From Lumbricus rubellus (Eukaryota; Annelida; Clitellata; Crassiclitellata; Lumbricidae), in the NCBI GenBank assembly GCA_945859605.1, contig OX243827.1, forward strand, positions 28,809,641 through 28,873,640: DNA of 64,000 nucleotides. The letters run 5' to 3'. Position numbers and translations under genes: made by a program. The notes under the pieces are model-generated. The model saw only the letters and a list, made by a program, of their open reading frames with translations, was not told the DNA's origin and made no database searches. This document shows, piece by piece, positions 1-64,000 of the stretch (positions within the stretch are counted from its first letter, which is position 1; every line of letters starts with the position of its first letter).

Positions 1-218
1 CTGTTAATTATAAAACGCGATTACTAGAATTAAGGTTGTGCAAGCCGGTTGATTATTTACGGAGATTCTGCTGACTTTAAAGACATATTACATAGCTATT
101 GAAGAACAATATCTAGGCCGATCACAGATGTTAATTGTTAGCAACGCTTGTACATTATACTCAGTTGAATTGCTTAATTAAAATAAATCAACTCTGACGT
201 TAATAAAATAACTGAATA

Positions 219-3200
219 ATGGAAACTTCTATAAGGTCTGAGGATCACTCTGATGAGGAATTAGAGGAAGGCATAGCTGAAGGGGAGAAGGAAGGAACCC
301 CTGACCGTCTTGACGAATTAGAAGCAAAGGGTAAGCAAGTTGGGGAACTTTTACTAACTGTGTCAGAAACCCTGGGGTTGTTCATGGAACGACAGGAGTC
401 CCAATTCAAGAGCCTTAGTCAAGAGATAAGCCACTTACAAGAGCAACACCATCGGGGTAGTCTTTCCCGAGAAGAAGGTGAGGTAATGAGGGAAAAGAGA
501 AGGGAAGGGTGGACCACATCTTGGGATCGGGGATTTACACAATCTGTTGAAGGGGATTCGAACCCAGACGGTCTTCAATTAGAGGAAGCCGTTGTTCCCA
601 GACCGGGAACCGCAGACATATGTCGCCACTCGACCGAAGTCAATCCTGGTACCGATGAGAGACATCCCCGTCCTGAGGTGGAAGACCCAACCCTAAACTA
701 CGACTTTACCAGAGGGAAATCAATGGATCCCGTAGATCTTACCTACTTAGTTGAACCTGTAGTCTTACCTGACAGCAGAGAACCCCTTCAACAGTGCGGC
801 GCCTCGATTGAAATCCTAGGGCGGGCCCCTACCACTTGGGAGGCCGAAGAGCATTACCAGGGGTGGGACCCGAGGTCACGTGGGCTTCTTTCGAGGTGGG
901 GGCAGGCCGTTACACTTGGTACCAGAGCTAGTGGGGTTTTGAAATTAAGGTCAGATACAGAGGTTCAAATCCAATCTAGTGCAGATACAATTGACACCAG
1001 ATTAAGTAAGGTAAAAGTAAGCTCAGGTACATTTGGTCCTAGACTAAGTGAGGTTTGGGAACTAGGTTCAAATACAGCTGACGCTCAGGTCCAACTTAGT
1101 CAAGATACAAGGGCCAGAAAAGAACCCGAAATTGTTAGGAATGAAACTGTCTATCATAGAGATTTAAATACGATTTATGAAAGTTCTGACTATGAGTCGT
1201 ATTTGCGCATGAAACAAAACCGGTTAAATAATGATATAACCGAACAATTGAAATGCAATAGTGAAGACTCAGAAGTAACTGATATGCGGCCTTTACATCG
1301 ATTTGTGTTCGATTCAAATGCGATAGCTATAGGGCAAGACTGTTTGAAAACATGTACTAACTCTGGAATGTTAGTTGTAGATAAATCAAATGGGGATTTG
1401 TCGTTCACACGAGAGTACGACTGGGGTCCACGAGATGCACATCCTCGTCTCATGCCATCTGCAACTCCACGGGCTGCCACCTTCCCATACTCGTCGTACC
1501 AATTCATGAACGCTGAAACTGGAGACCTTCGACGATCGAATGAATTTCCTCCACGAATCATCTCTTCGAAGAATGTGGGTATGCACGACGTCCAGGTACG
1601 TGAAATGAAACCTGAATCAGAAAAGATCGCGTTCGCTTCTGCTTCGACTCCTCGTATGCCCACCCTGACGACATCTTCGAGTCGGCCGATAATGTCAACG
1701 ATGTCTTCGTCGGTAAAAACCCAGGTTACCCAGAGCTACGAATACTTACCTCGTGAGACAGTACAGCCCATCTTCGTACCCTACTACGGTCCAGTCTCGT
1801 ACAATGAACGGGTTGCCCTGGCGAAACAATTAATGCAGTGGCCAACAATGAAACCGATTGTCGCGGGTGGTCTCCAAGATGACCTGCCTAATCCGTTCAT
1901 ACTCGGGAGCGGTGTTGCCTCTGAAAAACCGCCCACAATCGTCAGCTCTTATGCTCGAGAGTTGTCGCCGAAAAAGGACACTGCTGAACCGTCTCGATCT
2001 GAACCAACTGCTCGTGAAAGGAAAGAACCTGCTGGGAAACTACCAACTGAATATTCAAATTTCCCAGATAGAAGAATGACATCGTCAATGAAGCTGGACC
2101 GATACAACGGTAAGACCTCAGTAGAAGTGTTCCTTAAGAAGTTCGAAGTATGTTCGAAAAGTAGCCGTTGGAGTGAAGAAGAGAGACTGGCCCAACTGAC
2201 GTGTGCGCTAGTAGAACCGGTAGACCAACTTCTGCATGAATTCGACTCGGAAGCCATCACCACCTGCACCGATCTAGTCGACCGTCTACGACTACGATAC
2301 GGAAGTTCGGACCAGGCAGCCTTGTACCAAACCAAACTGAATTCTCGCCGCCAGCAATCGGGGGAAGATCTCGGTCAGCTGGTACAAGACATTCGAAAGC
2401 TTATGATTTTAGCTTTCCCAGGACCGTCGTCCGCGCACAGTGAGACAATCGCTATTCGAGCTTTTCTTGACGCTCTGTCAGACAAGGACCTAGCTCTGAA
2501 AGTAAGAGAGCGGGAACCAGCCACGCTAGATAGCGCCTACAAAATCGCTCTTCGCTTGGAAGGTTACCGCCGCGCTGATGAAGGTACTACCGGGTTCCAC
2601 GACCGTCGACCCGGTCGCATCAAGACAGTGAGAGAAGTGGACGTCGACCTCGACGAAAAATTCAACCAGCTGCAAGAGACGCTGACCCGACGGATGAAAG
2701 AAATGTTCCAGAACCAGTTGAGTGCTACCTCAACTGAGGGTCAGTTCCGACAATGGCAGCCGCAACGCTCGTCACCATCCTGGAGAGGAACCGGAACCAA
2801 CAATCAGCCGTGGAACCGAAATAGAGACAATAACTTTCCTCGGGTGAAATGGGACAATCGTCGCTGCTATGAATGCAATCAACCGGGACATTTGGCTCGC
2901 GTTTGTCCAGAACGTCCCCAGAGGTCGCCACCGGATGAAGAAGTCGAAGAAACCGCCGGGAATCGAGAAGGTAACGTCAGACACGTCCAAGGTAGAAATG
3001 ATGCCTACCTCTCTGTGAAACTGAATGGCAAATCTCTTCTAGCCTTGCTTGACTCTGGCTGCGAAATGACATTATGTCCTGCTTCGCTAGTAGATCCTAA
3101 AGATGTGCAGAATTCTGAACAGTCCTTGTTAGCTGCTAACGGGTCTGCTATTCGTGTTGCGGGAGAGACAATACTGAAACTGCAAATCGACGGCCACGAA

Positions 3201-6200
3201 TTCAATATTCCCTGTTTAGTTACAGAACAGGTCTCTGAACTGATCCTTGGACTTTCTTGGATGAAACACGAAAATGTACTCTGGCATATCGGTCGCAACT
3301 GGATCCTGGTGGGAGGCTACAGATTTGAAGTGCAATCCAAACCTCGTGCCGGGCTGTGTCGTAAGATAGTAATTTCTCATGACACACTCGTCGTGGCAAA
3401 AAGTGAAATGGATGTTGAAAGTTATGCGCTCCTTTCAAACTTGAAAGCAATGACCGATTCCTGGGCTGTAAATCCGAAAGTGCTGGATTCCGGACTCATT
3501 CTAGCCGGAACATTGCTCCCTAACCGGAACTTCGATCTGCCGCTTCGGGTGATGAATCCCACCGATCAAGAACTCTGGCTGAAGAAAGGGGTTCAGTGTA
3601 CCGCCGAACCGGTTACGGTAATGGGAGAAGAGAAACTCTTGAGATCTTCGGCTGGGTGCGCGGCCGTTAACGAAACGTTGCCGAAATCTACCGACGCAGA
3701 AATCGCGGAGACCCTTTCTCCTTTGTGGAGAGACATTGCTGCCGATGTACCGGAGGAAGTACAGGAACGTCTCCGGCAAATCATCATCGCCAACCAGAGA
3801 GCCTTTTCAATGAATGAATGGGATTTGGGCTTCACCGATGTAATCCAACACGAAATAGAAACTGGAAACGAAAGCCCTGTTCGACAACCGCTACGTCGCC
3901 AGCCGTTGACGCTATTACCAGTCATTGATGAACAAGTGAACAACATGTTACAACAAAAGCTGATAGAACCGTCAGCCTCAGCCTGGGCAAGTAATGTGGT
4001 GATGGTGAAAAAACGAGACGGTACTCCAAGATTTTGCGTGGACTATCGAGCGGTCAACACTAAAACCCGGAAGGACGCCTACCCTCTACCTCTGATTAGC
4101 GAGAGTTTGGATACTCTAGCCGGAGCCAAATGGTTCAGCACTTTTGACCTTCGTGCAGGGTACCACCAGGTTGCAGTTCATCCAAGGGATCGCCCGAAGA
4201 CAGCTTTCATCACTAGAAGAGGAAGTTTTCAGTTTAGGGTGCTACCCTTCGGTCTCTGCAACTCGCCGGCCACGTTTTCGAGAATGATGAACCTTGTCAT
4301 GGCTGGACTGAATTTCGAGGTATGTCTGATTTACCTAGACGACATCATTGTCTTTGCCGAAGATCTTGAGACTCACTTGGAACGATTAACACAAGTGCTG
4401 GAAAGGTTGGCAACCGTCGGGTTGAAGTTGAAGCCTTCGAAATGTCACCTGCTGCAGCGCCGAGTGTTGTTCTTGGGTCACGTCGTAAGTGAGGAAGGCA
4501 TTATGACCGACCCAGAGAAAACTGTAGCGGTTAAGGAGTGGCCAACTCCTAGGAAGTTGCGAGACGTTCGCGCCTTCATTGGATTGTGTTCTTACTACAG
4601 AAAATTCGTGCCGAACTTCGCCAAAATCGCCCGACCGCTGCATGCGCTGACCAAAAAGGGGTTTCGCTTTCAATGGTTCAACGAGTGCGAGGCTGCCTTC
4701 TCTCACCTGAAGCGACTCCTGACTGAATCACCCATCCTGGCCTTACCCAATGATGATGGGTTGTACATTCTTGATACGGACGCGTCCGGCGAGGCCATAG
4801 GAGCAGTCCTTTCACAAATCCAAGGCGGGCAAGAACGCGTAGTTTGCTACGGTAGCCGACTCTGTTCTACGGCGGAGCAGAACTACGACGTGACGAAGCG
4901 AGAACTTCTGGCCATCGTCTACTTTCTAAAGACCTATCGACAGTATTTGCTGGGGCGTCGATTCTTGCTACGCACCGATCACTCCGCCTTGCAATGGCTG
5001 AGGAGGACGCCGCTTCCTATCGGACAACAGGCCAGATGGCTGGCCATAACGGAAGAATTCGAGTTCGATATCCAGCATCGAGCCGGAACTGCGCACCAGA
5101 ACGCGGACGCCCTGTCGCGCATGCCGCAACAAGTCCAAGTCATCCGTGAAACGACGGGCCTCCGTGGGGGAGCGGTGGATCTACCGACCGATTGGGACCG
5201 AACAACCATTCGAGATGAACAACGAGCCGACCGCGAGCTGGGCTGGGTTATCCAAAAGAAGCTCAGCTCTGATGATCCTCCCTCTTACGACGAATTGCGT
5301 AGTCAAAGCGGAACTGTAAAGAACTTGGTAGCCCAATGGCCGCAGCTGGAACTCCACAGGGAACTGCTCACCCGGAGCTGGCTCCACGCAGATGATGGGC
5401 AAGTTGCGAACCGACAACTGATTCCCCCGCGTAGTCGACGATCTTCGTTAATACGGCTCGCTCATGAAGGAATTACTGGAGGGCACATGGGTATCAGACG
5501 TACCCTCGCTCAACTCCAAAAGAGAGCTTACTGGCCGGGGTGGAGAGAGGATGTACGAATGGCACTTCGGCGGTGTGTCCCGTGCGCCCAGTATCACCGC
5601 GGAAAGACGCCCAGACAGGGTCGTCTCCAACCGATGTCCGTGGGAGCCCCGATGGAATGTTTGGGGGTAGACATCACTGGACCGCATCCCACCTCCAGTA
5701 AAGGATACCGGTATATCCTTACTGCCGTGGACCACTTCACCCGCTGGGCGGAAGCCTATCCGATCCGCAACCAGGAGGCGACGACCGTGGCACGAGTCCT
5801 AGTCGAGGAAGTCTTCTGTCGGTTCGGTTGCCCGCGACAAATCTTGACAGACCAAGGCCCCTGCTTCGAGGCGAACCTGTTCAAGGAAATGTGTCGTCAC
5901 CTCCAGATCGACAAGCTGCGGACCACGCCGTACAAACCAAGTACCAACGGAGCCGTGGAGAGGTTTCACAGAACCTTGAACACCCTGCTCGGGAAGGTGG
6001 TAGCCCAGAACCAGCGCGACTGGGATGTGCATCTTCCCTACGTCCTCGCCGCCTATCGAGCAAGTGAAAGTGAAAGCACCGGATTCACACCTAACCGGCT
6101 GTTCCTGTCAAGAGAGTTGTGCATGCCGATCGATTTAGTTTTAGGAGATGTCCAAGTTGCAAATGCTTTGTCTAGCACCGATGATTTTGTTGTGAATCAA

Positions 6201-6650
6201 ATTGAGAATGTGCAAAATAACTTTGAAATTGCTCGAAGATTTATGCATCGCCATGTCACTAACAGAAATTTCCGGTATGATATGAGAGTGAAGCCCGCTA
6301 GGTTTCCCATAGGGTCATGGGTTTGGTACTTCTATCCACGGAGACGCCCTGGGATTAAGGATAAGTGGAATAAACTTTACACTGGACCCTATAAGGTAAT
6401 CGAACAGCTGAGTCCGGTCCTTTTTAAGATTCAGAAATCCGCACGCTCGCAAGCCAAATTGGTTTACATTGACAAACTTAAATTGTTTGTGGGGGACCCT
6501 CCAGGAGAGTGGAATGAGATAGAAGACCTAGATCCGGCAGGTCCTTTAGACTTGGAGACCCTGAATGGATTGAATAATCCTGAAGTTGAGGAATTAATGT
6601 CCGATGCGAGACCTCGCAGGAACATTGTTCGCCCCGTAAGATATAGGTAA
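219..6650 (+). CDS. gag-pol polyprotein of Ty3/gypsy element
   Basis: A single uninterrupted 2143-residue ORF fuses gag and pol. Domains seen in order: a long acidic N-terminal region of unknown role; a retrotransposon gag segment around residues 625-790; a CCHC zinc knuckle (about 883-896); an aspartic protease with D945-S-G; a reverse transcriptase with the YLDD box at 1372-1375; an RNase H with catalytic Asp near 1521; an integrase with an HHCC zinc domain from H1749 and the triad D1818, D1878, E1914 (D,D35E spacing); then a GPY/F-like module near residue 2050. All key catalytic residues are present and there is no internal stop or frameshift between gag and pol. It looks coding-competent and young. 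The first ATG is used because it opens the frame after a 218-base leader repeated at the second copy. Confidence 0.95.
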   Translation: METSIRSEDHSDEELEEGIAEGEKEGTPDRLDELEAKGKQVGELLLTVSETLGLFMERQESQFKSLSQEISHLQEQHHRGSLSREEGEVMREKRREGWTTSWDRGFTQSVEGDSNPDGLQLEEAVVPRPGTADICRHSTEVNPGTDERHPRPEVEDPTLNYDFTRGKSMDPVDLTYLVEPVVLPDSREPLQQCGASIEILGRAPTTWEAEEHYQGWDPRSRGLLSRWGQAVTLGTRASGVLKLRSDTEVQIQSSADTIDTRLSKVKVSSGTFGPRLSEVWELGSNTADAQVQLSQDTRARKEPEIVRNETVYHRDLNTIYESSDYESYLRMKQNRLNNDITEQLKCNSEDSEVTDMRPLHRFVFDSNAIAIGQDCLKTCTNSGMLVVDKSNGDLSFTREYDWGPRDAHPRLMPSATPRAATFPYSSYQFMNAETGDLRRSNEFPPRIISSKNVGMHDVQVREMKPESEKIAFASASTPRMPTLTTSSSRPIMSTMSSSVKTQVTQSYEYLPRETVQPIFVPYYGPVSYNERVALAKQLMQWPTMKPIVAGGLQDDLPNPFILGSGVASEKPPTIVSSYARELSPKKDTAEPSRSEPTARERKEPAGKLPTEYSNFPDRRMTSSMKLDRYNGKTSVEVFLKKFEVCSKSSRWSEEERLAQLTCALVEPVDQLLHEFDSEAITTCTDLVDRLRLRYGSSDQAALYQTKLNSRRQQSGEDLGQLVQDIRKLMILAFPGPSSAHSETIAIRAFLDALSDKDLALKVREREPATLDSAYKIALRLEGYRRADEGTTGFHDRRPGRIKTVREVDVDLDEKFNQLQETLTRRMKEMFQNQLSATSTEGQFRQWQPQRSSPSWRGTGTNNQPWNRNRDNNFPRVKWDNRRCYECNQPGHLARVCPERPQRSPPDEEVEETAGNREGNVRHVQGRNDAYLSVKLNGKSLLALLDSGCEMTLCPASLVDPKDVQNSEQSLLAANGSAIRVAGETILKLQIDGHEFNIPCLVTEQVSELILGLSWMKHENVLWHIGRNWILVGGYRFEVQSKPRAGLCRKIVISHDTLVVAKSEMDVESYALLSNLKAMTDSWAVNPKVLDSGLILAGTLLPNRNFDLPLRVMNPTDQELWLKKGVQCTAEPVTVMGEEKLLRSSAGCAAVNETLPKSTDAEIAETLSPLWRDIAADVPEEVQERLRQIIIANQRAFSMNEWDLGFTDVIQHEIETGNESPVRQPLRRQPLTLLPVIDEQVNNMLQQKLIEPSASAWASNVVMVKKRDGTPRFCVDYRAVNTKTRKDAYPLPLISESLDTLAGAKWFSTFDLRAGYHQVAVHPRDRPKTAFITRRGSFQFRVLPFGLCNSPATFSRMMNLVMAGLNFEVCLIYLDDIIVFAEDLETHLERLTQVLERLATVGLKLKPSKCHLLQRRVLFLGHVVSEEGIMTDPEKTVAVKEWPTPRKLRDVRAFIGLCSYYRKFVPNFAKIARPLHALTKKGFRFQWFNECEAAFSHLKRLLTESPILALPNDDGLYILDTDASGEAIGAVLSQIQGGQERVVCYGSRLCSTAEQNYDVTKRELLAIVYFLKTYRQYLLGRRFLLRTDHSALQWLRRTPLPIGQQARWLAITEEFEFDIQHRAGTAHQNADALSRMPQQVQVIRETTGLRGGAVDLPTDWDRTTIRDEQRADRELGWVIQKKLSSDDPPSYDELRSQSGTVKNLVAQWPQLELHRELLTRSWLHADDGQVANRQLIPPRSRRSSLIRLAHEGITGGHMGIRRTLAQLQKRAYWPGWREDVRMALRRCVPCAQYHRGKTPRQGRLQPMSVGAPMECLGVDITGPHPTSSKGYRYILTAVDHFTRWAEAYPIRNQEATTVARVLVEEVFCRFGCPRQILTDQGPCFEANLFKEMCRHLQIDKLRTTPYKPSTNGAVERFHRTLNTLLGKVVAQNQRDWDVHLPYVLAAYRASESESTGFTPNRLFLSRELCMPIDLVLGDVQVANALSSTDDFVVNQIENVQNNFEIARRFMHRHVTNRNFRYDMRVKPARFPIGSWVWYFYPRRRPGIKDKWNKLYTGPYKVIEQLSPVLFKIQKSARSQAKLVYIDKLKLFVGDPPGEWNEIEDLDPAGPLDLETLNGLNNPEVEELMSDARPRRNIVRPVRYR

Positions 6651-7015
6651 CGTATAGCTAGTGTAAGATAATATCGCGTAATGGCGATCGGTTTAGGCTT
6701 TGGCGAGAAGCCTGGTTTTAGTTCCTTCGGATGAGAACAAATACATATAAATTTTTGTTTCTAGACTTGATCTAGGTTAGATCATGGGGGTAGGTAAGAT
6801 TGTTTACTTGTCGTTTTACTTGCATTGTTTTCTTTGTTGCCACGAAGAAGGGCAAGAATGCTGTGCTTGTTTGTAGTATAGAAGATGTAATTGCATAACC
6901 ATGATTAATTGTATAATCTACGACGAGATTATTGGCTATTTTGAATTCTATATGGTTAGTGAAGGCAGGTTCAGATGTAGAATAGTGGGTTGTAATTGTC
7001 CAGACAGCGTTACGG

Positions 7016-7277
7016 GTCTGTTCTATTATATTCCGTCCTGTAAGGTGGACGTAGAAAGTCTATGGCATAAGTCAGGGAGAAATCCGTACTAGCTTCTTGG
7101 GTATGTTTCCCTGAATAGTAAATCCTTTGTTTGCTAGTTCCGGAAGGTCTGCTCTGTTATGCTCCGTCTTGTAAGGTAGACGTCGACAGACTATTACATA
7201 GGTCAAGGAGAAATCCGTCCTAGTGTGGCTTGGGTTTGCTTCACTAAGCAGTAAAGCCTTTGCTTAATAGTTCAGCC
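7016..7277. repeat. Imperfect tandem duplication in retroelement 3' region
   Basis: Two copies of a unit of about 131 bp lie back to back (7016-7146 and 7147-7277). Both contain GTCTG near the start, a CCGTC-TTGTAAGG-type block, the word GGAGAAATCCGT and a GCAGTAAA/ATAGTAAA block. They lie between the pol stop and the purine tract, in DNA with no convincing ORF. Confidence 0.75.
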
Positions 7278-7834
7278 CTAGTAACATGTAAGGTGGATAA
7301 TGAGGTGTTGATTGCCCATCGTTGATAGCGATAGTATGTTGAGCTAAGGAAGAGAGTTTTCCTAGAAATCTCTTTGGTTACGGGTGAAGATAGAATTTAA
7401 AGAAATAGTCTTCCTTTATTGTGTAATGTGCATTTGATTCATAGTATTGGTTACCTGTTAAATTGGAATCTAATGTGCTGATTTGTTAGCATAATAGTAT
7501 TGTAAGATTTGGTGCCGGAGCAGGGAATATGTGTTCGGAAGACATTTAAGTATCCTAGTAAGTGGCTCCGTGCAAGTGATGGATTAGGACTGATGATTAT
7601 AATTTGTGTTAACTGTGAATTTGATTCAGCACAGAGATTCTTTGTGATAACCTTAAATTGCTGATGTCAGTTTCGTGATGTGCATAAGTGTAGACTTGAT
7701 TTATTTTAGGCATGAACATACCGAGTTGTCGGTACAACTTGTGTTATATCAGGTGTTAGTTAAGGATTGCTTGTTTATATTGTTTGGTTTCGGACCCTGT
7801 TCTGGAAATTTTCCATTAAGTGGAAAATTGGATT

Positions 7835-7845
7835 AAGTGGGGGGG
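7835..7845 (+). promoter_or_regulatory. Polypurine tract of the gypsy element
   Basis: AAGTGGGGGGG directly precedes TGTGTAACG, the usual context for plus-strand priming next to an LTR that starts with TG. Confidence 0.7.
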
Positions 7846-8600
7846 TGTGTAACGTCCTATGAGGCCGCTACAATTTAACGTCCTTGTAAGGCCGCTTTTA
7901 CTTACTTACCAAATTATTTTATTAGATATCGCGGTTCTATTTTTAGTCCATCACATAGATGGTATATTTCTGCGAAGGTCGTCATGACGACAGGAGACTA
8001 CTGTATTCGAGGCTTCTGTCGAGGCTTCTGAGTCCTCTTATGGTAGCCAATCGCAGTAGTTTCCCCGTCCTATCAGAGGCCGAGGTTTGCCTCCGACGGT
8101 CGCTCTTGCGTGGCAGCCGTTGATTGGTTGATCCGGATCACGTGACCGCTTCCAACGCCGAAAAGCGCAGTCGACTGGAAGTTTTCATCGGAGTGAGAGG
8201 TCGGCTCGTGTAGACATGAAATTCTGTATATTCGGGGTCTAAAAATGCTGAATGTGTGGCTGATTGCCTGATTTCATGAATATGAATATACCGTTGACTA
8301 AGCGACTGGCTTTGGGACAGTTTGCAGTTGATTCTGTGTGAATCTTTATTGTCATATATTCCAATATTCGGACAAGAAATCTTCCGATCTTCTTTTCAAA
8401 TTTGAATGCGAGTGTTGGCCAAATTGCACGGAAATTGCCAGGGAAGTATTAATTAATCTAATTGCTCCATAACAGATTCCGAAACCAAGGGTAGTTAATT
8501 AATTAGATATTAATGTTCATTGATAATAGGAATTGAAACCTAAGTTGATATTGTATTTCGGTTAAAAGCTACAGTCCGAATTGTGATTCATTATACCTGA
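7846..8600 (+). repeat. LTR of the gypsy element (3' boundary uncertain)
   Basis: This begins TGTGTAACG after the polypurine tract. Near its start it carries a short direct repeat (7850-7869 and 7876-7896, TAACGTCC...GGCCGCT). No ORF is seen. The right end given is only the point where sequence equal to window base 1 begins. The LTR may continue into 8601-8818, and the matching 5' LTR lies mostly left of the window. Confidence 0.55.
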
Positions 8601-8818
8601 CTGTTAATTATAAAACGCGATTACTAGAATTAAGGTTGTGCAAGCCGGTTGATTATTTACGGAGATTCTGCTGACTTTAAAGACATATTACATAGCTATT
8701 GAAGAACAATATCTAGGCCGATCACAGATGTTAATTGTTAGCAACGCTTGTACATTATACTCAGTTGAATTGCTTAATTAAAATAAATCAACTCTGACGT
8801 TAATAAAATAACTGAATA

Positions 8819-9523
8819 ATGGAAACTTCTATAAGGTCTGAGGATCACTCTGATGAGGAATTAGAGGAAGGCATAGCTGAAGGGGAGAAGGAAGGAACCC
8901 CTGACCGTCTTGACGAATTAGAAGCAAAGGGTAAGCAAGTTGGGGAACTTTTACTAACTGTGTCAGAAACCCTGGGGTTGTTCATGGAACGACAGGAGTC
9001 CCAATTCAAGAGCCTTAGTCAAGAGATAAGCCACTTACAAGAGCAACACCATCGGGGTAGTCTTTCCCGAGAAGAAGGTGAGGTAATGAGGGAAAAGAGA
9101 AGGGAAGGGTGGACCACATCTTGGGATCGGGGATTTACACAATCTGTTGAAGGGGATTCGAACCCAGACGGTCTTCAATTAGAGGAAGCCGTTGTTCCCA
9201 GACCGGGAACCGCAGACATATGTCGCCACTCGACCGAAGTCAATCCTGGTACCGATGAGAGACATCCCCGTCCTGAGGTGGAAGACCCAACCCTAAACTA
9301 CGACTTTACCAGAGGGAAATCAATGGATCCCGTAGATCTTACCTACTTAGTTGAACCTGTAGTCTTACCTGACAGCAGAGAACCCCTTCAACAGTGCGGC
9401 GCCTCGATTGAAATCCTAGGGCGGGCCCCTACCACTTGGGAGGCCGAAGAGCATTACCAGGGGTGGGACCCGAGGTCACGTGGGCTTCTTTCGAGGTGGG
9501 GGCAGGCCGTTACATCTACATGA
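8819..9523 (+). pseudogene. Truncated gag of the second gypsy copy
   Basis: It matches the first 232 codons of the upstream gag-pol ORF wherever compared, then leaves homology after base 9514 and reaches a stop at 9521-9523. Everything from the gag core onward (zinc knuckle, protease, reverse transcriptase, integrase) is missing. An LTR element does not integrate with an end inside gag, so the break points to a later deletion, recombination, or a mis-join in the assembly. Confidence 0.85.
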
Positions 9524-9927
9524 CTAAGTAGTTGCTCAAAGGACCTGTCCATCGACATCATTTCAGGCTGTTCATATTGCATTTTTATTTCTAGCCAGTC
9601 TATTTTCACTTGTAGGTATTCGGAGGGCGCGTAAGGCTCCACTACAATATTTTTGGCCAGGACTTCCTCCATGTGATTTGTGTAACGTAATGATATTGCT
9701 TCGTTTTAACCTGTCATCCCGAGGCAGTTCAATTAGTGTAGACCGGTAGCACGATGCATTGATCTCTTGCTCAATGCTGCCTGACAGCTGGGCTTATCAG
9801 CTGAGTATGCCAAGAGACATATTAATGATTAGCTAAATAATATAATTAAAATTTTAGTTGCAAAGTACTGTTGTTCATAACCAAAGTTATGCATCTTTTG
9901 TGCTTAATATAAATTATTGTCTGACAG
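9515..9927. other. Spacer between truncated retroelement and first IgR1 exon
   Basis: No IgR exon matching exons 1-4 of the paralogues is recognisable here. A minus-strand open frame (9672 down to the junction) encodes about 50 residues of unknown type. It crosses into retroelement sequence, so I treat it as unproven. The rest is AT-rich and looks intronic. Confidence 0.5.
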
Positions 9928-12900
9928 ATTCTGATCAATTACTAGACTTTGCTCCAAACATTACCTACTTCTCACAGCCGCAGGATGTCGCTCTCATTGG
10001 ACGAAGTATCACGCTAACGTGTTTTTTCTCTGGAAAGTGAGTCAATCCTCAATCTAGCGCTTGTTATCAATATTTACTTTACTCTATCGCAAATTTACTT
10101 AACTAACAACACCTTTTTGGAACCTCACTAGTCCTATTCGTATTTGAAATGAGCTATATCATAGAATCTAGATTTCTTAAAACAAGTCATATCCTAATGT
10201 AGCGTGTAAAAATCATACACTTTTAAATCACTTTAAAATTGAATACAAAGTTGCCTGCCGTACATGTGGGCCTATATTTTTACATCTAACAATACTGAGT
10301 TTCATAAATCTCTCGTCTTTTTTATTTTCCTCTGGGTGGGCTGGGAGCGCTGCTGAGTAGGCTATGTTTCTTAAAGGGACGCTATATAAGTCAACAACAG
10401 TACTGTGAGCGTAATAATGATGGTACTTTAGTAGCATACTGCATTTTCTTTGTTTCAATAGGCCATTGCCTACGATTACCTGGTCAGGACCAAGTAGTGC
10501 GTTACCCTATGGCAGACACAGTTTCTCGTCTTTTGAAACGGAACTTACGATTTCAAAAATAAGCGAATATGATGAAGGAAACTATGTATGTTCGGCAACA
10601 AATTCCAATGGCACTGCACAACATTCTTTTAATATTTGTGTTGAAGGTAGGTCCGAATCTTGTTCTACTTCCATTAAGTATCGGTAGGCCTATATTTTGA
10701 CAGTCCTGATGATATCAAGCAATTCGATCCATTTCTTGGAAGATTTGACACAATAAAAATGGTTGTCAAGCAACATTAGGCCTCATTTTGCAACATTTTA
10801 CCGTGCAAAAGGAAGTATAAAATGAAACATTTTGTTTTATACCTCAAATTTACCAACACATTGGCTAATGGCTATCACGAACTGCACGCCAACTTGATAC
10901 CAGTCGCACTTGCCCATGTTGTTTTGACAGGCCTATAAGGCTATAACTAGGCCTACTTCCATTTCTTTAGTTTCATATAACTTCGAACAATTTTCTTGCA
11001 GCTGCCCCTAAATTCATCCAAAAGTTAGACGGTCCACGCGATGTCAATGTGACAGAAGGTGATTCCATTACCTTCAACTGCTCCGCTTTCGCCAAACCAA
11101 ACGCGACTGTTGTCTGGCTTCGGAATGGACATCCGATAAACGGTAAAACACAGACAGGGATTGTTTTAAATTATCCCTATTTAGAAAGGAACACGTACGG
11201 ATTGCCTCTTGATTTTATTCTCCACCGTAGCACTTTGATTTTGTTATTCTGTGAATTGTTCACTCGTGATATGGATGCCAGTACCGGTACTTATATTAAT
11301 GGCTGTTGAGGCCATGTATTATAGTAATAGCCTACGTAGTTTTTTTCGACTACCGAGTTATCTGAGGTGCCTATGGTAAAAACAGTAGTAGCCTAATGCT
11401 AAAATAATCTTAGATAACACAACAATTGAAAAGTCATGTTGAAATGGAACTATCGAGCAGAGGGACAGCTTGCGAGAGTTGGATAAAATTGATGACGGGT
11501 TTATTTATGGTATTGCTAGGCATAAGTAACTGTGTAAATTGTGTATTTGTACTGTGTAGGCATAATTAGGCTACAACAGCCTCGTAAAATTATCGTAATA
11601 TTATTTGTATATCTAAGTGCACGCTCATTATCTCTGGATGAAGGAGTGTCATTGACAAATAGACTTTATGTTTATATAGTCACTAGGGCGCCCGTGAGAT
11701 TTGTGTTCAGCAACGATTTGAAGAGTCTGACGATCAGAGACGTTTGTCGAGACTGCGTCGACCGAGAGAGTAAAACGGATCTGATGGTTATTCAATGCAA
11801 TGCGAGCAACGTTCACGGATACACTTTTGCTCAAGGATACCTAAACGTTATCAGTAAGTCGTTGTCTCCGCAATTATCAGTAGGCCTGTCAAACCGAGTT
11901 TAGAAGGGAGCAAGCATTTTGGTCACTGCATTCGATTTAGCCTCCATAATTAAATAAAGTTCTAAGTTCATGAAAGCTTGGTCTTGTAGACTAGCTATAG
12001 GGCCTACCTAGAAATCTGAGCGATTTTTATGTAAACTATATGTCCCGTTCCTTATTGCCTCCTCTCTAATGCCATGTGTTCCTAGTACTAATAGTAGGCT
12101 ACCTAGCCTACCTGTGCAGTGTGCACACTGCACAGGGTTCGTTTATGTTTCAGGCAGTAGTACAGAAAGGCAGAAAGGTATCAGCGTTATACCAAGTGTG
12201 CCACCAACAGTTTTATTTTGAAATAGCTAATTAATCGACAGTCAACTAACAATAATATCATTGTGTGGTAGTATTTGAAATTTGCATGTTCCTATTTTAC
12301 ATGTATCAGCACTTTGTGTTGTTCTTCAAGTGAGAACAAAAGTGACGATTAGAGGGTCAAAACATACAACAGTTGATTTGCTGAATAGAAAAGAGCTCGC
12401 CTATCAGTGTCAAGTAACTTCTGATCCAAGTACACCTCCGACTGCGCGATGGTACAAGACAGAACCCTATGGTGACTTAGTTCGTGATGAACCGCCTTAT
12501 ATCTATGTGATGAAGGAGTTCTTGATTATAATGTTTAATCCAAACTGCTCTGCCAATTGCTCTAAATACCTCGGAGAATACATATGCGTTGGTGACAACG
12601 GGTACAGTAGAGAAAATCGCACCATAAAACTTGCCTACAGGCCACCAGGTGAGCACATACTAAGACAACATTTTCTATTGCAAATGATGGTGATACCGTA
12701 AATTATGTGTTTAACTCAACTTATGATTAAACTAATGACTGGAGGCAGCGCACCATAGATGGCTGAGGGGCATTCAACATGTATCGTCGCGGGACACAAC
12801 AACTATTACAAAAAATCATAGGAGAGAAGACGGGACACGAAGATATGGATAACATCATTAGAAAAAAAGATTGAGGTGGATATGACATGTTATTCGCATG

Positions 12901-14838
12901 GACGACGATCAAAGAACCAAACAGATAATGGCCTGGAATGCTGGAAGTAAAAAAAGAGAGGAATACCATGAAAAACCTAGTAGGACACTATCGGAGATGA
13001 CTTGAGATGTCTGGAGATGTCATGGGAGGAGGCTGAAGAACTGGCGATGGAAAGAGACGAGTAGCCTGATGAGCAGATCTGCATGCACGGGATGGACCAA
13101 GAAACAAAGTTAGTATGACCAAGCCGGTTAATGAACTTTCGGATATGAATAATGGATTCACTGAAAATGAACTTGAATTTTCGATCCTTCTTTTTCTAAT
13201 TTGCACTGATCAGAATAACTCGATGTAAATGAAGTATGGTTATTAGATAAGTAAGTACGTAAGCAAACATTATTTTTCTTTATCAATCCATTTGCAAACG
13301 CACAATATGGCATGAAACATCATTATAATGCATCGAAGTAGGCCTAATAATCGGTAATAAAACTTGCAAAAATAAATCACAAGATGTTCACTATCTAGTG
13401 ACAATTATTTCATAAACGATGGATTAATTTTTTAAAGAATAAAAGCCAATTTCAGACGCCAGAGATGTTTTGTTGTCCAGAAAACATTTTCCGAATTTCT
13501 AGCAGAGAATATTTCTTTTGCAGCGGGAGTCATAGAGGAAGAAGAGACACGGGCCTTGTGGAAGATCATTCTAGTTGCCGGTTCTATTGTTCTGGTCGTA
13601 CTTTTCATTGGAATAGTCGTTGTTCTGTGTTCCGATCGCCGTTTCGATGGTAAGCAGTGATTTGCCCTTAAAGTTTATAAGACCAAAATACACGTAGCCT
13701 ATTAGGCCTACTTGGATATGTTTAGGGCATTGACCTAGGCTACTCTGAACGCGAAATATTAGGCTTTTTTCGAAGTAGAGTAGAATATGACTTTAAGAAT
13801 TGTACCGCAGTTCAAGAGAATTTGATATAATTTCAGCACGAAAGTTAAAAAGAAGGTAGCTCTCTGTTTGAATGACATATTGTGGTGGAAAAAAGAAACG
13901 GTCACGGATAGCTTTATTCTCTTCCGGGATCTCGCACATTGGGTGATTTAAAAAAGTCTAAGGCGTACATTGCCCTACAAACAGTGGAATACAACGAATT
14001 GTCGAGAGGTCCGTTTACATATTTTTGTGTAATTCTGCATTGAAATTTCACAATAGTGAAAGAACGCTGCTAAAATGGAATCGACACAAGCGGATCGCAG
14101 CTACACACGTAAGCCAACATCCACACAGAGATAATTATATATTAGGCCTATATATAGGCACTATAAAGTGACTATAATGTTTGCATTTCAGATGACAAGA
14201 GACAAACGGTACAAAGAAGAATGCTATATGCAGACTTAAGTATGTATGAAGATGTAGGATACGATTCAATCGGCCTCCCTTTGGAAGAAATGGCAGGGAA
14301 CTACGAAAGATCGATGCCACAAGAAGGCCGCAGGCATGAACGTGTAGATTATGCTTCGATTGGTCAGGTGTCGGAGGAAATGGGACGAAGAGCAGAGGGG
14401 ATGCCACGCTACAGCAGAAATGAGTCAACAGATTTGCCACAAAATGAAGTAGTAGGCCGAGTTGGACAGAGGCTTGACGAAGACGACACGTATGACGACA
14501 CAAGATGCTCAAGCACTTTGGAAGAAGCGAGAAATGCTGGGAAAATAAATCAACAGCAACAAATCACCGGTTTCGAATCAGTGGAAAATGAATCTGATAA
14601 GTTTCCTAGTTCAGATGAGCAATCAGAAGCAGCGAAAACTTGCTTGAACCTGGACCGATTGGAAGAGCATTCGTACTTAGAGTTAAGTCCAACGGAGGAT
14701 CATTCTTATTTGGATCTGTCATCAAAAGACGTTGAACCTTGCATGGATTATGGATATGACGACACTGGATGCTTAGTCCATCTGGAAGAAGCGAGAAATG
14801 ACGGGGAAACAGATCACCAGCAAATCAACGGTTTCTAA
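9928..14838 (+). CDS. IgR1: L1CAM-like Ig receptor, 5' part missing from window
   Basis: Seven exons join in frame: 9928-10036 and 10462-10646 (Ig3), 11002-11142 and 11680-11853 (Ig4), 12331-12648 (Ig5, L1 Ig6-like), 13524-13649 (transmembrane), 14192-14838 (tail, TAA stop). Together they give about 565 residues. Phases are 2 within Ig3 and 1 at the other junctions, as in the paralogues. Signal-peptide, Ig1 and Ig2 exons are not found; the truncated gypsy copy lies immediately upstream, so they are either beyond it or lost. The membrane segment follows an acidic EEEE stretch and is rich in Ile, Val and Leu. The tail has ITIM-like VGYDSI (14254-14271) and VDYASI (14344-14361) and an ITAM-like pair (Y codons at 14674 and 14707, YLEL-x7-YLDL). 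A 264-bp internal duplication of the tail is cut by the stop. Probable role: cell-surface adhesion or recognition receptor (inference). Confidence 0.8.
10335..10400 (+). mobile_element. LINE 3'-end fragment
   Basis: Carries the block GGGCTGGGAGCGC...TGAGTAGG...CGCTATATAA, which recurs at the 3' ends of several other LINE remnants in this window (for example 41340-41670). It lies in an IgR1 intron. Confidence 0.6.
12743..13115 (+). mobile_element. Decayed LINE ORF2 C-terminus
   Basis: Conceptual translation gives RWIGHVIRMDDDQRTKQ and nearby remnants, the usual C-terminal end of LINE reverse-transcriptase proteins (W-x-GHV-x-R-M). Stops and frameshifts interrupt the rest. It sits between the IgR1 Ig5 and transmembrane exons. 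Confidence 0.65.
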
Positions 14839-15132
14839 TTAGTGCAGAATAAATCCGTCAAATTTGCAAATTCATGTCAACAATCGGAATCAAGAAAAAC
14901 AACTTATTTGGATCTGAAACGAATGGAAGAACATTCCGTTTTGGAGTTAAAACTTGCAGTAATGCAGAAGTTCATGTCTATAACAATGTGGATCTTTGTT
15001 CAGGAAAAAGTTATTTCTCATTTGGATATGCCCTATAGATCGGAACGAAACGAACATGAATCTGAATATGGGTCAAGTGGATTTCTTCAAATAATTAGAT
15101 CTATGTCAACACTTCGTTTATGCTGCATTTGA
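14755..15132 (+). repeat. Second copy of the duplicated IgR1 tail segment, partly beyond the stop
   Basis: From 14755 the tail repeats the stretch that starts at 14491 (YDDTxC, LEEARN, QQI-GF, E/Q-N-x-S, QQSE, EEHS-LEL). In the second copy the GAA codon after GGT-TTC is TAA (14836-14838). The same frame stays open to a stop at 15130-15132 and keeps recognisable tail residues, so the stop is a recent nonsense change or marks a new C-terminus. Confidence 0.7.
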
Positions 15133-17515
15133 TTGCTGTCATTTTGCCACATTATTGCAGGGCCTATGCCCCGCTTTGTACATAAGACGCAAAAAAACTG
15201 ATGTTGCCCAGAATTAGTAGCTATGTAGGCCTATAACTATGATTCCAATATTAACGAATTTTTTTTTAAAATACAGGATCTATCAATGTGTTTTTGATGC
15301 CCTTTCTGACTAGACTAGTTTAGGAAATGTATTATTTTCTTGCACTTGGTTAAAATGTTTTCAAATGACACCTTTGATTTTGATTTTGACAATGATGATG
15401 CACGTATGGTTAAGTTAATTTTTTTTACCTAAAAACACTGGAAATCATACAAGAGTTTCAAACTTTGTTCGTTCAAACTCTCATAAACGGAAACGTAGGT
15501 CCCTATTATTGCTAATGTAGTCTACAGGAAGAAAAATAATATCCATGACCACGAGAGAATCATCTGCCGGTAGCCTATACATCACTGATCGAAGGAGGGT
15601 TTGTCCTCAAGAAAGCAGTGCAGTCGGATTTGCGCCTTATATGCAGCCATAGGCATTATCTCGGAGATTTGCATTACATAAACAAATGAACGATCGTATA
15701 AAACTAATTGACTAACGAGCAAAACAATGACTACAGAATTGCAACGGTTGACGATTGGTAAAATAAGAAATAATTACGGAACCAACTACCGAAATAATGC
15801 CTTGATTGATGGTCGCAGTTTCCATGTAGCCTACTAGTGATTCCTGTCAGTATCGGTACTATACATGTACATGTAGGCCTACAGTCCAAGTGGTTTGAGA
15901 GATAGACTAACCGTAGACATACAGAAATCATTAAAAGCTAACTCATCCTCAACGAAATCCACCTTAGCATAGGCCTGTATCTATCCTGCTCCCCCTCTGC
16001 GTGGTCTCTCTGGCAACCACATTCTCACCTCCACGATACATCAATCCATGGAAAACCCTCTCATACTACTCAGCGCTCGTGAATAAACGTGTGCCCTGCG
16101 TTCAGCTTTAACGTAGCGCCTTAGAAACTTGAAGTTAACCATTGCGATTCGCTTGGAAGTGTCCAGCAGACATCCACTGCAATTTCGGCATTGTTCTGGA
16201 GCGTTAAATATCCCGAATGGGATTATCAAAAATGCGCTTCAATCTGCCAGGAATGCGTTGGTCGACACAGCGGATGTCACAGCCGCACCAATTTTAAATT
16301 AGCCTATCATAGCCAGAAGTTCTGTAACGTCGCGTCAAGTCAAGCCTTGTGTAGCGTTATAAAGGCGTTACATAAATCATTTGGGATTTGGTCATGACGA
16401 TCAGAAAGTATGACGTTTGATTTAAAAAAAACACATTGATCGATTGCATCATTCCATTTACTTGCTTGCTCCTTAATTAACCGGATATTGCACAGCATGT
16501 ACCTCAACATGTGGGCCCATGTACGTAAATGAATAAACATGTAAATGCGCAGACATAATATTTGTATACTATCCACACTGTGCGCACCTAGACAGGCATA
16601 GGCCTGTAATTATTATGACATATAACTGCACACAAATTCATATTTTTATCGGGGCGACTACGTTCTGCCTAACAATTGATTTTTATTTACGTCAGTTGCT
16701 ATAATTATTATAGTTGGAGCAAATTACGATGAGAAGCTGAATTTAAAAAGTTATTTCCTGTAATTATGATCAGAGTCTTACTGTCACCAGCGTTCAAGCT
16801 GCCTGCAGCTGCACTGTGAATACTCATTATCGGTAGGCCTAGTTTTATTCTGGCGTGCATCACCTGCAGGTAGGCTATATCTTGAATTTTATTACAATCT
16901 GTTTTAAAATAAAATAATTATGTGTGCAAAATGTACTGATTCTGAGTTGGTTTGGTCTCTCGTGCATTCCATTTCCATGCTACCATTTCTAACTGACTAC
17001 AAAATATATGCTTCACCAATGTTCGGACTCTTTGTCTGCTTACAAACTACCCAAGATTTCACTCTTTCCCCTCCCCTTTTGAAACACACACTAAGATATC
17101 TAGCTGATCTAACCTTCATGTAAAAGAAACATAGGACTAGCCTACGTGCCTCTGGCAATCATTTTATTATCTACATGTACAGTGCATCAACTATTTTCGT
17201 CTTGATTTTGGTGATGAGCTTTGGCCTCTTCTGCAGGTCTAATCAGATCCTATAGCGTGATATCATTATGCGTTAGAATGAAATAAATTTTTATAGCACC
17301 ACATTAATCACCAGTGGCTATTTACAGAAATGCTCGCGAATAACATGTGAATGGTGTCCTTTCCAGCAATGCACCGAATGCAAACAATTGTTTCACGGCC
17401 CTGCAGGGGAAGCCCTCAAGGCCAAATTTATTACTAAGCGGGCCTTTTTGCTGTTTGTAACTAATGTATCGTATACGGAAAGACTTATCTGAATGTGTAG
17501 GTGAGAAACTGCAAA
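15133..17515. other. Spacer IgR1-IgR2
   Basis: No supported gene. Open frames here are short and have no recognisable domains. The block at about 15945-16060 resembles 41720-41825 upstream of IgR4. The last 60 bases match the region before the IgR3 start codon and are probably 5' UTR. TAGGCCTA words are frequent. Confidence 0.45.
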
Positions 17516-20500
17516 ATGAGAGACATCTTCGCTCTGCTAGCTGTGGTCTGCCTGTGTCACATCTTTTCCACTCAAAGCGACGGTAAGTCGTCTACATAGA
17601 CGTCGAGCAATGACACAATAGCGTGTTTCTCTCTACAACTACGATGTAGATCTATATCATACGCCTTTGCTTTTCGATGCATGGAACGCCATTTACAATA
17701 AGCTAGCATTTTTTAAGCGGGGGGTGGGAGGCCTTACAATTATTGCATTTCTCAAAGTGTAGGCCACTTTCAGTTTATCATTATTTTCTCTGAGTAATAA
17801 CGTAATTTAAGCTTGCTTATGTGTTAGTAATCATAGAGGTAGGTCTAATACCGTATCATTCATTCAGTCATTCCGAACTTTTACAGTACAGCGCTCTTTC
17901 AAGGAGCCTACCCAAAGTCGCTACCAGCCCAGCTACGGCACAGAGGAAGGTCTTGAGCACCTGGCAGAAATCAGGCAAAATAAGCGGAAGCTGATTCCAA
18001 GTGAAGGGGCCAACAATCGAGAACACTCGACGTTGTCAGACCAAAGAGCAGACCATAGGGACCTGCATAAGTACCCCTAAGCTGAAGAGAGCAAAACTCG
18101 ACTGGAGGCTAGTTAAGTTGGAAACAGGGGCGTTGCGAGGGTGGAGACTAGTGCAAAACATCGCGCATAAACAAAAACCAGAGCATAATAATTATCATTT
18201 TTGAAAATATGAAAAAAATTAGCCGAGCAGCTCAGCGAAAGACCCGGATAAAGAAGAAACCAAATGTGTTGCCACAGACGCCTTATTCCAGAATATGTAT
18301 TGTATGTAGGCCTATGTGTGCGTGTGCATGTGCGTGCGCGTGCATGCGAATGTAGCCTATTAGGACACTTTGCATATTTGGTTTTGGTTCTATATCTGCC
18401 TTACCGTTTGATGTGGGTCTCTTTAGTAGGCATACTCTTAGACAAATTGGATGGGCGACAGTTTGATTATTATTCTGTTACTATTAGTCGTCTGTCTGGT
18501 TTTGGTGTGATGCAAGGAGTTGACCACACATTTTATTCGGAATGCTCCAATTTTTCAGTTCGACTGCCACCAGAATTAAACCGAAGTTCGGAAGCAAAGC
18601 TCATCGTTTACCGTTCGGGAGCGTCTGTAACATTGGAGTGCGTTGCCAATGGAATGCCAGGTGTGAGGCAAGTTAAGAGATTAATCATGTAGGCCTATCG
18701 TCAGATCTAGATGTAGGCTAAAACGCTATTGTGAGACCATCCGGCGTAATTTGTAATAAATGTAACAATAATTAGGCTATATTATTAGACCATATGGATT
18801 GTGATAACCAAGTATAAATAAGGCACTGTATTATTTTATGCTCTGATGATTCCTTTAATTTTAGGTCATCATTCAAACAGAAATCACCAATTTATCTGCA
18901 TTTATTTAGAAGGTAGACCCATAAGTATACTTCTATAATAGGCTTCCCTACATTATTCACTGATATTCAGTGCGATGTCAAATAATAATTATGACTAAGA
19001 ACTGGATCAAAGCACCAGCTAGCAAATAGAAAGTACGGTATGAATTGATATTTTGTGACAGACTGTGTTTCTCTGCATGTTCGTGTCCTAAGATAATTTG
19101 TCTGAATTTGTCCAGAAACAGTTAATTGTTAGAAAGAACCAGTAGCGGCGCTATAGGAAGGCTACGGGCGGGGGCTAAGCAACCCCAAAGGCCATCCATT
19201 TTTTCTTTCTGAAATATTTAGGAGATTAGCCCCCCCCCCAATGAACCAGATGACTACAAAAAGGTCGTCTGAAATTTTTGCAGTGAAAATGGAAAAATTT
19301 CTTCCGCGAGTTCAGACCCTCAAAACTGAAATCCTGGAGCCGCCACTGGAAAGAACTTTCTATTGAATCGTTGCAGGTATGAGTGGGCGAAGAACGGCGT
19401 TCGATTAAACACAACTTCGAAAAATACCCGTTACGCAGCAGATGGCATTGGTACAATAACGATAGACAGAGCCGGAAATGCGGACGAAGGATACTATCGG
19501 TGCTTTGCAACAAATCGATATGGCACAGCTATCTCAAACACGACAGAGATTAGGATGGCATTCATCTACTCCACTGCAGGAGTTTTTCTTATTCGTCGGA
19601 TAGGCGTGTACGAGGGAATGCCAATTTATATTCAAGGCGAACATGATTCACATGAAGAATGTTTCCCGAAACCCTCGTTCCGTTGGGGCGCAGCATCCAG
19701 ACCATCTTCTCCACGACCGATTTACCTGTCGCCTACAAAAAGACTTCAGATAGATGAGAAGGGTTAGGTCATGGCTGTTTTAAAGGAATTTTTAGAACTG
19801 CACATTGCACAACTTTTTCTTTCCTTTCCCATCCTCCATGGTAAATTAGGCCTACTCCCAATCGGAGAACAATATCCTTTTTGCTGGCTTTAACTGTAGG
19901 CTACAGGAGTGCTTCTACAACTGCACATTTTTTGTACAACTGCCCGCTAAAAAAGCCCTGGGTGAGGTTACTTTTAGTCTTTAATTTAATTTAACATCTT
20001 CAGCAATCTACACTGTAAAAACTGCTTTGAAATTTAGCTTGCTGAGCAGTACTGTTACAGTACCAGTGGACCTAATTCATTCTCAGGTTTTCTACAGCGC
20101 ATTTATGAGTTATGCCTTATAACAAACGAGTGTTTATCACATAGCCTACTTCATTATTTTTCTATTAAAACGGCAACATTTCGTCTGATATCCCTGCTGT
20201 AGGATATGTTCACCCTATTTTTTACTCGAACGCCTGTACGTTAAACCCTACTCAGCCTACTGCAATGCAGCAGTTCAACCGAACGGCGATTTTTTTATGA
20301 TCGCCGCTTCTACATGGATCAAAAATGACATGCTCCAGCCAGTGATTTTTAAGTAAGACACTCCTGCAAAAAATTATATTTTGCATTGTTAATTCAACTT
20401 GATATGTTCTCTTTTGCAGGGAACCTTCACTTTGCTCATGCTGTTCCGGAAGATGCTATTGATGGAGCAATTTACATGTGTATGAAATACAATCCTTTCC

Positions 20501-23500
20501 TGGGCGTGCAGGGAAGAGGATGTTATACTGAAGTTACGGTGTTACGAAGTAAGGATATTGTAATAAGCAATAGGCCTAAATTTAATCAAAGATGACTTTT
20601 GAGTGAGTAGTTATCAATGCGTATGCATCTGAGTATTCGTTAGGAATGAGACGCACCTTCTCTTTGACACTATTGATGCTGAGCTATTATGTTACAGGTA
20701 CAACAGGCAACATCAGTGAGTCGGCTCCAACTTTGGCATTTTCGTCTGAATCAGAAACTATCGCTGTTATTGGTGAAAGCGTGACACTCCGATGCTTCTT
20801 CTACGGATAGTAAGTCTACTCCTAGGATGCAACATCATTAGGCAGATATGTAGGGTACAAACTTCTTTGGATTTAGGATTGGCTTTCTGCCACAATTGCA
20901 TTTAAAAGAAGGCAATGGCTGTATGTTCATTATGTGTGTAAGCTGCATATGTGCTCTGCAACTGCTCTTGGACCACGCTCTTTTGCATGCCTAGATACAA
21001 TCACATATCCTATTTGTCCATGTTATGTACTCGGTGCTTTTTTAAAGAATTTTTATAACTGCTCAACACCTTCTTCCCTTTCACACCCACCATGGTAAAT
21101 TGCTCCTAATCGGATGGCACTGACATTTTCATTTTACTATACTTCACAGTCGTGCTTCTACTGTCTACAACTGTACAAATCCATTTTGAACTGCAGATTT
21201 TGTGTAGAACTGCACACTAAGAAAGCTCTAGAAGCATTGCATTCCGTAGTGCTCTTTCTTGGAAGCATGAGCTTGACAGTAGCCTAGTTAACAATTATAG
21301 CTCGCAATTTTTGATGGTACATGTAGTTTAGATAACTTGTAGAAGGATCAAGCAGTAAATCTTAAATTCGGGCTTCTCGTAATTTGTTGGGAGAAATTAG
21401 CTTTATCTAAGACGTACATTATACCGATTTTATTCTGGTCGTTCTAAGGTCCTTCATGCTTAAAGAATAATAGCTTATTTATGCCATTTACATACACTGT
21501 TACAGGAGAGGCGTTTCGTGGAGGCTTGCATTCTTAAAACAAAATTAAATTCCTACGCAGAAGAAATGCGGTATCGGTTTACCAGTTTTTGTAGTTAGCC
21601 TATCCATTTTAAGAGATAATGAATTAATAATGTCTTTCAAAATTGTCTGTTTATGTAGTCCAGAGCCAGATATCTCATGGATCGGGCCGACGAATGCACT
21701 TCCCATAAAAAGATTCTCACTGATAAATTTTGAAACACAACTCGTGATAGACAAAGTAACGGCGTTGGATGAAGGCGAGTACAACTGCACCGGCGCAAAT
21801 GCTAAGGGAAATAGCACACGCACCATTCAGCTACGTGTGGAAGGTCTGACTTTCTAAAGTAAATCGAATTGACAAATGACAGTATTTTATGTATCGACGC
21901 ACAACCTAAAAAAATTATTACAGCCTGTAATAGCAAATCGCTTTACAGTATTTTCTATAGGCCTAAGCCTTATTATCGTCTCAAAAAAATTCATTGCGGA
22001 TGCGTAGCTGTCGGCACTCCATTTAGTAGGAATTGAAGACTATTTAAAGTGCAATTAAATCTGCGTCTGCTGCAATGAGAACGTCGAGTATGAGAATCAG
22101 ATGGGCGATATTTTGCACGAATAGGTCAATTCTGTGTAGGTCAATTCATTCTGTTAAAGGCACGCATACTCAAGTATAAAAATTAAATGATGACTCCAAG
22201 AAACTTACATGTAAGTAGCAGCCCAACCTATTATTTAATTTTTCATTTTCACTACTGTCGTTTGTAATCTATGGTCAAGGATAAACCCAAAATTAATCTT
22301 GAATTTCAATTTCTTTATATAAACAGCTGCGCCGAAGTTTGAGAACATGAAGGATGGTCCATACAATGTTAACCTAACTGAAGGAGAGTCGGTTACTTTC
22401 AACTGCAACGCCACGGCAGAACCTCAGGCTAATATCGTCTGGCTCCAGAATGGACAGCCAATAGACAGTGAGTGTTAATGTTATTGTCTTCCATATACAT
22501 CAACGCGTCCATTATTATATTCTTTCAGTTTCTGTTTTTCATAGTTTTTCACTAGGCCTATATTTCTTTCAGATTTCACATGAAACGTATTCTACATGTT
22601 TACGATCCGAATGAACTAATAACTATAATAGCATAATGATTTGATGTCTCACAGCTGGAAATCCTCCCGAGAGATTTGTGTTCAGCAACGACCTGAAAAG
22701 TCTGACAATCTGGGACGTTTGTCGAGACTGCTTCGACCCAGAGAGACAAACGGATCTGATGGTTATTCAATGCAATGCAAGCAACGTCCACGGATACGCA
22801 TTTGCTCAGGGATACCTAAACGTCCTGCGTAAGTCTAGCTTGTGTAGGCTACTTGCTTGCTTACCAAAGGTCAGTTATTATGAGGTTGCAAACCTTGTAC
22901 TGCACAGTAAGATCTTTATGCTACTAGTGGGTCAATTCTAAGGTTCTACTCTTACGAACTCAATCATGCCGCAACATTCTGGTCGCCTTCAAGCCAAGAC
23001 GTTTTAAGCACTCATTAGGCCATGCATACTATATAGCCTATTGGCCTACTCGATTAAATTCCGGTGGATAAGATACGCAGACCATGAACAACTTTGGAAA
23101 AATTGAGTCTTTGGTTTCAAGATCAGAATTTAAAAAACTTACAGGATTAGTCGAATTTGTCATCAACTTCAAACGTCATAGGCTTAGAACTTTTAGTAGT
23201 CAATAGTTAGGACTTAAGAAATGGACTAAATACTGAACTGTATTCTAATGAATTCCGTAGATGGAATGTTCCAGGAAATGTTATTTTTATCAGGCCTATG
23301 TTTGCAATGTTAACTATGCTAGTAATATTTTCAATTATTACTACCTGCATACTTTCGGTAATTAGGCCTACTATAATTGTTATTCTCAGTGAAAACAACG
23401 TTGACAATCAGAGAATCAAAAGAGATGTCGGTTGATTTACTGAGGAAACAGGAGTTGCTCTTCCACTGCCATGCAACTTCTGATCCGAGTACACCTCCGA

Positions 23501-24952
23501 CTGTGAAATGGTTCAAAATTGAACCATACGGTGACCCGGTTCATGATGAACCTCCCTACATCTTTGTGGAGGAGAATGAGTTTCTGATTATTGTGTTTTA
23601 TCCAAACTGTTCTGCTAATTGCACTAAGTATCTTGGAGAATACAGATGCGATGGTAGCAACATATACAGCTCTCAGACTGGAAAGATAAAAATCTCTTAC
23701 AGATATGGACTGCAAACAGGTAAAGGCATAGCATGTCTGCGTTTTTATTCTAAAGCTTCTCATTCTATATTTGCCAAAGTTGCTATAAATATTAAATAAT
23801 TACTGTGAATTATAGTTTTTTGCCCCGAGGTATATGTTTAAGGATCTCTAAGAAACTTCATTATTAAAATAGGGAACTGTTTAAAAACTAGTCCAGAATG
23901 GCCCCTCATATTTAATTTATTGCGCGATTACGCTTAGTGATATAAACTTACGAATCATCATTCTGTAAGAATTATCTGAAAGGTCACCGTGGTTTGTAGC
24001 TAATGACTGAGGAAATTTCCACATTCTATATTTCGGTGAATGTCTTTTACAGACAAATTCAGACGGAGCGGATATATGTGGATATCGTGGAAGATAATTC
24101 TAGGAGTAGGAGGAATTGCTGTCGTTTTGTTTCTCTTTGGAATTTTCCTTGGCTTCTTTTCGAATCGTCGTTCTGGAAGTAAGTAGCCTATCCTACTGAA
24201 TTTTATTTTTATTTTCTTGCATTATCAAACAACCAACCACCAGACACTGACATCTGAAATATAAATATTCAGCAGATAGATAACACAGGCTGAAATTTAT
24301 TCATAACTTCTTAAAGCGCACTGTAACACGATTCATTTTATGGGTTACTCTAAGTTGGATGAAAGAAAGTAAACAAAATAGGAGTGTTTAACCACTGAAG
24401 TAAAAATATATTAACGACTAAATCTCATGGAAAGTAGTTTAATAAGCGCTAAAAGTGCTAGTGCCATCTGCGCATTTAAAACTCTTATGCATTGATGGGG
24501 ATTTAAACTGTTTTCTTGGTCGACAATCCAGTCCGCAAACCCATTTTCCACCTCGTCAAACCATGTGGTCAGCCGTTGATAGATTTTGACGAACACGATG
24601 TGATGTTTCTACTACATGTATAATGATTTGTATTTCAGATGTCAGAAAACTTATGAAAAACAGGAAAGTGCCTAATCCCCCTAGTATGCAGGGACATGAA
24701 GGATATGATTCAGATAGCATTCCTCTGGAAGCAATAGGAAGAAATGAAAGATCGTTGCAAAGAGAAAGCAGCACATATGAATACATAGATTATGCTACAT
24801 TTCGTCAGATGTTGGAGGAAAAGGGGCGGACAGGAGGCACAATACCACGCCCGTCTGGTGCACACGCATATACCAGATATGAGTCAATAGATTCCCCGCA
24901 AGAGGAAGCAGTAAGTCGACTTGGACCTAGACTTGATGAAGACGACAATTAG
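17516..24952 (+). CDS. IgR2: L1CAM-like five-Ig receptor with truncated tail
   Basis: Eleven exons: 17516-17582 (signal peptide, MRDIFALLAVVCLCH), 18559-18667, 19377-19762, 20420-20548 (Ig1-Ig2), 20698-20809, 21659-21843 (Ig3), 22327-22467, 22655-22828 (Ig4), 23390-23719 (Ig5), 24053-24178 (transmembrane), 24639-24952 (tail). Joined length is 2073 bases: 690 residues plus TAG. Ig1 shows the L1-family signature YRCFATNRYGTAIS; Ig2 ends in the GNLHFA block; Ig4 ends QCNASNVHGYAF, like L1 Ig4. Fibronectin III repeats are absent. Intron 2 starts with GC (AG|GCAAGT at 18668) instead of GT. The tail stops at a TAG where IgR1 and IgR3 have a Tyr codon, and homologous coding sequence continues beyond it. 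The closest paralogue is IgR3. Type I surface receptor; ligand unknown. Confidence 0.87.
17872..18190 (-). mobile_element. LINE 3'-end remnant (minus strand)
   Basis: On the minus strand this matches the C-terminal and 3'-terminal part of the LINE at 58850-59330, including the block that ends in the AGCGC...TGTA terminus. It is broken by stops and lies in intron 1 of IgR2. Confidence 0.6.
19787..19962 (+). repeat. Unnamed interspersed repeat, copy A
   Basis: About 175 bp with TTTTTAGAACTGCACA at one end and CAACTGC...AAAAAAGCCCTG at the other. The middle carries a CCATGGTAAATT block. Related copies are at 21045-21228 (same strand) and 31869-32036 (opposite strand). The weakly inverted ends suggest a small MITE. 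Confidence 0.55.
21045..21228 (+). repeat. Unnamed interspersed repeat, copy B
   Basis: Shares TTTTTAAAGAATTTTTA..ACTGC, the CCATGGTAAATTG block, TAATCGGA and AGAACTGCACACTAAGAAAGC with copy A. It lies in intron 5 of IgR2. Confidence 0.55.
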
Positions 24953-25327
24953 GCCGACACGAGATGTTCAAATCCTCAGGAAGAATTCACGAATAGTGGG
25001 AAAACTAGGCAAAGACTATTCAACGGTTTGAAATCAGTGCATGAACATTTTCCAAATTCAAATGAGCAATCAGAAGCATTGAAAATATCTTCGGATCTCA
25101 GACGCAAAGACGTACAGTCCTACTTGGAGCTAACTTCGACAGAAAAATCACCCTTAAACCTATATGGATCTTTCTTCGTTCTCAAGTTCCGGGCAGTTAT
25201 AATAATAAATATAATGTCAATGATCAAAACTCGACCAACAGCTAAGACGATAATGCGTGTCCTGTTTTGTTTTATTTCAGGCAATCATGCATATGTATAT
25301 GGCTATGCTCTAATGTTAATTAATTAA
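24953..25327 (+). pseudogene. IgR2 tail coding sequence stranded after the TAG stop
   Basis: The frame continues from the TAG without another stop for over 100 codons. It keeps tail features of the paralogues: DTRCS, NEQSEALK, a LRRKDVQSYLEL block (Y codon at 25121). The second tyrosine of the ITAM-like pair is lost (LNL where IgR1 has YLDL). After about 25165 similarity fades. It would be translated only if the TAG were read through or absent in other alleles. Confidence 0.7.
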
Positions 25328-25496
25328 AACTAGTAGCCTATCTTGCATGATTAACAACAATTAAGAATATAGCCCGGTACGCAATAATTATATAATTTGA
25401 CTATCCACAGTCATGTTAATAGGAGCTTCTTGTGACTTTTCAAATATTCTATCATGACCTCGGTTAAGTAGCATTGAACTGCTCTTAATAAACAAT

Positions 25497-25502
25497 ACTA
25501 CA
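25497..25502 (+). promoter_or_regulatory. Possible IgR2 polyadenylation signal
   Basis: AATAAA lies about 0.54 kb after the TAG, in a stretch resembling the IgR3 3' flank. It is one of several AATAAA words in the spacer, so only a candidate. Confidence 0.3.
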
Positions 25503-26944
25503 GAAATGCTGTGCTTTTCATAAAACACATGCAAGACCTGATGGTGACCAGTTGTTAGACATATTTATAGATTGCAATGATTCTCATGTGGATGCATAAG
25601 TGCAAATAAGAGTAGGCCTCACTTGGAAGACACTGTACATTTTTTCTGACCATTGAAGCTTAAGACACTTACTACGTAAAGACTCACTAGGCTGATGTAA
25701 ACGTTGAAATTTAAAAAAAATTCTTGTGTACGAACATTTTGTTGTCGAGACTCAACTTCGTACGCATCCGTAGTTAAAATCGCCTATATCCGGTGACTCC
25801 CCCGCTTCCTGCGTACGTATTGTATGGACACCGAACATCCAATACACTTTATGGCATAAAGGGTCAAATGAAAAGCAACACAGCTGCTGGGTCGAGAATA
25901 CAATATTTATTAGTCTATATTGCCCTACATGTTGTCTAGCTTACATAGCTCGGTCGGTAGCATATTCACTAAACAAAACAGAAAACGGTGTAGAGCTGCA
26001 TGAATCTATCGGCTAGACTAGGCCTACTATTGAAAGCAGGAATCACTGTCAGTAAAATATCAGTCTTCAACGTCCATGTAGTTGAATGCCGAGAAAGCAA
26101 TGAGAAAATTTAATGCCCAAAAGGAATACGAGTGAGTTTTCACATTTAATTTTATATCCAGCATTCGTTGCACTGCAAGTCCGCAACATCCCTTGACTTT
26201 CGGAAAGAGTCAGCCGAGGATCCGTTCGCGCCATGAGGCAATTGGCTAAACGATTATAACATTTTATAGAAACTGTCTATTTTGGTGAATGAAAGGGCGA
26301 ATAAATTCTGCCAGGTAAGCGGATTAGTTAAACCATAATATTTAGGCTATAACAGGCTACGTCCAACATTTTAATTCATTGCTCTTTCAGTTTGGCTAAG
26401 ATTTCGGTTGTGAACTTCTTCCGACTTAGGCTATTATAGCAGAGTATAACCTATCCTGTCATGCCTAACCGTAACTTCGAGGATTGGAAGGCCTACTTCC
26501 AAAAAATGGCCAATGATCGTAAGCAAGTTGCATCTGTGTAAATTCGTCGTTAAAGTTTTGAAGATTATCCCTCCTAATATTAGATATCAGTTCGATCTGT
26601 TTTTACCTAAAGGAATATAATTAGCAATAATGCAGATATTTGGTGTAGGCCTACCTACTAATATTACGCAACTAAACAGACATCGTTGATGAACAAAAAA
26701 TAACATACACTTAATATGTGCACGCGAGCGGCAAAATTGTATTCCATGTGCATTGTAGTTAGGCTCATTTGGATAAGCCTACATGTATAATTTGTATAGG
26801 CCTACATTCGCACACTTTGTTTTAACATTCATATCGGCATTCATTCATTATGCATGTGCATCCATGAATGACAATAGCAGTTTCGGCATAATTATGTAGT
26901 GTACTGTGTACGCGCATAATTAATTAATGCGTATAATAATTTAT

Positions 26945-27290
26945 TATTCACCTGGTCACCTGGTACCGTCAGCTTCTGGAGCTCTGGCGAAAGCCCTGAT
27001 GTATACTCTCCAATGTCTCCTCTCTCTAGTCGCCTCTCTTAGTTCCTCCAGTCTCATGACAGACTTTTCCTGTACTTCATCCAACCATTTCTTCCTTGGT
27101 CTTCCGCATCTTCTCCTTCCCTCACCGCATGCCGTCATCAGCTCCTTTTCCAGACCGTTAGATCTCATCACATGACCAAAGTAGCTCAATTTCCTCCAAG
27201 TTGCTGTTTGCTGCAGTGTCTCCTCCCTCTCTATTCCGAGCTCCTCACGCATCGATTCGTTAGTTCTCTTCTCCGTCCATAATAATTTTA
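26945..27290 (-). mobile_element. LINE ORF2 C-terminal fragment (minus strand)
   Basis: The minus-strand frame includes LSYFGHVMRSNGLEKEL and CGRPRKKWLDEVQE, the conserved C-terminal GHV...GRPR-x-W signature of LINE reverse-transcriptase proteins. Related plus-strand fragments are at 31530-31775 and 59525-59690. Confidence 0.75.
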
Positions 27291-27789
27291 TTATTATGAG
27301 CCTGAAATAGGCTAGTATAGGGCCTAGAGAGATATCTATACACAAACAAACGAGTCAACATAATATTTAGCAGGTACGATTGCCTATGGACATCAAGCAT
27401 AGGCCTACTCAGATGCCTAAGTAGGCTTATGTTATTTTTGACATCCTAATAAATAATTAATTATTGTTCACAAATTCATCATTTTTCATTGGGGCAAGAA
27501 CATGCGGCCTTATTATGTGTGAACTCATGATTTTTGTCTCCACGAGGTGTTATAATTAGCCTACAGTGGGAACGGATGATTAATGACAGCATCACCAGAA
27601 AAGAAAAATCGTATCCTGTTATTATTAGTGTTTTCGCGTCAGCTTGCATCGAGTGGGCGACAGCAATATTATTGTAATCAGTCGTGTAACTCTTGACGAG
27701 GATATTGCAAACATTACAAGTTGAGGTATATTTTACATTAACTTTCATTACGATCAATCTATTTATCTGCGTGATTTATATACCGCGTC

Positions 27790-28115
27790 TGATTCTCACC
27801 TCTATTGCATCAACCGCAAACTTGCGGGACTGGTAGGCCTATCTCAGATCTGGAACTCAACAGGTTTTGCTACTTCCAAAGATTATCTGGTTCAATTTGT
27901 GCATGTTCTCAATCGAATTCCTCCGTGGTGGGTTCATCTATCTGGAATGGCTTCCTTGCGGCTCTCCACTCGTTTTCCCCGTGACTCTGCAAGATCCTTC
28001 TATCGTCTACTCAAGCTTTTGATTTTCAACCAGGCCTGTATTGGGAGAACCTCTTAGGAGTGATCTTAAAGAGCGCTATATAAATTTATGTGATTGATTG
28101 ATTAAAAGCGCAGAA
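27790..28115 (+). mobile_element. LINE 3'-end remnant
   Basis: Decayed coding and 3' terminal part of a LINE ending in AAAGAGCGCTATATAAATTTATG and a short GATT-rich tail, matching the other 3' ends in this window. It lies just upstream of the IgR3 first exon. Confidence 0.55.
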
Positions 28116-28198
28116 ATGTTGTCTTAAATATAAATATATTAGGCTATAATTATATACAAAGAAAAACTTGTTTGACTGTGCAGATGAGAACCTGCGAA

Positions 28199-28948
28199 AT
28201 GAGACTCATTTTTTGTCTGCTCAACGTGGCTCTCCTTTGTTGCATCATCTCTACTCAAACAGATGGTAGGTCATCTGAACACATCGAACAATGCGGTTTA
28301 GGGATATAATTATTGTCGTAACATACTGAGACATACTGAGACGATAGCGAAGGACGCGAGATCGCTTCTGCTAGCCTCCTAAAATGTTGACTCAACCCAA
28401 GGGCGGATCCAGGGGGGGGGCAATCCGGCCATGGACCCCCCATTTAGAAATGCCCATGTATCGTGTATTTGGTTTCAGTGGCTGCTGAAATGGTATGATT
28501 TTCCAAAAATTTGACCGGGTGACAAAAAAAAGGTCATCAACTTTTTTGGCGGAAAAAATGGTATGGTTTTCCCGAATTTTTCCCCCGGATAACTAAAAAA
28601 AAGGTCATCAACTTTTTTGGCGGAAGAAATGGTATGGTTTCCCCGAATTTTGGCCGGATGACTAAAAAAAAGAAAAAAAAGGTCATTGACTTTTTTGGCG
28701 GATGCGATTTTTTTTCCAGAGCCAAGGTCTCAAGAAATTTTTGGCCCCCCCCATCCAAAGTTTCTGTATCCGCCCTTGAAGTCTCAACCTAACTAATGGA
28801 AGATTTCATTGGTAAAACGAGCAGTAGGCCTACGACGTTAAGGACGTCTTGCGTGGTTGTCAGACATTTGAGCCGACTCCTTTAATATCTGGTGACTGTT
28901 CGCTTTTACTTCTTCTTTATTTCTCTTCTTCCTCTTCCACGTCTTCTT

Positions 28949-28979
<31 letters not shown>

Positions 28980-31900
28980 TTTTTATTCTTATTTTTTAGA
29001 TAATTTTTTATATTTGTATTATTAATTTATTATTTTATTATTATTATCATCAGGCCCTATTATTCATTTAAAAAAATCTTCTTCGGGTTCTCTGTCTATA
29101 GACGTTCGAATCCCGAAGGTGGCTATTCAGAGATTCAAAATTTCGGGCTAACACGGTCCGTCCACGGGGCCTAACAGTGGCGGATTTAGGTTTTATTGCA
29201 TGGGGGGTCGAGGAAAATTTCAAGAGGGCGCCTGTACTTACATAGTTAAAAACAGTTAACTAATTATAACTCATCCGATTTAGCCGACTACATCAAACAA
29301 TATCAATAATCTAAAACATAAACTTTTTAAATTTGTGAGCTTGACTACTTATAATACTTGAGTTAGGCCTACATAAATTTATGTTTAGGCCTATAAATAA
29401 ATAAAAATATTAATGTTTTTTTATTGGGTATTGATCCAGATAAACGTGTATTTTAAAATGCACGTTTACCTTGATCCAAGCTTTACGCAGAAACTTGTTA
29501 GTTTAAACCTATATAAATTACTTTGTGCGTGATTTCAATCATTTCATTTAAGCAAAACGATATATTACGTATATAATTGATTCAAAGTCGTTGTTCTCAG
29601 CAAGACTGTGTTGAATTGAAATTAATGCCAAACCAGATAGACGTTCGTTTTTCATTGTCGATTGCAAATTAATAACTTTTGATAATCTTCAATTTACTTA
29701 AACTTCTTTTAGCACTGAATCAGCAGATGTAACAGGAAGAGTCAAGTGAATTTTATATAGTATTGACAAATTTTGGAGTCCTGGTGCCATCTGTTCTTTT
29801 TGTAGTGGAGGGGTGGGAAGAGAAGGGGAGGGGAGGGGCGGGAGGGGTCGGGAGGGGACGGGAGGGAGAGGGGAGGGGAAAGGGAGGGAAAAGGGAGGAA
29901 AAAGAGAGGGGAGGGAGAGGGAAGGTGGAGGGAGGGATGAATGGTTGGATGCTCTTTTCAGCCACAGCAACGCGTGGCCGGGTACGCTAGTTTATTTAAT
30001 ATAAATTTGTATGACGGCAAGTTGAAATTTTTATATAGTCTAGCCTACGCAATGCGGTAATGGGCCATAGCAATAAATAAAAATAAGTAATAACCGCCAT
30101 ATAAATAAATAAAACATAAGTAATTCTGTGATGAGTGTTAAATTCATGATGTGATTGCGTAAAATAATAAACAATTATAATATAATTAACTGGTAAAAGT
30201 ATGAGAATTTAGTTTCCATGAAGGGCATTTTAGGTTTAAGTAATAAGCATGGGTTGGGCCCGAGGGGGCGCCGTTTTTCACCCCACAGGGGCACGGGGGG
30301 GCGACCAGACCCCCCGGGCCTGGACTAAATCCGCCACTGGGACCTAAACGGCGTGGCGTCCATTCAAACGGGCGAGCGGTGGTGAAGGATCTCACCCTCA
30401 GGGTCGACTGCCACCACTATATAAAAATTCGATTACATTTACATTTCTAATGTAGACCAATCCAGTTTTTTTATTCTCTTTTCTCATGGTTCATATTTCT
30501 GAACCATTCAGCACCATGATACTCCATACCAGTGACTGTATCAACCGTAGCTTCAAATTTTGGCTAATTTTCCATCTAATTGTTGTTCTTTTCTCTTCGT
30601 GAAAGCCTCTTTTCGTATTGCTATAGGTCTAGGCTACTTCTTTTTATTTCTCTATGGCATTTGAAGTCTTGTTCCCAAATGACAGAATTCCTTCGTTAAT
30701 TTGTTCTAGGCCTGTTTGTGGTCATTGTAATATTTATAATTCGGGTTTCAGTTTTAAATTAAACGACGATAATGACTTTGGTCTTTGGGTATGTCAGGAT
30801 TTCCCTAGACTAGATTTAAGCTTAGTCGGTGTTTCCGTGGATTAGTGCTTGGTTCGTTGTTAGCCTAGTAGTAGGGTATAGTAGCCTAGTTGTTCTTTGC
30901 CGACTCACATATTTTGGTGTGATGTGAGATCGGTCGGAAAGAGTTTAAAAGTAACCGACAACATCACAATTATTCGAAATGATGCAATGTTTCAGTTCGA
31001 CTGCCACCATATATAATCCGAAATCCGAAAAGAATGAACTTGGTATACGATTTTCTTAGTGACCATGTGATATTGGAATGCGATGCCAATGGAACGCCAG
31101 CTGTTAGGCAAGTTAATAGATTTATTCAGCAGCGGATTAAGCATGGACTAGAAGAAGCTACAACTTATTATGGCGCCACAATCTGCATGAAATAGGCATT
31201 TTTGTAGCCTACATAACAGGCCTATTATAGGGGAGGTAACACTGTATGCATTATAGTTCTAGACCTATAAAAAATAAGCCTACCGAACACCCCATAGGCT
31301 TGTTAATAACCTCTTATTTATTACGGAAATTCCATTTAAGTATTATTTCCCCGGTAGGCCTACATTTTATTACACTAGAATAAATGACTGAGCTAAAACT
31401 AACCAAATACTAAAATTAATGATGAAAATGCTATAAACAATGAATTCATTTGTAAATAATTTGAATTTGTAACTTCAAATACCTTGCTAATCATTCATTT
31501 TATTAATAGATGAGTTGTTACAACAAACAGTGCTAAGAAGAAAGTTGGGTTTCCTTGGTCAATGGTCATGTTATGCGCTCAAATAAACTGGAAAAAGATA
31601 TGCTGTGAGGGAAGGTGAAAACAAGAGCGGCCAAGGAAAAGGTGGTTGGACGAGGTTCAAGAAACAACAGGAATGAATGTGGAAGAACCAGGGAAGCGAC
31701 ATCAGAAAAAAGAAATGGAGACGGCTTGTCATGACGGTCGCTAGAGTTCAAGAAACTCACAGCACAAGGTGACAAGGTGATATGTTTTCAGGTGTAATTC
31801 TTTTAGATCAAGCTTTGATCTGTTTACCTTAGGATATCGCCAAGTCTGTATAAATACGACACTACATTCAGGGCTTTTTAACGTGCAGTTGTACCGTACA

Positions 31901-34900
31901 TACAACGGGCAGTTATATAGCCTATAGGCACTTCTGTACAGTTGAAACTAGCAAAAATGTCATTGTTCTCCGATTGGAAGCAATTGACCATGGATGATGG
32001 AAAAGGAAAGAAGGAGTTGTGCAGTTCTAAAAATAGTGTAAACAGTCTTGACCGAATTCATGTTTTCAAGTTGCCACGGATTTGGATTGAATATTTTTAC
32101 AGACAGTAGGCCGACCCTCTCGGGACTATCATTTCGATCATCACAGTGATTGTAATTTGAAACTTATGTAGGCCTAGCACTAAGTCTTGTCAACGAATCA
32201 TCATTTTAGCCTATCGGGAGTTAAATTAACGTGACTATAAACTAAAATATACCCGCTTGCTAAGTTGAAAAAAGTTATTTTTTGTGAGAGATCATGTGCT
32301 CTTCCTCCGAAAATTTAACTGTTTTTCTTGAAACAGTCTATTATAAGAAAGAAAAATCCTTCTGATTTTGTTAGCAGGTATGAATGGAGAAGAAACGGTC
32401 ACGAATTCGACGCAAAATATTATCTCATCCGTAAAGGATCTACATTGAGAATGCCCCCACATTATCCAGGTCACTATCAGTGCCTTGCAAGGAATCGATA
32501 TGGCACAGCCCTATCTGACATCGCAGAGATCAGATTATGCTACAACCCATTGGCAGACCGTCCACATGTCTATCGGAAAACCGTTGTCGAGGGAATGCCA
32601 TTTCACATCGACGGTGATCGGGAAAGTATTTGCCCAGGCTTTTCGTTCAACTGGGCCCGGGGTGAGATGTTCACGCCTCAGTCTCAACTGTCATTTTCGA
32701 AGAGGATTCAAATGGCTGAGAATGGTCAGGCTGCACACAATCCATGACTTATATGCATTGTGAAATTAATTGTTTCAAAATGTAGTCTGATAATATAATT
32801 TTTAAAGTCACGTTTGCAAGTAGCCTATTCTCCTACAGAGCCTAGCTCGAACTTAGATTTTTAAACGACAGTAGACAAACCAATCCCCCTATTTTTGCTT
32901 TGTTTGCATACTGTAAGAAATCTTCATCGGTGATTGCCTAGTCTACCCGATCGCTTGTGGCAATATGCCGTAGTTTAACCGCATCGTGGAGGGTTCACGG
33001 CTTCTAGATTGGTCACGTGATATGCCCGAACGATTGGCTTTGGACGGAAGACGTTCTGCAAGTAGCCTAGTATTCTACTACGTTTTAATTTGATTTTCAA
33101 CATTGAAAGTCTTCCCATCTGCTTTTTTCAGGAGATCTTCACTTTGCTTATGTTCTTCCTGAAGATGATCTTGGTGGGAAAACGTACATTTGCCTAACGC
33201 ATAATATCTTGAGTATGCAGAGAACTGGATGCAATATTCAACTTACGGTGGAAAGAAGTAAGGAGATATAGTAATACATCAGAACAAACTAGCCAACTAC
33301 GGACTTTTAATTGAGGCATTTTCATTGAACATTTACTGTGGCTAATAAATACTTTTCAAACGATTTTAATGGTTCTATTGTTATTTTACAGATCCAGAAG
33401 TCAACAGCAGCGAGTTTGCTCCATCTCTAGCATTTTCGTCTGAATCAGAAACAGTTTCTTTTGTTGGAGGAAACGTGACCCTCCGATGCTTCTTCTACGG
33501 ATAGTAAGTCTAAGCCGAAAAGCAACATCTTTAAGCAAGTAGCCTATGGCCAAAGTCCAAAAATGGCTTTATTCTACATTTTACACAAGACAGTGTACGT
33601 GTGCATGTCTGTATTTGTTCAAGTATAATAGCATGCTGTATGTACAATGCCTTTGATGGAGACTTACAACGTATCGTGTTAAGTAGCTGTACAAAGTGTA
33701 CAGTGTACATACATCTGTTATGCATATTGCAAAGTCTACCTACATACGCATGATCTCGCCCTCTCATAATATTATTCACATGTGTATAAGTATAATAGGC
33801 ATGCTTGCATGAATGATCTCATAATAAAAATAATAAAAATAATGAAATTTTTATGCCAATTCCCTCGCAAATAATTACCTTAATTATAAGCCATTTGCCT
33901 ACAGTGCTGTTAGTAACGCGGAGAGTGGGCTACAGACGGGTGCAAGGCCTGCAGGCTGTCACTGAGAGACTCTGGGCAAGTCCAACTATTAACCATAATT
34001 GTTTATTGGCACCAGTGTCTCGTCTTGCTAGCGTTCCTGTTCAAAACGTCGCAACCAGGGCAACGTGAAACGCAGTTAATTCTAATTCTGATGTAGGCCC
34101 TACTGTAGCCTAACACGAAAACATGAGATTCAGTCCACAGTTGAGGCGGATCAAAATTGCGCTCTCTTCGATGGTTAGTTAAAATAGCTTGTGCAAGAAC
34201 TAACAGATTCCGCAAAATTCGCCTTTTCCAAATTATGATATATTGGCTTCATCGAAAATTAAGATCGATTTTGATCAGGTTTACTTGGTGCCCTTCATGT
34301 AGATATTTCACAGTAGGCTTAAATGCTATTTTTAAATTGAGATTTATATAGGGCATAAGTATGTGAAGAGCTTTCGAATAAACTCCAAGAAAAATTAAGT
34401 GCAGAATGAAATCTGTCAGCAGTGTTTACATTAGGCCTATATGTAAGAATTTTAGGAGATGTTGGCTGTTTCCCAAAATTGTCTGTTTATTTAGCCCAGA
34501 TATAAATATCTCCTGGATAGGACCGATGAATCCATTTCCCACTGAGAAACTCTCACTGGTAAATTTTGAAACACAGCTCCAAATAAGCAACATCACAGTA
34601 TCGGACGAAGGAGAGTACAAGTGCACCGGCACAAACACTGCAGGAAATAACACACGTAGTATTCAGCTACGTGTCGAAGGTCGGACATCTAGAAAAATTG
34701 TATCTGTGAATGAATATACAATTATACATGTAACATCATCAGCAGCAGCAGCATCATCGTCGTCGTCGTCGTCATCATCATCATCATCATCATCACCATC
34801 TTCATTATTATTATTATTATCAGAGGTGTAAGTAAGGCATGGATTTCTGATTTTCTTCACAACAGATCACAACATGTTTATTTTAAAGGTCATTTATCTG

Positions 34901-36245
34901 TTGGTAAACCCATCAGTTGTGGCGTACCTCAGGGTTCAATTCTGGGGCCATTATTATTTCTAATATATGTAAATAACCTGACGACTACTTCCAAAGTGTT
35001 TCACTATATATTGTTTGCTGATGACACGAATGCCTTTATATCTGATAAGTCAATAGAATCATTGTTTGAAAGAGCTAATCATGAGCTCATCACCATTTCT
35101 TCCTGGTTTAGAGCTAACAAATTATCGCTTAATATTGATAAAACAAACTTTATTCTTTTTGGATCCCGCCGTAAACTAACGCCAGTGTGTGATTACAGAT
35201 TGACAATGGATGGTCAAATGATTATGCCGACTGAATCGTGTAAATTTTTAGGTGTGTATCTGGACCAGCACCTCACCTGGAAAGAACACATTAAGCAGAT
35301 ATCTAAAAAAATAGCAAAAAATATTAGCGTGCTATCAAGAATCCGTCACTGTCTCTCTCAAGCTACATTACAAGGCTTATACTATTCCTTAATTTTTCCA
35401 TACTTGTCATATTGTAACATTTGCTGGGCCTCAACTTATAGTTTTTATTTAAAAAAATTGGAGAGTTTGCAAAAACGTACCATTCGAACTATTTTCTTAT
35501 TATGCTGGTCTGTCAGTACCAAACCAATTTTTCGAACCTATAACATACTACGATTATCAGATATATATAAGTTTCAAATCAGTTTGTTCATGTTTCGCTA
35601 TCATCACAAATTGTTGCCTAGGACATTTGATGGTTATTTTTGTCAGGGAATTGCTGTACATAACCATTTCACTAGAACTCTGTTACACTACCGCACCGAT
35701 GTTGCACATACTAGGATGAAATTATTTTCGATTAAATGTTCTGGCCCTATGATATGGAATAACCTCCCAAAATATATTACACTTATACCCACCATTAACA
35801 TGTTTAAGAAAAAATTAAAAGACTGTTTAATCTCTGTTTACTAGATTTAAACAATTGGTCATAATTTGTTTTTTTCTTGTTTTTTGTTTTGTTTTGAAAT
35901 CTGTGTGTCATTTCATTTCAGTTTACTTTTGTTTCATGTGTAAGATGTTGTGCTTTGCACTGTTTTTTTTACAATAGCCAAATGTTATTGAGAAAGGAAG
36001 GGTCAATCCAGCCTCAGCGGGTCCATACGACCTTTTTGGATTGACCCTTTGACTTATGCACCGATCACTCGAAAGTCATTGAATTTGTACTGATTACTGC
36101 TCTTTTGTACGTGTTTGATGCTTTGTCAATAAACGGCTTACTTATTATCATCATCAATATTACTATTATTATTACCACTACTGCTACTACTACTACAATT
36201 TTAATTTTCATCTTTTATACCACTCAAGCTTAAAACTAAAGTAAA

Positions 36246-36295
<50 letters not shown>

Positions 36296-36378
36296 TGAAT
36301 GATAAATTGATCATTATTGTTATTAAAAACATATTTACCACTTTCAATAATTTATGTGATTATAATTATGATAAAATA

Positions 36379-36418
<40 letters not shown>

Positions 36419-39400
36419 TGAATGATAAATTGATCATTATTATTATTAAAAACATATTTACCACTTTCAATAATTTATGTGATTATAATTATGATAAAAT
36501 ATATTTATCAGAGAGCTACTTAGCCCTCTACATTTAAAATTGTCTATGTAAACAGCTCGACCGGTGTTCCGAAACACGAAGGATGGTCCATACAATGTGA
36601 ACGTTACTGAAGGGGAGTGGGTTACCTTCAACTGCAATCCCTTCGCCATTCCTCAGGCTAATATCATCTGGCTCCAGAATGGACAGCCAATAAACAGTGA
36701 GTAATTATGTGGTGTCCCCATAACCCTAAACCGGATCAGTAGGTCTATTATTATATTCAACCCGAATGTTGAGAACATGCTGCCATTGATATGAACACAG
36801 ATAGACGTACGACTCTTTGATCGTTGAACCATGATGTTTTGACCAAAGTTCTGTTTGTAGCTGGCTAAATGAAGAGTTACTTACCTGCTGACTTACTTAA
36901 CTAATGAGTGGTTCTGCAAATTTATTGTTCTTTACAATCTAGAGTTCCATATTATGAGTCTTACAATTATACATGTACGATGTATCAAACATGTTCAGAA
37001 TAATCAGCATACTAAGCATAAAACAAGGACATGACCTACCAGATGATTTGACATTTTGTAGCTGGCAATCCTCCCGCAAGATTCGTGTTCAGCAATGACA
37101 GTAAAAGTCTGACGATCAGAAACGTTTGTCGAGATTGCGTGGACCGAGAGAGTAAAACGGATCTGATGGTTATTCAATGCAATGCAAGCAACGCTCACGG
37201 ATATGCATATGCTCAAGGATATCTAAACGTTCTTAGTAAGTCTATTTTGTATGTACTTACTTAAGGTGTGTGCTTAATATAAAGATAATGAGGTTGAAAA
37301 CTGTGCATTGTGCAAGCCCTTTATTCTTCTAGTAGGCTACGCAAATTCTAAGGTTATAATTAACAAATTCAATCGCGCCGCAACCGTTGCCATAGGGGGC
37401 TACTTATCACTCCCAGGTATGTAAGAATTCGCTATGTGTACGGGATGCCCAGTTGAATCCAGTGGAAGAGATAAGCCAGACCTTAAACAGCGTTGAAAGA
37501 ACGAATTTATGCTTTTTAGACTTGAATGACAGCAACGAACACACATGATTAAATCAAATAGGCCTAGTTATTGACTTCAGAAGTCATAGACATAGAAACA
37601 GTCATTAACTAGGACTTGAAGAACAGACGTATTAGGCCTACTGCACTGATTCCCTTGGATAAAATGTTCCAGAAAATATTGTATTAGTATTATTAAATAT
37701 TATGATTGCAACGTGAACCATTATAGTGTACGTTAGTAATAATAAAAATTATTAGTTTCAATTAGCAATGCCTGCTATTATTATCTATGCATGTTGTAAC
37801 TATCTGTGCTTCTCAGTGAATACAACGTTGACAATCAGAGGATCAAAGGAGGTTTCGGTTGATTTACTGAAGAAAAAGGAGTTTGTCTTTCACTGCCACG
37901 TAACTTCTGATCCGAGTAGACCTGCGGAAGTGCGATGGTACAAAAAGGAACCATACGGCGATCAGGTTCAAGATGAACCGCCTTACATTTGGGTGGAGAA
38001 CGAGTTTTTGATCATTGTGTTTTTCCCAAATTGTTCCTCTAATTGCACCAAATACCTCGGAGAGTACACATGCATTAGTTACAACGAATACATCTATCGG
38101 ATTGAAACAATAAAAGTCTCTTACACATATGGGCAAAAACCTGGTAAGGACATCGCATGTTTATGTTTTTTTAATTCTAAAACTTCCATTCCATACTTTC
38201 GTGGGATGCATTAGCATGAATTATGAGTTAGGGCCCGTTAGATGTATAATTGATTGCACGATTTAGTACATTGAGATGCGATGAGGCAGGTTGATGTTTG
38301 AATTATTTAAAAATTAAAAAATAATAAATCTGAGAGGTCGTCGTGTTTTTGTATTTGCGGTCAGATAAAACTTTTTATGAAATTCTGAAATTCAATCAAA
38401 TTAATGTCTTTGCAAAAGCATTCAGACAGAACGGATATATGCGGATGTCGTGGAAGATAATTCTAGGAGCAGGAGGATTTGCTGTCGCTTTGTTTGTCTT
38501 CGGAATGTTTCTTGGCTTCCTTTCGAATAGACGTTCTGTGAGTAAGTAGAATACTGGATTTCCTTTTTGTTGCATTCTCAAAAAAACATCGGACACTAAT
38601 GAATGAATGATGACATCTGAAGCACAAGAGCAATTGCAAGTGAAGGAGGACTTGCTCAAGGTCCCGACACGGCGGCTTGAGGTAGATTCGAGCCTGGAAC
38701 CTCCGGCTCCAAGGCAATGAATCCACCACTACACCACCGCGCCCCACAATAAGCATCATTTAACCTTTAAACCGATCACAGTAATAGTTAATGGTGTGAA
38801 ATGTCCTGTATCCTTGGTCCGTAAAGGGTTAATCCGCTGTAGTCTATATTTGATTTAGGGTTAATTTCTTCTAAACCGAAGCTGTTAGTGCACATCTGCG
38901 CTATTAACATTTTTTGCCTTAGAAGATTTTGAACAAATTTTTTTGCTGATGTTATGTTGGCTAACCATTAAATGCATTAAAAAATTATACCTCGTCAATT
39001 TCCTGTGATCATCATTAAAGACACTTATTTTGTCGATCACGGCGTGATTTTGTTGCCATTATAATAATTATTATAGCCTATAGCCTATCTCTACATTTCA
39101 GATGTAAAAAGACGAATGAAACACAGGAAAGTTCCTAATCCTCCTGATATGCAGTGGCGTGCAGGATTTGATTCGGACAATATTCCTATGGAGGCAATTG
39201 GAAACAACGAAAGAGCGATACAGAGAGAAAGCAGCATGTATGAACACGTGGGTTACGCTTCAATTGGACAGATGCAGAAGGAAATGGAGCGGACAGGAGG
39301 GACGATGCCCCGCCCGTCTGGGACGCATCCATACAGCAGGTATGAGTCAATTGATTCGCCACAGAGGGACGGAGCAAGTCGACTTGGATCGAGGCTTGAT

Positions 39401-39502
39401 GAAGACAACATGTATGACGACACTAGATGTTCAGTTTATCTCGAAGAAGAAGCGATAAATGGTGGGAAACAAATCAACAACAAATCAATGGTTTCAGTTT
39501 AA
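28199..39502 (+). CDS. IgR3: L1CAM-like five-Ig receptor with frameshifted tail
   Basis: Eleven exons: 28199-28265 (signal peptide), 30996-31107, 32378-32724, 33132-33257 (Ig1-Ig2), 33392-33503, 34495-34679 (Ig3), 36556-36696, 37062-37235 (Ig4), 37817-38143 (Ig5), 38419-38541 (transmembrane), 39102-39502 (tail). Joined length is 2115 bases: 704 residues plus TAA. An in-frame upstream ATG (28184) could add five residues. Exon 3 is shorter than in IgR2 or IgR4 and lacks the D-E-strand part of Ig1. Intron 2 has the same GC donor as IgR2 (31108). The transmembrane exon uses a weak acceptor (CAAAAG). The tail keeps ITIM-like VGYASI (39248-39265), then shifts frame near 39470 and stops; the ITAM-like repeats lie beyond in another frame. 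Introns hold MITEs, a LINE and a SINE. Confidence 0.84.
28398..28782. mobile_element. hAT-like MITE with internal 70-bp repeats
   Basis: The ends are CAAGGGCGGATCCAG and, inverted, TCAAGGGCGGATACAG. CTCAACC flanks both sides (28391-28397, 28783-28789). Inside are three copies of a unit of about 70 bp, GGTATG...AAAAGGTCATCAAC...TTTTTTGGCGGA, starting at 28492, 28560 and 28631. No coding capacity. It lies in intron 1 of IgR3. Relatives are at 45949-46330 and 62649-62943. Confidence 0.75.
28936..28978. repeat. (TTC)n microsatellite
   Basis: An uninterrupted TTC run flanked by TTCC/TTTA-rich low-complexity sequence. Confidence 0.85.
29175..30339. mobile_element. hAT-like non-autonomous DNA transposon, 1.17 kb
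   Basis: Perfect 15-bp terminal inverted repeats, CAGTGGCGGATTTAG, bound the element. Flanking 8-mers are GGGCCTAA (29167-29174) and GGACCTAA (30340-30347), one mismatch apart, as expected of an old hAT target-site duplication. No transposase ORF is seen. The interior includes a guanine-rich tract (29806-29935). It lies in intron 1 of IgR3. Confidence 0.8.
29806..29935 (+). repeat. G-rich purine tract
   Basis: About 130 bp of GGGGA/GGGA/GGAGG repeats on the plus strand, with many closely spaced runs of three or more G. Open frames on both strands here are low-complexity artefacts. Confidence 0.85.
31530..31775 (+). mobile_element. LINE ORF2 C-terminal fragment
   Basis: Frames with stops encode remnants of GHVMRSNKLEKDM and a following W-DEVQET-GMN block. 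Nearly the same sequence (GGTGGTTGGACGAGGTTCAA) recurs at 59525-59690. It lies in intron 2 of IgR3. Confidence 0.65.
31869..32036 (-). repeat. Unnamed interspersed repeat, copy C
   Basis: Inverted relative to copies A and B; carries the complementary GGGCTTTTTA...GTGCAGTTGTAC start, CCATGGATGATGG middle and GTTGTGCAGTTCTAAAAA end. Confidence 0.55.
34734..34820. repeat. Compound trinucleotide microsatellite (CAG/TCG/TCA/TTA)
   Basis: Successive CAG, CGT, CAT and TTA runs lead directly into the 5' end of the LINE fragment at 34821. The minus-strand poly-Asp frame here is an artefact. Confidence 0.85.
34821..36150 (+). mobile_element. 5'-truncated non-LTR retrotransposon (jockey/CR1-like)
   Basis: The open frame from about 34822 to 35844 encodes the second half of a reverse transcriptase: GVPQGSILGPLLFLIYVNN, then the FADDTN catalytic box near 35023-35040, a thumb region with FLGVYLDQHLTWKEHI, and the C-terminal WNNLP block. 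The frame is intact to its stop, so the insertion is fairly young. The 3' UTR has a perfect 13-bp stem (35998-36010 with 36037-36049) and ends near AATAAACGGCTTAC. It lies in intron 6 of IgR3, same strand. Confidence 0.88.
36294..36510. repeat. 123-bp tandem duplication with TTA runs
   Basis: ACTGAATGATAAATTGATCA starts at 36294 and again at 36417; the copies differ by one or two bases. Each is preceded by a TTA run. It sits just before the IgR3 Ig4 exon at 36556. Confidence 0.8.
38600..38752 (-). mobile_element. tRNA-derived SINE (minus strand)
   Basis: Read on the minus strand it has a tRNA-like head with an A-box-like GTGGTGTAGTGG and a B-box-like GGCTCGAATC, followed by GACCTTGAGCAAGTCC, a body common in tRNA SINEs. 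The head does not fold as a clean tRNA and lies in intron 10 of IgR3, so it is not called a tRNA gene. Confidence 0.65.
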
Positions 39503-39829
39503 TGCAGAATAATTCAGAAGCAATGAAAACTTGTTCAGATCTGAATCAGATGGAAGAGCATTCCTACCTGGAGTTGAGTCCGACAGAAGATCATAAATAC
39601 TTAAATTTTCGTTCAAAAGAAGTTGATCCCTACTTGGATATGGATCTAAAAGAAGTGGTTCCCTGCCTGAATAAATGAATTTCTTGGTCAGAATGAATTT
39701 GATGCTTATATGTCTATGAATAAGAAAAAATCCTGATCAGCAGAAGATAATCTATACATTGATATGAAGAAAGAATTGAATTCCTATGCGGCTTTGAGTT
39801 GGAAATAGTCTAACTAAATCTCGTCCGAA
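39503..39829 (+). pseudogene. IgR3 distal tail repeats in a shifted frame
   Basis: A frame one base off from the IgR3 tail (open to a stop at 39676-39678) encodes NQQQINGF, then EEHSYLELSPTEDHKYLNF and PYLDMDLKE, i.e. the 11-residue tyrosine repeats (Y codons at 39565 and 39598). Further decayed units (QNEFDAYMSM, NLYIDMKKE) follow with more stops and shifts to about 39829. They match IgR1 and IgR4 tails, so IgR3 once had the long tail. Confidence 0.75.
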
Positions 39830-40810
39830 ATACAGTAGACGTGTAATATTAGACGTGGATCATAAAACGCTTATCCTCGTTTGGATCTGGGTCAGGAATA
39901 AATTCATTCTCACTTTGATGTGATCGATAAACGAATGATAAATTGGAACTGGATTTGAAAGACGCTGGACCTCACTCGGTTTTGGATACTAATCGAGCGA
40001 CTACATAGATGTTTCCAAAAGAGATCATAGCATTCACATCATCTACAGACCTCATTGCGAGTCTTCTGCAAACTTACGCTATTTTCGTTCTATGGACCGA
40101 CCCAATGATAGTCTCATTTCAGTGTGCCATACCGACCAGCAGTTTAACCAGTTGAACATTTCTATTTTTATTTCATTATAATATTGTGTGTCTTATGTGT
40201 GTAATGCGCGTATGTTAATTAAAATTATAATAATTGCTTACAAGGTAGCCTACTATTCAGAATGCATCATGTTATTACAGTGTATGAAACTTCCCTCATG
40301 GTACTTCTAGCTATCATGTGGCTTTTTAAAAATAAAATATGTTAGCTTCGGTTATGTCGCATTGAATTGCTGTTATTTAGGCAACACTATGTTAATATGC
40401 TTTGCTTTATAATCCTATATAGGAGACTTAGAAGAATTTATGGTGCCGAAAACAATTTATTAAGAATAACTATTATTACGGTTGCTATGTTAAAGAATTT
40501 TTAAAATAAAAAAGTCTTTTGAATGTCTTTATTTTTTCTCACAAGTCAAATTTAAGACATTTTATTAAGCTAATGCTTGGTTAGATTTGCTCGATAAATA
40601 GCGCGATTCATTAGATAATGTTTTGAGGATTAGTCACATCCCATCTGATTAAAACGGTGAACACTTGGGCTAAAAAGTGTTTAAACAGAATGTATGAATA
40701 TTTATTTTCTTTATCCACAAATTTGCAAACTATCAACTGATCGAGTGCAATATTAAAAGGATCACAGACACATTACTCCAAGTGGTGCCTATACATGTAA
40801 TTGTAAAGGT

Positions 40811-41043
40811 ATACATACATACATACATACATACATACATACAAACATACATACATACATACATACATATATACATACATACAAACATACATACATACAT
40901 ACATACATACATACATACATACATACATACATACATACATACATACATACATACATACATACATACATACATACATACATACATACATACATACATACAT
41001 ACATACATACATACATACATACATACATACATACATACATACA

Positions 41044-41074
<31 letters not shown>
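40811..41074. repeat. (ATAC)n tetranucleotide microsatellite
   Basis: About 264 bp of ATAC/CATA repeats with only a few interruptions. Open on all frames, hence the repetitive Tyr-Met-Cys-Val and Ile-His-Thr-Tyr pseudo-peptides. Confidence 0.95.
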
Positions 41075-41077
<3 letters not shown>

Positions 41078-41339
41078 GGAGCCGACATGTATATATTATA
41101 TCTACAATGTTGATATTGTGCATTAGTTGTTTCATTGGAAATATTATACTCAAAACATGCTTAAAATAGTGGGGGTCCGTTTGACCCCCAGGGGTACTGA
41201 AACGTGATTTTCAAAAAGGGGTGCCACCGAGGGTTAACCGGCGAATGTGTTATGACGCCTTAGAAATGGCTGTGGATATTAATATCTTTATTACAATAAG
41301 AACACTGGTCAATAATACTGTTTTATTATACTATACTAT

Positions 41340-41670
41340 AATAGTGTCAGTGATTGATTGTCTCCTGTGCCTTGTCAGTTACGCCCAGTCCACTTGGCTT
41401 GAGCTCTACGACTACGGGGGAGCTTTTGGTTCCTCGAGCTCGCACTTCTACAAGACAGCGCCGAGCCTTTTCTACTGTGTGGTCCCGCTATCTGGAATAG
41501 CCTCCCACTAAACTTGCCACTTATGCCTAGACTAAATTCACCTACTTTTTAAAAGTCGCTCAAAACCTATTATTTTAGCTGTGGCTGGGCTGGGAGCGCC
41601 TCTGAGTAGGTTTCTTGAAGAAGCGCTATATAAATTCACGAAATGAATGAATGAATGAATGATTGAATGA
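41340..41670 (+). mobile_element. LINE 3'-end remnant with GAAT tail
   Basis: Decayed C-terminal coding sequence (a W-N-S-L-P-like block), then GGGCTGGGAGCGCCTCTGAG, GCGCTATATAAATTC and a GAAT tail (41642-41670). It is the clearest example here of the terminus shared by the other 3' ends. Confidence 0.7.
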
Positions 41671-41867
41671 TAGACTCACCGTGCTAACATGATTCAAAGA
41701 ACCTTGAACATGATTCTATGCTAGCTCGTCCACAACGAAATCCGACACTGCAGCTAGTCAGCCTTTAGCCTTAGGCCTACTGTCTGGTCTCACTGACAAC
41801 CGTGTGCTCTCCTCCACGAGACAGTCCTTAGTCCGTTTAAAATAGGTCTATTTCCTTCACCAATTAC

Positions 41868-42064
41868 GGAGATCCTGCGAGGCCGAGTGGGTTGTAGCCC
41901 GCTCGCCGCGCCGGCGGCCCGGGTTCGATTCCCGGTCAGAGAATAATTTCTCGGATCTTTACTGCGGGTGGCTCGGTCGCAATATAAACGTGGAGTGAGG
42001 TTATACTCTGCCTCCGACTGTAAAGGCCCTTTGGTCATACACGGTCGTTAAACTACTTTCCGAA
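41868..42064 (+). mobile_element. tRNA-derived SINE, 197 bp
   Basis: Flanked by a perfect 12-bp direct repeat TTCACCAATTAC (41856-41867 and 42065-42076). The head has an A-box-like GAGGCCGAGTGG and a perfect B-box GGTTCGATTCC, as in tRNA-derived RNA polymerase III promoters. A unique body follows. Removing it restores a continuous flanking sequence. Confidence 0.85.
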
Positions 42065-42654
42065 TTCACCAATTACTATTATGGTCTATACTTGGTAGGT
42101 CTCTCTGCCACAGTTACTGTAGGCCTAAATTACTCAGCGTTCGCGATGCTAGATGTTGGCCCATCCCTTTCCGGATATAGCCTAAGTTTAGCCTAGATGA
42201 CTCAATGCAATTGCCGTTTTTGACTAACTAGACGACAATAATTATAGCTCTAGGTGTTCCTGTTATTTATTCTTTATGACACCGGTGACTAGAATTCAGT
42301 CGTGTGACTACTGCTAGATTGACTTTAAGGCTACTTTGAACATCGATTGTTGTCTTAAATAGGTCTACTAATAAAGGTAGGTTACTTCTTCTTTCGTCAA
42401 TTCTTTCGTTTATTTGCTGGTTCGTTCACTTATTATCATCTAGGCTATTCGTACGACCCATTGCCTATATTATAATCTCGGAAAGACAATATTCTGTTGT
42501 CATAACACGTTACATGCTAGGTTAAAATATCCGTGAAAATGTGTTGTGCATTCGTCTTGATGTAGGGCTACTGTAACATTGTAAGGCCCATAGGCCTAAT
42601 AGAATCTAAAAATTACTGCTGCAGATTTTAATTTTGATTCGGAGAAGACTCAAC

Positions 42655-43928
42655 CAGAGGCGGATCCAGGATTTCTGGTTAGGGGGGGCGTAAATACTAC
42701 CAATCCAATCCCGTAAATATATACATGTATATTATATAGGCCTACAGTGGCGGCGCCAGGATTTCAGGTTTGTGGGGCTAAAGCCCTAATCCCAACTAGA
42801 ACATTTCTATGAGGCGCCGAAGGCACGAAGCTGCGAGTGCCGAAGGCACGATCGAAGCCCATATACCGACTAGGGGGGTCTGGGGGAGCGTCGTAAGCTC
42901 CCCCAGCGGGGTCTGGGGCGGAGCCCCAGCCGCCAGCGCATTTTTAGCTCTGTTGACCTCAACTTGAGCCATTTTAGGCTCTTTTTGCCAGCTATTTATG
43001 AACGATAAAATCATGAAAACTTAAATAAGAAGTTGTTTTGCAGAGTCGCACACTAGCTACCAGTATAAGAATGTCAAAATTTTATTGTAAAAGAAATGGG
43101 CTTAGTCTTTAATATAATCACAAAAGTCAAAAGTTTAGGCCTATATAGCCTAACAAGTTTTTAAGTATACTGTCATATGGGTAAGGTCTACTATATAGAA
43201 CAACCCTAGGGGCATGTCACATGTAGGGGTTTTTACGGGTACATCATGGTCTGCGGTGCATTCTATTAGCATAAGCATCGACGTGCAATTGTAGCAAAAT
43301 TCAAAATTGCTGTCCTTGTGAATCTCAGCCCCTTCCTCCGCCAACCCGGACTCAACACCCTTCTCCCGCCAGCCCGGACTCACACCGGGCCGAACCACGG
43401 TCCCCTTCCACCGCCAGCCCGGTCCGGACCTCAGTCCCTTTACCCCCGCGCAGAGTATCTTTCGGCGGCTATAATCAGCACGACGAATTTCAAAATTATA
43501 ATGATAATCATATGCCATCTTTTGAGATTCAGGCCTAAGATAGGCCTGGCTTATGTCTTACCAACGGCAGTCGGTTCATTCGCGAATGATAAAACTGCTT
43601 GTTTAAGCCGTTTTGACGGCGGACCACTCGACATAAAAATTATCTTTAAATTGACCAATTTCTATTTACGTAAATTTTGTCTGTACATGAACTTTTTGAA
43701 TGACGTCACGGCAAAAGTCATTGGTCACGTGGGCAACGTCTGCTAGCAACTAAGGTAAGTAGGTAAGAGAGCTCCGGTAAGAGAGCTCCATTCTGCCGGT
43801 CCAGCTACTTCAAAACATTCTATTCCCAAATTGCAATTATATTAGTTTTAGGTCAGTTTAGTTTGAGAACATTTGCTGCAGGTTTAGGGGGGCGTACGCC
43901 GGCTCCGCCCTCTCTGAATCCGCGCCTG
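42655..43928. mobile_element. TIR DNA element, about 1.27 kb, with nested terminus
   Basis: Left end CAGAGGCGGATCCAG and inverted right end CAGGCGCGGATTCAG, flanked on both sides by TCAAC. A second terminus-like CAGTGGCGGCGCCAGG starts at 42746, so another copy may be nested inside. Contains two GC-rich hairpins (42880-42929) and a C-rich segment (43320-43445). No transposase recognised. Confidence 0.65.
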
Positions 43929-44341
43929 TCAACTGTTTGTTCAGACCCCCATTTGTAAGTTTGGATATTGACATCTTTACCGGTCTCAGGCTTGAGTCTC
44001 AGGTTCGTGCATTATTATTTTCATGTGAATACTAGCCAACGGTTTTAGGGAAGCCTACATGTAATTATTATGCAGCAGCTAAAATGCTAAAACCTGTCTC
44101 TAACATTCATAATGGCGTTGCAAGTAGCCTAACTGTTCTCGACATCTTAAAACGAAGGTGAAAAATAATAATTATTGACTTAAACATTTTTTCCGATTGC
44201 TGCTCAGCTTAATAAAGTAAGCCAATAACTTCCAAATGTTTGTGTGTATATTTTAGACCGAAAAAACCGATAATCTGAGTCGACGAACATCACAGACACC
44301 GAATTTTGCCACGAGTAGCCTAATGTGCCATTGAGTGGGAA

Positions 44342-47300
44342 ATGAAAACTCTTATTTCTATTCTGTATTTGGCATTTCGTTGTGGTTTCGTTCTTACTCA
44401 AAACGATGGTAAGCGACCTCAGAGATAATAACAAAACTCGCATAATTAGACCTATGATCATGTCCTTATACATGTAGTATCCCTAGCCTACTCTACATGA
44501 CATTGTATTGCCTGCATTGTTACTAGATTTCATAAACCAAAGGTTCAGAAAGTGTTTATAATTGCAATGATTAGCCTACACTCCGAGTATCTCTCAAAAC
44601 AGATGAACCATCATTAACAGTATAGGCCTAGTGATATTATTGTACGCGATTGCAAAACTACAGTTTCTAGAGAGTGCTTTTATATAAAGGTCCATTTGTG
44701 ACTTTGGCACTATTCCGCACTCTAGCGCTTCAACCGTTCGAAACTCTTAATATGTCTCTCTAATATAATGACATTATAGGACATTAGGCTTATACGACAC
44801 TAACGCTTGCACATTGTTAGTATCTTTGTCTCAATATTGACTAGTTAAGTCTCATAAATTCATTATGTAGGCTACATGTTACAGTTGGCCCTACATGGGT
44901 AACCCGTTTTGCGGGATTTTGGTCTCCTAAGGATGTCTATCCCTTTGAATTCGGTTTGTATTTATTATTTTAAAAACTGTTTGCTATTTGTTGATAATTT
45001 GCAGAAGCAATAAAAAAGTTTTGGTTTTGCCTACATGCCTATTCAGGGGCTCCCACCCAGACTGGGCAGTCGTAGACAGTTTAAAATGTCAATCTGTGTG
45101 CCTTTGCCACAAATAGCTGTGTAGTTCTTTAAATAAGCTTACAGGACCTATTGTAAATTAAATTAACACGAAAAAGGCGACCTTCGATCTGAAAATGTGA
45201 ATTGGCTGACCGACAGGAAGGTTGGGCACTTATTTTCGGATTATCTGGCATGTGGAGTAATTTGAAATATTATGTGTTTGGCGTCCATGCTACTATTGTA
45301 TTATACATAATTTAATTATTAGACTGGCTGTTGAAAATGTCATGCAATCTACATGTAGACCTAACACTGATTAACATGTCTTCCAAGCCACTTGTAATCC
45401 AGATTATGTCTGCTATGTTAATCCTTTTACAACATTCGTATTATAATTGCAATTATAGGCCTACACGTATCCGGTTAGCTAAATTATCGCCGCATAAAAG
45501 GATGCTACTATAATTAATAACTAAAGCAAAAACAGAGGAAAGAGGAGACGTGGAAGACCGCATATGCCATATAGGATGTTGGTCGACGACGTGAATGAGT
45601 GGACCGGGGTGACGATGGAGCAGGCGATTCGACCAGCGCAGCAGAGATCTTCGTTCGAACTTTGGTGGCACAAAGGACGATCTGCGTCCTTTGTGCCACC
45701 AAAGTTCGAACTTACGACGACGACTCTAATAAAATTTAGGTAGCAAGATCTAACTTGTGCACGCTCATGCATAGAAGATCCTTCTAATTAAGTGTCAATG
45801 AATGACTATATATTTTCAGTGCGTATGCCACCATCAATGACTGGAAGACCACTCAGAGATCTCATCTATAGAAGTGATGACATGGTAACACTGGATTGCA
45901 GAGGGACTGGTGTACCTGATGTAACGTAGGTACTAGTATACATACACACAGGGGCGGATGCAGAAATTTTCGAAGAGGGGCCAAAATTTTTGCCTTGGGG
46001 CGGAAAAACGTTTCGTTGATCTCTAGTGGAAACATCTTATGACCTTTTAGTTGTTTAGCCAAAATATCTCGAAAATATACCATTTTCCCTGTCAAAATAA
46101 CTGCTGACCTTTTCGCCAAAATTTCGTGGAAATACACCATTTTCTTCAAAGCCCTTCAAAGCCAACGGTAAAATAGTGTAAGCTCTTTCGAGTCGTGTGC
46201 TCCTTTTTCTTTATCGCCGGATTGATTTAAAGCCTGTTGATATACTTAATGGGGGCCACTCAGAATTTGTATGTACATTTTCGAATGGGGAGGTGGCATG
46301 CCCGGATTGGATCCGCCTCTGCAATGCCTGCATACACATGAAAATTCTGAGTGCTTTTGTGTGTACATGTATGTGCACCTGTTATAGCGCCCCTTGAAGC
46401 TCTCGCAACTCAGAGGCGCTCCCGAATGCAGAGCGGACACTGCATCGGAGTTTCACGCCGAAGCGTAAAATTTATCAAAGAACTACAGTTTATTGACTTT
46501 GGTTTATATTTATACCGATGAATTTTATAGTTGAAGTTAATTTCGATTTATTTTGTCAGATATGAATGGAAAAAGAATGGCTTCGATTTGAACCCAAATC
46601 AACCAAATATTGATAAAGGAGTGGATGGTTCAATAACAATAAACAATGCTGCAGCATCGGACGGAGGCTACTACCAGTGTTTTGCTAGGAATCAGTATGG
46701 CACGGCTCTGTCGAATACGGCACATCTGCAGAGAGCTTTTCTTGATTCTGCATCGGGAACTCCTCAAACTCTTCGGAAAACCGTTGTAGAGGGACTCCCG
46801 TTTCATATTCAGGCAGATCGACGTGTGAGTTTCCCAAAGCCTGACTATGGTTGGGAGATGGCTAGGGACACCGTGGACAAGAATCCAGTTTCACTACGAC
46901 CTTCAAGAAGGATACAGATTGCCGAAAACGGTAATGGAAATCAAGATTTTTTGCACGCATAATGATATCCTTATCTGCACATCTGTAACTTTCAGGTCCA
47001 AAGATTTGTTCGACGGGTTAGTTAAATATCCACAATATAGTTAGTTATCCTGATGCATAATTTAGTTCTTTCGTGACACCGTTTGGTCGGCTACCTCTAA
47101 AGTTCTGACTGTTCCTTGTATATTTATTGGTCCGGTGGTCTGGAATAGCCTTCCTTCTGAGCTGCGCCTACACCCTGGGACTCTATACCTGTATCGTTCC
47201 TTACTAAACTTAAAACTGTTCTTTTTGGGCGCGCTGGAGTCGGGAGAGCTTCTGAGTAGTTTTGTACTTGAAGGAGCGCTATATAAATGTCCGAATGAAT

Positions 47301-50300
47301 TCATGCTGCTACAACTCAGTGCAGTGCAGTTTATGTTGATCCACCGGCTGGAATCTTCTTTCTCAAGATGATTTACATCTGGCAATTAATTGTAAATGTA
47401 AAAGATTCAGTGTTCAGATATCTTACAGTGCAAATACTCATTATGAGTTGACCAATTATTATTTAAAGAATGAAACAGTCTTCTGACCTCCATTCGCCAG
47501 TGCTCATCTATTGCAGAGTTTAGATCAAAGCTAAAAACTCATTTGTTTTCATTGTATTATAACTAGATTTGTAGTGAAGCGCGCTCTTGTGCAAGACTTG
47601 TTTTTGTTAGAGCGCGGTATAAATGACTAATTGTATTGTATTGTATTGTATTGTAATTATTGATCAAAATAGACTATTTGAAGAGTTGGATCCGGCAATC
47701 CGACTTAGTCTTAGCTTTGCAGGAGGTCACGGATACGATAACTTTCCGTGATTGGCAGTCCAAAAAATACCAGAGATTGTCAGCGTCCTTCAGTCACAGA
47801 ATCCAGTTTTTCCTCTTATACATGTAGGTTTAATATAAAGATTTGATGCTCAATTATAGGCCTACTGTTTTGTTTGACAATAATTATGTTCAAAGTGTCC
47901 ATCTTTATGGGTGGAAGCACAAACTCCACATATGCAAATTCATTGCAAACGAATGCTCCCTTTAATTAGCATATATTGTTTTCATTTCATTTCAGGTGAC
48001 CTGCACTTTGCTTATGCTATGCCTGAGGATGCTCTTGATGAAAAGATCTACAAATGCACGACCTCCAACCATATCCTAGATATCAAAGCAGGAGGAAGCT
48101 ATACAAAACTAACGGTGACAAGAAGTAAGAATGTTTTGTTAAAGATACATCACCAAAAACTGAAAAATGAATTATTTAAAGTGAATCCCTCTCGTCTGGT
48201 ATTTAAGGTACATTTGACTCTTGATTACTTTTCCTGTTATAATCGGTGTTTTGATGTTGTTTTCGTTCTGCAGGAAACTCCAGTCTATTCGCTCCGACTT
48301 TAGGATTCGCTTCAGAAACACAAACTGTCGTTGTTGGACGAAGGGCTACACTTAGATGCTTCTTCTATGGAAAGTAAGATTGCATGAAATACATTGCCTA
48401 AAGAGAGTATTAGTTGAATCTTCTTGAACTTACCAGAACTATTGCTATAATTGGAGGTTGTGCGGCACTCAGATGATTTTCTATGGATAGTAAGATTACC
48501 TTAACTACATGTACATGAACAATTTAACCTAAATGTGACTTTGGATCTAGAAACCCGTCATATGTCGCTTCCTAGATATTGCGCTAGATGCCGAAATAGG
48601 CGAGAGGTGTCAAGAATGCAGTTTATTCTTCCGTTCAGCATATGACTGTGAATTTGCCCTAATTTGCGAAGTAGTGAACCGATTTTGATGCCGTTTGCGT
48701 TATCTGATTCAGAATATATGCATCTAATGTCCAAACCAATTACAGAATAGTAACTTGGTAGGTTCAGTAGTTTTGGATTACACGAATATTCAGTAACTTT
48801 TTGTTTGGTTTTTCCACTATAAACTAATGAAAGAATCAAACGAGCACAACTTCAGTTAGATAAAAGATATTTTCATTCGGTTAAAAGCATTTTAGAGCTT
48901 GTTCATTGTAGCATAATTATCGCTAAATCAAAAGGTCAAATATCAACATATGCCGGGTTTTAAGCCCCGCGTCACAAATTATCATAACCCCATGTAGTCC
49001 TAATAATTATGTCTTAAAATTACCATCGCTAATGCATGTAATAAGTTAGTCTTGTCTTTCCAGATGAGGAAAATTTTCTACATGTATCTACAGTGTATGT
49101 GCTTTATTGTTTAAAGTTTCCAAATGGTGGATGTTTGAAGTGATAATTAATGTAGTGGTTGATTGGCTTACTCGAAAGATCCCAATTACTATTGTGAATT
49201 TAATTTTAAAAATGCGAGTCGTTAAATCCTTGAATTCTGCTGCTCCTTGAATCATGGCTCTAATCCACTCAAACCTGTCACAGATAATTTATTTTGAATT
49301 TATTTTCTGGATGAACCTGCAGGGAAGACTGAATTTTATTATGATTGATTGTTGAATTGCAAAAATATGGCTGCTGACAATTACTTTTGTATATTTAATT
49401 TTTTCCCCAATAATGATAGTCAATTTTGATTACTGTATTAATAAAACATGTTATGTTTTGTATTCAACTAATATGTGATGACAAATACAAATTAATATAG
49501 ATCATTGTTTACCGGTATCTTTTTCTGGTGTTATTGATAACTATTAGTGGTGAGAAGTTAACTAGTAGGCCTTGTTATTTGCTCATAATTATTTGTAGCC
49601 TTAGCCTACCGAACCTTTTCACACCCAATAGTTTACTTCACCAAATTATTTCGTCAAGAAATCAGGATGCTAACGCAGATAGATTCTAGAGAGCAAGGAA
49701 CTTAAATGGACGGAAGGTCTATTATAGCCTACACATGATAGTTTGAGCAGTCTATTATAGCCTACACATGATAGCTTGAGCAGTCTATTATTGCCCACAT
49801 GATAGTTTGAGCACTAAAATGAGCAGTCTTCGTATAATCGTAAGGAATAAATTTAATCGCTAATGAAAAATCAATATTATTAATTAATACTTGACATCAC
49901 TTTGCAAGGCTAGAATCTGCTTTTAGCAGACCTTTAAACACGACTTACGTGCCCATCTAGGCCTAATGATTCTACTCTATATTTGCATGTAGTCCTACTT
50001 TAAACACTTGATGTGTCCAAGAGAAAACATATAATTATATCATTCTGACCTTGTAGGGATAAATATGCTATCATGTTGCTGATATGTTTTTGTTTATTCT
50101 ACGTGCAGAATTGAAGTAAAATAAAAAGAATCTATTGTCATAATTTCAAAAATTTATTAGAAATTTGAATTCAAAGGTTTTTTCTTTATTATCAATTTAG
50201 TGAAAAACTAGATCAAAGTCTCATATACATGTAAATGCATTATGATTGCTTATTGGAAATTGTTTTCATTTAGATTTATCATTTAGGTCGAAATTTGTTT

Positions 50301-53300
50301 ATTTATTTGGTTGTGCATGTAGAATAAATGATTTAAAACATGATATTATTTCTATCAAAGACCAATAATATTTACCATAGACATTGACTGACAATAATAT
50401 GCTATTGAATGATGAATATTAATGGCATTGTTATGATCTGTTTTGAAACATTTAACTGCTACTATGGAACTCGATGAATTCTGTAGCCTACTTTTTAACT
50501 ACACTGCATAATTTTGTATTGTCATTAACGACCTTTAATGTCATGTTTTGACGTTTAACTTTTGAATGAACCTGCAGTCCGGAGCCGACCATAGCCTGGA
50601 TAGGGCCAAGCAATTTATTTATTCTTCCATTTGGAAGATATGCGATGAATTCTTCTGATACAGAACTCATCATCTACAACATAACTGCAGCGGACGAGGG
50701 ATACTACATCTGCGCTGGTTCAAACATCGAAGGACGCAACACAACTACTCTTCAGATACAAGTTGAAGGTCTACAATTCATTTCATTATATCTTGAATCA
50801 ACATATTATAATAATAATAAATACACATTTTGAAACAAACTGATTTATAAAATATGGCTTTTATTTATTGATTGAAGTCTTTACTAAGAGGTCAAACTGG
50901 GTTTTTCTCTCTGCCTGGGAAAGCCTACCCACATGGAAAGAGTCTTATTTTACAACTTAATAACATAATTGAATAAAAATCGATGCACTATAATAATAAT
51001 TTTATTGCAAGTCTAAAATATTATATTGCGTAGAATATAGCCTAATTTAGTACCAGCTAGACAAAAGGTAGGCTATTATGTTAAATCTGCCTGCGTGGCA
51101 CGCGTCTTGACTTTTATCCTACTGTAAGGTCAACTTATCTTTTAAAGTGGAACTTCTAAGAACTAAGATAGGCATGATCCAATAACGAAACGTTTCTGCC
51201 ATAATTTATCGTAACATTGTAAGCATCAATTACAATAACCCTTTAATCTTTTACCCGTTTGCCCCGAGAATATCCGCTGAAAACGGGCTTAAAATTTAAA
51301 AATGAACTGGTAAAGGGTTAACTACATTTGCAAACAGCGGCGCCGAGGTTTCAGAGGATGATAGATGGTCCACGGAATGTTAACGCAACCGAAGGAGAAA
51401 CGGTTACCTTTAACTGCAGCGCCGTCGCAAAACCTCAAGCCACTATTGTCTGGCTTCAGAATGGACAGCCAATAGACAGTGAGTTCCAATGTGGTGAATG
51501 AACAATATTCAATTTGTTCAACATCTCTCTTGCTTCATAGTTAGGTCCACATGCTTGATTTGTTGAATACCATAATTTAGTCTTCTGTCTTAAAATCGAA
51601 GACTTTACTCAGAAACCTTGTAAAAGAAATCGTAAATTATGACGATAGCCTAATCCTAAACCAAATCTCGTCCTGTACGAGATAACAAGAGTTTGTCGTG
51701 CTCTACGAGCAGGTAAATTTAATTTCGTTGCTTGTTGCTCGTCTGTTTGCAACATTTGTGCCTTAATTAAAATTGTTCTTCATTGCGCTATTTGGCTACT
51801 TCAAACGACCCGTGCTTTTCACATAGTGATATCGAAGCGTGCATGGACGTTATAAGATCAAGTATGACTCTGACTGAAGGCGAAAAACCCAAATCATGTT
51901 TCACGATTTCCATTTTTTTAAAATAAATAAATAGGCTAATTAGTAGACAACAATAATTTCTTGAATTTCAATGTTTTAAGGTGACATTTATGCCGGTGGT
52001 GTTGATGGACTAAACTTGTGATTTTCGCCCAATATTCAAATATTGTAGGCCTATCAGAGTTTTTACACGGGCTTAGAGCAGCTATAGATAAGAGTTTCAA
52101 TTTCTATGCTTAAGTAATTGGCATTTTACAGCTGACAACCCTCCCAGACGATTTGCATTCAGCAACAACAAGAAAAGTCTGACTATCAGAAATGTTTGTC
52201 GAGACTGCATCGACCGAGAGAGTAAAACGGATCTGACGGTTATTCAGTGTAATGCAAGCAACATTCATGGATACGCATTTGCTTCTGGATACCTCAACGC
52301 CCTAAGTAAGTCTATTTGTATGCTCACTTAATAAACACCCACCTGGTATGCGTTGAGTGCTTTTTTCTTTCACCCCATCGTGTTATGCCCACGTGGTTGC
52401 CTTCGGCCATGAAACGATGAGTTCTTACAAAGATTGCATCTTGTCTTCCAAACCATTTTTACTTCGAGAATGATGTCCAAACTCCTTACGAGGATTGGGT
52501 TCTTACAATGGAAGTAATTTTCTCGATTTATTGTTCCTTCGATTTCAATCGTCCATTCGTTCGTTTCAAACTTTTTTTATCGCCTCTTTAAGAAACCTAC
52601 TCAGAGGCGCAAAATGTAGGTTATAGCTTATTGGAAACGTCATTCGACTGAAAGTGGTTACTTCACTGCCTTTTGTTAACAAGCAATAAATCTTCTATGG
52701 GATAAAAACAAAAGTAACTGTTAGCGTTCTGTACCTGGGCCTATTACAAATGAACTGTGGTGTTATCGATGCCCTTTTTCTTCAAGAATTTGAGAAATAT
52801 TAAATAGTTTCGTAAACATCATAATTATTATGATACGAACCTATTGAATATCTCTCAATTTCTTGAAGACAAAGGATTTCGATAACACCACATTTCATTT
52901 GTTAGCGTTGAAATTAGTAGTATAATTAACGTAACCTAGTATAGGCCTACATACATAGGCCTAGGCTAACAGGCCCTATTAATGGCACACTATTACTCTA
53001 ATTACACAAATATTTCTTTCTGTTGTAATTACTTGCTGACTTGTTTATTTCTTTATCGTAGTCAAGGTAAAAGTGATGATTCGAGGTCCGGAAAAAGTGT
53101 CGGTCGATTTTCGTGAGCAAAAGCATTTCATGTTTCAGTGTATAGCGACTTCTGATCCAAGTACACCTCCTACTGTGCGTTGGTACAAGATAGAACCCTA
53201 TGGTGATATGGTTCGCGATGAACCGCCTTACGTGTATGTTCACCAGGGGGTCTTGATGATTGTTGTTTATCCTAACTGTTCTTCTGAATGCGCTAAATAC

Positions 53301-56300
53301 CTCGGAGAATACAGATGCGTTGGTGAAAACGGATACAGCCAGGGAAACAAAACGATAGCACTTGCTTACGAGTACAAGCCTCAACCAGGTGAACACAATA
53401 CAGTTATTCCGTCCTATTATAATGCTATAACTTATGCTTAATTTTTGTACCAATGAATGATTCGAAGTTTGTGAACTGACGTTTAGAGACACAATTTCCT
53501 AAAGATTGCTATAATTTAGCACTTTACAATTACAAAATTAATGCAACATCGCCTTCTTTACAAAAGAGGATAATTTGTGAGATTCCATCATATTTTCTTC
53601 TTTATTCTTCTTCTTCTTCTTCTTCTTCTTCTTTTTTTCTTCTTCTTCTTCTTCTTTTCCTTCAGGCTTGAATTAATCCCTCTCAACGGAGCGGTCAGCC
53701 ACTCGGATCCTCCTCTTCCACTTTCCTCTGTAATTCGAAAGTGTACTTGGATCCATAGAGAAAAATTGGAGCAAAGTTTTTACAGCCGGATGCCCTTCCT
53801 GACGTCAACCCTTATCATATTTTAACTTATTAAAATAAACACATGATATAGGGCCTATTAATTTTGTATAGGCCTAATAATGAAATGAAGCTCAAATGAT
53901 TTAGACTGTGCATAGTTGCCTTAAACAATGAATTTCCGAATTGTTATGTTGTGGTATATATTTGTTACAGATCCTGTATGTATGCAAAATACGTGGGCAG
54001 TGTGGAAGACAATTTTGATTGCCGGAAGTATTAGTCTCGTTCTGTTTCTCATTGGGATTTATCTAGGCTTTCGTTGGAAGACAGGTAGGTCTATTGGTTG
54101 TGAGGATCCGATAGCATTCATGTTTTTTGTCACTGTAGGCCTACAGTGTACACGTTGTTATAGGGTCTTGACCTCGTGGTTACGGGGTTTAAATTTCTGC
54201 TCAACTTCAAATAAATTTGCTGAGAACAGGTTGATACATGTAGTGCCATATCGCCTTTAGTCGAAGTTTATGCTCTTTGTCGAGTATTCGTATTGCATTG
54301 CTTATAGAGCACCTCGCACAGAATGGACTTTTAAAGACACACTTTCAGTACAGAAGACCGGGGGGAATAAACGTCTTGAGAGAGCGAGAGGTTTCGATGG
54401 AGAGTCCACTGAGCCCCAGAATAAGCCTATCCTGTAAAAGAAGGGAAGGCCATTCCATATGGACTTTTATGGAGGGTCCAATCACTGCGAATGCCCGGAT
54501 TTTAGTCTAGGCACACTGAACACGAGGGAAAATAGGTCAAAACGGTCGGTAGAGCGCAAGGGCGAACTGATGTCGCAGAGACAGGCTTAATGTTAGCTGT
54601 GACTTTTCAGTTAAATTTGAATTGCTAAACGCTTCAAAGTCTATCGGAACGAATTAGGTCTAAGAATCTATCACAGTTTCACAGGCATGAGCGGTTGGTT
54701 CTCAGACACAAGGTAGAGTCAATTAATGTTGACATCAACTTTTCGGGGTAGCCTATCTGGATCAAGCTGTGTCAATCACGTTCGGCTATTAGAGGCGTCG
54801 GCATCCTCGGCACACGGGATAAAACCACCACACAGCAGTCCATGATAGATGACACAAATCTAGATAGGCCTATCTCTCATTAGCCTACAGCAGTGGTTCC
54901 CAATCTTTTTCGACTTTAAGGCCCTCTTTCTAAGTTTGGCGACACGAGAGCCACTAGAGACGCCAGAATAAAATAATTAGTTACATAAAATAATTATGTG
55001 TTCTATTCTGTCCTGGGCATGACGTTAAACTGCATCCATCCTCTGCCACAGGGAACCAACAACGTCCCTGTGCCGGTCCTAAGCCCGGACAAAATGAGGA
55101 AGGTTTGCCAGATGGGTGGCGATACACTGGCAGTGAAAAACCAAGACGATTGTAATCCGCCAAAACCACGACACAAGTAACATAGCTACCCAGATGCTTC
55201 AAGGTGTCATGATGTGAAGCAGACATGCACAGGTCGGTCAGGACAGACTGATGGAGAGGGTCAGGGGAGAGAGCGTGGGACACAACGGGCATTGACCCAC
55301 GTTGTCCTTCGTGCCTCTTTTTCACGATTCTCTTCAATCAGACAAGGTGGTTTAGATGCTCCAAGATGTCAATGGTATGGAGCAGACCTGCTGACCAGAC
55401 CGGTTGAAGCTGGGCAACATGGCACGAGACAGACTCAGACAGAGAGTGGCATCGGACTCTTACGGGCATTGAGCCTAAGGATATTGATGATGATTCTGTC
55501 CAAATTGTCAATTATGCAATATACAGGGTGGGCCAAAAGTATTTGTTCAACTTTGAAGGCCTATAACTTAGGCAGTTTAGCAAGTAAGTGTATGCTTAAT
55601 GCATCAAATTAAAGGTCGTTATATCAGCTATAAGTCCGACAAATTTCATTACGGTAGCTTGCACCACGCGCCATATAATTATTGTGTACCGCACCTACCT
55701 TGTTTTCTGACGTAAACAATAATTTCATCATTGCGCCGTTAACAGAAAATGACAGGACTTTGATTCGAATTTTAAGAATTGAAAAACATTTAAATGCATA
55801 TCAAATGATGAATGAATTTCCTACTAGAAACTGGAGTAAAAACAATCTCAACCGATTAATTAGACAAATTGACGCGAGTACAAGTTCTAAACTTAAACCT
55901 GTTACTGGCCGTCCTCGTTCGGCACGTACCGCTGACAACATCGCTCGTGTAGCTGAATTGATCTGTAGCCAAGAGGATAATCCAGGCACAAGCAAAAGTC
56001 ATCGAGCCACATAACTGGCCGCCTAATAGCCCTGACTTAAACCCGGTTGATTACTCAATCTGGGGTGCTTTGCAACAACGGGTTTATCGGGAACGGATAG
56101 TAAACGTCGAACATCTGAAGCGCGTCATCACTCGTTGCTGAACTGAGATCAGACAGGAACTCATCAATGGAGCCATAGATCAATGGGCACGTCGCATTCA
56201 TGCAGTCATTCGAGCTTGTGGAAGACACATTGAATATTTATTTGACTAAATAATTCTTGGATTTCTTAATGGCTATCAATAATGCAAACTTGCAAAGACT

Positions 56301-57790
56301 AATTTTCCAAGTATTGTGTTTTGCAAGATAGACGAATTAAAATCATTGTAAACTGATACATATTCAGTACAGTAGTTTTACGCAATTATTATTAAAGCTA
56401 AAAATGTAAATTTTTGACCAGTTGTAGCTGATATAACGACCTTTAATTTGATGCATTAAGCATACACTTACTTGCCAAACTGCCTAAGTTATAGGCCTTC
56501 AAAGTTGAACAAATACTTTTGGCCCACCCTGTATATTATTTTAAATATTTGAAAAATGAGGGCCATTTTTAAAGGCCTGTCGGCCACTTGGCCAGCGGGC
56601 CACGGTTTGGGAACCACTGAGTACAGTGTTGCAGAAGAAGACAAAGAGTTTCTGCTAAACAACCCAGAGAAACAGCCATAAAATATATGGATATAAAATA
56701 ACGTGGTGGTGACAACTTTCTTAACCAAGATCGATTGTGTTGCCAGTCGCTTTTCAATGACGTTCTCTCGCTATCTCGTGAGGCTATCGATATGAAGTTG
56801 ATAGAGTGCACACTGCACACGTTCTTGGGCGCCTCAATTGGATCAGAGATCATCATACTATAATCAACCCTGAACGAGATTTGAACCATGCCATAGCTGG
56901 TGGTTCGTGTTTGCTGCTGTCAAAGGTGCATATTTATAACATCGATTAATTATCTTTTCAGTTTAATGTTTTTCTTTTCAGCGATCTACCGGAGAACGAA
57001 ACACGTGAAACCTCAACATCCTCGGAACACGTACGCGCATGTAGACTATGATTCGGTTGGTGATTCTCTGGAAGGAATGGGAAACAAAAACAGATCGATG
57101 CCAAGAGCGCGCAGCGCGTATGAGCATACAGGTTATGATACAATTGATCATGCACTGGAAGACATGGCAAACAGAGAAGGGGAGATGCCCCACCAGGGCG
57201 TAGTGAGTCGACAAAACAGCTATGAATCGATGGATACACCGATGATAGAAGCCATAAACAGAGGTAGAGCGGCGATGTTGAATGAGAGTATCAAGTACGA
57301 CAACATGGGATATGCTATCCCTTTAGAAGAAATCGCCAATCGTGGTGAAATGAACGAAAATAAAGTTCACGGTTATGACTCAGTCATAGGTGAAATTGGA
57401 GAAAACTCAAGTGCAAATGACCAGTCAGAAGCAAAGAAAATCTATTCCGATGTGAGCCGAAGGGATGTAAATTCCGACTTGGATCTGGTTCCGGCGGAAG
57501 TCAGTCATTATTTGGATCTTTGTTCAAAGGAAGAAACTCCCTACATGGATATGGGTAAGAAGAAAGTGAATCCTTATATGACTTTGGGTCAGAATGAAGT
57601 AAATCCCTACATGGATTTAGTTGAGAAAGAAATGGGTCCAGACGTGAATATGGTCCAGAAAGATGAAGATCGTTATTTGGATATGAGTAAGAAGGATATG
57701 GATTCACATTTGGATAAGAGTCCATGCACTAGCAGCGCACCAACACCTACGACTAAATGTGATGCGGACTACCTCGTTCTCAAAAACTAA
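44342..57790 (+). CDS. IgR4: intact L1CAM-like five-Ig receptor with ITAM-like repeat tail
   Basis: Eleven exons: 44342-44408 (signal peptide MKTLISILYLAFR), 45820-45925, 46560-46930, 47996-48124 (Ig1-Ig2), 48274-48373, 50578-50768 (Ig3), 51338-51478, 52132-52305 (Ig4), 53062-53388 (Ig5), 53971-54084 (transmembrane), 56982-57790 (tail). Sum 2529 bases, exactly 842 codons plus TAA. Approximate residues: Ig1-Ig2 23-224, Ig3 225-321, Ig4 322-426, Ig5 427-533, membrane 547-567, tail 574-842. Ig2 lacks the B-strand Cys. The tail has ITIM-like VDYDSV, ITSM-like TGYDTI, then 11-residue repeats with Y750, Y761, Y772, Y783 and Y805, and a terminal YLVL (Y837). YMTL-x7-YMDL fits the ITAM consensus; YMDM and YLDM fit PI3K SH2 sites. 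Probably a type I surface receptor signalling through tyrosine phosphorylation (inference). The tail is the only undamaged one in the window. Confidence 0.9.
45515..45650 (+). mobile_element. LINE C-terminal fragment
   Basis: Encodes a short run with RGRRGRPHMPYRM and W-T-G...QAIRPAQ, a GRPR/W-T-G-x-x-x-x-x-A pattern typical of LINE protein C-termini. Intron 1 of IgR4, directly before the 26-bp palindrome. Confidence 0.5.
45653..45711. repeat. Perfect 26-bp inverted repeat with 7-bp loop
   Basis: Left arm 45653-45678 (starts GTTCGAACTTTGG, ends CAAAGGAC) and right arm 45686-45711 are exact reverse complements around GATCTGC. Confidence 0.9.
45949..46330. mobile_element. hAT-like MITE with perfect 8-bp target duplication
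   Basis: Starts CAGGGGCGGATGCAG and ends with the inverse of CAGGCATTGCAGAGGCGGAT. CATACACA flanks both sides (45941-45948, 46331-46338). The inside has the ATACACCATTTTC/GACCTTTT blocks of the family at 28398-28782. It lies in intron 2 of IgR4. Confidence 0.78.
46384..46470 (-). mobile_element. LINE 3'-terminus remnant (minus strand)
   Basis: ATAGCGCCCCTTGAAG...CTCAGAGGCGCTCCC is the reverse complement of the shared LINE 3' end. The adjoining 40-bp block GAATGCAGAGCGGACACTGC...TTTCACGCCGAAG recurs at 61203-61240. Confidence 0.6.
47060..47300 (+). mobile_element. LINE 3'-end remnant
   Basis: Contains GTCTGGAATAGCCTTCC (encodes VWNSLPSELR), then AGTCGGGAGAGCTTCTGAG and GGAGCGCTATATAAATG, the shared LINE terminus. 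It lies in intron 3 of IgR4. Confidence 0.7.
47490..47655 (+). mobile_element. LINE 3'-end remnant with ATTGT tail
   Basis: Ends in AGAGCGCGGTATAAATGACT followed by a TTGTA/ATTGT simple tail (about 47632-47655), the form expected of a reverse-transcribed LINE 3' end. Confidence 0.65.
48434..48489 (+). pseudogene. Relic duplicate of the Ig3 first-half exon
   Basis: Sixty bases after the real IgR4 exon (48274-48373) is a degenerate copy: ACTATTGCTATAATTGGAGG...CTCAGATG then TTTTCTATGGATA with a retained GT donor (48490). It resembles the IgR2/IgR3 form of the exon (TIAVIGES...LRCFFYGY) more than IgR4's own. A deletion around the Cys codon creates a TGA, so it cannot be used. Confidence 0.7.
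48491..50577 (+). other. Rest of IgR4 intron 5
   Basis: About 2.1 kb of AT-rich intron between the two halves of Ig3. Apart from the relic exon and the 33-bp repeats at 49718-49813, I see no gene, RNA or recognisable transposon. Confidence 0.5.
49718..49813. repeat. 33-bp tandem repeat, about 2.9 copies
   Basis: Unit TCTATTATAGCCTACACATG plus ATAGTTTGAGCAG at 49718, 49751 and 49784; the last copy is slightly shortened. Intronic (IgR4 intron 5). Confidence 0.85.
52585..52625 (-). mobile_element. LINE 3'-terminus scrap (minus strand)
   Basis: CGCCTCTTTAAGAAACCTACTCAGAGGCGC is, reversed, the shared LINE 3' end with most of the body lost. IgR4 intron 8. Confidence 0.5.
53597..53660. repeat. (CTT)n microsatellite
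   Basis: CTT/TTC run with one T-rich interruption; IgR4 intron 9. Confidence 0.85.
54891..56619. mobile_element. hAT-like element interrupted by a mariner
   Basis: Left end CAGTGGTTCCCAATC and inverted right end CAGTGGTTCCCAAACC, the terminus style of many hAT MITEs. The flanks share only TACAG, so the target duplication is unclear. Without the nested mariner it is about 0.7 kb and has no recognised transposase. It lies in intron 10 of IgR4, between membrane and tail exons. Confidence 0.7.
55524..56531 (+). mobile_element. Internally deleted Tc1/mariner transposon, 1008 bp
   Basis: Terminal inverted repeats of 107 bp (55524-55630 and 56425-56531; one mismatch seen) begin CAGGGTGGGCCAAAAGTA and are flanked by TA on both sides. 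Inside, 55682-56014 encodes the N-terminal DNA-binding part (FPTRNWSKNNLNRLIRQID, then GRPRSART). It is followed out of frame by the C-terminal part with NWPPNSPDLNPVDYSIWG and one internal TGA. The middle of the transposase with the first two catalytic Asp residues is deleted. It is inserted in the hAT-like element at 54891-56619. Confidence 0.9.
57476..57739 (+). repeat. 33-bp coding repeat of the IgR4 tail (11-residue ITAM-like units)
   Basis: About eight units of 33 bp, each coding for an 11-residue block of the form Y-[LM]-[DT]-[LM]-x2-K/N-x3-P. Tyrosines lead units 2, 3, 4, 5 and 7; the others start with D or H. Units 4 and 5 form YMTLGQNEVNPYMDL (57575-57619). IgR1 (14674 on), IgR2 (25121, after the stop) and IgR3 (39565 on, shifted frame) show the same period. 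Confidence 0.85.
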
Positions 57791-58394
57791 ACAGCATAAT
57801 TCACATTTCTTAGCAAACATCCTGAAATACAGTAAGCCTATGTTGCCATTAGGCTAAACATTTTCACTTTGTTCAGATTTATGAAAGTCGGATTTTTTAA
57901 AAGTTAGAAGTAATTGTTAGGAACGATTGCTACCTGTTACCACACATGGCTATTTTCTAGTAAACTAGGCTACTTAGATTTCATTCTGTAGGCGTACATG
58001 TAACACTATGATAATCGGAATATTAATCAGGGTTTTGACGTGACTTAATTCACGAGGTTATGATCCTCGTTTATGCTTTGCTGAACTAGTATTAGGTATA
58101 AGCTTACTCCTAAAACTGTGACACGAAGGCTCACAAGGAATGATGTTTCTGATTATGAACCGTTTTAGATAACTATGGTTCCATTGTTGAAGTTCCTCTG
58201 AACAATGATAGACGCAATGAAAGTCTTTGTGTCCTCTAATTCTCCCACTGATTCTGCTTTAGTAATTATAGCGAGCTACATGTAATTTAAGCTTTAGCAA
58301 TTCGTACAGTAATAATATACAATGGGACCTTGTTCTCTAACTGCTGAAAAGAAAAAAGGGGTAGCCTACAGTGATTATTGTTTTCTAAGTTGCA

Positions 58395-58400
58395 AATAAA
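58395..58400 (+). promoter_or_regulatory. Candidate IgR4 polyadenylation signal
   Basis: AATAAA about 600 bases after the stop codon, in sequence without other features; the best-placed candidate for this transcript. Confidence 0.4.
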
Positions 58401-58849
58401 GTTATGAAATGAACATTTATGTCTACTGTGTGTTAAATAGGCTACGAGCAAATCGCTCAGAGCTGTACTTTGTTTTTATACAATACCAGTTTCATGGTTA
58501 CGTAAATTGCGACAATTCTTGTAATGGTGCGAATAATTTTTGCTATAAACTTAATATTAATCATTATGTGAGACAAAGAATAAAGATTGGTAAGTGGATT
58601 TCAGACAAAGTTACACAACGCTATATTATACGTTAGGGGCAGTTAAAAGCTTTATGCGTTAGGTTCTATTCTATAGCGATAATACATTGACAGCTGATGG
58701 TTACGATGCCAGGCGATTAGCGGATCTAGACAAATGATCATAGAACCATTTGGTACTTTGTTAGTTAAACGCTAGGCATAGGCTTTCATGTAGCCTACAG
58801 TTTGTGGACGATTAAATGCTGATAGATAATACTCGACGAACGATAATTC

Positions 58850-59330
58850 ATTCATTCCGAAAACTTATATAACGCCCCTTCAAGAAGCCTATACTCAGAG
58901 GCGCTTCCAGCCCAGCCACGGCTAAAAATATAGGTCTTAAGCAACTGGTAGAAAGCAGGCAAATTATTTCGAGATAGTAAGTGTAGTGCAAGTGCGAGCC
59001 CATTTCATGTGGACGGGCCAACAACCGAGAAGGCTCGACGCTGTCTGTTAGCAAAACGGGTTCGAGGGACCAGCAGCTCCTCATTGGCCGAAGAGCGTAA
59101 AGCTCGACGGGAGGCAATGTCAGATACAGGGCGACAGAGATCAGATAAGTAGGACGGAGCACTGCCAGTGAGGCACCGCCAGACAAGTGCTGCTATTCTG
59201 TATGAGATGCGCTGCGAGACAGGAAGCCAGTGCAGAACATCACGCATGTAAGCAGAGACCGGGGCAAATTTTGGAATATGACCAATGAGACGAGCATCAG
59301 AGTGCATGACCCGGTCAAGACGACTATTAG
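58850..59330 (-). mobile_element. LINE 3' end with reverse-transcriptase C-terminus (minus strand)
   Basis: On the minus strand, 59307 down to 59005 is open and encodes VLHWLPVSQRISYRIAALVW, LTGSAPSYLSDL and the following RRALRSS block, the thumb/C-terminal region typical of CR1/Jockey-type LINEs. A shift then leads to the LKTYIFS-RGWAGSASE region and the common AGCGC terminus with an ATGAATGA tail. It is the source-like copy for the many 3' scraps in this window. Confidence 0.82.
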
Positions 59331-59524
59331 GCTAAATGGGTGACCAGCGAGAACTGAGCAGCAATGATCAATTCTGCTGGTTACGATTTTTTTCTGTTAA
59401 AACGAGCGTCGGCAGTAGCTAATCGAAGGTTAGCAATGGAACTCGGTTCATAGTCAAATTTAATCGATCAGTTCTTTTGCTATTATTAAGATCCACCAAG
59501 TTTTATCGGATCTGCTGAATTAAA

Positions 59525-59690
59525 ACAAGGGCGGCCAAGTAAAAGGTGGTTGGACGAGGTTCAAGAAACAACAGGAATGAATCTGGAACAGAAGCGACAT
59601 CAGAAAGAAAGCAATGGATAAGGCTGGCCATGACGATCGCTAAAGTTCAACGAACTGACAGCACAAGGTGAACAAGGGGTTGAATATAAA
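59525..59690 (+). mobile_element. LINE ORF2 C-terminal fragment
   Basis: Closely matches 31620-31775 (GGTGGTTGGACGAGGTTCAA, then AACAACAGGAATGAAT). It is a second copy of that LINE family's 3' part, with small deletions. Confidence 0.65.
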
Positions 59691-60677
59691 CTGGGCTTCT
59701 GAAACGGATTCTGAATTTTTATCTGTGATGCAACAATCGATATAATTATTCAGCATTGTGCTAATAATAATGATATAGCCTAAAAGTCATTTGGCATAGC
59801 TAGCTACGGAGGACATGAGCGCATTAGCTAAAAAAAATTATTGCGGCCTCGTGCGTAGGCTTAGGCCTATAGTTTAGTAAAAAAATCGCGCAGATTGCTT
59901 CTAGCTGTAGACCCTACAGCATACTCACCAAGCAGATAATTTGTGTAATTTTTGCGCCGTAGGCCTAAATTGTCGCTGATTTTTCATGGGCTACGTGTGC
60001 GCCATACTTCTGTGTATTTGCCGAGTCACAAGGACTAGACTAAGTGAACAGAGGACTAGATTTTTCAGGCGCAGGAACTCAACTGCACAGGTTGAAAGTC
60101 TTTGATTTCATTGGTCGATTGTGTAATCTCTCAAATATCACCAGTTCAACCTGGACGACTTCTGCACAGCTAAAATAATTAATGTTGTCGTGTTGAAGAA
60201 AGTTAAAAGGATCTGATAGTAAGTTTTATGGTATAGTTATTGTTTAGCTTCTTATCAACATTATTTGTGTGTAACTTCCATTGGCTTTGACAACCAGGTA
60301 AACGGTTTTATTTTGTTCAGTTATAAATGCTTCGACCATGATCATATTTTCTAGGGAGAAACTCTTGTAGTCGGCCTAGAAGTTTCGGCATTGTGTGAAA
60401 ACAAGGATCATTAGTGTCGCCCTCTTCCTGTGTCCAGGATTTGGACTGGCATTGACAGAGTGCAACCCGTGGAGAAGTTGTACAATTCTGCGAAGTAAAG
60501 GTTTCTTGTATAAATACTCTAGAAAGCGAATATTGACAGACTTTTCATTTGTGTTGAAAATTTATTCCAATTAAGGATACGAGGATGTTCGTATGAGATG
60601 TCGAGTCCTCGGTTCTTCGGTCCTGAAGTTTGTCTGTGCTCAAAAAATTTCTGTTTCATTAAAATACATGTAGGCTA

Positions 60678-63600
60678 ATGTCGACAATGAAGATTCAGAG
60701 CCTGCATCTGCTGCTAGTCATCGCTGTTCACTGTTTCTTTTCAATAGCTACGGAAGACGGCGACGGTGAGTTCAGATGCATTTAAATTCCTAAAATTAAG
60801 ATTTTTATATCACGTTTTCATAATCAACAAAATTTTAAGGCGCTTTGACCTAGGTGTAGTATTAAAAGTCATTTTGAGCTAAATGTAGGCCTATTGTATA
60901 GCATCCGAGAAGAGCGTTTTGCAATTCTTCGGATTGTAGATTATAAAGCAGTTCGATCAAACTTCAGTAGTGTGAACTGAGCTACACAAAGGATACATGT
61001 AGATCTACTAGGCGTAGCCTACTCTCCAAAGTCTCCATACTTGCTTACCGTTTTTGTGACTTGACCTTTTGGGCACTAAAAATTCAGGACTGCGATTTCT
61101 AATAGGCCTACCTTACAACGAAGTACCCTTAACTGACGTTTGTTTGTATGTGCACTTGTTATAGCCCCCTCTCAAGCTCGATCTACTCAGAGGCGTCCCA
61201 GAATGCAGAGCGGACACTGCATCGGAGTTTCACGCCGAAGAGCGTTTGGATCAGTGGCAGTGCCAGTTACACAATTGCAGCAAGGCGCATCATTGTCATT
61301 GAAGTTGTTAGATGGTCTAAGAAATTAAATGTAGGGAAGACAATAATTACTTAAAATGTCAGAACAATTTTTGCAAAACAAACAATGATGATTAAATTTT
61401 CTCTCAGTGCAACTTCCACCTTCGTTCACACAACGTCCGAATGCGCATATCGTCTATCCGTCTGGTTCCATACTGCTTATCGACTGCAAAGCTGAAGGAA
61501 GTCCAGATGTAAAGTACGTAATATGAAATTACACTTAGTCTAGACCTACAGCAACTACACGCAGGGCCTACGATTTGCATTGCGTTTTTATTCAAGTTTG
61601 ATGTTGCACACAGGAAAGCCGACTTGCAGCTTATCAAAGTCAGTGGGACTTGATAACATGTATAGCTCGAGACTTCCTCTGAGTGTCAGGTCAATTCGGA
61701 ATAAATAGCCTAATTATTTGGAGCGGACAATTCGGAGTGTATCCGCGAATTTTGTTGTTTAAATAAGCTTAGAAGGTTAGCCTGTACAGGAAACAACACC
61801 CAACTAAAATCTTCCATACCGCATAATGGACGGCGGTTCAGAACACTGCATAGGCTATAACGCGGAGTGTGTTTTGCGTCATCGTTGCAGGTACACGTGG
61901 ACTAAGAACGGCGTTCAACTAGAGGGCCACATCAGAGATACCGCGACACAATTCGCGAAGCGTGGGGCGACATCAGATGACGAGGGAGTCTACCAGTGTT
62001 TTGCCAGCAATGAATACGGGACCGATGTCTCAGATAAGTCGCATGTCCAGATGGAATATGTAAAATCATCGCTAAGTACAAGAGCACGATACAACATGTA
62101 TGCTGAGCAGGTGAACGTTACGGAGGGTGAACCGTTGACTATTCTGGCTCCTCCGTTTGAAAGCGTTCCTCGGACGGAATGTGTCTGGATTGCGTTGTAC
62201 AAGGACGATCGGGGACGCTGCTTTCCCCAAAACACTGTAGTGCCGACAAAGCGAATACAGGTTGACAGAAATGGTAAAAGCTAGAAAGGCGCACGATTAT
62301 TTTAGTCAAATCTGTGTTGACGCAAACTATGAGAACTATGCAGAACATTTTCAAACTACCGATCAGCTGACTCCCTGAAACTTTAACATGCATGGCCTAT
62401 AATAGGAAAGTTCCATTGGTGCTTGTCTTGAATCAACATTGTTTTTGTCTCTGCAACAGCGTGTAACCACAAATGGGCTGCTTGAGAGTCTTGTCTATAA
62501 TAGGTCAACAATGCATTTACATATAGCCTAGGTACCTATGACTAAAACATTCGTATTTTGCCAATCCACTTAATGACTTCTTAATATCCTCCCGACCTCA
62601 CCGTAGCTTTCTGATAAATTATCTAAAATATTACTGGGCTGCACTAGGTAGGGGCCGATCCAGGAGGGCCAATCCGGTCATGCCCCCATAGCAAATTGCA
62701 TGGGACGTGGGTGGCTCCCCATTTGGTTTCAAGATAAAATATTTCGGCATGGAAAATGGTATCTTTTTCTGACATTTCCAGCGAATGATAAAAAAGGTTC
62801 ATCAGATTTTTTGGCAGAGAAAATGGTATCTTTTGTTTACATTCCGGGCGGATGAATTAAAAAAGGTGGGTCAAGATAATTTTCAGGCACAGATCACCGA
62901 AAATTTGGGCCCCCCCCCTCTAACATTTCTTTATCAGTCACTGGCACTAGGTTCGTGGAGACCTCATTTAAATTTTGTCTCTGTTAAAATGTCACGCAAG
63001 TGAACGAATACTTGTGGTTTTAAAATTCTTTAGGGCATCTTCACTTGGTCTACGCAGTTCCAGATGACGAGTCAGTGAGTAACTGTTATCAGCCGACATT
63101 TCGTTACAACTATACGACCTATTATGGAAATATCACGAACATAACGGTCACAAGAGGTAGGCCTAGTCTATGGTGCTTCCACGATAATTTATAATTTTCA
63201 ATTGCACTAAATTTTTTTATTCAATTTATTTCCTAAACCAATTATAATACAATGATGAATCCTTCCGTTTTGCAGCGTTCTTTACGACCATAGCAGAGTC
63301 TAACTGAATTATTGACCAACTTTCGATAGCCATACAAAAGCTTTCTTTTCTTCAAGAAATCCTTTTATTTTAAGGAATTTACCGTCTCGTGACGGACAGC
63401 ATTTTAATTTCTATCATTTGCACTCTGCTACATCGATTGACGATACATTGAGACACTAATTACTATATTATCTCATTGGATTGCTTTGTTACAGTTGGTA
63501 ACAACTCGCTCGAAGCCCTTCCAAGAATAATCTACTACTACGATCCGAGTGTGGCACTCCTTGGCAGAAATGTATCCTTCCGATGCATTTTTTCCGGATA
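60678..63600 (+). CDS. IgR5: L1CAM-like Ig receptor, 3' part beyond window
   Basis: Five exons: 60678-60765 (signal peptide; a second in-frame ATG at 60687 is an alternative start), 61408-61513 and 61891-62273 (Ig1 and start of Ig2), 63034-63156 (end of Ig2), 63495-63600 (first half of Ig3, ending in phase 2 before a GT donor at 63601). Together they code for about 268 residues in one frame. Ig1 has YQCFASNEYGTDVS, the L1-family F-strand signature; Ig2 ends in a GHLHLVYAVPDD block matching the paralogues. Intron 2 has a normal GT donor, unlike IgR2 and IgR3. It is the most divergent member seen. Its remaining Ig, membrane and tail exons should lie to the right of a long microsatellite at the window edge. 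Confidence 0.82.
61158..61260 (-). mobile_element. LINE 3'-terminus remnant (minus strand)
   Basis: Near copy of 46384-46470, including the 40-bp GAATGCAGAGCGGACACTGC block. IgR5 intron 1. Confidence 0.6.
62649..62943. mobile_element. hAT-like MITE with perfect 8-bp target duplication
   Basis: Starts TAGGGGCCGATCCAGG and ends near CAGTCACTG. GCACTAGG flanks both sides (62641-62648, 62944-62951). It carries two of the AAAATGGTATC...AAAAGGT repeats seen three times in the copy at 28398-28782. Intron 3 of IgR5. Confidence 0.75.
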
Positions 63601-63801
63601 GTAAGCGAAATTTTCACCGTTTTATCGCATTTATGTCTTCATCAACTGGTTAATTCACATCGTAGGGCTAACAGTTGATAACTGGATAATTGACCACAAA
63701 ATGCATAGAGACCAATTATTAGGGTTAACTGGTTTATACGCATTCGTTGCATCATAGCGCCAACGAATTTCTATGCAGTGTGGGCCAACGTACACGAACT
63801 T

Positions 63802-64000
63802 TATGTATGTATGTATGTATGTATGTATGTATGTATGTATGTATGTATGTATGTATGTATGTATGTATGTATGTATGTATGTATGTATGTATGTATGTAT
63901 GTATGTATGTATGTATGTATGTATGTATGTATGTATGTATGTATGTATGTATGTATGTATGTATGTATGTATGTATGTATGTATGTATGTATGTATGTAT
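63802..64000. repeat. (GTAT)n tetranucleotide microsatellite running off the window
   Basis: Nearly perfect TATG/GTAT run for 199 bp to the end of the sequence, inside intron 5 of IgR5. It is the reverse complement of the ATAC motif at 40811-41074. Confidence 0.95.

Follow-up and report, generated by a model that had tools for sequence, protein, structure and literature searches.

Evidence for a large cluster of L1CAM-derived Ig receptors without fibronectin repeats, and with apparently exchanged membrane modules, in Lumbricus rubellus

Receptor copies in the window

Gene models place five Ig-receptor copies, A to E, on the plus strand of the 64-kb window (the whole stretch of DNA analysed, 64,000 nucleotides), all in the same orientation:

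9928-14838, plus strand: copy A, gene model including splice borders and phases
9928-10036, 10462-10646, 11002-11142 and 11680-11853, plus strand: copy A exons 3a, 3b, 4a and 4b, gene model
12331-12648, 13524-13649 and 14192-14838, plus strand: copy A Ig6, transmembrane (TM) and tail exons, gene model
17516-24952, plus strand: copy B, 11 exons, gene model (signal peptide 17516-17582, tail 24639-24952)
28199-39502, plus strand: copy C, 11 exons, gene model (signal peptide 28199-28265, tail 39102-39502)
44342-57790, plus strand: copy D, complete gene, 11 exons, gene model
45820-45925 and 46560-46930, plus strand: copy D exons 1a and 1b2a (Ig1 and start of Ig2), gene model
50578-52305, plus strand: copy D exons 3b, 4a and 4b (end of Ig3, Ig4), gene model
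52132-52305, plus strand: copy D exon 4b, containing the CRDC and IQCNASN stretches
53062-53388, plus strand: copy D Ig6-like domain, one exon
53971-54084, plus strand: copy D TM exon
56982-57790, plus strand: copy D cytoplasmic tail exon, 269 aa
60687-63598, plus strand: copy E, first part, running past the window end (signal peptide 60687-60765, 1a 61408-61513, 1b2a 61891-62273, 3a ~63497-63598)

Homologous exons are collinear across A-E, and their intron phases are identical wherever an exon is present (signal peptide end 1; 1a 1-2; 1b2a 2-1; 2b 1-1; 3a 1-2; 3b 2-1; 4a, 4b, Ig6 and TM each 1-1; tail start 1), with similarity between copies far above chance (tblastn E as low as 3e-44). The original prediction of five copies with one exon order on one strand thus holds for strand, order and phases where exons are present, but the whole signal-Ig1-4-Ig6-TM-tail set occurs in the window only in B, C and D. 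Its complete receptor of 842 codons plus stop ('IgR4') is copy D, with a joined coding sequence of 2529 nt.

The remaining copies are partial in different ways. Signal, Ig1 and Ig2 exons of copy A were not found in readable sequence; the DNA upstream of this copy holds masked letters and an element of Ty3/gypsy type. Exon 2b of copy E was not detected; its exons 3b, 4a and 4b follow beyond the window at 64195-66553, no Ig6 exon is detectable in the examined downstream flank, and a different membrane segment lies at ~67.1 kb (hydrophobicity, read by eye). Ectodomain frames and splice sites are intact throughout B, C and D, allowing for GC-AG donors after 18667 in B and after 31107 in C, and exon by exon in an upstream copy, Z. 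The tail of B meets an in-frame TAG at 24952 after 104 aa, the tail frame of C ends at 39502, sooner than in A and D, and the tail of Z is shortened by a stop; together with the 5' truncation of A, these shortened tails raise the possibility of decay in part of the array. Transposable-element frames are interspersed among the copies (by eye).

The copies in the window belong to a far larger set. Contig C20 contains, in a span of 1.7 Mb (28.31-30.01 Mb), at least 60 exons of type Ig4b and 43 of type Ig6, so that the predicted 'at least five' receptors, while correct for the window, was a large understatement. Exon 4b is the best conserved (mean amino-acid identity between copies 79%, against 60% for Ig6 and 35% for 1b2a), and the Ig1 exons 1a and 1b2a are the most divergent of the ectodomain. 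By eye, the expected Ig2 B-strand cysteine is absent from the 1b2a region of copy D. Of the 57 pairwise dN/dS estimates that could be computed, 56 fall below 1 and 37 lie between 0.20 and 0.50, which argues that coding sequence has been retained; the same values lend no support to positive selection on the outer domains, the sole value above 1 being 1.4 for exon 1a between B and C. Alternatively, most of the array might be in birth-and-death decay, with few genes still functional, which would fit the missing Ig1-Ig2 exons of A, the tail stops in B and Z, the frame change in the C tail and the transposable-element frames. This reading seems to us very unlikely given the dN/dS values, the intact ectodomain frames and splice sites of B, C, D, Z and a further gene, F (below), and the absence of stops from 42 of the 43 Ig6 matches on C20.

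L1-family ancestry

Proteins of the L1CAM family (L1CAM, CHL1, NrCAM, neurofascin, neuroglian) have six Ig domains, several fibronectin III (fn3) repeats and a FIGQ/EY ankyrin-binding tail, and combine homophilic adhesion with ankyrin coupling. The best PDB match of copy D is neurofascin 155 (E 9.9e-50), with residues 20-426 forming a single collinear match to residues 10-402 of neurofascin 3p3y (E 1.8e-40); among Pfam families, I-set and Ig_3 match best, and V-set is above cut-off (48.9 vs 26 bits) but weaker and overlapping. Contactin-2 is nearly equal as a PDB match (E 1.4e-49), as would be expected if the copies belonged to the contactins or to another Ig family with an Ig1-4 horseshoe. 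Contactins, however, are GPI-anchored, and sister copies within the cluster carry the L1-specific FIGEY tail, leaving a non-L1 origin extremely improbable.

These sister copies occupy the two ends of the C20 cluster. Eight copies are followed by a PF13882 (Bravo_FIGEY) match, which exceeds the curated cut-off in six; one copy (L059) was read at sequence level and seven were assigned by position. L059 reads through Ig2b-Ig3-Ig4-Ig6-TM-FIGEY, and a three-frame Pfam search from its Ig4b onward places I-set below and Bravo_FIGEY above cut-off. No fn3 was found between Ig4b and tail in that search, nor by Pfam in the joined exons of copy D. PF13882 was not found in copy D or the window region, and none of 25 FIGEY matches falls in the window or in C20 28.34-29.85 Mb. 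In the Ig6 tree a long branch parts the tyrosine-tailed rows from its three FIGEY-tailed loci (91/97).

A dispersed L1 gene on contig C18 provides a reference within the same genome. In the 20 kb examined (splice borders approximate) it encodes Ig2-Ig6, fn3 repeats and FIGEY, Ig1 not being seen within that distance, and its Ig6 is a single exon while Ig3, Ig4 and Ig5 are each split. Copies B, C and D have five Ig domains rather than the canonical six, and a two-exon Ig5 was not found. It is because of its single-exon structure that the fifth domain is assigned to Ig6, as profile scores are weak and fail to separate Ig6 from Ig5 (E 0.16 vs canonical Ig6, 0.093 vs Ig5b). Exon 4a is slightly nearer canonical Ig5a (3e-7) than Ig4a (2e-5).

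An L1 origin of the cluster copies is thus well supported at the sequence level, as is the expansion of an L1CAM-type nerve-adhesion gene into a very large cluster without fibronectin repeats; L1 descent, fn3 loss and an Ig1-4 plus Ig6-like ectodomain had all been predicted, and each is borne out. Compared with the L1CAM family, the cluster shares Ig1-4 collinear with neurofascin and, on sister copies, FIGEY, but comprises dozens of copies with neither fn3 nor Ig5 found, and the window copies have a tyrosine-motif tail instead of FIGEY. The proposed likeness to hemolin, a secreted protein of four L1-like Ig domains without fn3, is partial only: its match to copy D is weaker (E 1.3e-31), B-D have five Ig domains, and A-D carry a TM exon and a signalling-type tail. 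Hemolin is described as a single gene linked to insect immunity (PMC11999971).

Tyrosine-rich tails and adhesion-GPCR forms

Fourteen distinct genes, A-D included, carry a new, unrelated tail. In the copy D tail, 13 of 16 tyrosines lie in YxxPhi (0/5000 shuffles as high), among them a YLDL/YMDM/YMTL/YMDL run with 11-residue spacing, and four motifs are YxxM, typical of PI3K SH2 binding. Defining ITAM as YxxL/I pairs at 6-8 residues and ITIM-like as [SIVLT]xYxx[LIV], the tail of A (14192-14838) contains two strict ITAM pairs, YADL-x7-YDSI and YLEL-x7-YLDL (0/5000 shuffles), and that of D one (P 0.017); no ITAM pair was found in the tails of B and C, and ITIM-like motifs are present in both. Pooling one tail piece per gene (14 genes, 86 tyrosines, 2000 shuffles) gave YxxPhi at 50 tyrosines (shuffle mean 16.9, maximum 29), 25 ITIM-like motifs (mean 4.0, maximum 12) and 4 strict ITAMs (mean 0.13, maximum 3), none of the three counts being reached by any shuffle. 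The tail of the core copies is thus replaced by one rich in ITAM/ITIM-like tyrosine motifs and built like the signalling tails of immune receptors. The original prediction noticed neither this change of tail nor how large the cluster really is.

The ITAM and ITIM labels denote short motifs that also fit endocytic signals, and YxxPhi is equally the consensus of the AP-2 clathrin adaptor. The copies might accordingly be scavenger receptors that internalise bound ligand through AP-2, with no ITAM/ITIM signalling, as the 50 of 86 YxxPhi tyrosines would allow; we consider this quite unlikely in view of the ITAM spacing in A and D, the enrichment of ITIM-like residues before tyrosine and the four YxxM of copy D.

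Further along the cluster, Ig exons alternate with adhesion-GPCR exons. In the model of gene F, which covers the exons from Ig1 on, an open reading frame continues in phase from Ig1-4 to an HRM-like exon lying 331 bp past 4b, with a phase-1 to phase-1 splice from Ig4 to the receptor module. The HRM match (15.8 vs 26.2 bits) and the TM1 exon (15.7 vs 20.6) are below Pfam cut-off; downstream follow GPS (PF01825, E 5.8e-13) and a 7tm_2 exon (PF00002, E 6.8e-9), the model covering part of the seven TM exons. For 12 of 17 plus-strand 4b exons in this zone, a GPS exon occurs 6-15 kb downstream and before the next 4b, an order matched by 0/5000 random or circularly shifted sets; the 6-15 kb limit was picked after the data were seen, and widening it to 26 kb gives P = 0.0008 against random sets and 0.03 against circularly shifted ones. 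For 8 of 25 GPS exons in the cluster, the nearest upstream feature within 26 kb is not an Ig exon. The L1-type Ig head is therefore probably also carried on seven-pass receptors, and at least three membrane modules appear to bear it, one of them, the GPCR module, by gene model. The 'single membrane segment' predicted for the family does not extend to the cluster at large, where the ectodomain occurs with an L1 tail, a tyrosine-motif tail and, as modelled, a GPCR module.

A putative recognition repertoire

We propose, with a probability of about 0.6, that the copies are germline-encoded cell-surface receptors that arose through successive duplications of an L1CAM-family gene, with swaps of tail or module, and that constitute a recognition repertoire. 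On the sequence evidence, an L1-type gene lost Ig5 and the fn3 repeats, giving the Ig1-4 plus Ig6 form that persists with its ankyrin-binding FIGEY tail at both cluster ends, and the array to which the window belongs acquired the unrelated tail dense in YxxPhi, partly ITAM-spaced and partly ITIM-like. On the gene models, Ig1-4 in a third zone is spliced onto an adhesion-GPCR module (one gene read as a model, others by position). The variable outer Ig1-Ig2 may serve as ligand-binding domains, with other family members among the possible ligands; the tyrosine tails may be substrates of Src-family kinases and, once phosphorylated, recruit SH2 proteins, with the distal ITAM-like run activating and the proximal ITIM-like motifs inhibitory, and GPCR forms might signal via G protein once ligand releases the tethered agonist. 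We infer an immune or allorecognition role, in which one recognition head would serve several output modules.

L1-family descent, the FIGEY tails kept on sister copies and the prevalence of dN/dS below 1 would equally suit a neural or epithelial cell-identity code, in which the copies sort or wire cells like clustered protocadherins or Dscam and the tyrosine tail regulates adhesion rather than immunity. We regard such a code as rather unlikely, since the core array has an ITAM/ITIM-like tail where no FIGEY match occurs, Ig1-Ig2 are strongly divergent, and the at least 60 Ig4b exons are separate and spread out as gene copies.

It is tempting to speculate, though we hold this somewhat doubtful, that the whole 1.7 Mb is a single L1CAM-derived recognition complex whose Ig1-4 head has been joined to three kinds of output: an adhesion tail that binds ankyrin, a tyrosine tail of ITAM/ITIM type and the seven-pass module of an adhesion GPCR. 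The activating, inhibitory and G-protein arms of such a germline repertoire would be convergent, and an immune or allorecognition complex would have come directly from a nervous-system adhesion gene, its intermediates side by side. The Alr allorecognition complex of Hydractinia (41 genes) is similar as a large IgSF family in one complex, with ITAM/ITIM motifs reported in candidate genes (PMC11999971, PMC12065747). Its extracellular domains are described as unusual V-set and I-set types (PMC11999971), and L1 ancestry, a FIGEY tail and GPCR forms go unmentioned in the excerpted description. Likewise, the fester co-receptors (FcoR) of the Botryllus fuhc locus are IgSF receptors whose long tails are described as bearing ITIM, hemITAM and core YxxI/L/V motifs, but their domains are given as V-type Ig, sushi and C2-type Ig, with L1 ancestry unmentioned in the portion of the source used (PMC12065747). 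The L. rubellus tails would represent one more case, next to these two, of independent convergence on ITAM/ITIM signalling (PMC12065747).

More generally, one genome holds a series of forms, from L1 with fn3 through fn3-less copies with FIGEY to an immunoreceptor-like tail and, apparently, a GPCR, and the series suggests how a neural adhesion molecule may turn into a recognition receptor. The old question of a neural CAM origin of immune and allorecognition receptors would thereby become directly testable. Gene F resembles adhesion GPCRs in that its Ig4 is followed by an HRM-like exon, a GPS motif and 7tm_2 exons, but its modelled N-terminus is the L1-type Ig1-4 head common to the neighbouring single-pass receptors, and the recognition repertoire may possibly be displayed in part on adhesion GPCRs.

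Exon structure and divergence of the window copies

Exon cores were located by comparing the copies with one another and then extended to splice borders. The complete set comprises a signal peptide exon, 1a, 1b2a, 2b, 3a, 3b, 4a and 4b (the end of Ig4), a single exon for an Ig6-like domain (hereafter Ig6), a transmembrane (TM) exon and a tail exon, and all 11 of 11 are found in B, C and D, three of the five plus-strand Ig-receptor copies A to E. The joined model of D has 842 codons plus stop, exactly as originally predicted. The same prediction credited all five copies with one exon order and one set of intron phases; phases are indeed identical in A to E wherever an exon is present, but the eleven-exon set is confined to B, C and D. 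The first exon of A is 3a, and E runs on beyond the window end. In both B (window 18667-18668) and C (31107-31108), exon 1a is followed by a GC-AG splice donor, an unusual type. By eye, an open frame belonging to a Ty3/gypsy-type retrotransposon, 2144 aa long (216-6650), lies upstream of A, a second piece at 8816-9523 repeats its start, and a reverse-transcriptase-like frame, apparently of non-LTR type, sits in an intron of C (34714-35844).

Mean pairwise amino-acid identity among the window copies is 40% in exon 1a, 35% in 1b2a, 49% in 2b, 52% in 3a, 48% in 3b, 67% in 4a, 79% in 4b, 60% in Ig6, and 43% in both TM and tail; the minimum and maximum again fall on 1b2a and 4b when Z, the copy upstream of the window, and F, a gene downstream of it, are added. 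Values of dN/dS are below 1 in 56 of 57 computable cases, 37 of the 57 lying at 0.20-0.50, with exon 1a of the B-C pair (1.4) as the exception; six further comparisons gave no value. The outer domains thus vary most, and the dN/dS values do not demonstrate positive selection. By eye, Ig2 lacks its expected B-strand cysteine in B, C, D, E and Z, while F keeps one at that place.

Placement in the L1 family and the missing fn3 domains

A Pfam search of joined D returned six Ig-domain families over cut-off and no other family. Among PDB entries, its ectodomain matches neurofascin 155 best (E 9.9e-50), with contactin-2 nearly equal (1.4e-49) and hemolin lower (1.3e-31), so that sequence alone gives L1/contactin. 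L1 is preferred over contactin because PF13882 (Bravo_FIGEY), the ankyrin-binding intracellular region of the L1 family, is found at copies in the same cluster on contig C20. Of 25 PF13882 matches in the genome 21 are over cut-off; eight of the 25 belong to the cluster, six passing the cut-off and two falling short of it, and these lie 3.4-8.0 kb downstream from Ig4b exons of the window-copy family. According to excerpts of PMC2597720, the FIGQY ankyrin-binding motif is common to L1-CAMs of fly, worm and vertebrates.

One FIGEY-type cluster copy (L059) reads in the order Ig2b, Ig3, Ig4, Ig6, TM, cytoplasmic exon and FIGEY exon; a three-frame Pfam scan from its Ig4b on gave Bravo_FIGEY at 39.2 bits, over cut-off, I-set at 19.3, below cut-off, and no fn3. 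This absence in the scanned part of L059 speaks against FNIII exons hidden in introns and, with the lack of fn3 in the joined exons of D, supports the loss of FNIII repeats that had been proposed. Outside the cluster, a dispersed L1 gene located on C18 combines Ig domains with at least four stretches of fn3 and a FIGEY exon; within the 20 kb fetched, in which Ig1 is unseen and splice borders are approximate, Ig3, Ig4 and Ig5 have two exons each and Ig6 one. The fifth domain of the window copies was read as Ig6 because it too is a single exon, although Ig6 and Ig5 cannot be told apart by profile score and, for exon 4a, canonical Ig5a is a slightly closer match than Ig4a. A 4b-type exon also occurs in dispersed relatives at C16:1.10 Mb and C17:1.84-1.88 Mb, and in the C16 copy (L049) the exons from 2b through Ig6 follow the cluster's order, with a candidate TM of L1-like type.

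Cluster zones and tyrosine-rich tails

Genome searches with the D Ig6 exon found at least 50 places among 58 candidates, at least 43 of them on C20 at 28.31-30.01 Mb, and with exon 4b at least 76 among 85, at least 60 of them in the same interval. Positions of Ig6, 4b, PF13882 and GPS (an adhesion-GPCR part) matches divide the cluster into four zones.

Zones of the cluster on C20
28.31-28.34 Mb: zone 1, two FIGEY copies
28.34-28.94 Mb: zone 2, mostly Ig6-bearing copies, including the window
28.89-29.63 Mb: zone 3, Ig4b and GPS exons in alternation, with 24 of the cluster's 25 GPS exons
29.70-30.01 Mb: zone 4, copies that mostly bear Ig6, FIGEY being present in the last six

The remaining cluster GPS exon (1 of 25) is at 28.39 Mb. 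The tail profile scan covered 32 loci plus 164 kb surrounding the window; within that scope, all copies with a seen tyrosine tail, which replaces FIGEY, fall in 28.34-28.94 Mb. In an Ig6 tree of 32 rows (L046 and L059 being one locus) plus canonical Ig6, with the two left-edge FIGEY copies left out, tyrosine-tailed rows and the three FIGEY-tailed loci included lie on opposite sides of a 0.5 branch with support 91/97, in a tree whose bootstrap is unsettled, with 15 of 29 inner branches open and tail type lacking for many rows.

A search of the D tail exon found no tandem repeat, which speaks against its being low-complexity tandem DNA. In this tail, 13 of 16 tyrosines lie in YxxPhi motifs (shuffle mean 3.4; 13 reached in 0 of 5000), with one strict ITAM pair (P 0.017) and three relaxed pairs (P 0.007). 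The A tail has two strict ITAM-spaced pairs (reached in 0 of 5000 shuffles); B and C have none, and carry two (P 0.016) and three (P 0.0006) ITIM-like motifs, respectively. One piece per gene was pooled from 14 genes, several of these pieces being cut by locus ends, and the resulting 1595 aa with 86 tyrosines contain 50 YxxPhi motifs (mean 16.9 and maximum 29 in 2000 shuffles), 25 ITIM-like (4.0 and 12), 12 Yx4YxxPhi (0.8 and 5) and 4 strict ITAM (0.13 and 3). The shuffles preserve nothing but composition, and the genes, being relatives of one another, are not independent trials. The distal ITAM-like run is kept in A and D; the tail ends before it in B (stop, 24952), in Z (stop) and in C (frame change, 39502). 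These early ends could be decay, or B, C and Z could be short-tailed partners of long-tailed forms.

From the large cluster, the divergence of the outer domains and the tail motifs, we infer that these receptors may serve in recognition, in analogy to Alr of Hydractinia (41 genes) and FcoR of Botryllus, both as presented in excerpts of PMC11999971 and PMC12065747. No L1-derived cluster of this kind is described in the titles and abstract openings of the best few matches in open-access PMC, which is not proof of absence. Other dense I-set groups in this genome, from 150 of 1988 candidates scored, lie at C3:46.18-46.37, C8:24.6-24.75, C17:12.57-12.61, C1:0.48-0.50, and C7:2.77-2.79 and 22.4-22.57 Mb.

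Probable joining of Ig exons to adhesion-GPCR parts

In gene F, exons 1a to 4b are all in frame, and an HRM-like exon follows 331 bp after 4b with matching phase (15.8 bits, under the 26.2 cut-off). Further downstream come a GPS exon (5.8e-13) and two 7tm_2 exons, of which one passes the cut-off (6.8e-9) and the other falls short. The Ig-GPCR order was read at sequence level in F, from exon 1a onward, and by position in all other cases. A genome search with the GPS exon gave 38 matches among 41 candidates, 25 of them in the C20 cluster. For 17 of the 25 an Ig exon is the nearest upstream feature within 26 kb, a loose count that is not telling alone because Ig exons are dense. Chance adjacency was addressed more strongly by an ordered test, although its distance limit was picked after data inspection: 12 of 17 plus-strand 4b exons of the GPS zone have a GPS 6-15 kb downstream with no other 4b in between, against a mean of 3.3 for random sets and 4.2 for circular shifts (12 reached in 0 of 5000 of each). 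With a 26 kb limit, 15 of 17 4b exons have a GPS (P 0.0008, random; 0.03, circular shift). Downstream of 4b, Ig6 only occurs in 39 cases, GPS only in 13, both in 3 and neither in 5 (Fisher P 7e-7), so the two are largely alternatives after a 4b exon, with the caveat that the zones are grouped in space. A second small GPS group, with five matches related to the gene F receptor, lies at C3:11.67-11.79 Mb.
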